Both the position numbers and the translations under genes were made by a program. 64,000 nucleotides of DNA from Sulfuritalea hydrogenivorans sk43H (GTDB lineage: Bacteria > Pseudomonadota > Gammaproteobacteria > Burkholderiales > Rhodocyclaceae): NCBI RefSeq assembly GCF_000828635.1, contig NZ_AP012547.1, positions 3,162,001 to 3,226,000 on the forward strand. Direction: 5' to 3'. The notes beneath the pieces are model-generated. The model did not search any database. It was given only the letters and a program-made list of their open reading frames with translations, and had not been told where the DNA came from. The first letter of the stretch is position 1. Each line of letters begins with the position of its first letter. This document shows, piece after piece, positions 1 through 64,000 of this stretch.

Positions 1-802
1 TGACCGCATTCAATTGCTGTCCGACTGCAGCTGACACCGGCAACGGTGCGCCAATCCGGGTTGCCTCTTCCATCAGCAACGCATAGTCCTTGTGGTGCAG
101 CCGCGCTTCGACGCCGGGTGCGAATTCGCGGCTTGCCATGCGCCCGCCGAACACGTCCAGCACGCGCGAGCCGGCCGAGCCGTGCAGCATCGCGGCACGC
201 ACCCTGGCGAAGTCGACGCCCGAAGCGGCTGCCAATCGTGCCGCTTCCGCCGCGGCCTCGATTGCCGCCACCATCACCATCTGGTTGCAGGCCTTGGCGA
301 CCTGGCCGGCGCCGGCTTCGCCCACCCGCACAACGGTCTTGCCCAGCACCTCGAAGAACGGCTGGAGGCGTGCCGCCAGCGCCGACTTTCCGCCCCACAT
401 GATGGCCAGCGAAGCGTTCTGCGCGCCGACACTGCCGCCGGAAACCGGGGCATCGACGAAATCAACGGCCTGCGCGGCATGCCTTGCCGCGATGCGGCGC
501 GCCGCCGACGGCGCGATGGTCGAGAAATCGACATGCAGGCTGCCCGGCGCAAAACCCTGTGCCAGGCCCTGCGGCCCGAAAGCCAGCCCCTCGACATCGG
601 CACTGCCGGTGACGTTGGTGAAAACCACTGTGCAGTGGCGCGCAAGCTCGGCCGGCGAGTCCCGCCACAGCGCGCCCTGCCCGATCAGCGCGGCGGCCGA
701 CTCCCGCCGCCGCGACCAGACCGACAACGCATGCCCCGCGCGCAACAAATGCTCCGCCATCGGGCGGCCCATGGCGCCAAGGCCGATGAAGCCCAGTTGC
801 AT
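1..802 (-). CDS. NAD(P)-dependent beta-hydroxyacid dehydrogenase, 3' end outside window
   Basis: About 267 N-terminal residues of a 3-hydroxyisobutyrate dehydrogenase / tartronate semialdehyde reductase family enzyme, which interconverts a 3-hydroxyacid and its semialdehyde with NAD(P). Read from the minus strand, it starts MQLGFIGLGAMGRPMAE, with the GxGxMG dinucleotide-binding turn. It continues with the family's DAPVSGG substrate loop and GQVAKACNQ, whose Lys is the expected catalytic residue. The gene runs off the window's left edge, so no stop codon is seen. The ATG at 802-800 lies 5 bases after the stop of the paralogous gene at 808-1683, so the two are surely co-transcribed. Substrate cannot be told from sequence. 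A weak copy of the dispersed repeat (366-389) is read in frame as KSALAARL. Confidence 0.85.
   Translation of the reverse strand, partial: MQLGFIGLGAMGRPMAEHLLRAGHALSVWSRRRESAAALIGQGALWRDSPAELARHCTVVFTNVTGSADVEGLAFGPQGLAQGFAPGSLHVDFSTIAPSAARRIAARHAAQAVDFVDAPVSGGSVGAQNASLAIMWGGKSALAARLQPFFEVLGKTVVRVGEAGAGQVAKACNQMVMVAAIEAAAEAARLAAASGVDFARVRAAMLHGSAGSRVLDVFGGRMASREFAPGVEARLHHKDYALLMEEATRIGAPLPVSAAVGQQLNAV
366..389 (-). repeat. Dispersed 24-bp repeat, weak copy in hydroxyacid dehydrogenase gene
   Basis: Matches 21 of 24 positions of the element whose core is GTCGGCGCTGGCGACACGG (perfect copy at 21981-22004). Orientation is with the gene. It is read in the second frame as KSALAARL, about residues 139-146. 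It could be native coding sequence that happens to resemble the element. Confidence 0.45.
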
Positions 803-807
803 GACGA

Positions 808-1683
808 CTAGTCCGGAGTGCTCATTTTCTCGAGCAGCTTCAACGCGGCAATCGAGTCGTCCTCGCCCATGCCGCTGCCGACCATCGCATTGAACATCTG
901 TGCGGTGGCCGCCGCCGAGGGCAGCATCAAGCCCAGGCGATGTGCCTCTCCCATCACGATGCGCAAGTCCTTCTGGTGCATCCAGGCCTTGAAGCCCGGC
1001 TTGAAATTCCGGTCGAGCATGCGCTGGCCGTGGTTTTCCAGGATCTTCGAGTAGGCAAAGCCGCCCAGCAGGGCCTCGCGTACCCGCGCCGGATCGACAC
1101 CGCTCTTCTGCGCGAAATTGAACGCCTCGGCCACCGCCATGACGCCGACCCCGGTAAGGATCTGGTTGCAGGCCTTGGCCACCTGTCCGGCGCCGCTGCC
1201 GCCGATCAGGGTCGCCGACTTGCCCATCTTGTCGAACAGCGGCTTGACCTTTTCGAACACCTCCGGCTTGCCGCCGACCATGATGGTCAGCGCCGCGTTG
1301 ATCGCGCCCGTTTCGCCGCCCGACACCGGGGCGTCGAGAAACTCGATGTCCCGCTCCGCCAGATGCAAGCCGATATGCCGCGCCGCATCGGGCGCGATGG
1401 TGCTCATGTCGACCACGATCAGACCCGGTGCCGCCCCTTCCGCCAGCCCCTGAGGGCCGAGGCAGACGGCCTCGACGTCGGGCGCATCGGCCACCATGAC
1501 GATGACCACTTCGGCGTGCCGCGCCACTTCGGCCGGATTGACATGGATCTTCGCATTGACGCCGGCAAAGGGAGCCAGCGCTTCCGGCCGGCGCGCCCAC
1601 AGATGCAGCGAATGCCCGGCCTTTTCCAGGTGCAGGGCCATCGGGCGGCCCATCAGGCCAAGGCCTATGAATCCTACTTTCAT
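808..1683 (-). CDS. NAD(P)-dependent beta-hydroxyacid dehydrogenase (GarR/3-HIBADH family)
   Basis: A complete 291-residue enzyme of the same family as its downstream neighbour; family members usually have 285-300 residues. The N-terminal Rossmann turn GLGLMG, the loop DAPVSGGETGA and the catalytic-Lys motif GQVAKACNQ are intact. The C-terminal all-helical dimer domain has the family's HQKDLRIVMGEA segment. Likely reactions are tartronate semialdehyde to glycerate, or 3-hydroxyisobutyrate to its semialdehyde; nothing nearby (no gcl, hyi or mmsA) decides between them. With the gene at 1-802 it forms a tandem paralogous pair, while a DUF4202 gene lies 39 bp upstream on the same strand. Confidence 0.88.
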   Translation of the reverse strand: MKVGFIGLGLMGRPMALHLEKAGHSLHLWARRPEALAPFAGVNAKIHVNPAEVARHAEVVIVMVADAPDVEAVCLGPQGLAEGAAPGLIVVDMSTIAPDAARHIGLHLAERDIEFLDAPVSGGETGAINAALTIMVGGKPEVFEKVKPLFDKMGKSATLIGGSGAGQVAKACNQILTGVGVMAVAEAFNFAQKSGVDPARVREALLGGFAYSKILENHGQRMLDRNFKPGFKAWMHQKDLRIVMGEAHRLGLMLPSAAATAQMFNAMVGSGMGEDDSIAALKLLEKMSTPD

Positions 1684-1722
1684 GATGTTTTCTCCTCGGG
1701 GGGGGTCATGTTTTGCTTCTTG

Positions 1723-2319
1723 TCAGGTGCCAATCGCCTTGAGAATCAGCGGCACCAGCGGCTCCGGCAGCGTGATGCCGCCGCTGGTGGCAAAGGCACG
1801 GGCGTGCTCCGACATTTTCCTCCAGGTCTTGCGAATGATGTCGAGCCATTTTTCCTCGCTGTACTCGGCATGCTGGCCGGCAAAGCCGAGCATGTAGTGT
1901 TCGATGAATACGAGGTCCGTGACATCTTCCAGCAGTTGCGTATCGGCATTGACCTTGAGGCCGCGCTTGCTCACCGCCGCCATGACCGGATCGATCATTG
2001 CCTCGTCGTAACCCGCCTGCCGCATCAAGGCGCCCGCCGTTTCGGCGTGAAACTTGTACAGCCCGGTGCGCCACGCGTAGTAGCCTTCTTTCGTCATCGG
2101 GTAGCTGTTGCGCGGCACGGTCCAGCGCCTGATGTGCTGTGCGCGGACGGCGAGCTTCACTACCTCGGACGCCTCGGGGGCGAAGCGTTGCAGCATGTCC
2201 GACATGCGCCTGGCGTAAAGCAGCTCCTTCGGCTGCCCCTGGTCCTGGTTGGGATCTTCGGCGTTGGCCGCGTCGAACAGCACGATGGCCCGTTCGAATC
2301 GCGCCTGAAGTTCACTCAT
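1723..2319 (-). CDS. DUF4202 family protein
   Basis: A 198-residue protein recognised as DUF4202, whose function is unknown. Family hallmarks are the N-terminal DAANAEDPN, ELLYARRMSDML, the histidine-rich RAQHIRRWTVPR, the YxxWR segment, and LEDVTDLVFIEHY. The conserved His/Asp residues recall HD-type metal sites, but this is only an impression. The ORF opens further upstream, but the ATG at 2319 is chosen because GAGAGGGAAG sits just before it and family conservation begins there. It lies 39 bp upstream of the hydroxyacid dehydrogenase gene and probably leads that operon. No signal peptide or membrane segment is seen. Confidence 0.8.
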   Translation of the reverse strand: MSELQARFERAIVLFDAANAEDPNQDQGQPKELLYARRMSDMLQRFAPEASEVVKLAVRAQHIRRWTVPRNSYPMTKEGYYAWRTGLYKFHAETAGALMRQAGYDEAMIDPVMAAVSKRGLKVNADTQLLEDVTDLVFIEHYMLGFAGQHAEYSEEKWLDIIRKTWRKMSEHARAFATSGGITLPEPLVPLILKAIGT

Positions 2320-2413
2320 GATCTCGCTTCCCTCTCCATTTGGAAAAAATCGGGCGCCGGCGCCGTGGAATCCCCGTCCCCTGCGACAAATCGAAGCCGG
2401 CATCTTAGCCGAG

Positions 2414-2442
2414 TTGGAAGTTGCTAGAATGATCGGATAAAT
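2414..2442 (+). promoter_or_regulatory. Possible sigma-70 promoter of diguanylate cyclase gene
   Basis: TTGGAA (2414-2419), 17 bp, then ATAAAT (2437-2442), in a short AT-richer patch between the divergent DUF4202 and diguanylate cyclase genes. A GGAGG ribosome site follows at 2461-2465, just before the ATG at 2469. Confidence 0.35.
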
Positions 2443-2468
2443 AAATCAAATCGGTACCGGGAGGAGCA

Positions 2469-3470
2469 ATGGTTGCCAAAAAGAAGGGGGAGCCGGCGGC
2501 AGGCAGCGACGCCGATCTCGGCCAGAGTTTCGCGGTCAATCTGATGCAGCATCTGGTGGTGCCGACCTTCGTGCTCGATGCCCAGTGCAACGTGCTGATC
2601 TGGAACAAGGCCTGCGAACGCCTGACCGGCGTGCAGGCCGCCGAAGTGATCGGCACCCGTGAGCACTGGCGGGCCTTTTACGAGGCTCCCCGGCCCTGTC
2701 TCGCCGACTTGGTAGTGCAAGGGCGCGTGGGCGAGGTCGAGGCGCTTTACTTCACCCATGGCGACGCGTCGGGCCCGTCTTTCGGCGTCCATGCCGAGAA
2801 CTGGTGCGTCATGCCCTGCCTCGGCAGCGAACTCTATCTCGCCATCGACGCCGGCCCCATCTATGACGGCGACGGCAATCTGGTTGCCGTGATCGAAACC
2901 CTGCGCGACATGACCGACCATCGCCGGGCGCAAACCGCGCTCGAACAGATGGCCACGCGCGACTTCCTGACCGGAATTGCCAACCGCCGCAGCTTTGACG
3001 AAAAACTGGTCAGCGAATGGAAGCGCGAATGCCGCGACCTGCGCGGCATGTCGCTGCTGATGATCGACGTCGACCACTTCAAGCGCTACAACGATACTTA
3101 CGGACACCAGGCCGGCGACCGCTGCCTGCAGCAGATCGCCACGCTGCTGGAGCAGGTCGTCTTCCGGCCGGGCGACCTGGTCGCCCGCTACGGCGGCGAA
3201 GAGTTTGCCGTGATCCTGACCGCGACCGATGCAATCGGCGCCGGCATTGTCGCCAATCGCATTCTCGAACGCGTGGCCGAGCTGGCCCTCCCGCACAGCG
3301 GCAGCGAATGCGGCTACGTGACGCTGAGCATCGGCATCTCCACCTCGCTGCCGGAACCGGACATGACTCAGGAAAACCTGATCTCGCTGGCCGACAGCGC
3401 GCTCTACAAGGCCAAGCACGCCGGACGCAACCGCTATGTCTCCGACCAGGGGGCGGAGACCGTCGAGTAA
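2469..3470 (+). CDS. PAS-GGDEF diguanylate cyclase
   Basis: A 333-residue cytoplasmic protein that should make cyclic di-GMP from two GTP. A PAS-like sensor domain spans about residues 20-150. A GGDEF domain follows from about 163 (RDFLTGIANR) with the metal-binding MIDVDHFKRYND and an active-site GGEEF at 242-246. The product-inhibition I-site RPGD (233-236) is present five residues before the signature, so feedback control by c-di-GMP is expected. No membrane segment is seen. The start is fixed by GGAGG five bases before ATG. It is monocistronic: the DUF4202 gene diverges from it and argJ converges on it. Confidence 0.9.
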   Translation: MVAKKKGEPAAGSDADLGQSFAVNLMQHLVVPTFVLDAQCNVLIWNKACERLTGVQAAEVIGTREHWRAFYEAPRPCLADLVVQGRVGEVEALYFTHGDASGPSFGVHAENWCVMPCLGSELYLAIDAGPIYDGDGNLVAVIETLRDMTDHRRAQTALEQMATRDFLTGIANRRSFDEKLVSEWKRECRDLRGMSLLMIDVDHFKRYNDTYGHQAGDRCLQQIATLLEQVVFRPGDLVARYGGEEFAVILTATDAIGAGIVANRILERVAELALPHSGSECGYVTLSIGISTSLPEPDMTQENLISLADSALYKAKHAGRNRYVSDQGAETVE

Positions 3471-3710
3471 CGAAGGAATTGGCGTGAAACAACTCGTTCG
3501 GAGCAACGGGTAATAGCCGAGCGAAGCGAGCTGACCAGAAGCCTCCCCGTGAGGGGGCGAGGCGGGGTTTCGCACCGCACGCGGTGCGCCGCCGCAGCCG
3601 GCTGGCTGTGCAAAGCCAACCGTGGGCCGCGAAGCGGATGGGAGGGGCGGGCGTTCAATTTGACTTTCGCGTGTTTAATCCTCGGCGGATCACGCTCGCT
3701 TCCATGAGCG
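3471..3710. other. GC-rich intergenic region with hairpins between convergent genes
   Basis: 240 bp between the ends of the diguanylate cyclase gene and argJ. It holds several short inverted repeats: CCTCCCCGTGAGGGGG near 3542-3557, GCACCGCACGCGGTGC near 3571-3586, and GGCTGGCTGTGCAAAGCC near 3600. None is followed by a clean T-tract. They may act as a two-way terminator, or be the remains of repeat elements. No ORF with coding character is seen. Confidence 0.5.
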
Positions 3711-4949
3711 TCAGGAGCGGTAGTCGGCGTTGATCTTGACGTAGTCGTACGACAGATCGCAGGTCCAGACCGTGGCTTCGGCACTTCCCCGACCCAGGTC
3801 GACGCGCACGGTGATTTCGGCGGCCTGCATGATGCGCGCGCCGTCGTCCTCGCGGTAGCTGGCGGCACGGCCGCCGTTTTCCGACACCAGCACCTCTTCG
3901 CTGCCACTGCCCAGCCAGACACGCACGCCGGCCGCATCCAGATCCGCGATGCCGGCATAGCCGATGGCCGCCAGAATGCGGCCGAGATTCGGATCGGAAG
4001 CGAAAAAGGCCGTCTTCACCAGCGGCGAGTGGCCGATCGCATAGGCTACCTGGCGGCATTCCGCCGCCGTGCCGCCAGCGCCGACTTTCACGGTGATGAA
4101 CTTGGTCGCGCCCTCGCCGTCGCGCACGATGGCCTGGGCCAGCTCGGTCGCCACGCCGATCACGGCATCGCGCAGCGCCGGCCAGTGCGGGGATGATTCG
4201 TTGTCGATCATGCAGCCGGACACGCCGGTGGCGATGACCACGAAGGAATCGTTGGTCGAGGTGTCACCATCCACGGTGATGCAGTTGAAGGAGGCGTCGG
4301 CGGCATCCTTCGCCAGCTTCTGCAGCAGGGCCGGACTGAGCCCGGCATCGGTGGCGACGAAGCCGAGCATGGTCGCCATGTTGGGACGGATCATGCCGGC
4401 GCCCTTGCTGATGCCGGTGACGACAATGGAATAGTCGGCGCTGGCGACACGGCGGCTGGCGGCTTTCGCCACGGTATCCGTGGTCATGATGGCGTGGGCT
4501 GCGGCATGCCAGTGGTCGGCGGCGAGGTCGGCCCGCGCCGCCGGCAGGCCGGCGATCAGGCGTTCGACCGGCAGGTGTTCGAGGATCACGCCTGTCGAAA
4601 ACGGCAGCACTTCATCGGCCGCGCAGCCCAGCAGCTTCGCCACCGCGTCGCAGGTATCGCGCGCGGCGCGCATGCCCTGCTCGCCCGTGGCGGCATTGGC
4701 GATGCCGGTATTGATCACCAGCGCGCGGATGCTGCTGTCGCCGGCCAGATGCTCACGACACAAGGTGACCGGCGCCGCGCAGCAGCGATTCTGGGTAAAC
4801 ACGCCGGCGGCGCGGCTGCCGGGCGCGAACTCGATCAGCGTCAGATCGCGCCGGTTCTTCTTGCGGATGCCCGCCTCGGCCGTGCCGAGACGAACGCCGG
4901 CAACGGGGAACAGGGCTTCAGGGGCGGGGGTGGCGTAATTGACGGGCAT
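3711..4949 (-). CDS. argJ: Bifunctional ornithine acetyltransferase / N-acetylglutamate synthase
   Basis: A 412-residue ArgJ. It moves the acetyl group from N-acetylornithine to glutamate in the cyclic arginine pathway and may also use acetyl-CoA. The proenzyme cleaves itself before a Thr; here the site [16 protein letters not shown] puts the nucleophile at about Thr193. Other family blocks are [23 protein letters not shown] and [13 protein letters not shown]. An ATG at 4949 is preferred to a TTG five codons upstream, because family proteins begin about here. Two copies of the dispersed 24-bp repeat lie within the gene, read as RRVASADY (166-173, alpha chain) and KVGAGGTA (288-295, beta chain). 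It stands alone rather than next to secA. Confidence 0.95.
4065..4088 (-). repeat. Dispersed 24-bp repeat in argJ (copy 1)
   Basis: 23 of 24 positions match the element, in the sense orientation of argJ and read as KVGAGGTA in the beta chain, where family proteins (from memory) have a variable VRVEGG-like stretch. Confidence 0.85.
4431..4454 (+). repeat. Dispersed 24-bp repeat in argJ (copy 2)
   Basis: 23 of 24 positions match. It is antisense to argJ, so it is read through the other strand as RRVASADY, about 20 residues before the autocleavage site. It lies 343 bp from copy 1 and in the opposite orientation. Confidence 0.85.
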
Positions 4950-5017
4950 GGTCGAAACCTGCAAAAAGGGAATTGAAGGAAAGTGCGCAGTTTATCGCCT
5001 TCGCTGCGCGATGCCAG

Positions 5018-5041
5018 GGAGTCGGCGCTGGCGCCATGGCG
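5018..5041 (+). repeat. Dispersed 24-bp repeat, degenerate intergenic copy
   Basis: 20 of 24 positions match. The first half, GTCGGCGCTGGCG, is intact and the match continues beyond the right end into GATT, as in better copies. Confidence 0.6.
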
Positions 5042-5273
5042 ATTCTCCATGGTTCCGCGCCAGCGGGACGGCAGGAGCGCCGACCTTGGTCACCTTTTCC
5101 CTGCGCAGATGCCCAAAAGTCAAATTTCGCTGCCCCTTGGTCATTCACTGATCACTCAGTGTCTTCGTGCTGCCAACTCTTGTTAAGCGCACTGGCCGCA
5201 TCACGAACAAAATCAAAACTTGAAATTGCTTATCTCCAATATAGAAAGATCACACCGTGAATCGCCCCTGAGT

Positions 5274-5297
5274 CACCGTCCCGCCAGCGCCGACCCT
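5274..5297 (-). repeat. Dispersed 24-bp repeat, degenerate intergenic copy
   Basis: 19 of 24 positions match. It lies 9 bp beyond the toxin gene's stop codon. It shares the CCGTCCCGCCAGCGCCGAC variant seen in murE at 59000-59023. Confidence 0.5.
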
Positions 5298-5305
5298 TGC
5301 GGTAC

Positions 5306-5722
5306 TTAGCCCGGCGCCGACACCCGGGGCTCCAGGCCAAGACGGCGCGCAGTCCTGGCAAAGCGCGCATCGAAGGTGGCGAGACCGCTGCACAGACCGG
5401 ACTGGGCCAGATGCAAGGCATCGGAGAAATCCAGTCCCTGGCGATACCAGACCAGAGCCTGGCCTACGGCGGCGGCACGGTCGACGGTCAGGTTCTCGAC
5501 CGCGAGCATGTCCTCGAACACGGCGGCGATATCGTCCGGCGACATGTCGTAGGCTCCGCGCAGCACCCATTCGAGTTCCTCGATCACGGTCACCGGCACG
5601 AAGAGTTGCTGGCCCGAAGACAGCAGTGCCTGGGCGCGCTTTCTTTGCGCCCTGGTCGCCGCATCGGCATCGATCTCGGTCGCAATGGCGCGGGCAAGGA
5701 CATTGGTGTCCAAGGCGATCAT
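5306..5722 (-). CDS. PIN-domain toxin (VapC-like ribonuclease)
   Basis: A 138-residue PIN-fold protein, expected to be a Mg-dependent RNase toxin. The acidic residues of the active site are visible: Asp5 in MIALDTNVLAR, Glu48/49 in IEELEWVL, Asp101 in DFSDALHLA and Asp118 in ATFDARFA. The DxNVLxR opening and ATFDxxFxR ending are typical of this family. The gene overlaps its antitoxin gene by 4 bp (ATGA), which indicates translational coupling. Typical VapC proteins have 130-140 residues. The target RNA cannot be inferred. Confidence 0.85.
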   Translation of the reverse strand: MIALDTNVLARAIATEIDADAATRAQRKRAQALLSSGQQLFVPVTVIEELEWVLRGAYDMSPDDIAAVFEDMLAVENLTVDRAAAVGQALVWYRQGLDFSDALHLAQSGLCSGLATFDARFARTARRLGLEPRVSAPG

Positions 5723-5976
5723 GGCTTGCCTTGCCTCTTCGCCACCGCCAGCCCCTGCAAGTCTTCGACTGCCAGCGGCTTGCCGCGACGGGCAATCCGG
5801 TCGAACAGGACTGCCGCCGGCTTCCTCTCCCCGGCACTATCGGAACGAACAAGAATCCCGTCCCCGTTCGGCGCCAGCTCGACGCGGACGCGGGCGCCCG
5901 GCGCCAGCGAAACCTGCCGGCATAGCTCGGCGGGCAACACCACTTGTCGCTTGCCCGAAAGAATCATGGTGGTCAT
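5719..5976 (-). CDS. AbrB/MazE-type antitoxin
   Basis: An 85-residue antitoxin for the adjoining PIN toxin. It begins MTTMILSGKRQVVLPAELC, a swapped-hairpin AbrB DNA-binding domain (residues 1-50). The C-terminal part, rich in basic and hydrophobic residues, should wrap the toxin. The start is ATG at 5976, preceded by AGGAGA at good spacing; the ORF itself opens 19 codons earlier. Antitoxin first, toxin second with a 4-bp overlap is the usual order. Such proteins normally repress their own promoter, but no operator was identified in the 112 bp upstream. Confidence 0.82.
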   Translation of the reverse strand: MTTMILSGKRQVVLPAELCRQVSLAPGARVRVELAPNGDGILVRSDSAGERKPAAVLFDRIARRGKPLAVEDLQGLAVAKRQGKP

Positions 5977-6088
5977 GGCGGTCTCCTGACGTTCGAATTG
6001 CGTCAGTGTAGGCCAATTATCGCAGTCGTTCAACTACGTTCAACGACTGCGCTCAACCACCCGTGCCGATGATTTTCACCAACTTGCG

Positions 6089-8764
6089 TCAGCGTTGCCC
6101 ACTATCGAACACGATTCGCCACAGCTCGCGTACCGCATCGACGCGCTGCTGCACCAGGTCGGGCGCAACCCGCGCCTTGGCGGCGTTGAGGCGCAGTGCG
6201 TGCTGCATGCGGCGGTAGTCGCGATAGGCATTGCGGACTTTCTCTGCGAGATCGACCGGAATCAGGCCGAGATCGCCGGCAATCTTCAGCAGCGCGATAT
6301 TGCCCAGGTTGCCGGTAAGCTCTGCGTGACGATGCGAATGGCCGAGCACCAGGTACTGGACGATGAACTCGACATCGACCAACCCGCCGGGATCGTGCTT
6401 GAGGTCGAACACGCGTTCGCGCTCGTCGCCCCGGGTGCCATGCGCATCGACCATCTTCTGTCGCATCGCCAGCACTTCCTCGCGCAGTTTGGCGAGGTCG
6501 CGCTGCTGCCGCAGAACCTCGCAGCGAATGCGTTCGAAGGCGTCGCCCACGGCGCGGTCGCCCGCCGAAAAGCGGGCCCGGGTCAACGCCTGGTGCTCCC
6601 AGACCCAGGCCGATTCGAGCTGGTATTTGCGGAAGGATTCCATGGAACTCACCGCCAGGCCGGAGTCGCCGTTGGGCCGCAGCCGCAGGTCGGTTTCGAA
6701 CAACTGCCCGGCGGAAGTCTGTGCCGACAGCCAGGTATTGAGCCGGGTGCCGAGGCGTCCGTAGTTTTCGCCGGCCTCGGGCGCCGGATCGTCGAACAGG
6801 AATACCAGGTCGAGATCGGAGGCGTAACCCAGTTCCTTGCCACCCAGCTTGCCGTAGCTGATGACGGCGAACTTCGGCGTCTCGCAATGACGCTTCGGCA
6901 TCTTCAGCCATGCCCGCTGGATGGCGGCGGCGAGCAGGATGTCGGCGAGTTCCGAAAGATGGTCGGCCAGCTTTTCGACAGTCAGCAAACCGGCGACATC
7001 CTGCGTCAGCAAGCGGAACACCTGGGCGTGATGCGCCTCGCGCAGGGTGTCCATCTGCCGCTCGGTATCGGGCTCCTGCTCCTCCAGCAGCGTCGACAAC
7101 TGCGTCCGGAAACCGGCCCAGTCGGGCACGACTTCGAGCAGGCGCGGATCGAGCAGTTCATCGAGCAGGATCGGGTGGCGTTGCAGGTAGTTCGCGGCCC
7201 AGCTCGAACTGCTGACCAGTTGCGCCACTTTTTGCAGCGCCTGCGGATACTGCTGCAGCAAGGCCAGGTAGGCCGCGCGCCGCGAAATCGATTCGAGCAG
7301 GTCGACGCCGCGCGACAGCGTTTCGTCGGGATTCGGCAGCGCGGCGGCGGCCTCGATCAGGCGCGGCACCAGCACGTCGAAGCGGCTGCGGATGTCCTGC
7401 GACATCTGTTGGTAGAGCGGCCCGGAACGCAACGCCGAGATCCGCTGCGCGGCGGCCGGCGGATTGCGGTAGCCGAGATTTTCGAAGCTGTCTTCCCGTG
7501 CCGCGCCGCCGGCATCGTGCCAAAGCGCCGCCAGGGCGTGCTCGCCGTGGTTCGGATCGGCAAACACCTGTCCGAAGTGGCGCGACACGGTCGCACGGTG
7601 GTCGTCCAGTTCCTCCAGCAGGGCCTCGAAACTGGCGAAGCCCATCGCCCTGGCCACGCGCTGGCGATCTTCGGCGGGCACCGGCAGGCTGTGCGTCTGC
7701 GCATCGTCGAGGTATTGCAGGCGATGTTCGAGGCGGCGCAGGAAAGTGTAGGCGGAGGCAAGTTCCACCGCGGCATCGAGGCTCAGGATGCCGCGCTCGG
7801 CCAGAAGTTTCAGCACGCTCTGGGTCGGCTTGATCTGCAGGGGCGTGTCGCGCCCGCCGCGAATCAGCTGGAATACCTGGGCGATGAATTCGATCTCGCG
7901 TATGCCGCCGGGACCGAGCTTGACGTTGTCGGCCATGTCCTTCTTCGCCACCTCGCGCCGGATCTGGGCGTGAAGTTCGCGCATCGCGTTGATGGCGCCG
8001 AAGTCGAAATACTTGCGAAAGACGAAGGGGTGGCGGACTTTCTCCAGTTCGTCGTGGCGGCCACCGGTCAGCGGGCGCGCCTTGATCCAGGCGTAGCGTT
8101 CCCATTCGCGGCCCTGGGTGATGAAATAGTTTTCCAGCATCTCGAAGGAACACACCAGCGGCCCGGAATCGCCATTGGGCCGCAAGCGCATGTCGACCCG
8201 GAATACCTGGCCGTCTTCGGTCGCCTCGGCGATGGCGTTGATCAGGCCGCGCCCGAGGCGGGTAAAGAATTCGAAGTTCGATACGGAGCGCGCACCGTCG
8301 GTATCACCATCCTCGGGAAAGACGAAAATCAGGTCGATGTCGGACGACACGTTCAGCTCGCGCCCTCCCAGCTTGCCCATGCCGATCACGATCAGTTCCT
8401 GCGCCGAGCCATCGGCGCCGCGTGGCGTGCCATAACGTTCGACGAGGCCCTGACTGAGTACTTCCACCGCCTTCCTCACCGCCAGTTCGGCAATCAGGGT
8501 CATGCATTCCGTAACCTCGGACAAGGGCGCCAGGCCAGACAGGTCGCGCGCGGCAATGCGGGCGTAGGCCCGCTGCTTGAGTTGCCGCAATACCGGCTTG
8601 AGATTGTCTTCCGTAACGGCTTGCGCGGCGAGCCACGCCGACAACTCGGCCGCGGTGACGGGCCGCTCCAGAGTGGATTCGACGTCGGCCGCCAGGTCCG
8701 GCCTGGCAGCCAGCAGCCGCCCAAGGTAACGGGATGTTTCTGCGATATCGGCGAGGGAGGGCAT
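6089..8764 (-). CDS. glnE: Bifunctional glutamine synthetase adenylyltransferase/deadenylase
   Basis: An 891-residue GlnE (E. coli has 946). It adenylylates and deadenylylates glutamine synthetase in response to PII, matching ammonia assimilation to nitrogen supply. Both nucleotidyltransferase centres are present. The N-terminal deadenylase has GMGKLGGRELNVSSDIDLIF (about residues 128-147), and the C-terminal adenylylase has SYGKLGGKELGYASDLDLVF. Both DxD pairs are intact. The gene is monocistronic, divergent from yhdP with 148 bp between. No Shine-Dalgarno sequence precedes the ATG, and the best -10 hexamer sits only about 9 bp upstream, so the mRNA may be leaderless. Confidence 0.96.
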   Translation of the reverse strand: MPSLADIAETSRYLGRLLAARPDLAADVESTLERPVTAAELSAWLAAQAVTEDNLKPVLRQLKQRAYARIAARDLSGLAPLSEVTECMTLIAELAVRKAVEVLSQGLVERYGTPRGADGSAQELIVIGMGKLGGRELNVSSDIDLIFVFPEDGDTDGARSVSNFEFFTRLGRGLINAIAEATEDGQVFRVDMRLRPNGDSGPLVCSFEMLENYFITQGREWERYAWIKARPLTGGRHDELEKVRHPFVFRKYFDFGAINAMRELHAQIRREVAKKDMADNVKLGPGGIREIEFIAQVFQLIRGGRDTPLQIKPTQSVLKLLAERGILSLDAAVELASAYTFLRRLEHRLQYLDDAQTHSLPVPAEDRQRVARAMGFASFEALLEELDDHRATVSRHFGQVFADPNHGEHALAALWHDAGGAAREDSFENLGYRNPPAAAQRISALRSGPLYQQMSQDIRSRFDVLVPRLIEAAAALPNPDETLSRGVDLLESISRRAAYLALLQQYPQALQKVAQLVSSSSWAANYLQRHPILLDELLDPRLLEVVPDWAGFRTQLSTLLEEQEPDTERQMDTLREAHHAQVFRLLTQDVAGLLTVEKLADHLSELADILLAAAIQRAWLKMPKRHCETPKFAVISYGKLGGKELGYASDLDLVFLFDDPAPEAGENYGRLGTRLNTWLSAQTSAGQLFETDLRLRPNGDSGLAVSSMESFRKYQLESAWVWEHQALTRARFSAGDRAVGDAFERIRCEVLRQQRDLAKLREEVLAMRQKMVDAHGTRGDERERVFDLKHDPGGLVDVEFIVQYLVLGHSHRHAELTGNLGNIALLKIAGDLGLIPVDLAEKVRNAYRDYRRMQHALRLNAAKARVAPDLVQQRVDAVRELWRIVFDSGQR

Positions 8765-8773
8765 CGGTTAGAA

Positions 8774-8801
8774 TTTATATATCAAGCGCTTTGAATGTCC
8801 A
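8774..8801 (-). promoter_or_regulatory. Possible promoter of glnE
   Basis: Minus strand: TGGACA (8801-8796), 16 bp, TATAAA (8779-8774). This is a short AT-rich island in GC-rich DNA. A start site 6-7 nt past the -10 would fall within about 3 nt of the glnE ATG. Confidence 0.4.
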
Positions 8802-8912
8802 TTTTAGCGTGGGCACAAGGCGCAGCCCCCAAGAGCCTCGACGCCCATCATTTCCAACCTGCGATTCCGTCTGCGCCGTCACCTGCCAGCCCCCCCATGG
8901 CTGGGAGTTCTG

Positions 8913-11900
8913 TTGCGCGCACTGCTCTGGGCGGCAACGCTGGGCTACTTCGCCTTTGCCTTGCTGCTGCTGGCCTTGCGCTACGCGATCCTGCCGCAGA
9001 TCGAAAGCTACCGCGGCGATGTCGAGCAGATGATCAGCACGGCGATCAATCGCCCGGTCGGCATCCGGCGGATCGAGGCGCATTGGGCCGGACTGCGCCC
9101 GGCGCTGCATCTGGAAGGCTTCGAGATTCGCGACACCCGGGGACAGGCCGCGCTGGGTTTCGATCAGGTCGAAGCCGAGCTGGCCTGGAGTTCGCTGTGG
9201 CGATTCCAGCTGCGCCTGGCACGGCTGGAACTCGATTCGCCGACCCTGCTGCTGCGCCGCGACGGCAAGGGCCGCTTCTTCGCCGCCGGACTCGAAATCA
9301 CGCCGCAGCCGAACGATCAGGATGACTTTGCCGACTGGCTGCTGGCGCAGGATCGCGTCGTCATCCGCAACGCGAGCATTGCCTGGCAGGACGAGTTGCG
9401 CAACGCACCGCTGCTGGAGTTGAAGCACCTGAACTTCCAGCTCGACAACAGCGGCAGCCGCCATCGCTTCGGTTTCACCGCGGAACCGCCGCGCCAGCTG
9501 GCGGCACGGATCGACATCCGCGGCGATTTCAAGGGGCCCGACCTGGATCAGCTGGAGGCCTGGAAAGGCGATGTCTATGCCGAACTGGACTACGCCGATC
9601 TCGCCGGCTGGCGCAGCTGGGTCGATTATCCCGTGTCATTGCCGCAAGGCAGCGGCGCCCTGAGGCTGTGGCTGGGGTTTGCCCGCAAGGAACTGGTTTC
9701 CGCCACGGCGGACGTGCGTCTGGCCGACGTCCGCCTGCAACTGCGCCCCGACCTGCCCGAGCTGAACCTCCTCCAACTCGAAGGGCGGCTGGCGGGACGA
9801 CGCCTCGACGGCGGCTTTGAAGCCGAACTCAAACATCTGACACTGGCAACCCGCGACGGCCTCACGCTGCAACCGACGGACCTGAAGCTTGCCTGGCAGG
9901 ACGCCGCCGCCAACCGTCCGCCGCAAGGCGCGGCCAGCGCCAACGGTCTCGACCTGGCCGCGCTGGCGCGGCTTGCCGCCTACCTGCCGCTGGATGACGC
10001 CAACCGCGCCCGCCTGGTTCGTCATGCGCCACGCGGCCGCGTCTTTGACCTCAAACTCGACTGGAAGGGCAGCTTCGACACCGCCGGGAACGCCGGAAGG
10101 TCAGGCAAATGGAGCATCAAGAGCCGCTTCGAAGGGCTCGGCCTGACGGCCCTGGGTCCCGTCCCGGGCATTTCCGGCGTGAGCGGCCGCATCGAAGGCA
10201 GCGAAAAAGGGGGCAGCGTGCGGCTCGATGGCCAGCGCGCATCGTTCGAACTGCCCACCGTGTTCCCCGAGCCCAGACTGGAACTGGAAGCCTTCTCCGC
10301 CGATCTCGACTGGCAATCCGTCGCCGACGGCTTTCAGGTCCTGCTGAACAAGGCGGCATTCCACAACAAGGACGCGGCGGGCGAAGCCAGCGGCAACTGG
10401 CGCGCCCTGGGCGAAGGGCCCGGCGCGATCGAACTCGATGCCCGGCTCACGCGCGGCAGCGGCGACGCGGTCTGGCGCTACATGCCGCTTGCCGTCGGCA
10501 AGGACGTGCGCGACTGGCTGCGCGTCGCCATCATCGGCGGCAAGGCCAGCGACACCACCCTCAAGCTGCGCGGCGACTTGCGCCAGTTCCCCTTCCGCGA
10601 CGGCAAGGGCGGCCTGTTCGAGGTGCGCGGCAAGTTCCGCGACGCCAGCTTGCGCTACGCCGGCAGCTGGCCCGAGATCAACGGCATCGAGGGGGACCTG
10701 CTGTTCAGCGGGCAGCGCATGCTGATCACCGGCAAGAGCGGCAAGATCTTCGGCGTCGGCCTGCGCGAGGTACGCGCCGAAATTGCCGACCTCGAACAGA
10801 TGGAAGAACTGCTCACGGTGACCGGCAAGGCGCTCGGACCGACGGCGGACTTCCTGCGCTTCATCGAAGCCAGCCCGGTCGGCGAGCGCATCGATCATTT
10901 CACCGAGGACATGAAGGCGGAGGGCAACGGCGAACTCGACCTCAGGCTCGACCTGCCCTTGCGCCGGCTGGGGAATTCGAAAGTGGATGGCAGCTATCGT
11001 TTCGATGGCAACCGCCTGACCGTGGACAACGATTTGCCGCCCCTGGCCGAGGTGCGCGGCGCCTTGCGCTTTACGGCGGACCATCTCGAAGCACGGGGAA
11101 TTCGCGGCACCCTGCTCGGCACGCCGCTGGGCGTCGACGTGAAAACCACGGGCGATGGCGGCGTTCAGGTCAACGCCGCCGGCGAGGTCAATATGGCTAC
11201 GTTGCGGCGCCAGTTCCCGCAAGCCGTATTCGATCACCTGTCGGGCAGCACGAAATGGACGGGCAGCGTGCGGGTGAAGAAAAAGTCCGCGGAAGTGAAG
11301 CTGGGCTCGAATCTGGTCGGCCTGTCGTCGAGCCTGCCCGAGCCTTTCAACAAGTCCGCCACGGATACCCTGGCTTTCAGCTTCGAACGCAAGCCGCCGC
11401 CGGATGCCGCAACACGCACCGCCACGAAAGTCGGCGCTCGCGACACGGCGACGAAACCGGCGGTTGCACAGGACATGCTCGACCTCAGCCTCGGTCGCGC
11501 GCTTCGGATGCAGCTGGTGCGTCGACACGATGCCAGCCCGCCGGCCATCACGCGCGGCGTGCTGGCGATCGGCGATGTCAGTGCCGCCATGCCGGAACGC
11601 AGCGTGATGATCGCGGCCAACCTGCCGCGCATCAATGCCGATTTCTGGCGCGGCATCCTGGCCGGCGCGCGTGGCGGCAACGGTCAAACCGAATCGGCGC
11701 TGCCGCTCCTGCCTGCAGTCCAGTTCGACTTGCGCACCCCCGACCTGACCGTGCAGGACAAGAGCTTCCACGACGTGCGCGTGAGCGGCAGCCGTCCCGA
11801 AGGATCAAGCAGCACCCGCTTTGAACTGAAGAGCCGCGAACTGGCCGGCAACTTCGAATGGAACAGCATCGGCAACGGCAAGCTGTCGGGGCGCATTGCC

Positions 11901-12797
11901 CAGTTTTCGATTCCGGAATCGGTCGCCTCGCCCGCCGCCCTGCAGGCAAAGACCAGCGAAGTGATCGAGCGGATTCCCGCGCTCGACATCACGGTCGACA
12001 AGCTTTCGTTCAAAGACCGCGCACTGGGCGCCGTGCGCATCGCGGCCGAGAATCGCGACGGCTACTGGAACACCAGGATCGACGTGAAGAACGAAGACGG
12101 CACGCTGGAAGCCACCGGCCGCTGGCGACCCAGTCCGACCCAACCCGATACCCGCGTCGAATTCAAACTCGACGCAACGAGCATCGAAAAACTGCTGGCC
12201 CGCATCGGCTATCCGGACACGGTGCGACGCGGCAACGCGAAGCTTTCAGGCAACCTGTCGTGGACCGGCTCGCCCTTCACGCTGGACTATCCGAGCCTCA
12301 ACGGCGGCCTCAAGCTCGATGCTTCCGGCGGGCAGTTCATCAAGCTCGAACCGGGCGTCGGCCGCCTGCTGGGCATCCTCAGCCTGCAGTCGCTGCCGCG
12401 CCGCATCACGCTGGATTTCCGCGACATCTTCAGCGAGGGCTTTGCCTTCGACAACATCGGCGGGCAATTCGCCATCGCGCGCGGCGTCATGGAGACGAAA
12501 GAACTGCAGATACAAGGGCCGTCGGCCAAGGTGCTGATGAGCGGCACCGTCAATCTCGGCGCCGAGACGCAGGACCTCAAGGTGCGCGTGCAACCGGCGG
12601 TGGGCGAATCGATCGCGGTCGGCGCCATGATTGCCAATCCGGTCGCCGGCGCAGTCGTCTGGGCGGCGCAAAAAATCCTCCGCGACCCGCTCGACCAGGC
12701 CTTCGCCTTCGAATACGCGGTGACCGGGAGCTGGGCCGACCCGAAAGTTGAAAAGCTGGGGCAGACGCAACCGAAAGCCGTGGAGGGCACGAAATGA
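8913..12797 (+). CDS. yhdP: YhdP-family AsmA-like inner-membrane protein
   Basis: A 1294-residue protein with one N-terminal membrane segment (LLWAATLGYFAFALLLLALR) and a very long periplasmic part of the AsmA/TamB-like beta-groove type (DUF3971 and AsmA-like C-terminal region). E. coli YhdP (about 1266 residues) helps carry phospholipids to the outer membrane. The C-terminal GGQFIKLEPGVGRLLGILSL and the VAGAVVWAAQKIL block are family-like. TTG at 8913 is taken as start because GGGAG lies five bases before it; upstream in-frame DNA back to 8808 also looks coding but offers no ATG or GTG. A 23/24 copy of the dispersed repeat is read as KVGARDTA (residues 839-846) in an Ala/Thr/Pro-rich linker. 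It overlaps the next gene by 4 bp. Confidence 0.88.
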   Translation: MRALLWAATLGYFAFALLLLALRYAILPQIESYRGDVEQMISTAINRPVGIRRIEAHWAGLRPALHLEGFEIRDTRGQAALGFDQVEAELAWSSLWRFQLRLARLELDSPTLLLRRDGKGRFFAAGLEITPQPNDQDDFADWLLAQDRVVIRNASIAWQDELRNAPLLELKHLNFQLDNSGSRHRFGFTAEPPRQLAARIDIRGDFKGPDLDQLEAWKGDVYAELDYADLAGWRSWVDYPVSLPQGSGALRLWLGFARKELVSATADVRLADVRLQLRPDLPELNLLQLEGRLAGRRLDGGFEAELKHLTLATRDGLTLQPTDLKLAWQDAAANRPPQGAASANGLDLAALARLAAYLPLDDANRARLVRHAPRGRVFDLKLDWKGSFDTAGNAGRSGKWSIKSRFEGLGLTALGPVPGISGVSGRIEGSEKGGSVRLDGQRASFELPTVFPEPRLELEAFSADLDWQSVADGFQVLLNKAAFHNKDAAGEASGNWRALGEGPGAIELDARLTRGSGDAVWRYMPLAVGKDVRDWLRVAIIGGKASDTTLKLRGDLRQFPFRDGKGGLFEVRGKFRDASLRYAGSWPEINGIEGDLLFSGQRMLITGKSGKIFGVGLREVRAEIADLEQMEELLTVTGKALGPTADFLRFIEASPVGERIDHFTEDMKAEGNGELDLRLDLPLRRLGNSKVDGSYRFDGNRLTVDNDLPPLAEVRGALRFTADHLEARGIRGTLLGTPLGVDVKTTGDGGVQVNAAGEVNMATLRRQFPQAVFDHLSGSTKWTGSVRVKKKSAEVKLGSNLVGLSSSLPEPFNKSATDTLAFSFERKPPPDAATRTATKVGARDTATKPAVAQDMLDLSLGRALRMQLVRRHDASPPAITRGVLAIGDVSAAMPERSVMIAANLPRINADFWRGILAGARGGNGQTESALPLLPAVQFDLRTPDLTVQDKSFHDVRVSGSRPEGSSSTRFELKSRELAGNFEWNSIGNGKLSGRIAQFSIPESVASPAALQAKTSEVIERIPALDITVDKLSFKDRALGAVRIAAENRDGYWNTRIDVKNEDGTLEATGRWRPSPTQPDTRVEFKLDATSIEKLLARIGYPDTVRRGNAKLSGNLSWTGSPFTLDYPSLNGGLKLDASGGQFIKLEPGVGRLLGILSLQSLPRRITLDFRDIFSEGFAFDNIGGQFAIARGVMETKELQIQGPSAKVLMSGTVNLGAETQDLKVRVQPAVGESIAVGAMIANPVAGAVVWAAQKILRDPLDQAFAFEYAVTGSWADPKVEKLGQTQPKAVEGTK
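11427..11450 (+). repeat. Dispersed 24-bp repeat in yhdP
   Basis: 23 of 24 positions match, sense orientation, read as KVGARDTA in a low-complexity linker flanked by TRTAT and TKPAVA, which looks inserted. Confidence 0.85.
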
Positions 12798-13594
12798 ATA
12801 CCAGGATCGCCGCAGTGCAGATGATTTCGGGGCCGGACGTGGCGCCCAACCTGGCCACCGCCGGACGCCTGATCGCCGAAGCGGCGGCGGCCGGCGCACA
12901 ACTGGTCGCCCTGCCCGAATACTTCCCGCTGATCGGCGCCACGGATGCCGATCGGCTTGCGGCGCGCGAGGTCGACGGCAGCGGACCGATCCAGGACTTT
13001 CTCGCGGCAGCGGCGCAAAAGCATGGCCTGTGGCTGGTCGGCGGCTCGATTCCGCTGGTGGCGAACGACCCGGCCAAGCTGCGCAACTCCTGCCTGGTGT
13101 TCGATCCGCAGGGCAAGCGCGTGGCGCGCTACGACAAGATCCATCTGTTCGGCTTCAGGAAGGGCGACGAAGCCTACGACGAAGCCGCCACCATCGAGCG
13201 CGGCGATCGGGTCGTCGCGTTCGACTCGCCGCTGGGACGCATCGGCATTGCCATCTGCTACGACCTGCGTTTCCCGGAACTCTTCCGTGCCTTGGGCGAA
13301 GTGGACCTGCTGGTGCTGCCCGCCGCCTTTACCGAAACCACCGGCCGTGCCCACTGGGAAATGCTGCTGCGCGCACGCGCCGTGGAGAACCAGTGTTATG
13401 TCCTGGCCTCGGCGCAAGGCGGCCAGCATCCCAACGGACGCATGACCCACGGCAACAGCATGGTCATCGATCCCTGGGGCGAGGTACTGGCGCGCATGGA
13501 CAAGGGCGAGGGCGTAGTCGTTGCCGAACTGAATCGGCTACGACTGGTCGAAGTCAGGACCAGTTTGCCGGCCCTGAAACACCGCATACTGTAG
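12794..13594 (+). CDS. Carbon-nitrogen hydrolase (Nit1/deaminated glutathione amidase type)
   Basis: A 266-residue nitrilase-superfamily amidase. The Glu-Lys-Cys triad is visible: Glu42 in ALPEYFPL, Lys115 in RYDKIHLFG, and the Cys in [13 protein letters not shown] (about residue 156). The last block, together with the [17 protein letters not shown] region, fits the Nit1/Nit2 group. Bacterial members (YbeM-like) hydrolyse deaminated glutathione made by transaminase side reactions; this is inference from subgroup resemblance. The gene starts inside the end of yhdP (ATGA overlap) and is followed by tldD 19 bp later. The order yhdP-nit-tldD is, as I recall, common in proteobacteria. Confidence 0.88.
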
Positions 13595-13613
13595 CAATAT
13601 CAAAAGGACAGAA

Positions 13614-15071
13614 ATGAACGCTCCCGCCAGCCCCATCCCCCATTTCGACATCGCCGAACAGATACTGCTCAAGCCCCACGGCCTGGCGCCGCACATGCTC
13701 GAACGCGTCTTCGGCCAGTTGTTCGGCCATCGCGTCGATTACGCGGACCTGTATTTTCAGTACGCCCGCTCCGAGGCCTGGAGCCTGGAAGAAGGCATCG
13801 TCAAGTCGGGCAGTTTCAATATCGAACAGGGCGTCGGCGTGCGCGCGATCTCGGGCGAGAAGACCGCCTTCGCCTATTCCGACGACATCAGCCTGGAAGC
13901 GCTGAAGTCGGCCGCCAACACCACCCGCGCCATCGCCGCGGCCGGCGCCCAGCGTCTGGCGCCGCTGCTGCGGCGGGGCAGGCAGCCGGCCACGCTGTAT
14001 GCCGGCAACGACCCCATCGCCTCGCTCGATGATGCGGCGAAGGTCACGCTGCTGGAACGACTCGAAGCCATGGCGCGCGCCGCCGACCCGCGGGTCAAGG
14101 AAGTCATGGCGAGCATCGCCGGCACCTGGGAAGTCGTGCTGGTGGCCCGCGCCGACGGCCACATGGCGGCCGACGTGCGGCCGCTGGTGCGGGTTTCGAT
14201 ATCCGTGATCATGGAAGAAAAGGGAAGACGCGAACAGGGTTCCTCGGGCGGCGGCGGGCGCTTCGACTACGCCTATTTCACCGATACGGTGCTGGGCGAC
14301 TACGCCCGCCGCGCCGTGCATCAGGCCAGCGTCAATCTCGCCGCCAAGCCCGCCCCGGCCGGCGAAATGACCGTGGTGCTCGGCCCCGGCTGGCCCGGCA
14401 TCCTGCTGCACGAAGCGGTCGGCCACGGCCTCGAAGGCGACTTCAACCGCAAGGGCAGTTCGACCTTCGCCGGGCGCATCGGCCAGCGCGTCGCCGCCAG
14501 GGGCGTCACCGTGGTCGATGACGGCACCATCGCCGACCGGCGCGGCTCGCTCACCATCGATGACGAGGGCAACCCGACGCAGCGCACCGTGCTGATCGAA
14601 GACGGCATCCTCGTCGGCTACCTGCAGGACACGCTGAACGCGCGCCTGATGAATGTGCCGATCACCGGCAATGCGCGCCGCGAGTCCTTCGCCCACCTGC
14701 CGCTGCCGCGCATGACCAACACCACGATGCTCAATGGCAGCCACGATCCGGCGGAAATCATCAAGTCGGTGAAGAAGGGCCTCTATGCGGCCAACTTCGG
14801 CGGCGGCCAGGTGGACATCACCAGTGGCAAATTCGTCTTCTCGACCGCCGAGGCCTACCTGATCGAAAACGGCAGGATCACCACGCCGGTCAAGGGCGCC
14901 ACGTTGATCGGCAACGGCCCCGAGGCGATGAACCGCGTCTCCATGATCGGCAACGACATGGCGCTCGATTCGGGTGTCGGCACCTGCGGCAAGGAAGGCC
15001 AGAGCGTGCCGGTCGGCGTCGGCCAGCCGACGGTGCGCATCGACGGATTGACGGTCGGCGGTACGGGGTAA
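13614..15071 (+). CDS. tldD: Metalloprotease TldD
   Basis: A 485-residue TldD (E. coli 481). With TldE (PmbA, not in this window) it forms a heterodimeric zinc protease that trims peptides such as microcins and the CcdA antitoxin. The zinc site [12 protein letters not shown] (HExxxH) lies near residue 265. Other family blocks are [19 protein letters not shown] and [19 protein letters not shown] at the C-terminus. It is the last gene of the yhdP-nit-tldD unit and converges on the GGDEF gene 16 bp downstream, leaving no room for a standard terminator. Confidence 0.95.
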
Positions 15072-15087
15072 ACCCAGGCTTCCCCGA

Positions 15088-16038
15088 CTACTCCGCGGTT
15101 TCCACCCGGTCCCGCCCGTTCTCCTTGGCATTCAGCAAGGCGGCATCGGCGCGCGACGTCAGTTCATCCAGCGTTTCACCCTTGCGCATCTGGGCCACGC
15201 CGCAACTGAGCGTCACGCTTTGCATGCCCTCGCTGGTTTCCAGCGCGCAGGCCGCCACCAGATCGCGCAAACGCTCGGCGATCAGCAGGGCTTCGTCGAG
15301 GCCGGCGTGCGGCAGCAGGATCAGGAACTCCTCGCCGCCGTAGCGCGCGATCAGGTCCTGCGTGCGCAGGCCATCGGCCAGCTGGCGCGCGACGCGACGC
15401 AACACGCCATCGCCCGCGAGATGGCCGAAGCGGTCATTGAAGCGCTTGAACAAGTCAATGTCGGCAATGATCAGGCAGAGCGATTCGCCATTGCGCTCAC
15501 AGCGCCCGATGGCCCGCGGATAAGCTTCCAGCAACCAGCGCCGGTTGTGGATTCCGGTCAATGCATCGACGCTCGACGCCTGCTCGAATTCAAGACTCTG
15601 GGTCTGCGAATTGACCATCGCCAGATTGTCGTTGCGCATGCGGCCGGCCATGATCGCAAGCAGGTTGCGCGCCACGCCGTGCGAACAATCGACCAGCGCC
15701 CAGAGCACTTCGTGCGGCATCGCCAGCAGCCGCGTATCGTGCGCCGCCAGCACCAGCGCCGAAGCTTTCTGGCCATCCAGCAACGACATCTCGCCGACGC
15801 AATCACCGGCGCCGAAGACGGCATGCTCGGGCATGGTGCGGTCAGCCAGATAAACACGCAATTCACCGTCGAGAATCAGATACAAATGACTGTTGGCGGC
15901 GCCGGCTTCCAGCAGATGCTCGCCGCGCTCCAAATCCAGCCGATGGCAGCGTTCGAGCAGATGCTCGATGCTTTCCAGGCTGATGTTGGCGAACAGCTTG
16001 GCGTGCTGGAGGCGCTGACGGTCTTCCCGATCGATCAT
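15088..16038 (-). CDS. Cyclic-nucleotide-binding-fold GGDEF diguanylate cyclase
   Basis: A 316-residue soluble protein. A cNMP-binding (CRP-like) beta-roll spans about residues 10-125 (HLYLILDGELRVY; GAGDCVGEMSLLDG). A GGDEF domain from about residue 155 carries SVDALTGIHNRRW, IADIDLFKRFND and GGEEF (234-238). The I-site RTQD (225-228) is intact, so it should make c-di-GMP with product inhibition. No DNA-binding domain follows the beta-roll, so it is an enzyme rather than a CRP regulator. The phosphate-binding cassette of true cAMP sensors is not obvious, so the ligand is unknown. It converges on tldD. Confidence 0.88.
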   Translation of the reverse strand: MIDREDRQRLQHAKLFANISLESIEHLLERCHRLDLERGEHLLEAGAANSHLYLILDGELRVYLADRTMPEHAVFGAGDCVGEMSLLDGQKASALVLAAHDTRLLAMPHEVLWALVDCSHGVARNLLAIMAGRMRNDNLAMVNSQTQSLEFEQASSVDALTGIHNRRWLLEAYPRAIGRCERNGESLCLIIADIDLFKRFNDRFGHLAGDGVLRRVARQLADGLRTQDLIARYGGEEFLILLPHAGLDEALLIAERLRDLVAACALETSEGMQSVTLSCGVAQMRKGETLDELTSRADAALLNAKENGRDRVETAE

Positions 16039-16157
16039 GGCGGCACCCGATTGCTGGCTTCAATGAAATCAGGATAGATCAAATCTGCGCGGACCGTAAG
16101 ACCGTCCGGATAGCCGAAACTACCGGTGGTCGGATCGCAACCTGCGGCCGACGTCGC

Positions 16158-16928
16158 TTACTTGTCATCGAACGTGTAGCCCAGTTCCGTCACTCCGCGC
16201 TTGATGGCCTCCATGGCGGGCGGCACCTGTTCCGGCGCGCCACGCACGCCGAGTTCGATATGGCGCTGGATCTCAGCCGAGCCGAGGAAGGGCAGGCTGA
16301 ACACCTTGATGCCGCTGTAATCGGCTTCGATGACACGCATGAGATTGATCAGTGCGCCCTCGACGCCCTTCCACACCAGGATCGACGCTTCCGCGGTGGG
16401 GCTGGCGTTGAAGCGGTCGCGGTAATCATTGTCGAGCACCCATTCGACCATCGGCCACGCCATTTGCGGAAAGCCAGGGACGAAGTGGTGATGGCCCAGC
16501 GAGAAGCCGGGGATGCGGTTGAAGGGATTGGGAATGATGCGGCTGCCCGCCGGGAAATTGCCCATGGCCAGTTGCAGGTCGGTCAGCTCGTATTTGAGTT
16601 CGGCGAAGCGCGCCCGAATCTCCCGCTCGGCGTCCGCATGCAGCACCAGTTCGACGCCGGCCGCAGCGGCGGCGGCCTGGCGCGTGTGGTCGTCCGGCGT
16701 GTTGCCGATGCCGCCGAAGCTGAAGACGATGTCATTGCCGGCCAGGGTGCGGCGCAAGGTTTCGGTCAGCCGTTCGCGATCGTCGCCCACATACAGCGCC
16801 CAATCCAGCACCAGCCCGCGTGCCGCAAGTATCTCCAGCAACTTGGTGAAATGCTTGTCCTCACGCTTGCCACGCGTGATTTCATCGCCGATGATGATGG
16901 CACCGATGCCGCTTTGGACTGTGCTCAT
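16158..16928 (-). CDS. CinA/MoaB-like molybdopterin-binding-domain protein
   Basis: A 256-residue protein with an N-terminal MoCF (molybdopterin-binding) fold: GAIIIGDEITRGKREDKH at the start and FSFGGIGNTPDDHTRQ at about residues 69-84, the GGxGxxxDxT site. It resembles the N-terminal half of CinA but lacks the C-terminal amidohydrolase (PncC) domain. Stand-alone forms are annotated as competence/damage-inducible protein A and are implicated in ADP-ribose or NMN metabolism, but the role here is uncertain. Its start overlaps the EI24 gene's stop by 4 bp, so it is translated after it. Confidence 0.82.
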   Translation of the reverse strand: MSTVQSGIGAIIIGDEITRGKREDKHFTKLLEILAARGLVLDWALYVGDDRERLTETLRRTLAGNDIVFSFGGIGNTPDDHTRQAAAAAAGVELVLHADAEREIRARFAELKYELTDLQLAMGNFPAGSRIIPNPFNRIPGFSLGHHHFVPGFPQMAWPMVEWVLDNDYRDRFNASPTAEASILVWKGVEGALINLMRVIEADYSGIKVFSLPFLGSAEIQRHIELGVRGAPEQVPPAMEAIKRGVTELGYTFDDK

Positions 16929-17638
16929 AGTTCGATTCCTTGTTCCTGGCGCTGGCGCCGCAAAGCGGCCAGACCGAGATGCACGAAAACCAGCGCCGTC
17001 AGGGCGGGCGCCAGAAGATTGGCCAGCGGCACGTGCGCCGCCGCCGCCGTGCCGAGGCCGGCCACATAAAACACGCTGCGCTTCTCGCGCATGAGCCGCT
17101 GCATTTCCGTGCGCGTCGCATGTTCGGCCAGCGCATCAAAGCTGAAGGTGCGCTGGTTCAGCCAGGCTCCCCACAGCAAGGGCAGCACCAGCAGCGCTCC
17201 CGGGATCAGCAGCAGCGGCAGGATGACGAGGCAGCCGAGCACAAAGATCGCGCCGGCCGACAGCGTATTGGCGAGGCTGCCCAGGAACGCATTTTCGCCA
17301 TGCGCTACGAGATCGGGATAATCGCGCACGGCCACCAGGCTGAGCAGGCGCGGCAAGGCAAACACCGCAACGAGGAAAACGGCAGTGAGGTAGACCAGCG
17401 AGGCAAACGCCGCCAGCAGCAGGAACACCGTCGCCCAGTGCCCCACCCATTCCCATCCCGACCAGGGCAGCCCGGGCACGATGCGGGCCATCAATGCCAC
17501 GCCATGCCCCCAGACCGCCACGGCGACGGTACCCCACAGGGCGAGCGCCACCAGCGGCGGCCAGATGGCCTGCCACAGCACCTCGGCCCGCGTCAGGTCG
17601 CGCAAGGATTTTGTGAAGGCAGCAAAGACTTCCATCAT
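16925..17638 (-). CDS. EI24-domain (CysZ-like) integral membrane protein
   Basis: A 237-residue inner-membrane protein with several hydrophobic helices, for example WPPLVALALWGTVAVAVWG, FLLLAAFASLVYLTAVFLVA, and a long one around ILPLLLIPGALLVLPLLWG. The segment WGAWLNQRTFSFDALAEHA before the last helices is typical of EI24 proteins. CysZ relatives carry sulfate, but most betaproteobacterial members have no proven role. It overlaps hrpA upstream and the CinA-like gene downstream by 4 bp each. Confidence 0.82.
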   Translation of the reverse strand: MMEVFAAFTKSLRDLTRAEVLWQAIWPPLVALALWGTVAVAVWGHGVALMARIVPGLPWSGWEWVGHWATVFLLLAAFASLVYLTAVFLVAVFALPRLLSLVAVRDYPDLVAHGENAFLGSLANTLSAGAIFVLGCLVILPLLLIPGALLVLPLLWGAWLNQRTFSFDALAEHATRTEMQRLMREKRSVFYVAGLGTAAAAHVPLANLLAPALTALVFVHLGLAALRRQRQEQGIEL

Positions 17639-20600
17639 TTATGTAACCGGCTATCCCACATTTTCTGCAGCCGCTTCACCGAGACCGGCGACGAGGTTTT
17701 CAGTTCCTGTGCGAATAATGCCACGCGCAGTTCTTCCAGCAGCCAGCGGAACTCGTCGAGGAAGGCATCGCCCTGCTGGCCGGATTTCAGCATCGCATTG
17801 CGCTCGCGCTCCCAGGGGCGGCCCAAGCCCTGCCAGTCTGCCATCAGGCGGGCGTCGCGCGCCGGGTCGCTGCGCGCCTTTTCCAGCCTCAGGCTGATGG
17901 CCTTGAGGTAGCGCGGATAGTGCTGCAGGCGCTCGAAGGGCGTGGTGGCGATAAATCGCTTGGGCATCAGTTCGGCAAGTTGCGCGCCGATGTCGGCGCA
18001 GGCCTGCGGGAAAGCCTTCTGCATCGCGGCGAGCTTCTTCGCCAGCACGGCATGCTCGGTCAGGATCGTCCCGATCAGGCGCAGGATCTCCTGCGCCACC
18101 AGCAGGATGCGGCCGCGCGCCGCCTCGCGCCGTGCCGTGAACGCCGACTCTTCGGTCGGCAGCGGGTCCATCAGGCAGGTGCGTTCCAGCGTCACGGCGA
18201 CCAGTTGCTCGCGCAGCTCCTTCTCGGTGCCGAGTGCGATGAATTGCAGCGCGGTCTCGCGCAGGCCCGGCAGTTTTTCGACGGCCTTGACCTGTGCTGC
18301 GAGCTGCAGCGCGAACAGCCGCGCCATGCCGCGCCGATGTTCGGCGCGGGCCTTGTCCTCGGTATCGAAGGCGGTGAGCCGAACGCTCTCGCCCAGATCG
18401 ACCAGCGCCGGGAAACCCACCGTAGTGCCAGCGCCGACTTTCACTTCCATGAGCTCGGGCAGCGTGCCGAAGGTCCAGGCGGTGACGCCGGACAACTCTC
18501 CCGCCGCGGCCTCGTGCTTCACTTCGGCAGCGGCATAGACCTGCTCGACGCGGTCGCGGTACTCGGCACGCAGTTCAGCGAGATTGCGCGAGATCGCCAG
18601 CGTGCCGCCATGCTCGTCGGTGAGACGGAAGTTCATGAACAGGTGCGGCCGCAATTCGCCCGTGCGGAAGGCGTCGAGCGGCAGCTTCATGGCCAGATGC
18701 TCCTCGGCGGCGCGCGTCAGGGCGCGCACCAGCGGCTCGTCGAGGTCATGTTCGGTTTCGCAGAAATCAGTGGCGAACTCGTCGAGCGGCTGCAGACGAT
18801 GGCGATACTTCTGCTGCAGCGTCTTCAGCAGGGCGAGGATCTTTTCCTTGAGCAGCCCCGGCACCAGCCATTCACAGCGATTGGCCGGCAGCTGGTTGAG
18901 CGCCGGCAGCGGCAGCATCAAGGTGACGCCGTCATCGGCCGCACCCGGGTCGTGGTGGTAGCTCAGCTTGAAGCTCTGGCCGCGATGGATCAATGCGGGA
19001 GGAAAGGCGTCGGTGGTGATGCCCGCCGCCTCGTGCCGCATCAGCTGCTCCTTTTCCAGGCAGAGCAGCTTCGGATTGGCCGCCTCGGCCTCGCGCCGCC
19101 AGTGGTCGAAGGCCGCCAGGGTGATGATGCCCTCGGGAATCCGGCTATCGTAGAAGGCATAAATCAGCTCGTCGTCGACCAGCACGTCGGGCCGCCGCGA
19201 CTTGTGTTCCAGCGCCTGGATCTCCTTCATCAGCTTGGCGTTGTGCTGGAAGAAGCGCCACTTGCGCACCCAGTCCTCGCCGACCTGGCCTTCGACCAGC
19301 GCCTCGCGGATCAGGATTTCGCGCGCGAGCCTGGGGTCGCTCGGACCGTAGTGCACGCGGCGCTTGGCATGGATCATCAAGCCGTGCAGCGTGACGCGCT
19401 CCCAGGCCACGACCTGTCCCGGCCCCTTCTCCCAGTGCGGCTCATAGACATGCTTGCGGATCAGGTGGCCGCCGACCTGCTCCAGCCACTCCGGCTCGAT
19501 CTTCGCGATGCAACGCGCGAACAACCGCGAGGTCTCGACCAGTTCGGCAGCGACGATCCAGCGTCCGGCCTTCTTCACCAGCGCCGAACCGGGATGGATG
19601 TAGAAGCGGATGCCGCGCGCGCCGAGGTAGTTTTTGTCCTCCTCGCTGACGAGGCCGATGTGGCCGAGCAGGCCGGTCAGCAGGGCCTTGTGGATGGACT
19701 CGTAGCCGGCCGGGATCTGGTTCTCCTTCCAGCCATGCTCGTGGCACAGGGTCATCAGTTGGCCATGCACGTCGCGCCACTCGCGCAGGCGCAACCAATT
19801 GATGAAGTTCTGCCGGCACCACTGGCGCTGCTTGTTCGAGGTCTCGTGCTTCCAGATTTCGTCGCCGGCGGCCCAGAGCTTGAGATAGGAGAGAAACTCG
19901 GATTTCTCGTCCTTCCACTTGGCATGGGCCTGGTCGGCCGCCGCCGCATGCTCCTGCGGCCGGTCGCGCGGGTCCTGGGTGCCCAGCGCGGCGGCGATGA
20001 TCAACACTTCGCGCAGACAGTTGTGCTCGCGCGCGGCGAGAATCATGCGGCCGATCTTCGGGTCCAGCGGCAGCTTGGCCAGCTCGAAGCCGACCTGGGT
20101 CAGCTCTTTCGTTGTCTCGTCGATCGCGCCGAGTTCGGCGAGCAACTGGTAGCCGTCGGCGATCATGCGCGGCAGCGGCGCTTCGAGGAAGGGGAAGTCC
20201 TCGACATCGCCCAGATGCAGCGATTTCATGCGCAGGATCACACCGGCCAGGCTGGAGCGCAGGATTTCGGGCTCGGTGTAGGCCGGGCGCTGGTTGAAAT
20301 CATCTTCGTCGTAAAGCTTGAAACAGACGCCCGCCGAAACGCGGCCGCAACGCCCGGCGCGCTGGCTGGCCGCCGCGCGCGAGATCGGTTCGACCTGCAA
20401 TTGCTCGACCTTGTTGCGATGCGAATAGCGCTTGACGCGCGCCAGCCCCGAATCGATCACGTAGCGGATACCGGGTACGGTCAGCGAGGTCTCGGCAACG
20501 TTGGTCGCCAGCACCACGCGCTGCCCCTGATGCGAAGCGAAAACGCGACCCTGCTCGACGGCGGTCTGGCGCGCGAACAGGGGCAGCACTTCCAGCCCTG

Positions 20601-21381
20601 GGGGATGGTGTTTGCGCAGCGCCTCGGCCGCCTCGCGGATCTCGCGCTCACCGGGCAGGAACACCAGCACATCGCCCGGCCCGGTGCGATGCGCTTCATC
20701 GACGGCATCGACGATGGCGTCATTGAGGTCCATGTCCTTCTTCTCGTCGAAGGGCCGGAAGCGTGTCTCGATCGGATAGAGCCGGCCGGAAACCTCGATC
20801 ACCGGCGCCGCATTTCCGTCAATGGTGAAGTGTTTGCTGAAGCGCTCGGCATCGAGCGTGGCCGAGGTGACGATGACTTTCAGGTCCGGTCGCTTCGGCA
20901 AAAGTTGGCGCAGATAGCCGAGCAGGAAGTCGATGTTCAGGCTGCGCTCGTGCGCCTCGTCGATCAGGATCGTGTCGTACTGGCGCAAGAGCGGATCGGT
21001 CTGCGTTTCCGCCAGCAGGATACCGTCGGTCATCAGCTTGATGAAGGAGGACGGCGTGCTCTTGTCGGTGAAGCGGATCTTGAAGCCGACGTGGCGGCCG
21101 AGTTCGGACTTCAGCTCCTGCGCGATGCGCGTCGCCGTGGCACGCGCCGCGATGCGCCGCGGCTGGGTATGGCCGATCAGGCCGTTGAGCCCGCGGCCGA
21201 TGTCGAGGCAGATTTTCGGCAGCTGCGTGGTCTTGCCCGAACCGGTCTCGCCGCAGATCACCACCACCTGATGCTTGAGTATCGCCTCGCCGATTTCCTG
21301 CCGCCGCGCATTCACCGGCAGCGCCTCGTCATAGCTCAGCGCGGGCCGCGCCGCCCGCCGCGCCTCGGGATCGAACCTCAT
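17635..21381 (-). CDS. hrpA: ATP-dependent RNA helicase HrpA
   Basis: A 1248-residue DEAH-box helicase (E. coli HrpA 1300). Walker A GETGSGKT is at 44-51, the DEAH box in LIDEAHERS near residue 140, the SAT motif in VTSATLD, and motif VI in QRAGRCGRVSAG. HA2 and OB-fold regions follow, and the long C-terminal HrpA-specific domain (DUF3418) is present. HrpA unwinds RNA and helps resolve stalled ribosomes. A 20/24 repeat copy is read as KVGAGTTV (981-988) just before the conserved GFPALVD block. It starts inside the crcB stop codon (4-bp overlap), giving the operon crcB-hrpA-EI24-CinA-like. Confidence 0.96.
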   Translation of the reverse strand: MRFDPEARRAARPALSYDEALPVNARRQEIGEAILKHQVVVICGETGSGKTTQLPKICLDIGRGLNGLIGHTQPRRIAARATATRIAQELKSELGRHVGFKIRFTDKSTPSSFIKLMTDGILLAETQTDPLLRQYDTILIDEAHERSLNIDFLLGYLRQLLPKRPDLKVIVTSATLDAERFSKHFTIDGNAAPVIEVSGRLYPIETRFRPFDEKKDMDLNDAIVDAVDEAHRTGPGDVLVFLPGEREIREAAEALRKHHPPGLEVLPLFARQTAVEQGRVFASHQGQRVVLATNVAETSLTVPGIRYVIDSGLARVKRYSHRNKVEQLQVEPISRAAASQRAGRCGRVSAGVCFKLYDEDDFNQRPAYTEPEILRSSLAGVILRMKSLHLGDVEDFPFLEAPLPRMIADGYQLLAELGAIDETTKELTQVGFELAKLPLDPKIGRMILAAREHNCLREVLIIAAALGTQDPRDRPQEHAAAADQAHAKWKDEKSEFLSYLKLWAAGDEIWKHETSNKQRQWCRQNFINWLRLREWRDVHGQLMTLCHEHGWKENQIPAGYESIHKALLTGLLGHIGLVSEEDKNYLGARGIRFYIHPGSALVKKAGRWIVAAELVETSRLFARCIAKIEPEWLEQVGGHLIRKHVYEPHWEKGPGQVVAWERVTLHGLMIHAKRRVHYGPSDPRLAREILIREALVEGQVGEDWVRKWRFFQHNAKLMKEIQALEHKSRRPDVLVDDELIYAFYDSRIPEGIITLAAFDHWRREAEAANPKLLCLEKEQLMRHEAAGITTDAFPPALIHRGQSFKLSYHHDPGAADDGVTLMLPLPALNQLPANRCEWLVPGLLKEKILALLKTLQQKYRHRLQPLDEFATDFCETEHDLDEPLVRALTRAAEEHLAMKLPLDAFRTGELRPHLFMNFRLTDEHGGTLAISRNLAELRAEYRDRVEQVYAAAEVKHEAAAGELSGVTAWTFGTLPELMEVKVGAGTTVGFPALVDLGESVRLTAFDTEDKARAEHRRGMARLFALQLAAQVKAVEKLPGLRETALQFIALGTEKELREQLVAVTLERTCLMDPLPTEESAFTARREAARGRILLVAQEILRLIGTILTEHAVLAKKLAAMQKAFPQACADIGAQLAELMPKRFIATTPFERLQHYPRYLKAISLRLEKARSDPARDARLMADWQGLGRPWERERNAMLKSGQQGDAFLDEFRWLLEELRVALFAQELKTSSPVSVKRLQKMWDSRLHK
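18418..18441 (-). repeat. Dispersed 24-bp repeat in hrpA, half-conserved copy
   Basis: 20 of 24 positions match. The first 14 bases are exact and the remainder diverges. Sense orientation, read as KVGAGTTV. Confidence 0.6.
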
Positions 21382-21770
21382 TGCGCCAGCTTGTGGATGG
21401 TGAGGATGCCCAGCCCGGTCATGATGAGCGAACCGAACAGGTGCATGGCGGCGGCACCCGCCGCCCAGCCGTAGCGCGCACCCTGGATCAGGTGCACCAC
21501 CTCGGCCGAAAAAGTCGAGAAGGTGGTCAGCGCGCCGAGGAAGCCGGTGATGAAGAACAGCTTGAGTTCGGGCGGCAACTCGGCGTTGATGTGGAACACC
21601 ATCACCGCGACGCCCACCAGATAGCCGCCGATCAGGTTGGCGGCAAGCGTGCCCATCGGCACGGTGACGAACACCGGATTCAGCCAGAGCCCCAGGCCAT
21701 AGCGCAGCCAGGCACCCAATACGGCACCGCCGCCGATGGCGAGAAGGCTAGTCCAATTCATTGTCGCCAT
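21378..21770 (-). CDS. crcB: Fluoride exporter CrcB (Fluc)
   Basis: A 130-residue four-helix membrane protein that forms a dual-topology dimeric fluoride channel. Family blocks are GGAVLGAWLRYGLG, PMGTLAANLIGGYLVG (the Asn-bearing pore segment) and FITGFLGALTTFSTFSAEV (the Phe-box helix with the TTFSTF turn). An ATG at 21770 is preferred because AGG lies six bases before it; ATG at 21761 would give 127 residues. The next gene, hrpA, begins within its stop codon. No fluoride riboswitch was recognised in the short upstream region, which is shared with glnS. Confidence 0.92.
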   Translation of the reverse strand: MATMNWTSLLAIGGGAVLGAWLRYGLGLWLNPVFVTVPMGTLAANLIGGYLVGVAVMVFHINAELPPELKLFFITGFLGALTTFSTFSAEVVHLIQGARYGWAAGAAAMHLFGSLIMTGLGILTIHKLAQ

Positions 21771-21790
21771 TTTACGCCTGCCGGTAGAAT
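21761..21790 (+). promoter_or_regulatory. Possible promoter of glnS
   Basis: TTGTCG (21761-21766), 18 bp, TAGAAT (21785-21790), 31 bp before the glnS ATG. The -35 lies over the first codons of the divergent crcB. Confidence 0.4.
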
Positions 21791-21821
21791 TGCAGCTTCG
21801 CCGCAATGCAAACCGCCGATC

Positions 21822-23612
21822 ATGGCCGACAACGACAAACCCTCCATCCGCGTGGATACCGTACCCGACGCAAGCGCACGGGTACATAACTTCATTCGCC
21901 ACATCATCGACGCCGACCTCAAGAACGGCAAGTACGCCGCGCGCCATTGGAGTGGCCGGCCAGGCCCCGCCGCGCAACAGAAAGTCGGCGCTGGCGACAC
22001 GGCGAAAATCCGCACCCGCTTCCCGCCGGAGCCCAACGGCTACCTGCACTTCGGCCACGCCAAGTCGATCTGCCTGAATTTCGGCCTGGCGCTGGACTAC
22101 GCGGGCGCTTGTCACTTGCGCTTCGACGACACCAATCCGGAGAAGGAAGAACAGGAGTATGTCGATTCCATCATCGACGCCGTGCACTGGCTGGGCTTCG
22201 ACTGGAAGGGAAATCAATATTTCGCCTCCGACTACTTCCAGTGGATGTACGACTTCGCCGAGAAGCTGATCGAAGCCGGCCATGCCTACGTCGATTCGCA
22301 GACGGCGGAGGAAATGCGCGCCAGCCGCGGCACGCTGACCGAGGCGGGGAAGAACTCGCCCTACCGCGACCGCACGCCCTCGGAGAACCTCGATCTGTTC
22401 CGCCGCATGAAGGCCGGCGAATTCGCCGACGGCGCGCACATCCTGCGCGCCAAGGTGGACATGAGTTCTGGCAACATCAACCTGCGCGACCCGGCGATCT
22501 ACCGCATCCGCCACGCCACGCACCACGCCACCGGCGATGCCTGGTGCATCTACCCGATGTACACCTACGCCCATCCGATCGAGGATGCACTGGAAAACAT
22601 CACCCATTCGATCTGCACCCTGGAGTTCGAGGACCAGCGCCCCTTCTACGACTGGCTGCTGGCACGACTGGCCGAGCTGGGCTGCGTCAATACGCCGCTA
22701 CCGCAGCAGATCGAATTCGCCCGGCTCAACCTTTCCTACGTCGTGCTCTCCAAGCGCAAGCTGATCCAGCTGGTCGACGAGAGGCACGTCGATGGCTGGG
22801 ATGACCCGCGCCTGCCGACCCTGGTCGGTGCGCGCCGTCGGGGCTTCACGCCCGAAGCCTTCCGCCGCTTCAACGAAATGAACGGGGTCACCAAGTCCGA
22901 TTCGTGGATCGACATCAGCGTGCTCGAAGAATGCCAGCGCGAGCACCTGAACGAAACCGCACCGCGCCGCATCGCCGTGCTCGATCCGGTCAAGCTGGTC
23001 ATCGACAACTACCCCGAGGGGCAGGAGGAAGAATGCCTCGCGCCCAACCACCCGCAAAAGCCCGAATGGGGCAAGCGCCCCGTCCCGTTTTCGAAGGAAC
23101 TCTGGATCGAGCGCGAGGACTTCATGGAAGTGCCCGGCAAGGGTTACTTCCGGTTGTTTCCCGGCAACATGGTGCGCCTGCGCTATGGCTTCGTCGTCAA
23201 GTGCACCGGCTGCGACAAGGATGCCGATGGCAAGATCACGGCGGTGCGCTGCGAGTACATGGCCGACTCCAAGTCCGGCACACCGGGTTCCGACAATTAC
23301 AAGGTCAAGGGCAACATCCACTGGGTCTCGGCGCGGCACGCGTATGCCGCCGAGGTGCGCCTGTACGACCGCCTGTTCGCCGTCGAAGCGCCCGGCGAGG
23401 GCGGGCGCGATTTCATTGCCGACCTCAACCCTGATTCAAAACTCGTGATCACCGCGCAACTCGAAGCAGCGCTGAAAAGCGCCGCCGCCGAGGAGCGCTT
23501 CCAGTTCGAACGCCACGGCTATTTCGTCGCCGACCGCTTCGACTCCAGGCCCGGCACGCCGGTATTCAATCGCGCGGTGACGCTGAAGGATTCGTGGTCC
23601 AAGGGCAAGTAG
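21822..23612 (+). CDS. glnS: Glutaminyl-tRNA synthetase
   Basis: A 596-residue class I synthetase that charges tRNA-Gln (E. coli 554). The HIGH-type motif is YLHFGHAKS (HFGH at 76-79) after RFPPEPNG, and the KMSKS-type motif is VVLSKRKL. The C-terminal anticodon-binding beta-barrels are complete (EDFMEVPGKGYFRLFPGNMV, VKGNIHWVSA). About 20 extra residues lie between LKNGKY and TRFPPEPNG, where family proteins have only a few. This insert contains KVGAGDTA (54-61), encoded by the only perfect copy of the dispersed repeat. ATG at 21822 gives the family's usual N-terminus. Transcribed alone. Confidence 0.96.
   Translation: MADNDKPSIRVDTVPDASARVHNFIRHIIDADLKNGKYAARHWSGRPGPAAQQKVGAGDTAKIRTRFPPEPNGYLHFGHAKSICLNFGLALDYAGACHLRFDDTNPEKEEQEYVDSIIDAVHWLGFDWKGNQYFASDYFQWMYDFAEKLIEAGHAYVDSQTAEEMRASRGTLTEAGKNSPYRDRTPSENLDLFRRMKAGEFADGAHILRAKVDMSSGNINLRDPAIYRIRHATHHATGDAWCIYPMYTYAHPIEDALENITHSICTLEFEDQRPFYDWLLARLAELGCVNTPLPQQIEFARLNLSYVVLSKRKLIQLVDERHVDGWDDPRLPTLVGARRRGFTPEAFRRFNEMNGVTKSDSWIDISVLEECQREHLNETAPRRIAVLDPVKLVIDNYPEGQEEECLAPNHPQKPEWGKRPVPFSKELWIEREDFMEVPGKGYFRLFPGNMVRLRYGFVVKCTGCDKDADGKITAVRCEYMADSKSGTPGSDNYKVKGNIHWVSARHAYAAEVRLYDRLFAVEAPGEGGRDFIADLNPDSKLVITAQLEAALKSAAAEERFQFERHGYFVADRFDSRPGTPVFNRAVTLKDSWSKGK
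21981..22004 (+). repeat. Dispersed 24-bp repeat in glnS (reference copy)
   Basis: Taken as reference because it agrees with the majority base at every position: AAA, the core GTCGGCGCTGGCGACACGG, then CG. Read as KVGAGDTA inside an apparent insertion before the catalytic domain. The inner part GTCGGCGCTGGCGAC is an imperfect palindrome. Confidence 0.9.
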
Positions 23613-23653
23613 GCGCGGTTACTACCCTCACTATTACCCCCACCAAGAGGTAA

Positions 23654-24697
23654 TTACCCCTTCTTCCGCCAACGCGCCGCGGGGCCGCGCCCCTCGCATA
23701 CAAGCGTTCCTTCAGCTTGGCGTTCGCGCAATACCAGGCGAATCATGTCCCGGCTCACGCCGGGGCAAGCCTGTTCCAACTCACCGAAACTGAACTCCCC
23801 GGCAAGGCGCGCCAACGCGGCCAGCACCAGCTCACGCTTGGAACCACGCGGCGCGCTGACTTCGCCGACCCGCTCGGCGAACTCCTTGTAAGCAGTCTTG
23901 AGGATGTAGAGCACGAAATTGATGTACGGCCAGGGATCGTGTTTGCACTCGTGCCAGCCGTGCGAACTTTGTTCCAGCGTCTCGTAGTAGCGCGCCTTGT
24001 TTTCCTCCACCAACCGCTCCAGGCTGATGTAGCGCCCCACATCAAAGCCGAGCTGCTGGCACTGAAGCAGCCACAGCAGGCGCGAGACTCGGCCATTGCC
24101 ATCGCGGAACGGATGGATGCAGAGAAAATCGAGATTGAAAGCCGCCAGTGCGATCAGCGGATGGACCCAGCCCTCGTCCAGACAACACCGCCAGTCAGCC
24201 ACCAACTCGCTCATGGCCTCACCCGTGCGCGCCGCCGCAACAGGCCGAAAGCGCACCCGCTCGCTACCATCGGCATAACGCTCGATGATGTCGCCGTCCT
24301 TTTCCTTGAACTGGCCAGCATCCCATATCTGGCCACGCGCCATGGCGTGGAGCCGGCGAATATTTTCCTCGCTCACGGCAATGCCCGCCGACTCGCGGTA
24401 TATCCAGTCCAGCGCATCGCGGTAGCCGCGGATCTCCTCCTCATCCCGGTCACGGAACAATGGCTTGGGCGCCACCAGCACATCTCGCACGCGCGACGCT
24501 TCCAGCGCCACGCCCTCGATACGGTTCGACGACACCGCGCTCTCGATCAGCGCATGCTCGCGCAACACCTTGAGCCGCTGCGGCGACTGGCGCGTGTAAA
24601 GCTCCTGCTTGCCGCGGAATTCGCCAAGATCGGCGAGATACCATGCGGCGGCAGGATGAATGGGCGGTGACGCTAAAAAACGCTGCAAGGTACTCAT
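23654..24697 (-). CDS. Fic-domain protein (probable AMPylator)
   Basis: A 347-residue class II Fic protein. The active-site loop HPFRDGNGRVSR (195-206) is the complete HxFxDGNGRxxR motif, so transfer of AMP or another nucleotide to a target hydroxyl is expected. An N-terminal inhibitory helix carries SSNRIEG (56-62), the SxxxEG signature whose Glu blocks ATP binding; the protein therefore carries its own brake. The C-terminal part (from about 285, FSFGELEQACPGVSRDM) resembles a winged helix. It is the last gene of a three-gene unit, overlapping the abortive-infection gene by 4 bp. Target unknown. Confidence 0.9.
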   Translation of the reverse strand: MSTLQRFLASPPIHPAAAWYLADLGEFRGKQELYTRQSPQRLKVLREHALIESAVSSNRIEGVALEASRVRDVLVAPKPLFRDRDEEEIRGYRDALDWIYRESAGIAVSEENIRRLHAMARGQIWDAGQFKEKDGDIIERYADGSERVRFRPVAAARTGEAMSELVADWRCCLDEGWVHPLIALAAFNLDFLCIHPFRDGNGRVSRLLWLLQCQQLGFDVGRYISLERLVEENKARYYETLEQSSHGWHECKHDPWPYINFVLYILKTAYKEFAERVGEVSAPRGSKRELVLAALARLAGEFSFGELEQACPGVSRDMIRLVLRERQAEGTLVCEGRGPAARWRKKG

Positions 24698-25647
24698 TCG
24701 ACCTCCCGCCCAAGAGCACCGTCGTAATACCGCAAGTGAGACGAATCAAATAGGAGATCAACGTCCAGATTCTGGAAAATTTCGTATTTGTTGGCTAACG
24801 GCCAGAATTTTTCGTACCCGTAAGGACTCAGCCCGTTGTAGAAGAACAATAAGAGTTCATAAGTCGACAACTGCGCCCGAACGATTCTTGCAAATCGCCG
24901 CCTCTCTTCCTTCGAAAGGGCGCTCTCGTCGATAAAGCGATAGATGTGATAAACGGTCCGGAAGTAGTGGCCGACGTCGGACTGATGCTGAAGAAAAAAA
25001 CTCACATAGGCCTGGATAACGCTCTGATCCACACCGCCGCGCGCTTGAATCAATTCTCGGAAACTAGCGGGATCTAAAATTTTCAGGACTCGTTCTGCGC
25101 GCGAGGCCTCAATACCCGACAACCCTTTCTCTTTAATGACTGAGTAATCCCTTCGTAACGAACGGGAAAAAAAGTACTCAAAGCAATCACGCCCCTGACG
25201 AATGAGTGTCCCATCCAGCTTGCGAACATCTAGCATTCTCACGATGTCCTGATACGCCCCAAGCAAAGCGAAAAAACTACCTTCAAAAACCTGTCGCTGC
25301 ATCGTAAGATTCTGCGCTTGTAGTTGTTCCTTCTGCCCGCGAATTTCGCTTCGCGTGTGCTCCAGTTCTTCACGTTGCAGCGCCAGTTCCCTTCTTTGCA
25401 GGAACATCGTAAAAATCAATACGGCAAATGCAAACGCTGAGAAGAGAGCGTTCAACGCTCCGAACACGTCACCGAACTGTCCGATCTTCTGGGAATCCGA
25501 ATTGCTATAGGCCAGCACGAGCGGCAATAGAAAATAGGCTGCCAGCCCGTAGAACAACCAGATCGCAACAAGTGCAAGCAAACCGAATCCCAACCACGCT
25601 AATCGCGGTTCACGATCCGACTTGGATTCTTCCTTTTCTATTTTCAT
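24694..25647 (-). CDS. Putative phage abortive infection membrane protein
   Basis: A 317-residue protein matching the Pfam family called putative phage abortive infection protein. Two membrane helices lie at about residues 17-42 and 62-86. A charged coiled coil follows (RRELALQREELEHTRSEIR), and then a cytoplasmic effector region with the family's GSFFALLGAYQDIV, HYFRTVYHIYRFID and ARIVRAQLSTYELLLFFYN blocks. Function is known only by family association with defence against phage. Base composition is lower in GC than the neighbours, which suggests transfer. It lies between the NERD-helicase gene (10 bp upstream) and fic (4-bp overlap). Confidence 0.78.
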   Translation of the reverse strand: MKIEKEESKSDREPRLAWLGFGLLALVAIWLFYGLAAYFLLPLVLAYSNSDSQKIGQFGDVFGALNALFSAFAFAVLIFTMFLQRRELALQREELEHTRSEIRGQKEQLQAQNLTMQRQVFEGSFFALLGAYQDIVRMLDVRKLDGTLIRQGRDCFEYFFSRSLRRDYSVIKEKGLSGIEASRAERVLKILDPASFRELIQARGGVDQSVIQAYVSFFLQHQSDVGHYFRTVYHIYRFIDESALSKEERRRFARIVRAQLSTYELLLFFYNGLSPYGYEKFWPLANKYEIFQNLDVDLLFDSSHLRYYDGALGREVE

Positions 25648-25657
25648 GATCCGATCC

Positions 25658-27436
25658 TCACGTTGCCACCCCGCTTACCACCAACTCCCGCGTCGCCCGC
25701 GTCATCGCCACATAGAGTAGTTTGGCTTCTTCCGGCGGTAGCTCAACCGCGCGCTGGATGCAGTCGGCGCCGGGAATCACCACCAACGGAAATTCCAGAC
25801 CCTTGCACGAATGCATGGTGACTGCGAGCACCGCATCCTCGTCCGGCGCAAAGCTGGCTTCCTTGAAGTAGATCACCGGTACGCCGAAGCCGCGCAGTGT
25901 TGCCAATATTGTCCGGCCCACCGGGTTGTAGTGGCGGTAGATCACCGCCATGTCGCGCCAGGGCGTGCCGGCACGGTGGGCTTCCTTCAGGCGTTCGGCG
26001 ATGAATTCGGCTTCGGCGCGCAGCGTTGGCAGCTTGACCACCATCGGTGGCGGGCCGGCGCGGCCAGCGGATTGCGGATTGATCAGCGGTACGCCATCTT
26101 CGTCGGAATCCATCGGCTTGAGAATGCCGTGGGCGACATCGCGGGCGAAACGAAGGATTTCGTCGGTATTGCGGTAATTCAGCTTGAGGATGGTAGTGCG
26201 ACCCACGGCCTGGATGCCGGCGCTCTTGAAACTGAACCTCCTTCGCTTGGCGTCGCCATAGATGGACTGCGCATCGTCGTAGAGCACCAACAGGCTGTTG
26301 GTGGCTGGGTCGACCATCTGCGTCACCAGCTTGAACCATTCCGGCTTGAAGTCATGCCCCTCATCGATCAGGATCGCCGAATATTGCGTAGTGGGAATCA
26401 GACCGCGCTCGACGCTGCGTATGACGCGGTCCACCATGGCGTCAAAAAACATCCCTTGATTTTCATCGGACTTTTCCGGCAGCCCGGCGTTGTAGGCGAC
26501 GAGCTGGGCGCGGCACCATTGGTGAAAGTGATGGGTATGCACCTTCCCGTCGAGCCCCTTGTCGGCCATGGTGCGCGCGAGACGACGAGCCAGCGACTGG
26601 TTGTAGCAGAGCACCAGGATCGGCTTGCCAGCGCCGCGTGCCAGATACTCCGCGCGATAGCCTAGGATCAGGGTCTTGCCTGAACCGGCGACGCCGTGAA
26701 TGACGCGGTGGCCGTCGCCCAGACTGCGCGCCAGTTGCTCCTGATGCACGTCCATCACAAGCATCAGATCGATCGGCGCGACGCCCTCGCCGAACAGGCT
26801 GGCCTGACGCGGCGCGATGCGCACATCGGGATGGATATGCCAGCGCACGCGGTCGATCTCAGGCAGGCTGAGCCGCCCCTTGAATTGCAGCGGAAACATG
26901 TTCCACAGGCGGCGCTGGAATTCCTCGGCTTCGACGCCCTCCGTCATTTCGTCCTGACAGATGACCCGATCGGGAGGAATCACCGCATCCAATCCTCCGT
27001 CGTCGAACTGCTTGCGGGTAATGCGGCTGAACACCACGCCATAGCTCCACGGAAACAACAGCCGTCCCGCTTCACGCCCGGAACCGATAACGAGTTGCGG
27101 ATCCTTGCTCAACGTGGCCGCCAGATCCTCCGCATAACGTCTCGCCTGTTCCAGCGGGTTCTGTACTTCCTTTGGCCCGCTGTCGAGATTCAGCGTTGCC
27201 CGAAGCTTGTCGATTCCAAGGACCGTGTCACGCTTCCAATCCTTCACTTCGAGAATCAGCAAGCCACGCCGCGGGTGCAGGACGATGAAATCGGGATGAC
27301 CGTAGGACAGGCCGACCGGTATGTTGTACCAGCACAGATAGTCGTCTTCCAGCTTGGCTTCGAGGCGCTCAGCGAAGCGCCGCTCGCCGCCGGTGTCGAA
27401 GGTGCAACCGCCAATGCCGGGAATCAGAGTCGCCAT
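25658..27436 (-). CDS. NERD-domain UvrD/Rep-type helicase
   Basis: A 592-residue fusion. An N-terminal NERD nuclease-like domain (about 10-130) has GERRFAERLE, PDFIVLHP and the ExK centre in LILEVKDWK. A superfamily 1 helicase follows, with Walker A GVAGSGKTLIL (about 247-257), Walker B AILIDEGHDF, the LKLNYRNTDEI motif, and C-terminal motifs VTMHSCKGLEFPLVV and LLYVAMTRATRELVV. The start is ATG at 27436, preceded by GAGAGGCGAGG; the ORF opens 37 codons upstream. Such proteins may process DNA ends. It leads a unit with the abortive-infection and Fic genes, which suggests defence. Confidence 0.88.
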   Translation of the reverse strand: MATLIPGIGGCTFDTGGERRFAERLEAKLEDDYLCWYNIPVGLSYGHPDFIVLHPRRGLLILEVKDWKRDTVLGIDKLRATLNLDSGPKEVQNPLEQARRYAEDLAATLSKDPQLVIGSGREAGRLLFPWSYGVVFSRITRKQFDDGGLDAVIPPDRVICQDEMTEGVEAEEFQRRLWNMFPLQFKGRLSLPEIDRVRWHIHPDVRIAPRQASLFGEGVAPIDLMLVMDVHQEQLARSLGDGHRVIHGVAGSGKTLILGYRAEYLARGAGKPILVLCYNQSLARRLARTMADKGLDGKVHTHHFHQWCRAQLVAYNAGLPEKSDENQGMFFDAMVDRVIRSVERGLIPTTQYSAILIDEGHDFKPEWFKLVTQMVDPATNSLLVLYDDAQSIYGDAKRRRFSFKSAGIQAVGRTTILKLNYRNTDEILRFARDVAHGILKPMDSDEDGVPLINPQSAGRAGPPPMVVKLPTLRAEAEFIAERLKEAHRAGTPWRDMAVIYRHYNPVGRTILATLRGFGVPVIYFKEASFAPDEDAVLAVTMHSCKGLEFPLVVIPGADCIQRAVELPPEEAKLLYVAMTRATRELVVSGVAT

Positions 27437-27561
27437 GCCTCGCCTCTCAAGACAGGCAATAATTCTACCCCGCCACTTGCCCTTGGCATGAAACGCTTGG
27501 CGCACATCGCCGGAAAGCGCAGAATTGCGCTTCGCCTGTCCACTCACTGAAGGAGTTCCCC

Positions 27562-28062
27562 ATGCGCAAACTCGCCTCTCTCGTCATTGTTGCCGCCACC
27601 AGCCTGGCCGCCACCGCCCATGCCATGAAACCCGGCCTGTGGGAAATCACCACCCAGATGAGCGGCGGCGGCATGCCGGCCATGCCGGCCATGCCGGAAG
27701 CCCAGCGCAAGCAGATGGAAGCGATGGGCGTCAAGATGCCTGGCGGTCCCGGCGGCGGCATGACAATGGCGGTGAAGCACTGCGTCACCAAGGAGCAGGC
27801 CGAAAAACGCCAGCCGCCGCAAACCGATGAAGACCGCAAGCATAAATGCGAGCAGAAGGACGTGAAGGTATCGGGCAACACCGTGACCTGGAAGATCGTC
27901 TGCACCGGCGAACAGAAGATGACCGGCACCGGCTCGATGACCTACCAGGGCGAGGAGGCCTACAAGGGCGAGTCCACCTTCACCATGGAAGGCGGCAAGC
28001 GCGGCCCGATGACCATGAAGCAGAACTACTCGGGCAAGTGGCTGGCAGCGGCCTGCAAATAA
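27562..28062 (+). CDS. DUF3617 family secreted protein
   Basis: A 166-residue protein with a clear signal peptide (MRKLASLVIVAATSLAATAHA, cleaved near residue 21). A DUF3617 domain begins at once with MKPGLWEITTQM and ends with the MKQNYSGKWLAAAC motif. Two Cys pairs (in KHCVTKEQ and KHKCEQKD, then KIVCTGE and AACK) could form disulfides in the periplasm. A Met/Gly/Pro-rich stretch at 35-70 is low complexity. The family is common in proteobacteria and has no assigned function. AAGGAG precedes the ATG. It diverges from the helicase gene and converges with the CBS-PAS-GGDEF-EAL gene. Confidence 0.82.
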   Translation: MRKLASLVIVAATSLAATAHAMKPGLWEITTQMSGGGMPAMPAMPEAQRKQMEAMGVKMPGGPGGGMTMAVKHCVTKEQAEKRQPPQTDEDRKHKCEQKDVKVSGNTVTWKIVCTGEQKMTGTGSMTYQGEEAYKGESTFTMEGGKRGPMTMKQNYSGKWLAAACK

Positions 28063-28066
28063 GCGG

Positions 28067-31000
28067 CTAAGCCACGCCGATCAGGCGGCGGAACTCGGCC
28101 GCCGGCATCGGCCGGCCGAAATGGTAGCCCTGCACCAGGTCGCAGTTCATCGCGCGCAGCGCGGCGGCCACGGCCTCGGTCTCGACGCCCTCCGCCACCA
28201 CTTTCAGTTCCAGGCTCCCGGCCATCTGGATCACGGCGCGCACGATCGCCGCGTCGTCCCGGTCGGTCACGATGTCGCGGACGAAGGACTGGTCGATCTT
28301 CAGCTTGTCAACGGCGAAGCGCTTGAGGTAGGCAAGGCTGGAATAGCCGGTGCCGAAATCATCGATCGCCAGCCGCACACCCAGCGCCTGCAGCCGTTTG
28401 ATGGTCGCCAGTACCTGTTCGGCGCCGTCGATCAGGATCGACTCGGTAAGCTCCAGTTCCAGCGCGGCGGGTGTCGCGCCCGAGGCCGCCAGCGCCCGCC
28501 GCACCGTCTCTTCGACATCGCCGCGGCGAAACTGGATGGAGGAGATATTTACCGCCATCGAGAACTGCCGGCCGCCTTGCGCGTGCCAGCACACCAGCTC
28601 GCGGCAAGCTTCCTGCAACACCCATTCGCCGAGTGGCACAATCAGGCCGCTGTGTTCCGCTGCGGGAATGAAGTGTCCCGGTGCCACCAGGCCCTGCTCC
28701 GGACTCTGCCAGCGCACCAGCGCTTCGGCACCGACAACGAGGCCGCTCTTCAGATCGACCAGCGGCTGGTAGTAAAGAATGAACTCTTCGCGCTCCAGGC
28801 CGCGGCGCAGGCGACCATGCAGGTCCAGCCGTTCCTGCGCATCGGCATTCATGCGTTCGGTATAGAAGCGGAAGGCATTGCGGCCGGCTTCCTTGGCGTG
28901 GTACATGGCCGTGTCGGCCTTCTTCAGCAGCTCGTCGAAGTCGGCACCGTCTTCCGGATACACCGCAATGCCGACGGAGGCGGAAATCGTCGCCTCGTGA
29001 GGGTCGATGTGAAACGGTTCGCCCAGCGCCGCCATGATCTTTCCGGAAATCTGTGCCGGCACCTCGGAGCTTTGCAGATCTGTCAGCACCACCAGGAATT
29101 CGTCGCCGCCGTGGCGACTGATGGTGTCGGAATCGCGCACGCAGGCCAGCAGGCGCTGCGCTGCGTCGCGCAGCAGGACATCGCCCACTGGATGGCCGAA
29201 GGAATCATTCACCGCCTTGAAGCGATCGAGATCGACAAACAACAGTGCCACCTTGCGTCCGGTGCGTTCGCCGTGGGCAATGGCCTGCTCCATGCGATCC
29301 TTGAGCAGCAGGCGGTTGGGCAAGCCGGTCAGCGGATCGTGATGGGCGAGAAAGGCGATCTTCGCCTCGGCCGCCTTGCGCTCGCTGATGTCGGAAAATA
29401 TGCCGACAAAATGCGTAATCTTGCCACCCGCATCGCGCACCGACGAAATTCCCAGCCACTCGGGAAACACCTCGCCATTTCGACGCCGGTTCCAGATCTC
29501 GCCTTTCCAGTAGCCGCTATCAAGCATGCCGTGCCACATGTCGCTGAAGAACTCGCGACTGTGCCTGCCCGACGCCAGCAGGCTGGCGTTGCGCCCGATC
29601 ACTTCGGTTGGGGCATACCCGGTCACCCGCGAAAACGCGCTGTTGACCGAGATCATGCACCCCCCGGCATCGGTGATCATGATCGCTTCGCCGCTGCTCT
29701 CGAACACCTTGGCCGCCAGTCGCAGCTCTTCCTCAACCTGTCGCTCCTTGGTGTTGTCGCGGGTGGTGCCCTCGACGCCGATGATGTTGCCGGCGGCATC
29801 CTTCATGAAATGGGCCGTGGTGCGCACCCAGACTTCATGTCCGTCCTTGTGCCGCAAGCGCGACTCGCCGCCGACTATGTGGCCGCCATTGGCCCGCATG
29901 CGGGCGAGAAACTCTTCGCGCTCTTCGGGCGAGCAATATGAATCCGCCAGCCGAAGTCCGACAAACTCATCGACTTCGTAGCCGAGCAGCTGCTTCACCG
30001 AACGCGAGACGCGTGTAACGATTCCGTTGATGTCGGTCCGGTAGTAGGTGTCCTGCAACTCGTCGAGGATGCCGCGCAGGTCGCGCTCGGATTCGGCCAC
30101 GGCGCGCTGCGCCTCGACAATCGGCGTGAGGTCGGTGATGAAGCCGAAAGAGCCGATCGCCTCGCCCTTCTCGTTGCGATGCGTGGTGTTGTTGAGCAGG
30201 ATGGGAAAGCTCGTGCCGTCCTTGCGCCGGGCCAGTAGTTGAAAGCGGCGGTGATCGGTGGTGTCGATGCGCTTGATCTGTGCCATCAGTTCGGCGCGGC
30301 TCTCTTCGGTGATGAAATCAAACGGGGTCTTTCCCATCCATTCTTCGCGCGGATAACCGAACAGATTGCACAGCGTGTCATTGACCTCGATGAAGCAGCG
30401 CCGGGAATCCATGGCGAAATAGCCATCGACGGCGCTGTCGATCACGTGACGGTAGTAGCGTTCGCCCTCACGCAAGGCGGTTTCGATCCTGCGCGCGGCC
30501 GTCGCGTCGCGGAAGATCGCCACTTGCAGCAAACGGTCACCGTCACTCACCCGATACACGCGAACTTCAACCGGCAGCAGGCTGCCATTGCGGCAACGGA
30601 ACTCGCTATTGACCACCCGCACCTGCTCGGTCAGGCCGATGCTCCAGGCGCGCCATGCAGTCGCATCGGCGAAGCTGGTGGATATCTCCCATACGTGCCG
30701 ACCGAGAATCTCGTTGCGCGAATAGCCGAGCAACTCGCCGGCACGGTCATTGGCTTCGACATAAGCGCCGCTCTCGCCGTCGGCCAGCACAACACCGTCG
30801 CCGATGCGGTCGAGCACGCCGCCGAGAATCATGTGCCGAGCGAACTCGCTGTAGCGCCCGCCCGGCTTGACCAGTTCATGACGCAGACGGGCGATGGTAT
30901 TGCGCAGAAATTCGACATGGCGGCCCTGCATCGTGCGCACGATGTCATGGCGCGTCAGCACGCCGAGCATTTGCCCCTCGTCCATTACCAGCAGACGGCG

Positions 31001-31684
31001 TACCCCGAGGTCGGCCATGCGCTGTACCGCCTGCGGCAACGGCAGATCGGACGCGATGAAATGCACACCCGGCGTCATCAGGCCGGCCAGGGGCGTCTGC
31101 AGATGTTCGCCGCGGCCGGCGATGCGCACCACATCGCGATCGGTCAGGATGCCCACCGGAAGATCCGCCGCGGTAACCACTACATGGTCGGACTGGCGCT
31201 TGCGCATCAGGCGCAAGGCGTCGACCAGCGGTGCGCCACCGTCCAGCGCGGTGACGCCCGGCTTCATTGCCGTGCTGACGGTCTTCAGTTCAACGAGGTA
31301 TTCGTCACCCAGGTGTTCGAGAAAATCCGCTTCGGACAGCACTCCCGCCACGCGGCCTTCTGCATCCACCCCCACCAGATGGCGCACCCCAAGCTCCACC
31401 ATGTACTGGTGCGCATCGCGATAATCGACCGAAAGCGGCTGGGTCGCAACGGGGCGGCTCATCACCTCGCCGATGGTGCTTCCCGGAGAAACCGTTCCTT
31501 CGGCAAGCAGGGCCACGGCATCGCGCTCGGTGAAGATTCCGCAGGGCCGCCGCTCGTCATCCACGACCACGACGCAACTGATCCGATTGCGCTCCATCGT
31601 GCGCAATATCTCTCCCAGCGCCGCTTCGGCGCTGCAAGTCACTACCTCGACGGTAATTATCGATTCCAGGGAAAGTGCGTTCAC
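28067..31684 (-). CDS. CBS(4)-PAS(4)-GGDEF-EAL cyclic di-GMP signalling protein
   Basis: About 1205 residues. Four CBS modules (about 1-260) come first, for example TIGEVMSRPVATQPL and VSTAMKPGVTALDGG. Four PAS domains follow (ERYYRHVIDSAVDGYFAMD, AAKVFESSGEAIMITDAGG). Then come a GGDEF domain with RHGGDEF (near 857) and I-site RDSD, and an EAL domain with EALVRW (near 986), DDFGTGYSS and KVVAEGVET. Both catalytic signatures look intact, so it may make and break c-di-GMP. No membrane helix is seen in the chosen form. A GTG at 31684 is taken as start because CBS sequence begins there; ATGs at 31753 and 31792 would add a hydrophobic leader that looks non-native. Start uncertain. Confidence 0.85.
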   Translation of the reverse strand: MNALSLESIITVEVVTCSAEAALGEILRTMERNRISCVVVVDDERRPCGIFTERDAVALLAEGTVSPGSTIGEVMSRPVATQPLSVDYRDAHQYMVELGVRHLVGVDAEGRVAGVLSEADFLEHLGDEYLVELKTVSTAMKPGVTALDGGAPLVDALRLMRKRQSDHVVVTAADLPVGILTDRDVVRIAGRGEHLQTPLAGLMTPGVHFIASDLPLPQAVQRMADLGVRRLLVMDEGQMLGVLTRHDIVRTMQGRHVEFLRNTIARLRHELVKPGGRYSEFARHMILGGVLDRIGDGVVLADGESGAYVEANDRAGELLGYSRNEILGRHVWEISTSFADATAWRAWSIGLTEQVRVVNSEFRCRNGSLLPVEVRVYRVSDGDRLLQVAIFRDATAARRIETALREGERYYRHVIDSAVDGYFAMDSRRCFIEVNDTLCNLFGYPREEWMGKTPFDFITEESRAELMAQIKRIDTTDHRRFQLLARRKDGTSFPILLNNTTHRNEKGEAIGSFGFITDLTPIVEAQRAVAESERDLRGILDELQDTYYRTDINGIVTRVSRSVKQLLGYEVDEFVGLRLADSYCSPEEREEFLARMRANGGHIVGGESRLRHKDGHEVWVRTTAHFMKDAAGNIIGVEGTTRDNTKERQVEEELRLAAKVFESSGEAIMITDAGGCMISVNSAFSRVTGYAPTEVIGRNASLLASGRHSREFFSDMWHGMLDSGYWKGEIWNRRRNGEVFPEWLGISSVRDAGGKITHFVGIFSDISERKAAEAKIAFLAHHDPLTGLPNRLLLKDRMEQAIAHGERTGRKVALLFVDLDRFKAVNDSFGHPVGDVLLRDAAQRLLACVRDSDTISRHGGDEFLVVLTDLQSSEVPAQISGKIMAALGEPFHIDPHEATISASVGIAVYPEDGADFDELLKKADTAMYHAKEAGRNAFRFYTERMNADAQERLDLHGRLRRGLEREEFILYYQPLVDLKSGLVVGAEALVRWQSPEQGLVAPGHFIPAAEHSGLIVPLGEWVLQEACRELVCWHAQGGRQFSMAVNISSIQFRRGDVEETVRRALAASGATPAALELELTESILIDGAEQVLATIKRLQALGVRLAIDDFGTGYSSLAYLKRFAVDKLKIDQSFVRDIVTDRDDAAIVRAVIQMAGSLELKVVAEGVETEAVAAALRAMNCDLVQGYHFGRPMPAAEFRRLIGVA

Positions 31685-31939
31685 CCGATCAACCCATGCT
31701 GGACATGATGCAAAGAATAGCAGCAAAGGTAGCCATCGCCATGTGTCCGCCATGCCACAACCCGGCGGGCAATTGATGCCGCCGCTTGCCATTGGCGCGA
31801 GTCTGCCTTATTTTCAGGCATGGCCGCTGCGCGTGACACCGAAATCGCGAAGATGCCGTCCCTGCTTCCCGCGGGAACATGATGTCGCCGTATGCTTCAA
31901 CGCAATTTTGTTTTGGCCAATCGCTTCCGGAGAAGATTC

Positions 31940-33031
31940 ATGAGCATGTCCAATCCCCGCTACAACCAGATCGCCGACCGTGATCTGCTGATCGAATTCC
32001 GCGACGCCCTGAGTGACCAGGTAACGACGCTGGAGCGGCAAGTGGCCAATCTGCGGCGCGATGCCGGCGACCGCGAGTCCGTCGCCACGCTGTTCCGCGC
32101 CCTGCATACCATCAAGGGCGATGCGTCGATCTGCCGCTTCGAGCTTGGGGTCAGGATCACCCATCCCATCGAGAGCCTGCTGGTGAGGCTGCGCGAGGGA
32201 AAGCTGGCATTCTCGCCGCTGCTGGCGGAGGCGATCCTGCTGGCGCTTGATCGACTGGAGCTGGCTGTCGAAGCGCTCCTGGCAGGGCGCTCGCTGGATT
32301 CCCTGCGCCTCCAGCCGCTGATCGATGGCCTCGATCTGCTGAGCACCCGCGAGAACGACGGGCTGGACAATGCCTCGATTGCCCTGATCGAGGCCGTCAC
32401 CGGCTTTCGTCCGGCGAATGCGGCGGCAAAACTGACACCCAAAGCCGCGGCACGGGGACAAGGCAACGCCGGCGACCTGAAGTTCTTCCAGCGTCTGGCA
32501 CTGCAGCTGGAAACCTACTCTCCGCTGTTCAAGGGGCGCAGCGGCCGCCTGCTGAGATTGGCGCTTGAGACAAACGACCGCGCCGGCAGACCGGTGGACC
32601 CGGCACAACTGGAGGCGGCGGTCTACCTCCATGATATCGGGATGATGTTCCTGCCGGAGTCGATCTGGCTCAAGGTCGGCGCGCTGACGGATGCCGAGCG
32701 GCGGGTGATGCATGAACATCCGTCCTTTGCCGCCGGTATCGCCGAGCGCATGGTGGGCTGGCATGAGGCGGCCGCGATGATTGCCCAGCATCATGAGATG
32801 GCCGACGGCAGAGGCTATCCGCAAGGGCTCAAGGAGGACCAGATCGTTCCCGGCGCCAAGATCCTCGCCATCGTCGACGCCTTCGAGTCGGTGACGCTGA
32901 AACACAGCCATCGCGGCGAGGGCCGTTCGCTGTTGCGCGCAATTGCCGAGATCAACGCCAGCGACAATCAGTTCTCCGCCGAGTGGATAGAACATTTCAA
33001 CCAGGTGATACGCGGCATGGTCGAGGCTTGA
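31940..33031 (+). CDS. Hpt-HD-GYP fusion protein (c-di-GMP phosphodiesterase-like)
   Basis: 363 residues. An N-terminal Hpt-like helical domain has LFRALHTIKGDASICRF, with the phospho-accepting His at about 56. A C-terminal HD-GYP domain carries HD at 231-232 (YLHDIGMM), HEHPSFAAGIAERM, QHHEMADGRGYPQG (283-296) and AKILAIVDAFESVT. The metal ligands are kept, but the usual Lys of HDIGK is Met. An Hpt relay in front of HD-GYP suggests control by a phosphorelay instead of a receiver domain. ATG at 31940 is chosen because GGAG lies seven bases before it; the ORF opens 16 codons earlier. It diverges from the GGDEF-EAL gene. Confidence 0.82.
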   Translation: MSMSNPRYNQIADRDLLIEFRDALSDQVTTLERQVANLRRDAGDRESVATLFRALHTIKGDASICRFELGVRITHPIESLLVRLREGKLAFSPLLAEAILLALDRLELAVEALLAGRSLDSLRLQPLIDGLDLLSTRENDGLDNASIALIEAVTGFRPANAAAKLTPKAAARGQGNAGDLKFFQRLALQLETYSPLFKGRSGRLLRLALETNDRAGRPVDPAQLEAAVYLHDIGMMFLPESIWLKVGALTDAERRVMHEHPSFAAGIAERMVGWHEAAAMIAQHHEMADGRGYPQGLKEDQIVPGAKILAIVDAFESVTLKHSHRGEGRSLLRAIAEINASDNQFSAEWIEHFNQVIRGMVEA

Positions 33032-33052
33032 CGCCTGCCCCCGAAGGGGATT

Positions 33053-33078
33053 CCCGGGCGGGCGAAGCCCGGCCCGTC
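33053..33078 (+). terminator. GC hairpin after HD-GYP gene
   Basis: GGGC-GGGC-GAA-GCCC-GGCCC forms a stem (33056-33075) 24 bp after the HD-GYP stop, next to a smaller CCCC/GGGG hairpin at 33039-33049. No T-tract follows, so intrinsic termination is doubtful. Confidence 0.35.
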
Positions 33079-33105
33079 TGGCGGCGATGCGGCAGGGTGG
33101 ATCGG

Positions 33106-33111
33106 TATAAT
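33106..33111 (+). promoter_or_regulatory. Consensus -10 box upstream of fbp
   Basis: A perfect TATAAT lies 34 bp before the fbp ATG. No good -35 is seen 16-18 bp upstream (GC-rich), so an activator or an extended interaction may be needed. Confidence 0.5.
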
Positions 33112-33145
33112 CGACTCATTCCCTTTCACTATTCCGCACGCGACC

Positions 33146-34144
<999 letters not shown>

Positions 34145-34159
34145 CGGGCCGGCTCGGGA

Positions 34160-35779
34160 ATGGACCTCTCCAAGTTTCGCGGCCTGCTGATCGACGACAT
34201 TCCCGAGATGCGCTCGTCCGTGCGCATCCAGCTCGCGGACTGCGGGGTGGAAAACTGCGACACGGCGCGCAACATCAAGGAGGCGCTGGCACGGATTGCC
34301 GTCAATCGCTATGACCTGATCATCTGCGACTACAACCTCGGCCAGGGCGCCGACGGCCAGCAGTTGCTCGAACTCGTGCGGCGACGCAAGACGCTGCCGC
34401 TGACCACGGCCTTTCTGATGATCACCGGCGAAACCGCCTATGAGCAGGTGTCCACCGCCGCCGAGTACGCGCCGGACGACTACCTGATCAAACCCTTTAC
34501 CTCGCAAACCCTGTACACCCGGCTGGAACGCATCATCGACAAGAAGCAGGCGCTGCGGCCCATCTATCTCCATCTCGGCGAGCGCGGCGACAAGCAGAAG
34601 GCACTGGCCGAATGCGATGCCCTGCTCGCACAGCAATCTCGCTATGCGCTGGATGTGATGCGCCTCAAGGGCGACCTGCTGCTGGCGATGCAACGCAATG
34701 AAGAAGCACTGGCCCTCTATCAGGGTGTCCTCGATCAGCGCGCGACGCCGTGGGCCTCGATCGGCCAGGCGCGGGCACTGGCCGCCAAAGGCCATGAAGC
34801 GGCGGCCAGGGAACATCTGGGGAAAGCGCTTGAAGCCTACCCGAACTACCTCGCCGCCTACGACTCCCTGGCACGCCTGCTGGAAAAGGAAGACCGGACC
34901 GCGGCTCAGCAACTGGTGGAACAGGCGTTGAAGGTCGCGCCCTCGACCCAGCGTCAGCGCCAGCTCGGCGCCCTGGCCCTGGACAACAAGGATTTCACCC
35001 GCGCCGAAGAGGCCTTCCAGCGCGCCGTGGAAAAGGATCGCACGGGATTTTTCAAGAGCCATGACGACTACGCCGGCCTGGCAAAGAGCCGCGTGGAACA
35101 GGGCAAGGTCAAGGAAGCGCTTGCCGCGGTCAAGGACATGGGCCAGCACTTCCAGCGCACACCCGAACTGGCTGTACACCAGGCGGCGGTGGAAAGCATT
35201 GTGCACGCCAAGGCAGGCGACGCCACGGCAGCGAAGGCGGCCCTTGAGCGGGCCCTGGCAGCGGTGGAGCCCGGCATGGAGGTGGCGGCCTCGCTCGAAC
35301 TCGCCAACGCCTGCTTCGCCTCCGGCGACCAGGAGCAGGCCAGGCGAATACTGAAGAATGTGGCCGAAGACCACCAGGAAAACGAAGCGGTGCTGGAACG
35401 GGCGCAAGGGGTCTTTCGCGCCGCCGGCCTTGAAAAGGAAGGCGAGTTGTTCCTCGAAGCCACCAAGACAGCCATGGTTGCGCTCAACAACGACGCCGTG
35501 GCCCTGGCCAAGTCGGGGGAGCTTGAAAAGGCCAGTGCCATGCTGGACGAAGCCGCCGACCGCCTGCCCAACAACGCGCAGGTGGCCATCAATGCGTCGA
35601 TTGCGGCAATGATGCAGATCCAGCGCCATGGCGCTTCGGCGGAGCTGGTCGACAAGGCACACCGTTACATCGTCCAGGCCGACCGCGCCAACCACGAGCA
35701 CCCGCGCCTGGGCGAAGCGGTCGAGCTCTACCGCAAGTTCGCACCCGAAGGGGCGCCGACGCTGGCGCTGGAAACATGA
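34160..35779 (+). CDS. CheY-like receiver with TPR repeats
   Basis: 539 residues. A receiver domain (1-125) has the acidic pair Asp12-Asp13 (LLIDDIPEM), the phospho-acceptor Asp57 (IICDYNLG), Thr89 (MITGE) and Lys111 (IKPF), so phosphorylation is expected. The remainder is a tetratricopeptide superhelix (about 135-530) with repeats such as LALYQGVLDQRATPWASIGQ and LAAYDSLARLLEKE. There is no output enzyme or DNA-binding domain, so it should act through protein-protein contacts. The following gene, a small histidine kinase, overlaps it by 4 bp and is the obvious partner. Confidence 0.85.
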   Translation: MDLSKFRGLLIDDIPEMRSSVRIQLADCGVENCDTARNIKEALARIAVNRYDLIICDYNLGQGADGQQLLELVRRRKTLPLTTAFLMITGETAYEQVSTAAEYAPDDYLIKPFTSQTLYTRLERIIDKKQALRPIYLHLGERGDKQKALAECDALLAQQSRYALDVMRLKGDLLLAMQRNEEALALYQGVLDQRATPWASIGQARALAAKGHEAAAREHLGKALEAYPNYLAAYDSLARLLEKEDRTAAQQLVEQALKVAPSTQRQRQLGALALDNKDFTRAEEAFQRAVEKDRTGFFKSHDDYAGLAKSRVEQGKVKEALAAVKDMGQHFQRTPELAVHQAAVESIVHAKAGDATAAKAALERALAAVEPGMEVAASLELANACFASGDQEQARRILKNVAEDHQENEAVLERAQGVFRAAGLEKEGELFLEATKTAMVALNNDAVALAKSGELEKASAMLDEAADRLPNNAQVAINASIAAMMQIQRHGASAELVDKAHRYIVQADRANHEHPRLGEAVELYRKFAPEGAPTLALET

Positions 35780-36411
35780 ACCCGCTGATTGCCGGCTGCA
35801 TCCACGACGCCAAGAACGGGCTCAACCTGCTCAACACCTGGCTGGAAGAAGCCCGCCGCACGGCGCCTTCGCCTGCGCTCGACGAAGCCCGCGCGGTCGC
35901 TGCCCGAATCGGCGCGCAACTCGTCGAGTTGCTGGCGCTCTACCGGGCCGCAGAAAACAGCCTGCGCCTTGCGATCGAGGATCACGACCTGATCGACTTC
36001 TGCCAGGAAGTCACCGGGGAAGTCATCCTGCCTCCCGGCAGCACGCATCGGATCGAAGCGAACCTCGATGCGGCAACCGCACTCGGCGCCTGGGCCTTCG
36101 ATGCCTATCAGGTCAAGATGGTCCTGCAGGAAGCCTTGCGCAACGCCTTGCGCTACGGCAAGCAGCACATCCGCTTTGCGGTGGCGGCACAAAGCGGGGG
36201 CGGCCTGCGCTTCACCGTCAGCGACGACGGTCCGGGATTTCCAAGAGAAGTGCTGGATGGCGAAGCGCGCTCGATGGACAGCGGCAGCAGCGGCATCGGC
36301 CTGGTCTTTGCCCGCCTGATAGCGGAGCGTCATGCCACGCCCGACGGCCGGCATGGCCGCATCGAACTCGCCAACGATGGCGGCGCGGTGTTTTCCCTGG
36401 TGTTGCCCTGA
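35776..36411 (+). CDS. Minimal sensor-less histidine kinase
   Basis: A 211-residue protein made only of a helical dimerisation/phosphotransfer region and an HATPase_c domain. The likely phospho-His is His10 in GCIHDAKNGLNLL, an HDxKN-type box rather than the common HELRTP. The ATP-lid motifs are QEALRNALRYG (N box, Asn123), VSDDGPGFP (G1, about 149-157) and GSSGIGLVFA (G2). There are no membrane segments and no sensor domain, so the input must come from a partner, perhaps the TPR part of the receiver protein whose gene it overlaps by 4 bp (ATGA). Confidence 0.82.
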   Translation: MNPLIAGCIHDAKNGLNLLNTWLEEARRTAPSPALDEARAVAARIGAQLVELLALYRAAENSLRLAIEDHDLIDFCQEVTGEVILPPGSTHRIEANLDAATALGAWAFDAYQVKMVLQEALRNALRYGKQHIRFAVAAQSGGGLRFTVSDDGPGFPREVLDGEARSMDSGSSGIGLVFARLIAERHATPDGRHGRIELANDGGAVFSLVLP

Positions 36412-36454
36412 GCAGCTTGCCGTCGATCGCCGGCGACGCCGGGCGCCCGACAAT

Positions 36455-36478
36455 CGCCGTATCGCCAGCGCCGACTTT
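36455..36478 (-). repeat. Dispersed 24-bp repeat at the end of the aldolase-dehydrogenase gene
   Basis: 23 of 24 positions match. Its left part is intergenic; its end coincides with the last base of the aldolase-dehydrogenase stop codon. Followed by ATTGT, as in the murE copy, so the conserved unit may be about 29 bp. Confidence 0.85.
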
Positions 36479-38457
36479 CAGATCACCCGATCGTTGCCGC
36501 CATCGACCGGCACTTGCGCGCCGGTGGTCTTGGCGAACAGCGCACCGCACATCTCCGCCGCCAGTTCTGCCACATCGCGGCTGGTGACTTCCGTCCCGAG
36601 GATGTTGTTCGTCTTGTAGGCTTCGACGCTGAGGCCGTAGTGCTTTGCGCGCGACACCAGCACCTCGTCTGTCCACAGTCCGGTGTCGAACACCGCGTTC
36701 GGATGCAGCGAATTGATGCGGATGTTGTCGCCGCCCCACTCGAGTGCCGCCACGCGCGCGAGCTGGTTCAGCGCCGCCTTCGAGGCCGAATAGGCCGCCG
36801 CGCCAGGGCCCGGGGCCGGAACGTTCTTCGAGCCGATGATGACCACGCGCCCGCCGCGCGGCGCGAGTTTCAGGAAGGGATGCGCCTCGCGCATCAGCAC
36901 GAAGCCGGCATCCAGATTGACCTGCATGACCTTGCGCCATTCGTCCGTCTTCAATGCGTCGATGCGACAGCCGCCGGGAAAGATGCCGGCGTTCAGCACC
37001 AGCATGTCGAGTCCGCCGAAGGCATCGACAGTGCGCGCCAGAGCGTCTTTCAGCGAGTCTTCAATGGTGACGTCGCAGGCGATGCCGAGGAAATCCGGCC
37101 GCTGGTACAAGGCGCAAATCGCCGGATTCAGGTCGAGGCCGACCACCGCCGCGCCGCGTGCCAGCAGGGCATCGACACAAGCCTTGCCGATACCGGAGGC
37201 AGCACCCGTCACCAGAGCCACTTCGCCGGCGAAGGCCGCCGGCTTGCCGCCTTTCTTGAGCTTGGCCTGTTCCAGATCCCAGTACTCGACGTCGAAAATA
37301 TCCTGGGCCGGCAGTGCCCGATAGCCGCCGAGCGCCGTGGCGCGGGCGATGATCTCCATCGTGTGCGCATAGATTTCGGCGACGATGGCGGCATCCTTCG
37401 CCGACCGGCCGACGGCGCACAAACCAAGTTCCGCATCGAGCACCACCCGCGGCGCGGCGTCGAGCATCGTCTTGCGCTCCCTGGCCAAAGGTTCATGGGC
37501 GGCGAAGTAGGCGCGGTAGGCGTCGGCATAGGCCTGCACGTCGCGACCAAGCATGGGCAGGCGCTTGGTGCGGATCACATGGTCCGGCGTCGCCGGCCCC
37601 TGCCGGGCAATGGTCGCCAGATCGTCGCGGCGGACAAAGGCCATGGCCTGCGCGTCGGCATGCCGCGCCAGCACCACGGGGAAGCCGGCGACGGCCGAAA
37701 TGTCCTTGCGCAGGCTGGCCATGGCAATCGCCGATCCGGCATCCGCGCCGACCGGCAGATTGCTTGCCGGTGCGATGTCCCAGGCTTTGTTGCGCTTGAG
37801 GTAATCCTCGGCTCGCCCCACCAGGTCGATCATGCGTTCGTAGGATTCCCGCGCGGTTTCGCCGAAGGAAAAAATGCCGTGGTTCAGCAGCACCATGCCG
37901 ATGGTTTGCGGTCCGGCCTGTTTCGAGAATTGTTCCGCGCACAAGCGCGCCAGGTCGAAGCCGGGCATGACGTAGGGAACCACCACCACCGCATCGCCGT
38001 AGATCTCGCGAATGCGCGCTTCGCCATCTACCGAGTTGGTGATGGTGACCACCGCATCGGCGTGGGTGTGGTCGACGTACTTCCAGGGCAGGAGGGCATG
38101 GAGAATGGCCTCGACCGATGGCACCGGGGCCGAGGCCCGCGTCATGTGGGTCACCAGTTCATTGACCATGTCCGGGTCGGACAGGCTTGGCAGGCCGGCG
38201 AGACGCTTGAGGTGGCCCAGGTGTACCGGTGCGAAACCGCCCTCTTCGATCTTTTCCAGATCCCAGCCGCTGCCCTTGACGTAGAGGATATCTTCGTCTT
38301 CACCGAAGACGTTCTTTCCGACCGCCTTCACCGAGGTGTTGCCGCCACCATGCAGTACCAGCGTCTTGTCGCGACCGAGCAGGCGGGAGGTGTAGACGCG
38401 TCGACTCAGGTCGTCGGCGCAGGCGGCCAGTTCGCTGTCCTTGAATAGATTATTCAT
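36478..38457 (-). CDS. Fused class II aldolase / short-chain dehydrogenase
   Basis: 659 residues. The N-terminal class II (RhaD/FucA-like) aldolase half has HGGGNTSVKA and the zinc ligands in YVDHTHADAVVT. The C-terminal short-chain dehydrogenase has ALVTGAASGIGKACVDAL (from about 415), LVLNAGIFPGG and the catalytic AYSASKAAL (Tyr near 555). Fusions of this kind act on rhamnulose 1-phosphate, splitting it to DHAP and lactaldehyde and then oxidising or reducing the aldehyde. No rhamnose genes are nearby; mtnA lies directly upstream with an ATGA overlap. This suggests 5-deoxyribulose- or methylthioribulose-1-phosphate as substrate (inference). ATG at 38457 is preferred to an upstream GTG. Confidence 0.85.
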   Translation of the reverse strand: MNNLFKDSELAACADDLSRRVYTSRLLGRDKTLVLHGGGNTSVKAVGKNVFGEDEDILYVKGSGWDLEKIEEGGFAPVHLGHLKRLAGLPSLSDPDMVNELVTHMTRASAPVPSVEAILHALLPWKYVDHTHADAVVTITNSVDGEARIREIYGDAVVVVPYVMPGFDLARLCAEQFSKQAGPQTIGMVLLNHGIFSFGETARESYERMIDLVGRAEDYLKRNKAWDIAPASNLPVGADAGSAIAMASLRKDISAVAGFPVVLARHADAQAMAFVRRDDLATIARQGPATPDHVIRTKRLPMLGRDVQAYADAYRAYFAAHEPLARERKTMLDAAPRVVLDAELGLCAVGRSAKDAAIVAEIYAHTMEIIARATALGGYRALPAQDIFDVEYWDLEQAKLKKGGKPAAFAGEVALVTGAASGIGKACVDALLARGAAVVGLDLNPAICALYQRPDFLGIACDVTIEDSLKDALARTVDAFGGLDMLVLNAGIFPGGCRIDALKTDEWRKVMQVNLDAGFVLMREAHPFLKLAPRGGRVVIIGSKNVPAPGPGAAAYSASKAALNQLARVAALEWGGDNIRINSLHPNAVFDTGLWTDEVLVSRAKHYGLSVEAYKTNNILGTEVTSRDVAELAAEMCGALFAKTTGAQVPVDGGNDRVI

Positions 38458-39473
38458 GCGTTCCACTGCTCCAGGGTGCCGGGCCGGACGATGCCGCGCT
38501 CGGAAATGATGCCGTCGATCAGGGCCGCCGGCGTCACGTCGAAGGCCGGGTTGGCGACCGGCGTGTCGCCGGCGCCGAGTTCTTCCGCGGCACGCTCCTC
38601 GATCGGTATCCGGTCACCCGAGGAGCAGGCGAAATCGATGGTCGACAAGGGCGCGGCAACGTAAAACGGCACGCCATGCGCCTTCGCCGCGAGCGCCTTG
38701 AGATAGGTGCCGACCTTGTTCGCGGTGTCGCCGTTGGCGGCAATGCGGTCGGCGCCGACGATCACCAGGTCGACCTTGCCCTGCATCATCAGCAGCCCGG
38801 CGGCATTGTCGGCGATCAGGGTATGCGGCACGCCGGCTTCGCGCAGTTCCCAGGCGGTGAGCAGGCCCTGGTTGCGCGGCCGCGTTTCGGAAACCCAGAC
38901 ATGCACCGGCAAGCCGGCGGCATGCGCGGCATAGACCGGTGAAATCGCCGTGCCGTTGTCGACCGTGGCCAGGCGGCCCGCGTTGCAATGGGTCATGACG
39001 TTGATGGGGCGACTGCCCTGTTGTCTTGCCTGCAACAACGACAGCCCGTGTTGCCCGATCGCGGCATTGGCGGCCTTGTCTTCCGTGGCAATGGCGCGCG
39101 CCTCATTCCAGGCCGCATCACGCCGTGCCGCCAGCGCCGACTCTTGCAGCACGCGACGCATCCGCGCCAGCGCCCAATGCAGATTCACGGCCGTGGGCCG
39201 TGTCGCGGCCAGGGTGTCGATCACATGGTTGAGGCGGGTATCGCCGGCATCGTCCGCCAGTCCCAGCGCCACACCGTAGGCGGCGGTGGCGCCGATCAGC
39301 GGCGCACCGCGTACCTGCATGACGCGAATGGCATGGGCCGCGTCTTCCAGCGAAACCAGGCGCAGCATCACCGCTTCGCTCGGCAAACGGGTCTGGTCGA
39401 GGATGAGAACGGACTCATTGCGACCACCCGCGTCTTCGATCAGCGTTGGATAATCCTTTTGCCCACCCCCCAT
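38454..39473 (-). CDS. mtnA: S-methyl-5-thioribose-1-phosphate isomerase
   Basis: 339 residues, the usual MtnA length. It isomerises 5-methylthioribose 1-phosphate (or 5-deoxyribose 1-phosphate) to the ketose. Family blocks: VLILDQTRLPSEAVML, VMQVRGAPLIGATAAYGVAL, ILMTHCNAG-like VMTHCNAGRLAT (catalytic Cys), VIVGADRIAANGDTANKVGT (catalytic Asp) and NPAFDVTPAALI. ATG at 39473 lies in a run of G residues and gives the family N-terminus; the ORF extends far upstream as a shadow. Two repeat copies are in frame: ESALAARR (about 111-118) and ELGAGDTP (298-305). The partner aldolase-dehydrogenase follows with a 4-bp overlap. No other methionine-salvage genes are in the window. Confidence 0.93.
   Translation of the reverse strand: MGGGQKDYPTLIEDAGGRNESVLILDQTRLPSEAVMLRLVSLEDAAHAIRVMQVRGAPLIGATAAYGVALGLADDAGDTRLNHVIDTLAATRPTAVNLHWALARMRRVLQESALAARRDAAWNEARAIATEDKAANAAIGQHGLSLLQARQQGSRPINVMTHCNAGRLATVDNGTAISPVYAAHAAGLPVHVWVSETRPRNQGLLTAWELREAGVPHTLIADNAAGLLMMQGKVDLVIVGADRIAANGDTANKVGTYLKALAAKAHGVPFYVAAPLSTIDFACSSGDRIPIEERAAEELGAGDTPVANPAFDVTPAALIDGIISERGIVRPGTLEQWNA
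38559..38582 (-). repeat. Dispersed 24-bp repeat in mtnA, weak copy
   Basis: 20 of 24 positions match. Sense orientation, read as ELGAGDTP in the loop before the conserved NPAFDVTP block, where family members are often longer and variable. Confidence 0.5.
39121..39144 (-). repeat. Dispersed 24-bp repeat in mtnA
   Basis: 22 of 24 positions match, sense orientation but in the second frame, read as ESALAARR before DAAWNEARAI. It lies in a helical region, so a native origin is not excluded. Confidence 0.65.
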
Positions 39474-39477
39474 CCCC

Positions 39478-39550
39478 CACCCCAAGGGCGGGGGTGACTT
39501 GGGTTCGCCGGACACGCCGGCTCCGGGTTCAGGCTGCCCCGCCTTGGGGC
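39478..39550 (-). terminator. Three GC hairpins between secA and mtnA
   Basis: In the 95 bp downstream of secA, stems occur at 39536-39550 (GCCCC/GGGGC), 39507-39521 (GCCGG/CCGGC) and 39478-39496 (CACCCC/GGGGTG). No U-run follows. They could slow RNA polymerase or protect the secA mRNA end. The last hairpin ends 5 bp from the mtnA ATG. Confidence 0.35.
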
Positions 39551-39568
39551 GGCCCGGCGGCGAGGCGC

Positions 39569-42292
<2,724 letters not shown>

Positions 42293-42378
42293 GGGGAACG
42301 CGGCCGCGAATCGACCGGGAAAAGCAAAGCGGCGATTTTAGCATGCGGGGAGGACTCGCCTCCCGCAATGCTCTGGGA

Positions 42379-43326
42379 TCAGTGCCGGTGGACGGCGGGT
42401 CCCTTGGTCGCCTGCGCCATGCGCAGGAAGCGATCGGGGTTTTGCGCCAGGCCACGAATGCGCACTTCAAAATGCAGGTGCGGCCCGGTGGAACGCCCGG
42501 TGGAACCGACTTCGGCGACCTTCTGGCCGCGCTTGACCATCTGCCCGGCCTTGACCAGAATTTTCGACGCGTGGGCGTAGCGCGTGGTCAAGTCCTTGCC
42601 GTGGTCGATTTCGACCATGTTTCCGTATTGCGGATGCCGTTCTGCATTGATCACCACACCGGCCGCGGCGGCATGGATGCCGGTACCGGTGGTTGCAACA
42701 AAATCCACGCCTTCATGCATCGCCCGCTCGCCGGTGAAAGGATCGACGCGCCAGCCGTAGGTTGAGGCGTTCCATTGCGCTTCGACCGGCAAGCTTGTCG
42801 GCAGCAGGCTTTTCTTGATGCGGTCCTCCAGCAGCTGCGATTCGATCATGGAAATCGCGTCGGATTTTGCCTCGACCTGGTTCGCCAGGGCATCGACCGC
42901 GCGCTGCAGTTCCGTGGGAGACATTGCCGCGGGCAGCATCAGCGGGCCGCCACGGCCTCCTGACTTCACTTCGAAGGCCTTGAGGTCCTGGGGCTTGACC
43001 CCCGCCATGCCGGCCAGTCGCTCGCCCATGGTGTCCAGACGCATCAGTTGTGCCTGCATCTCACCCAGCTTGACCGCCATGGCATTGAGGTTTTCCCGGA
43101 CGAAATCCTTGGAACGCTGGGTCTCTTCGGCATTCACTGCCCGAACCAGATCCTGCAGGAAGGGCAGCCGGATCTCCGCCGCGTGACGGACGGTGACATA
43201 GGAAAACAGCGAGGACAACACAAGGACCGAGCCAAACAGGGCGGCCACGAATAGTGCCGTATGGCGCCAGGTCAGCGTAATGCTTCTGGCGGTTGCCAGC
43301 CGGTCGGAGACGAGAATAATATGCAT
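42379..43326 (-). CDS. M23 (LytM) family peptidase, membrane-anchored
   Basis: 315 residues. One N-terminal transmembrane helix (ALFVAALFGSVLVLSSLFS) is followed by a periplasmic coiled coil (about 60-190) and a C-terminal LytM domain. The zinc ligands are conserved (HEGVDF; HLHFEV in GRSTGPHLHFEVRIRG), as are YGNMVEIDHG and TRYAHAS, so it should be an active peptidoglycan endopeptidase rather than an EnvC-like activator. ATG at 43326 is set by a strong GGGAGG; the ORF continues 25 codons upstream. Its position between lpxC and secA is typical of betaproteobacteria and suggests a cell-wall role. It diverges from the DciA-like gene 28 bp away. Confidence 0.9.
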   Translation of the reverse strand: MHIILVSDRLATARSITLTWRHTALFVAALFGSVLVLSSLFSYVTVRHAAEIRLPFLQDLVRAVNAEETQRSKDFVRENLNAMAVKLGEMQAQLMRLDTMGERLAGMAGVKPQDLKAFEVKSGGRGGPLMLPAAMSPTELQRAVDALANQVEAKSDAISMIESQLLEDRIKKSLLPTSLPVEAQWNASTYGWRVDPFTGERAMHEGVDFVATTGTGIHAAAAGVVINAERHPQYGNMVEIDHGKDLTTRYAHASKILVKAGQMVKRGQKVAEVGSTGRSTGPHLHFEVRIRGLAQNPDRFLRMAQATKGPAVHRH

Positions 43327-43354
43327 CCCTTCCCTCCCTTCAGGTTCGTTTGCG

Positions 43355-43792
43355 ATGACAGCGCGCAGTCTCCAGGAACATCTTGCCTCCGGTGACAGCA
43401 TGGCGCGGCTTGCGGCCCACGCCCAACGTCTGCTCCAATTCCAGCGTCTTCTGGAAGCTGCGCTGCCGGCGGCGCTGAGGCCTCATGCCCGGGTAGCCAA
43501 CTTCCGTCTGGGGAAACTATTTATCCACGCCGCCAACGGCGCGGTCGCCGCGAAAATCCGTCAGTTCGGACCACGTCTCGCCAGCGATTTATCGAACAAG
43601 GACGCAAAGGTTACCCAAATCGAGGTCCGAGTGCAAGCCCGGAACCCTGCCCCGGCGCAGTTTCCCCACGAAAGGCCCGCTCTGCCTGGGTTAAAACAGA
43701 AGCAAGGACTTACTGAGCTGGCTCACCAACTGCCGAGCGAGTCCCCTCTCAAAGGGGCATTGGAGCGCCTGCTGCGCAGCGTCAAAGAATGA
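43355..43792 (+). CDS. DUF721/DciA-like protein
   Basis: A 145-residue basic protein with a DUF721-type N-terminal half (residues 10-95): SMARLAAHAQRLLQFQRLLEAALP, then LGKLFIHAANGAVAAKIRQFGPRL, the KH-like region of DciA. DciA loads the replicative helicase in bacteria without DnaC or DnaI; many small DUF721 proteins are called DciA by similarity only. The C-terminal third is low complexity with Pro and Gln. It is the only plus-strand gene in the 36-63 kb block. ATG at 43355 follows AGG at about 10 bases. Its 3' end overlaps the convergent small membrane gene by 11 bp. Confidence 0.7.
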   Translation: MTARSLQEHLASGDSMARLAAHAQRLLQFQRLLEAALPAALRPHARVANFRLGKLFIHAANGAVAAKIRQFGPRLASDLSNKDAKVTQIEVRVQARNPAPAQFPHERPALPGLKQKQGLTELAHQLPSESPLKGALERLLRSVKE

Positions 43793-43964
43793 TCAGGCGT
43801 TCGGCGGCCATCAGAACCAGGACCAGCAGCACGAAAATCAGCGCGACCTTGGCGACCCGGACCGACAGGGCCAGATAGCGCCGGTCACGCGTAAACAACC
43901 AGGCGACAAGGCCGCTGCCAATGGTGATCGCCGTGAGGATGCCGACGATCCGTAGCAGCAGCAT
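43782..43964 (-). CDS. Small two-helix membrane protein
   Basis: 60 residues, almost entirely hydrophobic: helix 1 LLRIVGILTAITIGSGLVAWLF, a basic turn TRDRRYLALSVR, and helix 2 VALIFVLLVLVLMAAERL. It lies 14 bp after lpxC in the same direction and overlaps the DciA-like gene's end on the other strand. Small proteins of this sort are commonly predicted beside lpxC in betaproteobacteria, as far as I recall. No function is known. Composition and position support it as real. Confidence 0.65.
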   Translation of the reverse strand: MLLLRIVGILTAITIGSGLVAWLFTRDRRYLALSVRVAKVALIFVLLVLVLMAAERLIIL

Positions 43965-43978
43965 GGCCGAACCTGCTT

Positions 43979-44893
43979 CTAAACCAGTTGGGGATACAGC
44001 CGGGCGATGCCTTCCGGCGCCTCTTCGGCATGCTGGAAACTGACCAGTTCCCAGGCGGAGGCATCCGCAAGCAGCTCGCGCAGCAGCAGATTGTTCAGCG
44101 CGTGGCCGGACTTGTGGGCGGAAAACGCCCCCAGCAGGGGATGGCCGGCGAGGTAAAGATCGCCGATGGCATCGAGAATCTTGTGTTTGACGAACTCGTC
44201 GGCGTAACGCAGGCCGTCGCTGTTGAGCACCCGGTACTCGTCCATCACGATGGCGTTTTCCAGGCTGCCGCCGAGGGCCAGCCCCTGGTCACGCAGGTTT
44301 TCGACGTCCTGCATGAAGCCGAAGGTGCGGGCCCGGGCCACTTCGCGCAAATACGACTGATCGGCAAAGTCAATGCGGGCGCGCGAGGCGGAGCGATTTA
44401 CTGCCGGATGATTGAAAACAATGGAAAATTCCAGGCTGAAGCCATCGAAGGGCGACAGCCGCGCCCATTTGTCGCCATCCTTGACCTCGACGGTCTTCCT
44501 GACCCGGAGGAATTTCTTGGCGGCCTTCTGTTCTTCGATCCCGGCCGACTGCAGCAGGAAGACAAACGGCGCCGCCGAGCCGTCCATGATCGGCAGTTCG
44601 GCCGCATCGACATCTATATGGATATTGTCGATACCGAGTCCGGCCAGGGCCGACATCAGGTGCTCGACGGTGGCGACCTTGACCCCGTCCTTTTCCAGGC
44701 ACGACGCCAGCCGGGTATCGCCCACACCGAAGGGGTCTGCCTTGAGGTCGACCGGCGGCGTCAGGTCGACCCGGTGAAAGACCACCCCCGTGTTCGGCTG
44801 CGCCGGACGCAGGACGAGCGACACCTTGACGCCGGAGTGGAGACCCACGCCGGTGGCCTTGATGACTGATTTCAGGGTGCGTTGACGAAGCAT
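43979..44893 (-). CDS. lpxC: UDP-3-O-acyl-N-acetylglucosamine deacetylase
   Basis: 304 residues (E. coli 305), the committed step of lipid A synthesis. The zinc site is intact: [11 protein letters not shown] gives His near 79, and [15 protein letters not shown] gives His near 238 and Asp near 242. [11 protein letters not shown] supplies the catalytic His near 265, and Glu78 precedes the first ligand. The N-terminus [19 protein letters not shown] is canonical. It lies about 100 bp after ftsZ; a hairpin lies between them. Post-translational control by FtsH is common in the family and cannot be judged here, although the C-terminus lacks the E. coli degradation tail. Confidence 0.98.
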
Positions 44894-44945
44894 CGGGCTG
44901 CGATGTAAATGGAATGATGCGGGGCAACAAGTTTATCACGCAAGC

Positions 44946-44979
44946 CCGGTCCGGCGGGAGGAGGCGCCCGCGGGACCGG
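44946..44979 (-). terminator. Long hairpin between ftsZ and lpxC
   Basis: CCGGTCC (44946-44952) pairs with GGACCGG (44973-44979), and GCGGG (44954-44958) pairs with CCCGC (44967-44971): 12 pairs around one mismatch with an 8-nt loop. On the transcribed strand it is followed by GCTTGCGTGATAAAC, not a U-tract. It may be a partial terminator or processing site separating ftsZ from lpxC. Confidence 0.45.
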
Positions 44980-44995
44980 TTGCGGAACCGACATT

Positions 44996-46189
44996 TCAGT
45001 CGGACTGGCGACGCAGGAAGGCGGGGATGTCGTACTTGTCCACGCCGGAAGCCGCCATGGCATCCGCCTGCGCATTGCGCGGCGCACTGCCGCGCGCACT
45101 GCTGGTAACGCTCGAAAGATCGATCTGCGCCTGGCCGATTCCTGCATCGTATACAGGCAGGTTGTCGGTGCCGGTGCGCAGGCCGACGGTCTCGACCACG
45201 CTCATCCGCGGCTTGACCGCCTCGCGCACCACCACGCCGCCGAGACCGGTGGCGACCACGGTGACCCGCAACTGGTCTTCCATGGTCTCGTCGAACACCG
45301 CGCCGCAGATCACGGTCGCCTCGGGCGCCGTGTATTGGCGGATGGTGTTCATCACCTCCTTGTACTCCTTGAGGCCGAGCGTGGTGCTGGCGGTGATGTT
45401 CACCAGTACGCCGCGTGCGCCGGAAAGCTCGATGCCTTCCAGCAGCGGGCTGGCCACGGCCTCTTCGGCGGCGACGCGGGCGCGATCGACACCGGCGGCG
45501 ACGGCGGAACCCATCATCGCCTTGCCCATCTCGCCCATCACGGTGCGCACGTCTTCGAAGTCGACGTTGACCAGGCCAGGTACATTGATGATTTCGGCAA
45601 TGCCGCCGACCGCGTTGCGCAGCACGTTGTCGGCGGCCTGGAAGGCTTCCAGCATGCTCACTTCGTCGCCGAGCACTTCTTCGAGTTTCTCGTTGAGGAT
45701 GATGATCAGCGAGTCGACATGGCGGGCCAGCTCGGCCACCCCTTCTTCGGCGAGGCGCTTGCGCTTGCCCTCGTACTCGAAGGGTTTGGTGACCACGGCC
45801 ACGGTCAGGATGCCCAGTTCGCGCGCCACCTCGGCAACGATCGGGCCGGCGCCCGTTCCGGTGCCGCCACCCATGCCGGCGGTAATGAACACCATGTGCG
45901 CGCCGGTCAACGCCTCGGCAATCCGTTCGCGGTCGAGGATCGCCAGATCCCGGGCCTTTTCCGGCTTGCCGCCCGCACCCAGACCCGGGCCGAGTTGCAA
46001 TTTCACGTGGGCGGTGCTTTTCTTCAGCGCCTGCGCATCGGTATTGCAGCAAATGAATTCGACGCCGCCGACACCTTCGCGGATCATGTGTTCCACCGCG
46101 TTGCCGCCCGCGCCTCCGACGCCGACCACCTTGATGATTGTCGAACCCGCGTCCGGTTCCGGTGTTCCTACTTCCTCAAGTTCAAACAT
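44996..46189 (-). CDS. ftsZ: Cell division GTPase FtsZ
   Basis: 397 residues. The tubulin signature GGGTGTGAGPIVAEVA gives the GTP-binding loop, VGVGGAGGNAVEHM is at the N-terminus, and the T7 loop with NVDFEDVRTVM is intact. After a disordered linker the protein ends with KYDIPAFLRRQSD, the conserved tail that binds FtsA, ZipA and MinC. It assembles the Z ring at mid-cell. It is the last gene of the dcw cluster proper, 27 bp after ftsA. The length is typical for betaproteobacteria. Confidence 0.98.
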   Translation of the reverse strand: MFELEEVGTPEPDAGSTIIKVVGVGGAGGNAVEHMIREGVGGVEFICCNTDAQALKKSTAHVKLQLGPGLGAGGKPEKARDLAILDRERIAEALTGAHMVFITAGMGGGTGTGAGPIVAEVARELGILTVAVVTKPFEYEGKRKRLAEEGVAELARHVDSLIIILNEKLEEVLGDEVSMLEAFQAADNVLRNAVGGIAEIINVPGLVNVDFEDVRTVMGEMGKAMMGSAVAAGVDRARVAAEEAVASPLLEGIELSGARGVLVNITASTTLGLKEYKEVMNTIRQYTAPEATVICGAVFDETMEDQLRVTVVATGLGGVVVREAVKPRMSVVETVGLRTGTDNLPVYDAGIGQAQIDLSSVTSSARGSAPRNAQADAMAASGVDKYDIPAFLRRQSD

Positions 46190-46216
46190 TCTCGCCTCCT
46201 GAAAAGACCCACTGCA

Positions 46217-47448
46217 TCAAAAATTCCTGGTGAACCATGCCTTCATCCGCCCCAGAACCTGCCCGAAACTCCGGGGGCTCTGCGCTTTCATGCCGCGTTG
46301 GCGCTGCGCCACCCCTTCCAGCAACAAACCCATGGCCGTGGAGTAGCGCGGATTGCGCACGTAGTCGCGCAAGTTGCCGTCGTAATGCGGCATCGCCAGC
46401 TTCACGGTGTTGTGAAAAACCTCCTCGCCCAGATCGGCCATGCCCGGCATCTGCGCGGCACCGCCGGTGAGAACAATGCCGGCACGCAGCAGGCGCTCCT
46501 TGCCGCTGCGGTGCAGTTCCTCCTGCACCTTCTGGAATATCTCCTCGACCCGCGGCTGGATGAAACCGGCCAGGGTCTGGCGCGACAGCTGGGTTGCCGG
46601 GCGATCGCCGACGCCGGGCACTTCGATCATGTCTTCCGGATCGGCCAGTTGCTGCAGGGCGACGCCGTAGCGCATCTTGATGTCCTCGGCGTCTTGCGTC
46701 GAGGTGCGCAAGGCGATGGCAATGTCGTTGGTCAGCTGGTCGCCGGCGATCGGGATCACCGCGGTATGGCGGATCGCGCCCTGCACGAAGACCGCGATGT
46801 CGGTGGTGCCGCCGCCGATGTCGACCAGGCAGACGCCGACGTCTTTTTCGTCCTCGGTCAGCACCGCGTAGCCCGACGCCAGCGGTTGCAGCACCAGGTC
46901 GACCACTTCCAGGCCGCAGCGATGCACGCACTTGACGATGTTCTGCACGGCGGTGACGGCGCCGGTGACCAGATGCACCTTGACGTCGAGCCGCTTGGCG
47001 TCCATGCCGATCGGCTCCTTGACGCCATCCTGGCCATCGACGATGAACTCCTGCACCAGCGTGTGCAGGATCTGGTCGTCGGCAGAGATCGAGGTCGCGT
47101 TGGCGGCCTCGATGGCGCGCTCGACATCGAACTGGGTAACCTCCTTTTCCCTCACCACGGCCATGCCGGTGGAGTCCTTGCTCTTGATGTGGCTGCCGGC
47201 GATGCCGGTATATACCTCGCGCACCTTGCAGCCGGCCATCATTTCGACTTCGGCGATCGCCTTCGAGATCGAATTCACGGTGGACTCGATGTTGATCACC
47301 ATGCCGCGCTTGAGGCCGCTCGACTCCTGCGTGCCCATGCCGAGTATGCCCAGCCGGCCCTCGGCATCAAGTTCGCCGACAATCGCCACGATCTTCGAGG
47401 TGCCGATGTCGAGGCCGACGATCAGGTCACGTTTTACTTCTTTAGCCA

Positions 47449-47449
<1 letters not shown>
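46217..47449 (-). CDS. ftsA: Cell division protein FtsA
   Basis: A 410-residue actin-like ATPase that ties FtsZ to the membrane. Phosphate-1 motif LIVGLDIGTSKIVAIVGE, phosphate-2 VCLVDIGGGTTDIAVF and the adenosine motif GIVLTGGAAQMPGM are present. The C-terminus (FGQVLGRMKAWFTRNF) is an amphipathic helix, the usual membrane target. Its ATG overlaps the stop of ftsQ by one base (TGATG). Confidence 0.97.
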
Positions 47450-50047
<2,598 letters not shown>

Positions 50048-50055
<8 letters not shown>

Positions 50056-51436
50056 CCGTCAGCTTCCCCGGCACGCCGCCGATGGAACCGGCGCCCATGG
50101 TGATCACCACGTCGCCGTCGCGAACGGCCGCGAGGATGGCCGCCGGCATCGCCGCGATGTCTTCGACGAATACCGGCTCGACCTTGCCGGCGACGCGCAT
50201 TGCGCGCACCAACGCACGGGCGTCGGCGGCGACGATCGGCGCCTCGCCGGCGGCATACACCTCGCCCAGCAGCAGGGCATCGACGCCATTCAACACCTTG
50301 ACGAAATCCTCGAAGCAGTCCCGCGTCCGCGTGTAGCGATGCGGCTGGAAGGCCAGCACCAGCCGGCGGCCGGGGAAGGCGCCGCGCGCCGCCGCCAGCG
50401 TTGCCGCCATCTCGACCGGATGATGGCCGTAGTCGTCGACCAGCGTGAAATGCCCACCGCCCGGACACGGGACCTCGCCGTGACGCTGGAAGCGCCGGCC
50501 GACGCCGCGAAAATCGGCCAGCGCCTTGATGATCGCCGTGTCGCCAACGCCGACTTCCGTGGCCACCGCGATGGCCGCCAGCGCGTTCAGCACATTGTGG
50601 CGTCCCGGCAGGTTGAGCACGATCGGCAAACGGCTGACATTGCCGTTGGTGCGCACGCAGGTGAAGCGCATGGTGCCGCCGTCGGCCACGATGTTCTCGG
50701 CGCGGAAATTCACCTCGCTGTCGATGCCGTAGGTGACGATCTGCTTGGCCACGCGCGGCATGATCTCGCGCACGTTGGCATCATCGCCGCAGACCACGGC
50801 AACGCCATAGAACGGCAGGCGATGCAGGAAGTCTACAAAGGCCTGCTTCAGCCGGCCGAAATCGTGGCCGTAGGTTTCCATGTGGTCGGCGTCGATGTTG
50901 GTGACCACCGAAACCACGGGGGACAGGAAGAGGAAAGAGGCATCCGATTCATCGGCCTCGGCCACCAGGAATTCGCCGCTGCCGAGCTTGGCGTTCGCTC
51001 CCGCCGAATTCAGCCGGCCGCCGATGACGAAGGTCGGATCGAGGCCGCCCTCGGCCAGGCAACTGGCGACGAGGCTGGTAGTCGTTGTCTTGCCGTGGGT
51101 TCCGGCAATCGCGATGCCCTGCTTGATGCGCATCAGCTCCGCCAGCATCTGCGCCCGCGGCACCACCGGCACCTGGCGCTCGCGCGCCATGAGCACTTCC
51201 GGATTGTCCTCGCGCACGGCGGTCGACACCACCACCGCATCCGCCGTCGTGGCGTTCTGCGCGCTGTGGCCGATGGCGATGCGGATGCCTTGTGCCGCGA
51301 GGCGCCGCGTCGTCGCGCTTTCGGCGAGGTCGGAGCCGCTGACCTCGAAGCCCTGGTTGGCCAGCACCTCGGCGATGCCCGACATGCCCGAACCACCGAT
51401 GCCGACAAAGTGAATGCGTTTGACCTTGTGTTTCAT
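50048..51436 (-). CDS. murC: UDP-N-acetylmuramate--L-alanine ligase
   Basis: 462 residues. It adds L-Ala to UDP-MurNAc. The N-terminal [17 protein letters not shown] binds the nucleotide sugar, the ATP loop is [14 protein letters not shown], and [14 protein letters not shown] and DDYGHHPVE follow. The C-terminal domain contains a 22/24 repeat copy read as EVGVGDTA (294-301). This replaces residues that look similar in relatives without changing length. ATG at 51436 gives the canonical start; the ORF opens 38 codons upstream in the murG spacer. It is 25 bp downstream of murG. Confidence 0.97.
50534..50557 (-). repeat. Dispersed 24-bp repeat in murC
   Basis: 22 of 24 positions match, sense orientation, read as EVGVGDTA and followed by ATCATC. 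The protein segment fits the family without an insertion. Confidence 0.75.
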
Positions 51437-51461
51437 GGGAGAAAACCTTCTGCCTTGCTTT

Positions 51462-52517
51462 TCATTTCGCCACCTCCTGGCAAATTCTCGCCACCTCTGC
51501 CGTCGCCTCCGGCCGCGCCAGTGCGCGCGCCTTTTCGGCCATTTGTGCAAGCTGGCTGCGTGACAAATTCCTGATCTCGGCCAAGCGCGCCGGCGTCAGC
51601 TCGCTTTGCGGCAGCAGAATCGCCGCCCCCGCATTGCTCAGGAAACGCGCGTTCGCCGTCTGGTGGTCATCCACCGCATGCGGGAAGGGCACCAGCAAAC
51701 TGGCCACACCAGCGGCTGCGAGTTCCGCCACGGTCAATGCGCCGGCGCGGCAGATCACCAGGTCGGCCCAGTCGTAGGCGCCGGCCATGTCGTTGATGAA
51801 GGCCACGCAATCGGCGTTGACGTCGGCCGAGATATAGCGGCTCTTCAGCATCGGCAGATGCTTCTCGCCGGCCTGATGCACCACCGCCGGCCGCTCGCTT
51901 TCCGGAATCAGCGCCAGCGCTTTCGGCAGCGCCTCGTTCAAGGCCTGCGCGCCGAGGCTGCCACCCACCACCAGCACGCGCAGCGGACCGTCGTGCTGCG
52001 CATAGCGAAGAGTCGGCGCCGGCAGCACGGCGATTTCCGGGCGCACCGGATTGCCCACCCACTCGCCGTTCTTCAGCGCATCGGGGAAGCCGGTGACGAT
52101 GCGATCGGCGACACCCGCCAGCACCTTGTTGGCCAGGCCGGCCACCGAATTCTGTTCGTGCAGCACCAGCGGAATGCCCTGCAGGGACGCCATCATGCCG
52201 CCCGGGAAACTGATGTAGCCGCCCATGCCCAGCACCACGTCGGGCTGGATGCGCTTGAGCTGTTTCCATGCCCCGATGAAACCACGCAGCAGGTTGAAGG
52301 GCAGCAGGAGCTTCCGCAGCAGGCCCTTGCCGCGCAGCGCGGAGAAATGCACCCAGGCCATTTCGTAACCGCGGCCGACGGTCAGCTTCGCTTCCATGCC
52401 ATCCGGATGGCCCATCCAGGCGATCTTCCAGCCTTGTGCCTTCAAGTACTCAGCCACGGCCAGCCCCGGCATGATGTGCCCGCCCGTGCCGCCGGCCATG
52501 ACGAGGAGGGTTTTCAT
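51462..52517 (-). CDS. murG: Lipid II synthase MurG (GlcNAc transferase)
   Basis: A 351-residue GT-B glycosyltransferase on the inner face of the membrane. It adds GlcNAc to lipid I to make lipid [22 protein letters not shown] (glycine-rich loop 1), [28 protein letters not shown] and [16 protein letters not shown] are typical. The donor-site [22 protein letters not shown] block is intact. A long palindromic repeat separates it from ftsW upstream. Confidence 0.97.
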
Positions 52518-52530
52518 GGGAAAAGGCTTT

Positions 52531-52625
52531 CACCGCAGAGACGCAGAGGCGCAGAGAAAATCAGGAACGAGAAGGAGCAATTGCCTTTCTCTGCGTTGCC
52601 TCTGCGCCTCTGCGCCTCTGCGGTG
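52531..52625. repeat. GCAGAGGCGCAGAG-type palindromic repeat between ftsW and murG
   Basis: Arms at 52531-52556 and 52600-52625 are inverted repeats matching at 25 of 26 positions, with a 43-bp centre. They begin CACCGCAGAG and end CTCTGCGGTG. In mRNA this would be a very stable hairpin. A sister copy lies at 61271-61371. The centre contains CTCTGCGTTGCC in both. No transposase is associated. Confidence 0.9.
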
Positions 52626-52635
52626 AGATTGAATT

Positions 52636-53799
52636 TCATACCTGTTGCCCCCGCATCAACTGTCGATTCTCCCAGTCGACCCTCAGCAATATGCCGAGCG
52701 CCAGACAATTGGCGACGATGCCCGAGCCGCCGAAGCTCATCAGCGGCAGCGTCAGGCCCTTGGTCGGCAGCAGACCCATGTTCACGCCCATGTTGATGAA
52801 GCCCTGCACGCCGAGCCAGATGCCGATGCCCTGCGCGACGAGGCCGGAATGCACGCGGCCGAGCACCAGCGCCTGGCGGCCGATGACGAAGGAACGCTGC
52901 ACCAGCAGCGCGAACAGGCCGACCACGACGCAGACGCCGACGAAGCCGAGTTCTTCGGCGATCACCGCCAGCAGGAAGTCGGTGTGCGCCTCGGGCAGGT
53001 AGAACAGTTTCTCGACACTGGCGCCGAGGCCGACGCCGAACCATTCGCCGCGGCCGAAGGCGATCAGCGCGTGCGAGAGCTGGTAGCCCTTGCCGAAGGC
53101 GTCCTGCCACGGATCCATGAAACCGAAGATGCGCTCGCGGCGATAGGGCGACACCCAGATCATGATCACGAAGCTGACCGCCAGCACCACCACCAGCACG
53201 CCGAATACGCGCGCGTTGATGCCGCCGAGGAACAGGATGCCGGTGGCGATGCAGAGGATCACCACCAGCGCGCCAAAATCCGGCTCCTTCAGCAGCAGGA
53301 AGCCGACCAGCACCATGACCAGCGCCATCGGCCCGAAGCCGCGCAGGAAGCTGCCCATGTCGTCGAGCTTGCGCGTGGTGTAGTCGGCGGCGTAGAGCAC
53401 GACGAACAGCTTCATCAGCTCCGACGGTTGCAGGTTGATCGGGCCGAGGCCGATCCAGCGCTGGGCGCCGTTGACCGAACGGCCGACATGCGGAATCAGC
53501 ACCAGCAGCAACAGCACAACTCCGGCCAGGAACAGCCAGGGCGCCGCCTGCTGCCAGAGCCGCAAGGGAATCTGGAAGGCCATGACGCCCGCGACGAGAC
53601 CGACCGTGAGGAACACCGCGTGGCGGAACAGGAAATAGGCCGACTGGTTGCCGGTGAAGCGGCTGCCCTCGGCCATCGCGATCGACGACGAATACACCAT
53701 CACCAGGCCCATCAGCAGCAAGCCGATCGCCGGCCACAGCAGCAGGCTGTCGAGTTCGGCGGGCGCGTGCGGCGCCGGCGCGGCGTAGGCGCGATTCAC
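52636..53799 (-). CDS. ftsW: Lipid II polymerase FtsW (SEDS family)
   Basis: A 387-residue polytopic SEDS glycosyltransferase, the septal partner of FtsI. About ten helices are visible, with [20 protein letters not shown] first. Family blocks are [49 protein letters not shown] (catalytic Asp loop) and [14 protein letters not shown]. The start is GTG at 53799, overlapping the murD stop as GTGA; upstream sequence in this frame is murD shadow. Confidence 0.96.
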
Positions 53800-55193
53800 G
53801 CGACGTGCTCCAGTGCATGGACGGCGGCAACGAAGACCTGCGCCCGATGTTCGTAGTTGCGGAACATGTCGAAGCTGGCGCAGGCCGGCGACAGCAGCAC
53901 GGCGTCGCCCGGTTGCGCTTGGCGCTGGGCGCGGCGCACGGCGTCGTCCATGTCGTTTGCGGTTTCGATCGCCACGCCGGCGCCGGCGATGGCCTTTTCG
54001 ATCAGCGGTCCGTCGCGCCCGATCAGCACCGCGGCGCGCGCATGCCTCGCCACGGCTTTGCCGAGTGGAGAAAAATCCTGCCCCTTGCCGTCGCCGCCGA
54101 GAATCACCACGACCTTGCGCCCCAATCCGCCGAGGCCGTTCAACGCCGCTACCGTGGCGCCGACATTGGTACCTTTGGAATCGTCGTACCAGCTCACGCC
54201 ATCGATCTCGGCAATCTTTTCGACGCGATGTGGCAGGCCGCGGAAGCCACGCAAAGCCGGCAGCAAGGCGTTGGCATCGAAACCGAGGCTGGTGCACAAG
54301 GCTAGGGCCGCCATCGCATTGGCCGCATTGTGCAAGCCGGCCAGCGGCAGTTCGGAGACCGGCAACAGGAAGCGCTCGCCCTGCACGATCCAGGGTTCGC
54401 CCCGATTCGGACGCAAGCCGAAATCCTCGTCCGCCGCGGGGGCGTCAAGGCCGAAAGTGATGATGTGGCGATCGGCCAGCGCCATCCGGCGCACCCTTAC
54501 GTCGGCACGGTTCAGCACCTGCACGCCCGGTGCGCCCTCGGCGCTCTGGAAGATCCGCGCCTTGGCCGAGGCGTACTCGTCGAGATCGATGTAGCGATCG
54601 AGATGATCGTCGGAAATGTTCAGCACCGTCGCCGCAAGCGGGTTGAGTGTCGCCGTGGTCTCCAGCTGGAAGCTGGACAGCTCGAGCACCCAGATCTGCG
54701 GCAGGGCGTTTGCATCCTGCGCATCCATCAGGGCCGTCAGTGCCGCCGGGGAAATGTTGCCGGCGACGCCGACGCTCTTGCCCGTGGCGCGCAGCAGGTG
54801 CCCGGTCAGCGCGGTGGTGGTGGTCTTGCCGTTGGTGCCGGTAATTGCCAGCACCGGCACGTTCTGTCCGAGGTCGCGCAAGCCCAGGGCGAACAATTCG
54901 ATTTCGCCGACCACGGGAATGCCGGCAGCGCGGGCGTGGATCACCACCATCAGGCCGCCCGACAGCCCCGGCGAAAGGACAAGCAGGTCGACACCTTCGA
55001 GCAGCGCCTTGTCGAACTCGCCGCTGCGAAAGTCGGCGCTGGAGACACGGCGATTCAGCTCGTCCAGATACGGCGGCGCCGTGCGCGTGTCCGCCACCCG
55101 CACCCGCGCCCCCTGCCGCGCGCACCAGCGCGCGGAGGCCAGCCCCGATTCGCCGAGACCGAGGATGAGGACGTGTTTGCCTTGCAGGTTCAT
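53796..55193 (-). CDS. murD: UDP-N-acetylmuramoylalanine--D-glutamate ligase
   Basis: 465 residues. It adds D-Glu to UDP-MurNAc-L-Ala. The N-terminus is [19 protein letters not shown], the ATP loop [29 protein letters not shown] follows, and the C-terminal [15 protein letters not shown] is intact. Residues 48-55 read RRVSSADF from a 23/24 repeat copy lying antisense to the gene, in a variable loop of the N-terminal domain. ATG at 55193 overlaps the mraY stop (ATGA). Confidence 0.97.
55029..55052 (+). repeat. Dispersed 24-bp repeat in murD
   Basis: 23 of 24 positions match. Antisense to the gene, so it is translated from the other strand as RRVSSADF, nearly the same peptide as the antisense copy in argJ. 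Confidence 0.85.
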
Positions 55194-56359
55194 CGTATCT
55201 TCAGTGTCGACAGTCCGAACAGCACCAGCAGGATGGTGATGATCCAGAAGCGCACCACCACCTGCGTCTCTTTCCATCCGGTCTGCTCGAAGTGATGATG
55301 CAGCGGCGCCATGCGCAGGATGCGCCGGCCTTCGCCGTAGCGCTTCTTGGTGTATTTGAAGTATCCGACCTGGAGCATCACCGACAGGGTCTCGGCGACG
55401 AACACGCCGCCCATGATGAAAAGCACGATTTCCTGGCGCGCCACCACGGCCACCGCGCCCAGCGCCGCGCCCAGCGCCAGCGCGCCGACGTCGCCCATGA
55501 ACACTTCGGCCGGGTAGGCATTGAACCAGAGGAAGCCGAGGCCGGCACCGGCCAGCGCGCCGCAGAACACCGTCAGCTCGCCGGCGCCGGGAATGTAGGG
55601 CAGCAGCAGGTATTTCGAGAACACCGAGTTGCCGGCGACGTAGGTGAAGATGCCCAGCGCCGCGCCGACCAGCACCGTCGGCATGATCGCCAGGCCGTCG
55701 AGGCCGTCGGTCAGGTTCACCGCGTTGCTGGTGCCGACAATCACCAGGTAGGTCAGCAGGATGAAGCCGAACATGCCCAGCGGATAGGTGACGCTCTTGA
55801 AGAAGGGCACGATCAGGGCGGTCTGCTGCGGCAGTTCCAGCGTGAAGCCGGAGGACACCCACTGGAAGAACAGTTCGACCACCTTTTCGTTGTTCGGCGC
55901 GGAAATCGAGAATGCCAGATAGATTGCAGCGACCAGGCCCACCACCGACTGCCAGAAGAACTTTTCCCGCGCCGACAAGCCGTCCGGATTGCGATAGACC
56001 ACCTTGCGCCAGTCGTCAACCCAGCCCACCGCGCCGTAGCCGAAGGTGACGATCAGCACGATCCAGACGAAGCGATTGGAAAGATCAGCCCACAGCAGCG
56101 TGGATACGCCGAGCGAAATCAAAATCAGCGCGCCGCCCATGGTCGGCGTGCCGGCCTTGACCAGATGCGTCTGCGGCCCGTCGGTGCGCACCGACTGGCC
56201 GATCTTCTTCGCCGCCAGCCAGCGGATCACCGCCGGGCCGAAAACGAAGGAAATGGTCAGCGCGGTCATGGTCGCCAGCACCGCGCGCAAGGTGATGTAG
56301 CCAAAGACATTGAAGCCGCGAAAATCCCTGGCCAGCCATTGGGCGAGTTCAAGCAGCAT
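55190..56359 (-). CDS. mraY: Phospho-N-acetylmuramoyl-pentapeptide transferase
   Basis: A 389-residue, ten-helix membrane enzyme that makes lipid I from UDP-MurNAc-pentapeptide and undecaprenyl phosphate. [10 protein letters not shown], the WVDDWRKV pair of Asp, [14 protein letters not shown] and the C-terminal [15 protein letters not shown] (HHH loop) are conserved. The length is typical for betaproteobacteria, with the long TM5-6 region. It overlaps murF by 11 bp and murD by 4 bp. Confidence 0.98.
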
Positions 56360-57722
56360 TCACAACTCCTTCGTCCACTATCGCCGCAACGACGCGTTCC
56401 ATGCGCATGAAGCGCGAGCCTTTGACCAGCACGGTGGTCTCCGGGTCCAGTTCGACCTGCAATGCCTTCACCAATTCGTCGAAACGTTTGAAGTGCTGCC
56501 CGCCGACGCCGAAATTGCGCGCGGCAGCCACCGACATTTCACCCAGGCAGAACAGGCGGTCAATGCCGTGGCTCTTGGCATAGCCGCCGACCTCGTCGTG
56601 GAACTGGCCGGCCGCGGCGCCGGCTTCGCCCATGTCGCCCATGACGAAAATCCGCTTGCCGGGAACGGAAGCCAGCACGTCGATCGCGGCGCGCATCGAA
56701 TCCGGATTGGCGTTGTAGCTGTCATCCACCACCAGCGAGCCCTTGCGCCCGGCGCGCCGCTGCAGCCGCCCCTTGACCCCGCCAAATCCGGCCAGCCCCT
56801 GCCTCACGGCGTCGAGCGGGGCGCCCGCCGCCAGCGTCGCGGCGGCGGCGGCGCAAGCGTTGCGGGCGTTGTGGCCGCCGGGTACGGCGAGCGTCACGTC
56901 GATGTCGCCCCAGGGCGTCTGCATGTGCAGGTCGCCGCCCAGGCCATGGCTCGTGAATTTGCCGCGCACGTCGGCCGGCTGGTCGAGGCCGAAGCTCACC
57001 TGCCGGCGATCCCGCGACAACTCGCGCCAGATATCCACCTGCGCGTCGTCGGCATTGAATACGGCGATTCCGTCGTCGGCCAGGCCGACGAAGATTTCGC
57101 CCTTGGCCAGCGCGACATCCTGCACCGATCCCAGGCCTTCCAGATGCGCGCGCTGGGCGTTGTTCACCAGCGCCACGCTGGGTGCCGCCAGGCGTGTCAG
57201 ATAGTCGATCTCTCCGGCGTGATTCATCCCCATTTCAATCACCGCCGCGCGATGCGAGGCGCGCAGCTTGAGCAGGGTCAGCGGCAGGCCGATGTCGTTG
57301 TTCAAGTTGCCGATCGTCGCCAGCACGCTGTCGGCGCCGCCGTGCTGCGCACGCAGGATCGCGGCGCACATTTCCTTGACCGTGGTCTTGCCGTTGCTGC
57401 CGGTGATGCCGATCAGCGGAATGGCAAAGCGTTCGCGCCACCGAGCCGCCAGCGCACCGAGCGCGAGGCGCGTGTCGGTGACGCAGATCAGCGGCAGATC
57501 GGGATCGGCGGCGAAGTCCTGGTTCACCATCGCCCCCGCCGCACCGCGTGCGAGAACCTCGGTGACGTAGGCATGGCCATCGAAATGCTCGCCCTTGAGG
57601 GCGACAAACAACTCCCCGGGAGCAATGCTCCGCGAATCGGTGGAGACGCCGCTGAAGCCCGCATCGGCGCCCAGTGTCCGGGCGGCGATGGCGCTGGCGG
57701 CCTGATGCAGGGTCATCATCAT
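56349..57722 (-). CDS. murF: UDP-MurNAc-tripeptide--D-alanyl-D-alanine ligase
   Basis: 457 residues. It adds D-Ala-D-Ala to the tripeptide. Motifs: [20 protein letters not shown], the ATP loop [31 protein letters not shown] and the C-terminal [16 protein letters not shown]. Three ATG codons in a row open the gene, the first at 57722 overlapping the murE stop by 4 bp. Ligase order murE-murF-mraY-murD is standard. Confidence 0.97.
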
Positions 57723-59218
57723 GATTGCCGCGCCCCTCGCCGTGTCGGACTCTGTCTGCCGGGGATTCGGCTTCGCCGGCCGGCAAGCGCCGACTTTGCT
57801 GCGTCGATGTCGGAGAAGGCATGGCGCACGCCGCCGATCTCCTGATAGGGCTCGTGCCCCTTGCCCGCCAGCAGGATCACGTCGCGGTCGTCTGCATCCG
57901 CGATGGCTTCGTCAATGGCTACTCCGCGGTCGGCCTCGATCAGCGGCCGCCGGTTCATTCCGGCGAGAACGCCGTTGAAGATGACTTGCGGGTCTTCGCC
58001 GCGCGGGTTGTCGCTGGTAAGCACCACGCGATCGGCCAGCCGCTCGGCGATCGCGCCCATCTGCGGCCGCTTGCCGGGATCGCGATCGCCGCCGCAGCCG
58101 AACACGCAGACCAGTTTGCCGTTACGCGCGGCAGCGGTTTCGCGCAACACGCCAAGCGCCTTTTCCAGTGCGTCCGGCGTGTGGGCATAGTCCACCACGA
58201 CCAGCGGCTCGCCACTGCCGCCCAGCGCCTGCATGCGCCCCGGCGGCGGCTGGATCCCTTGCAGCACGGCGGCGATAGCCTCCAGCCGCTCCCCGCGCGC
58301 CAGCAGCGCGCCGATCACCGCAAGCAGGTTGGAGGCATTGAAGCGGCCCACCACGGGCGCGGCGAAGTGCACGCCGCGCAGATCGAATTCGATGCCGGCA
58401 GCGCCCATGGCGAGGTTTTCCGCGCGCAACAGGTCGTCGCCGACGCAGGCCGGATCGAGCGTGTAAGCGATCAGGTGAAGGCGACCGCGCAGCCTGGCCG
58501 CGAGTTCCGCGCCGAAGGCGTCGTCGAGATTCACCACGGCCGCCGCGAGGCCGGGGGCGAAGAACAGCCTCTCCTTGGCTGCCGCGTAGGTCGCCATGCT
58601 GCCGTGATATTCCAGATGGTCGCGCGTCAGGTTGGTGAACACCGCGACATCGAAGGCCGCGCCATGGACCCGGCCCTGATCGAGGCCGATCGACGAGACT
58701 TCCATCGCACAGGCCTCCGCGCCCCGCGCAAGAAATCCGGCCAGCGCGGCATGCAGGGTGATGGCATCCGGCGTGGTGTTGGGGCTTTCGTCGAGTGCGT
58801 CGAGGAAGCCGTTGCCCAGCGTGCCGATCACCGCGCAGCGATGCCGCAGGGCATTCAGCGCCTGTGCGATCCACTGCGATACCGAGGTCTTGCCGTTGGT
58901 GCCGGTAACACCGGCCAGCCAGAGATGTTCGGAAGGGCGGCCGTAGACAAGATGCGCGATCTCGCCGGAGAGCGCCGCAAGCCCCGGCACTTCAACAATC
59001 GCCGTCCCGCCAGCGCCGACTTTTTGAGCCTCCGGAACGCCCGCCTCCGCGATCACCGCGACGGCGCCCCGCGCCACCGCCTGCGCGATGAAGTCGCGGC
59101 CGTCGGCCTGCGCGCCGGGGAAGGCGACGAAGACGTCGCCCGGCTGCACACGGCGCGAGTCGGCGGTAAGGCGCTGCGCAACAACGCCCTTTCGTTCGAG
59201 CTGTTCGAGGATCGTCAT
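57719..59218 (-). CDS. murE: UDP-MurNAc-L-Ala-D-Glu--meso-DAP ligase
   Basis: 499 residues. The ATP loop is GVTGTNGKTSVSQW. The SDNPRGEDPQ motif is the DNPR signature for meso-diaminopimelate, so the wall is DAP-type. Two repeat copies are in frame: KVGAGGTA (66-73, N-terminal domain) and KSALAGRR (about 475-482) in a C-terminal tail rich in Arg, Gly and Pro that looks longer than usual. ATG at 59218 is used; a GTG at 59227 that overlaps the ftsI stop as GTGA is an equal candidate and would add three residues. Confidence 0.96.
   Translation of the reverse strand: MTILEQLERKGVVAQRLTADSRRVQPGDVFVAFPGAQADGRDFIAQAVARGAVAVIAEAGVPEAQKVGAGGTAIVEVPGLAALSGEIAHLVYGRPSEHLWLAGVTGTNGKTSVSQWIAQALNALRHRCAVIGTLGNGFLDALDESPNTTPDAITLHAALAGFLARGAEACAMEVSSIGLDQGRVHGAAFDVAVFTNLTRDHLEYHGSMATYAAAKERLFFAPGLAAAVVNLDDAFGAELAARLRGRLHLIAYTLDPACVGDDLLRAENLAMGAAGIEFDLRGVHFAAPVVGRFNASNLLAVIGALLARGERLEAIAAVLQGIQPPPGRMQALGGSGEPLVVVDYAHTPDALEKALGVLRETAAARNGKLVCVFGCGGDRDPGKRPQMGAIAERLADRVVLTSDNPRGEDPQVIFNGVLAGMNRRPLIEADRGVAIDEAIADADDRDVILLAGKGHEPYQEIGGVRHAFSDIDAAKSALAGRRSRIPGRQSPTRRGARQS
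57774..57797 (-). repeat. Dispersed 24-bp repeat near 3' end of murE, weak copy
   Basis: 19 of 24 positions match. Sense orientation, second frame, read as KSALAGRR. It begins the extra C-terminal tail. Confidence 0.4.
59000..59023 (-). repeat. Dispersed 24-bp repeat in murE
   Basis: 22 of 24 positions match, sense orientation, read as KVGAGGTA and followed by ATTGTTG. The surroundings (VPEAQ before, IVEVPGLAAL after) suggest the element fills a surface loop. Confidence 0.8.
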
Positions 59219-59223
59219 CGCGT

Positions 59224-60957
59224 TCACATCTCTTCCCGAACCGGTTCGGCGCTGGCGGTGATCAGGGGCTTCAGCGGCGCGTCCGGCGCGACGCCGAGCG
59301 TGCGCAGGCTGCCGGCCATCACCTGGGCGAACACCGGCGCCGCCACGTCGCCGCCGAAATGCCTGCCGTTGGAAGGTTCGTCGACCATCACCGCGACAAT
59401 CAGGCGCGGATCGGACACCGGGGCGAAGCCGACAAACGACGCGACATACTTGTTCGCATAGGCGCCGCCTTCGATCTTGTGCGCCGTGCCGGTCTTGCCC
59501 GCCACGCGATAGCCGGCGATCTGCGCCTTGGGCGCGGTGCCACCCGGTTGCACCGCCATCTCGAGCATGGCGCGCACCTCGCGCGCGGTCTGCGACGAGA
59601 ACACCTGCTTGCCACTGATCGGCGGCGTATCCAGCCGCGCCAGCGAAATCGGCACCAGGTCGCCGTCGCGGGCGAAAGCCTGATAGGCGCGCGCCAGCTG
59701 GATCAGCGTCACCGAGATGCCATGGCCATAAGCCATGGTGGCCTGCTCGATCGGCTTCCAGGTCTTGGCCGGACGCAGGCGGCCGCCGACCTCGCCGGGG
59801 AAGCCGAGCTTGAGTGGCGCGCCGAAGCCGAGGCTGTCGAACATGGTCCACATCTCGTCCGGCGTCATCGACAGCGCCAGCTTGGCGGCGCCGATGTTGG
59901 ACGACTTCTGGATTACCTGCGCCACGGTCAGCATGCCGTGCACATGGGCATCCGAAATGGTCGCGGTGCCGATGGTCATCTTGCCCGGCGCGGTCTGGAT
60001 CGGCGTGTTGAAGCGCACCTTGCCCTTTTCCAGCGCCAGCGCCGCCGTGAAGGGTTTCAGGGTCGAGCCGGGCTCGAAGGTGTCGGTCAGCGCGCGGTTG
60101 CGCAACTGGGCGCCGACCAGCTTGACGCGGTTGTTCGGGTTGTAGGTCGGCAGGTTGGCCAGCGCCAGCACTTCGCCGCTGCGCGCATCGAGCACCACCA
60201 CGCCGCCGGCCTTGGCGCGATGTTCCTCCAGCGCGCGCTTGAGATGGCTGTAGGCGAGGTACTGCACCTTGGAATCCATCGCCAGCACGATGTCCTTGCC
60301 TTCCAGCGGCGGATGGATGCTCTCGACATCCTCCACCACGTTGCCGCGGCGATCCTTGATCACCCGGCGGCTGCCGGGCTTGCCCGACAGCTGGTTGTTG
60401 AACGCCAGCTCGATGCCTTCCTGACCGGCATCCTCGACACCGGTGAAGCCCAGCATGTGCGCCATCACCTCGCCCGCCGGGTAGTAGCGCCGGTATTCGT
60501 TCTTCTGGTGGATGCCCGGCAACTGCAGGGCCGTCACCCGGTCGGCCAGTTCGGGCGGCAACTGGCGCTTGACATAGACGAACTCGCGTTCGGAGGCCAG
60601 CTTGCGATTGATCTCGCGCACGTCCATGTCAAGCAGCGTGGCCAGGTTGCGCGACTGGGCCGGTGCCAGTTGCGCATCTTCGGGAATCGCCCAGATAGAG
60701 CGCACCGGGGTGGATACCGCCAGCACGTCGCCATGACGATCGGTAATGCGGCCGCGGGTCGCCGAAATGTCGATCACGCGCTCGAAACGGGCGCGGCCCT
60801 TGTCGCCCAGAAACTCGTTGTTGAAGCCCTGCAGGTAGAGCGAGCGCGCAATCAGCGTGACGAAGGCGCCAAGCAACACCACCAGCACCAGGCGCTGGCG
60901 CCAGGGCGGCAGGCGCTCGGAGAGCAGCGGGCTTCTGGAGAACTTGATCGACTTCAT
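59224..60957 (-). CDS. ftsI: Septal transpeptidase FtsI (PBP3)
   Basis: A 577-residue class B penicillin-binding protein. It has a short cytoplasmic tail, one membrane helix (LVLVVLLGAFVTLIARSLYL), a pedestal domain and a transpeptidase domain. The active site has GSTLKPF (SxxK nucleophile), KSSNIG (SxN) and GKTGTAHK (KTG). It cross-links septal peptidoglycan with FtsW. It lies 7 bp after ftsL. Confidence 0.98.
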   Translation of the reverse strand: MKSIKFSRSPLLSERLPPWRQRLVLVVLLGAFVTLIARSLYLQGFNNEFLGDKGRARFERVIDISATRGRITDRHGDVLAVSTPVRSIWAIPEDAQLAPAQSRNLATLLDMDVREINRKLASEREFVYVKRQLPPELADRVTALQLPGIHQKNEYRRYYPAGEVMAHMLGFTGVEDAGQEGIELAFNNQLSGKPGSRRVIKDRRGNVVEDVESIHPPLEGKDIVLAMDSKVQYLAYSHLKRALEEHRAKAGGVVVLDARSGEVLALANLPTYNPNNRVKLVGAQLRNRALTDTFEPGSTLKPFTAALALEKGKVRFNTPIQTAPGKMTIGTATISDAHVHGMLTVAQVIQKSSNIGAAKLALSMTPDEMWTMFDSLGFGAPLKLGFPGEVGGRLRPAKTWKPIEQATMAYGHGISVTLIQLARAYQAFARDGDLVPISLARLDTPPISGKQVFSSQTAREVRAMLEMAVQPGGTAPKAQIAGYRVAGKTGTAHKIEGGAYANKYVASFVGFAPVSDPRLIVAVMVDEPSNGRHFGGDVAAPVFAQVMAGSLRTLGVAPDAPLKPLITASAEPVREEM

Positions 60958-60964
60958 GGCGGCG

Positions 60965-61237
60965 TCATTTCTCCGCCACCGGCTCGACGGAAATGATCTG
61001 CCCCGGCGCCGGCGGCTTCATGCCCAGCTTCTCGCGGGCAACTTTCTCGACGCGGACATGCGCGGCCAGGGTGCTTTGCTCGAGCTGCAGCTGCCCCCAT
61101 TCGACCTCCAGATCGCGCATGCGTTTCTGCGTGGCTTCCAGTTCGGTGAATAATTTTCGGGCGCGATGATTGGCGCTCACGGCCGACAGGGCACAGGCCA
61201 CGGCGATCAGGATCAGGATGAGATTGAAGCGCGCCAT
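60965..61237 (-). CDS. ftsL: Cell division protein FtsL
   Basis: A 90-residue bitopic protein: short N-terminus, one helix (LILILIAVACALSAVSA) and a periplasmic leucine-zipper coiled coil (RKLFTELEATQKRMRDLEVE). It forms the FtsQLB complex that activates FtsWI. ATG at 61237 is used; a TTG two codons upstream is also possible. Its 5' leader follows the palindromic repeat at 61271-61371. Confidence 0.92.
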   Translation of the reverse strand: MARFNLILILIAVACALSAVSANHRARKLFTELEATQKRMRDLEVEWGQLQLEQSTLAAHVRVEKVAREKLGMKPPAPGQIISVEPVAEK

Positions 61238-61270
61238 GCTCAAGGGCCGTTAAGGAAACCATGAGAACCT

Positions 61271-61371
61271 ACCGCAGAGGCGCAGAGGCGCGGAGAAGGC
61301 GCGGAGGAGTTCAGAAGAAGCAAGGGAAAGGTGTTCTCTGCGTTGCCTCCGCGCCTCTGCGCCTCTGCGGT
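61271..61371. repeat. GCAGAGGCGCAGAG-type palindromic repeat between rsmH and ftsL
   Basis: Arms at 61271-61295 and 61347-61371 are perfect 25-bp inverted repeats with a 51-bp centre. They are clearly related to the repeat at 52531-52625: both begin ACCGCAGAG, both hold CTCTGCGTTGCC before the right arm, and both end CTGCGGTGAG. Confidence 0.9.
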
Positions 61372-61397
61372 GAGTGTTGAGCTTTTCACGAAATGCC

Positions 61398-62321
61398 TCA
61401 AACCTTCTGCGCCACGCGCAGCACCGCGCTGCGACAGCGCGGGTTGGTGGCGATTTCAGCGTCGGAAGGAAACATCGCCTTGCCCACCAGCTTCAGCACC
61501 GGTTGCGGCAGATCGGCCGCGCGCACCGGCACGCCCTTCGGCGGCTGCGGCGGGTGCGCCGCATCGCGCATGAAGCGCTTGACGATACGATCCTCCAGCG
61601 AATGAAAACAGATCACGGCCAGACGTCCGCCCGGTGCCAGTCGTGCGACGGCCCTGGGCAAGGTTAACGACAGCTCCTCAAGCTCCCGATTGACGTGAAT
61701 CCGTAGAGCTTGAAAGCTGCGCGTCGCCGGATGCTGGCCCGGTTCCCGCGTGCGGACGACCTGCGCCACGAGCGTGGCAAGTTGTCCTGTCCTTGAAATA
61801 CCGTGCTCGCCCCGAGCAGCAACAAGCGCCTTTGCAATCGCATGAGCAAACCGTTCTTCGCCATAGTCTCTGATCACCCTTTCTATTTCCGATTGCGATG
61901 CCCGCGCCAGGAACTCGGCGGCGGTCTCCCCCTGCGTCGTATCCATGCGCATGTCCAGCGGCGCATCGAAACGAAAACTCATGCCCCGTTCGGGCGTATT
62001 CAGTTGCGGCGACGACACGCCGATGTCCAGCAGCACGCCATCCACCTGCGTCACCCCGAGTTTGTCCAGCACCGAGTCGAACTCGCTGAAGGCGGCATGC
62101 ACCAGGGTGAAACGCGGATCGGAAATGGAAGCGCCGGCGGCAATCGCGGCCGGGTCGCGATCCAGCGCGATCAGACGACCCTTCGGTCCCAGCGCCGCGA
62201 GGATCGCCCGGCTGTGGCCGCCGCGGCCGAAGGTGGCATCGACATAGGTTCCCGCCGGCTGAATCGCCAGCCCCGCGACCGCTTCGGCCAACAGGACGCT
62301 GACGTGGGTGTCGACACTCAC
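61398..62321 (-). CDS. rsmH: 16S rRNA m4C1402 methyltransferase RsmH (MraW)
   Basis: 307 residues. SAM site [15 protein letters not shown], then [43 protein letters not shown] and the C-terminal [16 protein letters not shown]. It methylates C1402 of 16S rRNA at the P site. GTG at 62321 overlaps the mraZ stop (GTGA), which fits translational coupling; the longer ORF upstream is mraZ shadow. Confidence 0.97.
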
Positions 62322-62764
62322 AACGCAAGATTTTCCAGGCCCGGCGGCAGGAGCTTGTCGCCCACGGCAAAGATTGCGTCCTGCTGCGCCTTCCAGCCCT
62401 CGGCCGACCAGATTTCGAAATGGCGCCCCTGCCCGATCAGCCAGATTTCCTTTTCCAGCCCGGCGTACTGGCGCAGTGACGGCGAAATCAGCAGGCGCCC
62501 GGCGCCATCCAGTTCCACGTCCTCGGCAAAGCCCACCAGCAGACGCCGCACCATGGCGGATTCCACTTGCAAGCTGGGCGCCGCCAGGATCTGGGCGCGA
62601 ATGGGCTCCCACGCGGACTGCGGGTAGAGCAGCAGGCAGCGATGCGGGTGGGCGGTGACCACCAGCCGGCCTTCACCAGCCGCCACCAGGGCGTCGCGGT
62701 GCCGCGCCGGAACAGCCATCCGGCCCTTGGCATCGAGATTGAGCGCCGTCGCACCTTGAAACAT
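62318..62764 (-). CDS. mraZ: Transcriptional regulator MraZ
   Basis: 148 residues with two tandem AbrB-like halves: [23 protein letters not shown] style N-terminus, then [21 protein letters not shown]. MraZ rings bind direct TGGG repeats upstream of their own gene and repress the dcw cluster. Three such repeats are present in front of it (62807-62836). It is the first gene of the cluster. Confidence 0.97.
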
Positions 62765-62806
62765 CGGACCCCCTTGAACAGGAAATCAGTCGCCAAGCAA
62801 CCAAAA

Positions 62807-62836
62807 TTTCCCACTAACCCCCACAGAGTCCCACTT
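62807..62836 (-). promoter_or_regulatory. MraZ operator: three TGGG direct repeats
   Basis: On the minus strand AGTGGGACTC, TGTGGGGGTT and AGTGGGAAAT follow one another at a 10-bp period, the form of known MraZ boxes. They abut the -10 hexamer (62833-62838), so bound MraZ would cover the transcription start. Confidence 0.88.
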
Positions 62837-62861
62837 TATGACACTTTTTGACGAGGGTCAA
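62833..62861 (-). promoter_or_regulatory. Promoter of the dcw cluster (mraZ promoter)
   Basis: TTGACC (62861-62856), 17 bp, TAAAGT (62838-62833) on the minus strand. It is the strongest promoter match in the window and lies directly before the MraZ boxes. Confidence 0.75.
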
Positions 62862-63072
62862 GAAAGAGTCGCATTTTTTTCAAGCGCAACAAGGGCTTAG
62901 GCGCGAAAGCCGAGGATTTTCGCAAATAAAATATTAAATAAAATCAATAGGGATACAAAGCAAACCGAATGTGCTTTGTGAGGAGTTGCGAAGTACGCCA
63001 TCGCAGATCGAGCAGCCGAGCCAAAAGTCGGCGCCGGCGACACGGCGACGATGGCCGGTGGAAGCCAGCTCC
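62862..63072. other. Intergenic region upstream of the dcw promoter
   Basis: About 210 bp between the end of psd and the dcw promoter, no gene. From 62925 to 62965 lies a strikingly AT-rich block (AATAAAATATTAAATAAAAT), rare in this DNA, about 65-100 bp upstream of the -35. It might be a nucleoid-protein site; it is too far for a plain UP element. A T-run lies at 62874-62880. The dispersed repeat occurs at 63024-63047. Confidence 0.5.
63024..63047 (+). repeat. Dispersed 24-bp repeat downstream of psd
   Basis: 23 of 24 positions match, in non-coding DNA 26 bp past the psd stop codon. Its palindromic core could form a small stem at the 3' end of the psd mRNA. Confidence 0.85.
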
Positions 63073-63921
63073 TCAGGCGGGGTGCTCGCCCATCATTTCG
63101 CCGAGGCGAATCGGCCGCTGCGGCGCCCACTCGGCATTGAACTTCATCACGCCGGGCGGAAACAGCATCACGACGGTCGAGCCAAGCAGGAAGCGGCCCA
63201 TCTCATCACCCTGCTTGAAGAGCAGTTGCTGGTCCTCATAGCGCCATTCGCGCAAATGGCCGGGGCGCGGCGGATTCACCACGCCATGCCACACCGTCGC
63301 CATGCTGCCGACGATGGTGGCGCCGACCAGCACCATGACGAAGGGGCCGTGCTCGCCATCGAAAACGCAAACCACGCGCTCGTTGCGGGCGAAGAGTCCG
63401 GGCACGCCGCGCGCCGTTACCGGATTGACCGAGAACAGGTCCCCCGGCACATGAATCATGCGCAGCAGGCGGCCGTCGCAAGGCATGTGGATGCGGTGGT
63501 AGTCCCTCGGGCTGAGATACAGCGTGGCGAAGCTGCCGTCCTGAAACTGCGCGGCCAGCACGGCGTCGCCGCCGACCAGCGCCGTCGTCGAATAGGAATG
63601 GCCCTTGGCCTGGAAGATCCGGTCGCGCTCGATGGCGCCGAACTGGCTGATCGCGCCATCCACCGGGCAGATGAAATCGGCAGCGGCCAGCGGCCGCGCA
63701 TCGGGCTTCAGCGGCCGTGTAAAGAACTCGTTGAAGCTGGCGTAACTCGAAATGTCCGGTTCCGCCGCCTCGCTCATGTTCACGCCGTAGCGGCCGACGA
63801 ACCAGCGGATCACGTTCGTGGTGAGTCCGCCCGCGCGCGCCGCGGCGAAGCGCCCGGCCAGCGCGGTGAGCGCCTGCTTGGGCAGCAGATACTGCAACAG
63901 GACGGCGAGACGATCGGACAC
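63073..63921 (-). CDS. psd: Phosphatidylserine decarboxylase proenzyme
   Basis: 282 residues (E. coli 322). It makes phosphatidylethanolamine at the inner membrane. The autocleavage site LGST is in GRFLLGSTVVMLFPP (Ser becomes the pyruvoyl group). SFNEFFTRPLKPDARP, CPVDGAIS and YHRIHMPCDGRL are family blocks, giving the type I bacterial form. ATG at 63921. The gene is read toward the dcw cluster but is separated by its promoter. The last 79 bases of the window, upstream of psd, show nothing recognisable. Confidence 0.97.
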   Translation of the reverse strand: MSDRLAVLLQYLLPKQALTALAGRFAAARAGGLTTNVIRWFVGRYGVNMSEAAEPDISSYASFNEFFTRPLKPDARPLAAADFICPVDGAISQFGAIERDRIFQAKGHSYSTTALVGGDAVLAAQFQDGSFATLYLSPRDYHRIHMPCDGRLLRMIHVPGDLFSVNPVTARGVPGLFARNERVVCVFDGEHGPFVMVLVGATIVGSMATVWHGVVNPPRPGHLREWRYEDQQLLFKQGDEMGRFLLGSTVVMLFPPGVMKFNAEWAPQRPIRLGEMMGEHPA

Positions 63922-64000
63922 GGGATCGGGGGCGCGGCGGGAAGCCGCGAATTATAGCCGTCCGTCCCTAACCGGCGGCCGTGCGCCGGCGGAGCAGCAC

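Follow-up and report, generated by a model that had tools for sequence, protein, structure and literature searches.

Hundreds of copies of a 26-letter word with lineage-specific spelling in several Sulfuritalea relatives look like a self-recognition tag for DNA uptake

A 64,000-nucleotide window from Sulfuritalea hydrogenivorans sk43H (contig NZ_AP012547.1, positions 3,162,001 to 3,226,000) contains a 24-bp repeat that occurs on both strands, within genes as well as outside them. This raises the question of what the repeat is and why it is there. Several relatives of Sulfuritalea carry hundreds of copies of what is a 26-letter word with lineage-specific spelling, and it looks like a self-recognition tag for DNA uptake.

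Copies of the word in the window

All ten strong copies listed in the preliminary description are found at the positions it gave, with 0 to 2 mismatches to the 24-mer. The host genes that it named are also correct (two copies in argJ, the others in yhdP, glnS, mtnA, murC, murD, and murE), with the copies at 36455 and 63024 in no called gene. Its seven weak copies (366, 5018, 5274, 18128, 18418, 38559, and 57774) are present with 2 to 5 mismatches to the 22-base core; the list was incomplete, as the copy at 52011 (3 mismatches) had been overlooked.

366..389, minus strand: word, 3 mismatches to the 24-mer
4065..4088, minus strand: word, 1 mismatch, in argJ
4431..4454, plus strand: word, 1 mismatch to the 24-mer, core exact, antisense in argJ
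5020..5041, plus strand: word core, 2 mismatches, no called gene
5274..5295, minus strand: word core, 4 mismatches, no called gene
11427..11450, plus strand: word, 1 mismatch, in yhdP
18128..18149, minus strand: degenerate word core, 4 mismatches, in hrpA
18418..18439, minus strand: degenerate word core, 4 mismatches, in hrpA
21981..22004, plus strand: word, exact 24-mer, in the N-terminal extension of glnS just before the conserved domain
36455..36478, minus strand: word, 1 mismatch, no called gene
38559..38580, minus strand: word core, 3 mismatches, in mtnA
39121..39144, minus strand: word, 2 mismatches, in mtnA
50534..50557, minus strand: word, 2 mismatches, in murC; same place in relatives
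52011..52032, plus strand: word core, 3 mismatches, antisense in murG (gene with two glycosyltransferase-28 domains; named by place and domains)
55029..55052, plus strand: word, antisense in murD with 1 mismatch; retained in relatives
57774..57795, minus strand: decayed copy with 5 mismatches where murE ends
59000..59023, minus strand: word, in murE with 2 mismatches; retained in relatives
63024..63047, plus strand: word, 1 mismatch, no called gene

The place of the decayed copy at 57774 holds better copies, with 1 to 3 mismatches, in the relatives L001, L004, and L006 to L009. Core matches at 38726 (6 mismatches) and 60887 (5 mismatches) are probably due to chance. The absence of copies between 22.0 and 36.4 kb is confirmed.

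Abundance and architecture of the word

Within the window, the 24-mer has 11 matches at no more than 3 mismatches (the ten strong copies and the one at 366) versus none in 100 dinucleotide shuffles, which excludes chance as the source of the strong copies, as had been asserted. The 22-base core has 2, 7, 2, 3, 3, and 2 matches at 0 to 5 mismatches, respectively, and 1 at 6, whereas the reversed core has 1 match at 5 mismatches and 3 at 6. The genome-wide count that had been proposed as a check gives 494 copies of the 24-mer at no more than 3 mismatches in the 3.80-Mb source genome (G000), 252 on one strand and 242 on the other; the reversed 24-mer gives none. This number also answers the first refuting condition named earlier, a genome-wide count no higher than a matched null. 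The density of the word is about 1 per 6 kb. Thus, the repeat is real and its abundance is far above chance.

A logo of 82 sampled copies delimits the word to about 26 bp, beyond which the flanks are flat; in G000, the word has the form RARAGTCGGCGCTGGCG-RN-ACGGCGA. Core positions 2 to 8 are conserved at 98 to 100%. At positions 15 and 16, which are mostly R and then mostly Y, no base exceeds 52%, and these two positions are the most variable in the sense, antisense, and intergenic copies combined. Conservation along the word is independent of codon position: among the third-codon positions that fall within core positions 1 to 9, only 1 of 177 differs, in copies chosen by core similarity.

Such a word might simply reflect a frequent peptide or biased codon use. 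Indeed, no frame is used more often than the VGAGDTA type, which accounts for 28 of the 59 coding copies, and synonymous permutation retains about 12 of 59. However, all six frames are occupied among the 82 copies, albeit very unevenly, contrary to the earlier limit of three frames, and 23 copies are intergenic. Codon nulls, run on 387 called genes from a 464-kb sample with a cut-off of no more than 4 mismatches, bear out the comparison suggested earlier: these genes contain 59 copies versus a mean of 0.29 (maximum of 2) in 100 codon-order shuffles and a mean of 12.3 (maximum of 20) in 100 synonymous permutations that keep the peptide. The six frames, the intergenic copies, the codon-order shuffles, and the empty reversed control refute a codon or peptide artifact, which we regard as extremely improbable.

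The orientation of the word relative to replication, another of the earlier points to check, shows no clear bias: judged by local GC skew, 37 of the 82 sampled copies are on the leading strand. The sample itself has 51 copies on the minus and 31 on the plus strand, unlike the balance in the whole genome. With even strands genome-wide and no clear replichore bias in the sample, a replication-oriented word is rejected. In 5-kb bins, the tenth with the lowest GC content has 0.10 copies and the upper half 1.30, a scarcity partly expected, because the word is GC-rich; neither this figure nor that for the leading strand depends on gene calling. Only four neighboring pairs among the 82 copies are less than 300 bp apart, three of them inverted and none closer than 125 bp.

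Orthologous sites in relatives

In-frame insertion of a short mobile element resembling the Rickettsia palindromic element to which the repeat had been likened, followed by decay of its copies, would account for the high copy number and for the presence of copies on both strands and in coding as well as intergenic DNA. However, in nine word-bearing relatives, 36 of the 40 aligned sites in the mur cluster show no indel, and 36 of 40 orthologous sites are within 5 mismatches of the word, whose letters there change via substitution. Furthermore, mismatches concentrate at two fixed positions, the letters that distinguish dialects shift jointly at orthologous sites, and the logo is flat beyond approximately 26 bp. 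An insertion element is therefore refuted for the sites examined, and as a general explanation it is very unlikely. The copies in genes are indeed placed in frame, as had been emphasized, but this has no special significance: it is trivial for a word that arises by substitution.

Core identity in the relatives is 0.877, compared with 0.806 and 0.754 in the two flanks. The average over all 22-bp windows is 0.833, which the core exceeds only modestly, and the core ranks in the top 5% at just one of five sites. In L003, which lacks the word there, the respective values are 0.570, 0.812, and 0.744, with no indels at its four aligned mur sites, which we read as decay of the sites after a loss of specificity. 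The preliminary description had reasoned that distant orthologs with the same residues at all sites would speak against a word of this kind. The word is absent at the alignable sites of L003, L014, L018, and L026, in its favor; the murC site of the word-poor L042 and L011 is only 3 and 5 mismatches from the word, respectively, which goes the other way. Therefore, the word at that site may have evolved from a sequence that already resembled it.

Dialects and phyletic distribution

The middle of the word varies by genus, whereas the ends, AAAGTC and ACGGC, vary least. In the samples, AGTCGGCGCTGG and AGTTGGCGCTGG are found 58 and 0 times in G000 but 1 and 29 times in the relative G199, where even the AAAGTC end is altered (the AGTT dialect). 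At orthologous sites, the letters that set the dialect switch as a group. Further candidate dialects are seen in G008, G010, G023, G045, G046, and G080/G213, several of them based on 8 to 11 copies, with seeds chosen after the first sampling results.

The pattern AAAGTC-N12-ACGGCR reaches at least 40 copies in 46 of the 297 genomes of the family, which represent 9 of its 68 genera. In other families of the order, its count stays close to background in all but one of 386 genomes (385). The low count in G267 is no loss of the word, as G267 shares coordinates with G199, which uses the AGTT dialect. G250, G319, G155, G272, G285, and G084 may have either lost the word or adopted another dialect. 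In 80-kb samples of G005, G060, G067, and G018, in which a rare word would escape detection, there is no word with AAAGTC/ACGGC-type ends. These samples gave other 11-mers, such as a periodic one in G067.

Candidate uptake machinery and the function of the word

The equal strands, the use of all frames, the sites kept by substitution, the change of dialect, and the depletion in low-GC DNA fit the DNA-uptake-like word that was one of the two interpretations offered earlier; the other, the palindromic element, is abandoned. Judging from sequence, it is reasonably likely that this is a new, long word of the DNA uptake kind, with a type IV minor pilin as its reader. Such a pilin, with a ComP-family and a FimT-like protein as candidates, would bind free word-bearing DNA, the pilus would retract, and one DNA strand would enter via ComEC. 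Homologous recombination would then spread the word-carrying alleles, and this spread, combined with biased uptake, would thus build and repair the word wherever the protein or spacer tolerates it. Drift of the receptor would be followed by the copies, giving rise to dialects, and sites would decay once specificity is lost.

G000 encodes the ComEC channel (TIGR00361, E value of 2.7e-113), a ComP-family pilin above the Pfam cut-off of ComP_DUS, and a GspH/FimT pilin, the two pilins lying in one cluster with PilV, PilW, and PilY1. The candidate receptors are this ComP-family pilin and the adjoining FimT-like pilin (3023878-3024857); the best NCBIfam match of the latter, far under the cut-off, is NF007800 (PRK10506), which we take to stand for PpdA. 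ComEC is found in 52 of 54 rows of the survey, both misses (G206 and G215) being word-bearing. GspH/FimT is found in 49 of 54, with four of the five misses word-bearing (G046, G045, G010, and G205), and a ComP-like pilin in 52 of 53 (the miss is G045), with many of the matches covering only the N-terminal pilin helix. In these rows, G117/G207, G006/G214, and G003/G222 each look like one genome entered twice. Close relatives of the G000 ComP-like pilin occur in the word-poor G216 and G062. ComP_DUS is found in 273 of the 297 family genomes, including word-poor ones, and has no match in the word-bearing G045, G138, and G227; G294 and G309 are absent among the ComP_DUS matches listed. None of these four markers discriminates word-bearing genomes.

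Searches with TIGR00426 at an E value of 0.001 find no ComEA in G000, although a divergent one could escape them. Of the 59 rows, 8 have a ComEA match above the cut-off: 2 of the 39 word-bearing rows, 6 of the 14 from word-poor genera, and none of the 6 low-count ones. Most sub-threshold matches fall in long open frames, of at least about 800 codons, and judging from this length are probably the Tex protein.

Several observations speak against the uptake reading: the candidate receptors and ComEC do not clearly track the word in the survey, ComEA is not found in G000, core identity in the relatives exceeds the window mean only modestly, the density is below that of the Neisseriaceae DNA uptake sequence (DUS), and close inverted pairs are absent. 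A tentative alternative, which we consider less likely than uptake, is that the word marks sites across the genome for a DNA-binding protein inside the cell, such as a nucleoid organizer or a recombination, repair, replication, or segregation factor. Selection would keep each site, and the dialect would shift when the protein changes. The sequence facts cited for uptake apply equally here, the word sites hold position between species, and both the competence genes that do not clearly track the word and the scarcity of ComEA matches suit an address. However, Chi-type and FtsK-guiding words are oriented by strand or replichore, whereas this word shows no genome-wide strand excess, nor are its sampled copies clearly oriented by replichore. 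It is just imperfectly palindromic, low-GC DNA is poor in copies, and a shift of dialect at many sites with no loss of position would be hard to achieve without transfer-driven spread. In a bolder and rather unlikely form of this reading, the word would be a new kind of bipartite address, its ends constant and its middle replaceable, that is rewritten at hundreds of sites when a putative intracellular reader changes, in bacteria most of which gave no ComEA match.

Comparison with known systems

Rickettsia palindromic elements are found in many copies, in frame, in protein genes, as is this word, but are longer insertions, whereas the word is formed by substitution, mostly with no indel. A search of the openly licensed literature, at the level of listings, returned no report of the word or of uptake words in Rhodocyclales. 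According to PMC12616744 (2025), preference for own DNA at uptake via enriched words is known just in Neisseriaceae and Pasteurellaceae.

The Neisseriaceae DUS, as described in PMC3630211, has many copies, dialects that follow lineages, and family members with no obvious word. The word described here shares the high copy number, the lineage dialects, and the relatives that lack it; in G000, it is over-represented on both strands, in genes and spacers, and a ComP-family minor pilin, a candidate receptor, is encoded. The DUS is a word of 10 to 12 nt with a CTG core (PMC12616744). In contrast, the G000 word spans about 26 bp, has no CTG core at a fixed place, and varies least at its AAAGTC and ACGGC ends. 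Its density is below the DUS numbers in PMC3630211, frequent inverted terminator pairs are absent among the 82 copies, and ComEA is not found in G000. The 3' end of the word resembles the Neisseria DUS, but over a stretch too short to imply homology.

The Pasteurellaceae uptake signal sequence (USS), for which ComN/PpdA is the predicted receptor, is a long discontinuous motif that can reach 32 nt and falls into lineage-specific types, with a 9-nt core containing GCGG and AT-rich parts downstream (PMC12616744). The word is likewise long and discontinuous with lineage types, and NF007800, albeit far under its cut-off, is the best match of the FimT-like pilin. It differs in lacking the core AAGTGCGGT or ACAAGCGGT and the AT-rich downstream parts and in having two relaxed positions inside. 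If the word is an uptake tag, this would be the third family to have one, with an architecture unlike the other two; its patchy gain and loss and approximately seven candidate dialects besides that of G000 would allow tests of receptor-word coevolution in environmental bacteria.

Abundance and anatomy of the word

The word is abundant in Sulfuritalea hydrogenivorans sk43H (G000, one contig of 3,802,648 bases, with the window at 3162001-3226000). The 24-mer at ≤3 mismatches has 11 matches in the window and none in 100 shuffles. The preliminary description had reported this repeat from the window; counting it genome-wide bears the report out, with 252 forward and 242 reverse matches and none on either strand for the reversed control. 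The exact 19-mer is found in 37 and 35 copies on the two strands, and the 22-base core (≤3 mismatches) in 331 and 327. A 464-kb sample, consisting of 20 stretches of 20 kb and the window, contains 82 core copies at ≤4 mismatches, plus a further 9 with 5; the reversed core gives 1 and 6.

The logo of the 82 copies reads RARAGTCGGCGCTGGCG-RN-ACGGCGA, with 98 to 100% conservation at positions 2 to 8, a top base of ≤52% at positions 15 and 16, and flat flanks. Fifty-nine copies lie inside called genes and 23 outside (called coding sequence makes up 86% of the sample). The coding copies use all six frames (sense, 28, 6, and 1; antisense, 13, 8, and 3). Positions 15 and 16 are the most variable with all classes pooled; position 21 often differs in main-frame sense copies, and position 20 differs in the small antisense 1 class (3 copies). 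Third-codon positions inside core positions 1 to 9 are almost invariant (mismatch in 1 of 177 cases), which, together with the variability at positions 15 and 16, shows that the constraint acts on DNA.

In 5-kb bins, the mean word count rises from 0.10 in the lowest tenth by GC (10 bins) to 1.30 across the 46 bins of the upper half, and the variance/mean ratio of counts per bin is 0.88. Local GC skew assigns 37 of the 82 copies to the leading strand. The gap noted in the preliminary description, and said there to include a low-GC defence cassette, is real: window positions 22005-36454 lack the word over 14 kb. The 464-kb sample holds a second repeat family (ACCCCGGATAG, ATAGCTACAAT, and CCCTCTCTCAC, 15 to 16 copies each), and CCGCAGAGGCGCAGAGGCG-type inverted repeats are found in the window at 52530-52626 and 61271-61371.

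Conservation and rewriting in relatives

The closest relatives by named MraY matches are Sulfuritalea and Rhodocyclales MAGs (loci L001 to L009, 92 to 98% identity); in the NCBI taxonomy, Sulfuritalea belongs to Sterolibacteriaceae. Nine relatives that bear the word (L001, L002, L004 to L009, and L012) were compared at five mur-cluster sites, which gave 40 alignable site-genome pairs. Of these, 36 are free of indels, the exceptions being site 55031 in L004 and L012 and site 57774 in L005 and L012; a nonidentical set of 36 is within 5 mismatches of the core. Identity is 0.877 in the core and 0.806 and 0.754 in the flanks, a modest excess, since the mean over all 22-bp windows is already 0.833. 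Core conservation is exceptional at site 50534 alone (top 4.4%), and it is below average at site 57774 because the G000 copy has itself decayed. In L003, whose whole genome has 36 copies (≤3 mismatches), identity at word sites is 0.570 in the core versus 0.812 and 0.744 in the flanks. In word-poor genomes, site 50534 is 3 (L042) and 5 (L011) mismatches from the core.

All 4 mur-cluster copies of L001 have T in place of C at core position 4. The forms AGTCGGCGCTGG and AGTTGGCGCTGG occur 58 versus 0 times in the G000 sample (464 kb) and 1 versus 29 times in a 320-kb sample of G199, the genome of L001.

Distribution and dialects

More than 30 copies of the 22-base core are found in 24 of 199 family genomes. 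The motif AAAGTC-N12-ACGGCR reaches ≥40 copies in 46 of 297, representing genera g1, g8, g10, g19, g23, g38, g45, g46, and g64, with reversed controls in single digits throughout; genus g14 has 61 core copies, yet none of this motif. Outside the family, among 386 genomes of the order, it occurs ≤6 times, apart from G402 (17), and reversed controls reach 16 in one genome (G518). Other genomes carry candidate dialects of their own; that of G010 was detected because AAAGTCAGTCC is over-represented there (8 occurrences in 80 kb versus 0.01 expected).

Candidate dialect consensus sequences, from sampled copies ≤5 mismatches from a seed that we set (n, copies)
G008: AAAAGTCGGtGCTGGCGagACGGCG, n = 15
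G045: AAAAGTCGACGcTGG.GA.ACGgC, n = 10
G213: AAAgTCGGCGCTGGCGGgACGGCA, n = 17 (G080 similar, n = 11)
G046: AAAgTCGGCGCcGGCG.cACGGcG, n = 10 (control, 1)
G010: AAAGTCAGTCcc.gCgg.ACGGCG, n = 20
G023: AAAGTCAGcgcCgGC..gACGGCG, n = 8

In G083, from a word-poor genus, 5 of 7 copies lie on one strand within 41 kb (C1:1461265-1502243, L402 to L404), with a multicopper oxidase, a P-type ATPase, and an HlyD-type protein encoded nearby; this cluster may be DNA from a word-bearing lineage. Small word groups in other word-poor genomes (G056, G055 contig C50, G129, and G402) possibly represent imported DNA or mixed assemblies. At least 120 stretches in a wider scan have the word, including an IMG/VR contig listed as viral (L290:629-2239) with five copies, four of them in step with a tandem repeat whose period is 316 bp.

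Candidate machinery and likely role

G000 encodes ComEC (TIGR00361 match) and a pilus cluster with a ComP_DUS-type pilin, a GspH/FimT pilin, PilV, PilW, and PilY1. The pilin scores 43.9 bits against Pfam ComP_DUS (cut-off, 27.3); its Protein Data Bank sequence matches are general pilins, with no ComP-named entry among the 27. None of ComEC, the ComP_DUS/ComP-like pilin, and GspH/FimT distinguishes word-bearing from word-poor genomes, and candidate pilin or ComEC matches are missing from some word-bearing MAGs. G045, G138, and G227 are word-bearing, yet have no ComP_DUS matches, reflecting either a different reader or an assembly gap.

Profile searches did not find ComEA in G000; among 59 rows, 8 exceed the cut-off for it, and 2 of these 8 are word-bearing. 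This scarcity is evidence against a standard competence pathway, and our confidence is set accordingly. The missing ComEA favours a tentative alternative, on balance doubtful, that the word is a cellular address for a putative reader protein, which would account for most of the facts equally well. DNA-level conservation, use of all frames, sites kept through substitutions, dialect rewriting, and scarcity in low-GC DNA give this long word the appearance of an uptake word. Bakkali argues that mutation and uptake bias are enough to build such words (PMC1939737). Among known systems, some Neisseriaceae are described as having no obvious uptake word, and DUS dialects as following phylogeny (PMC3630211).
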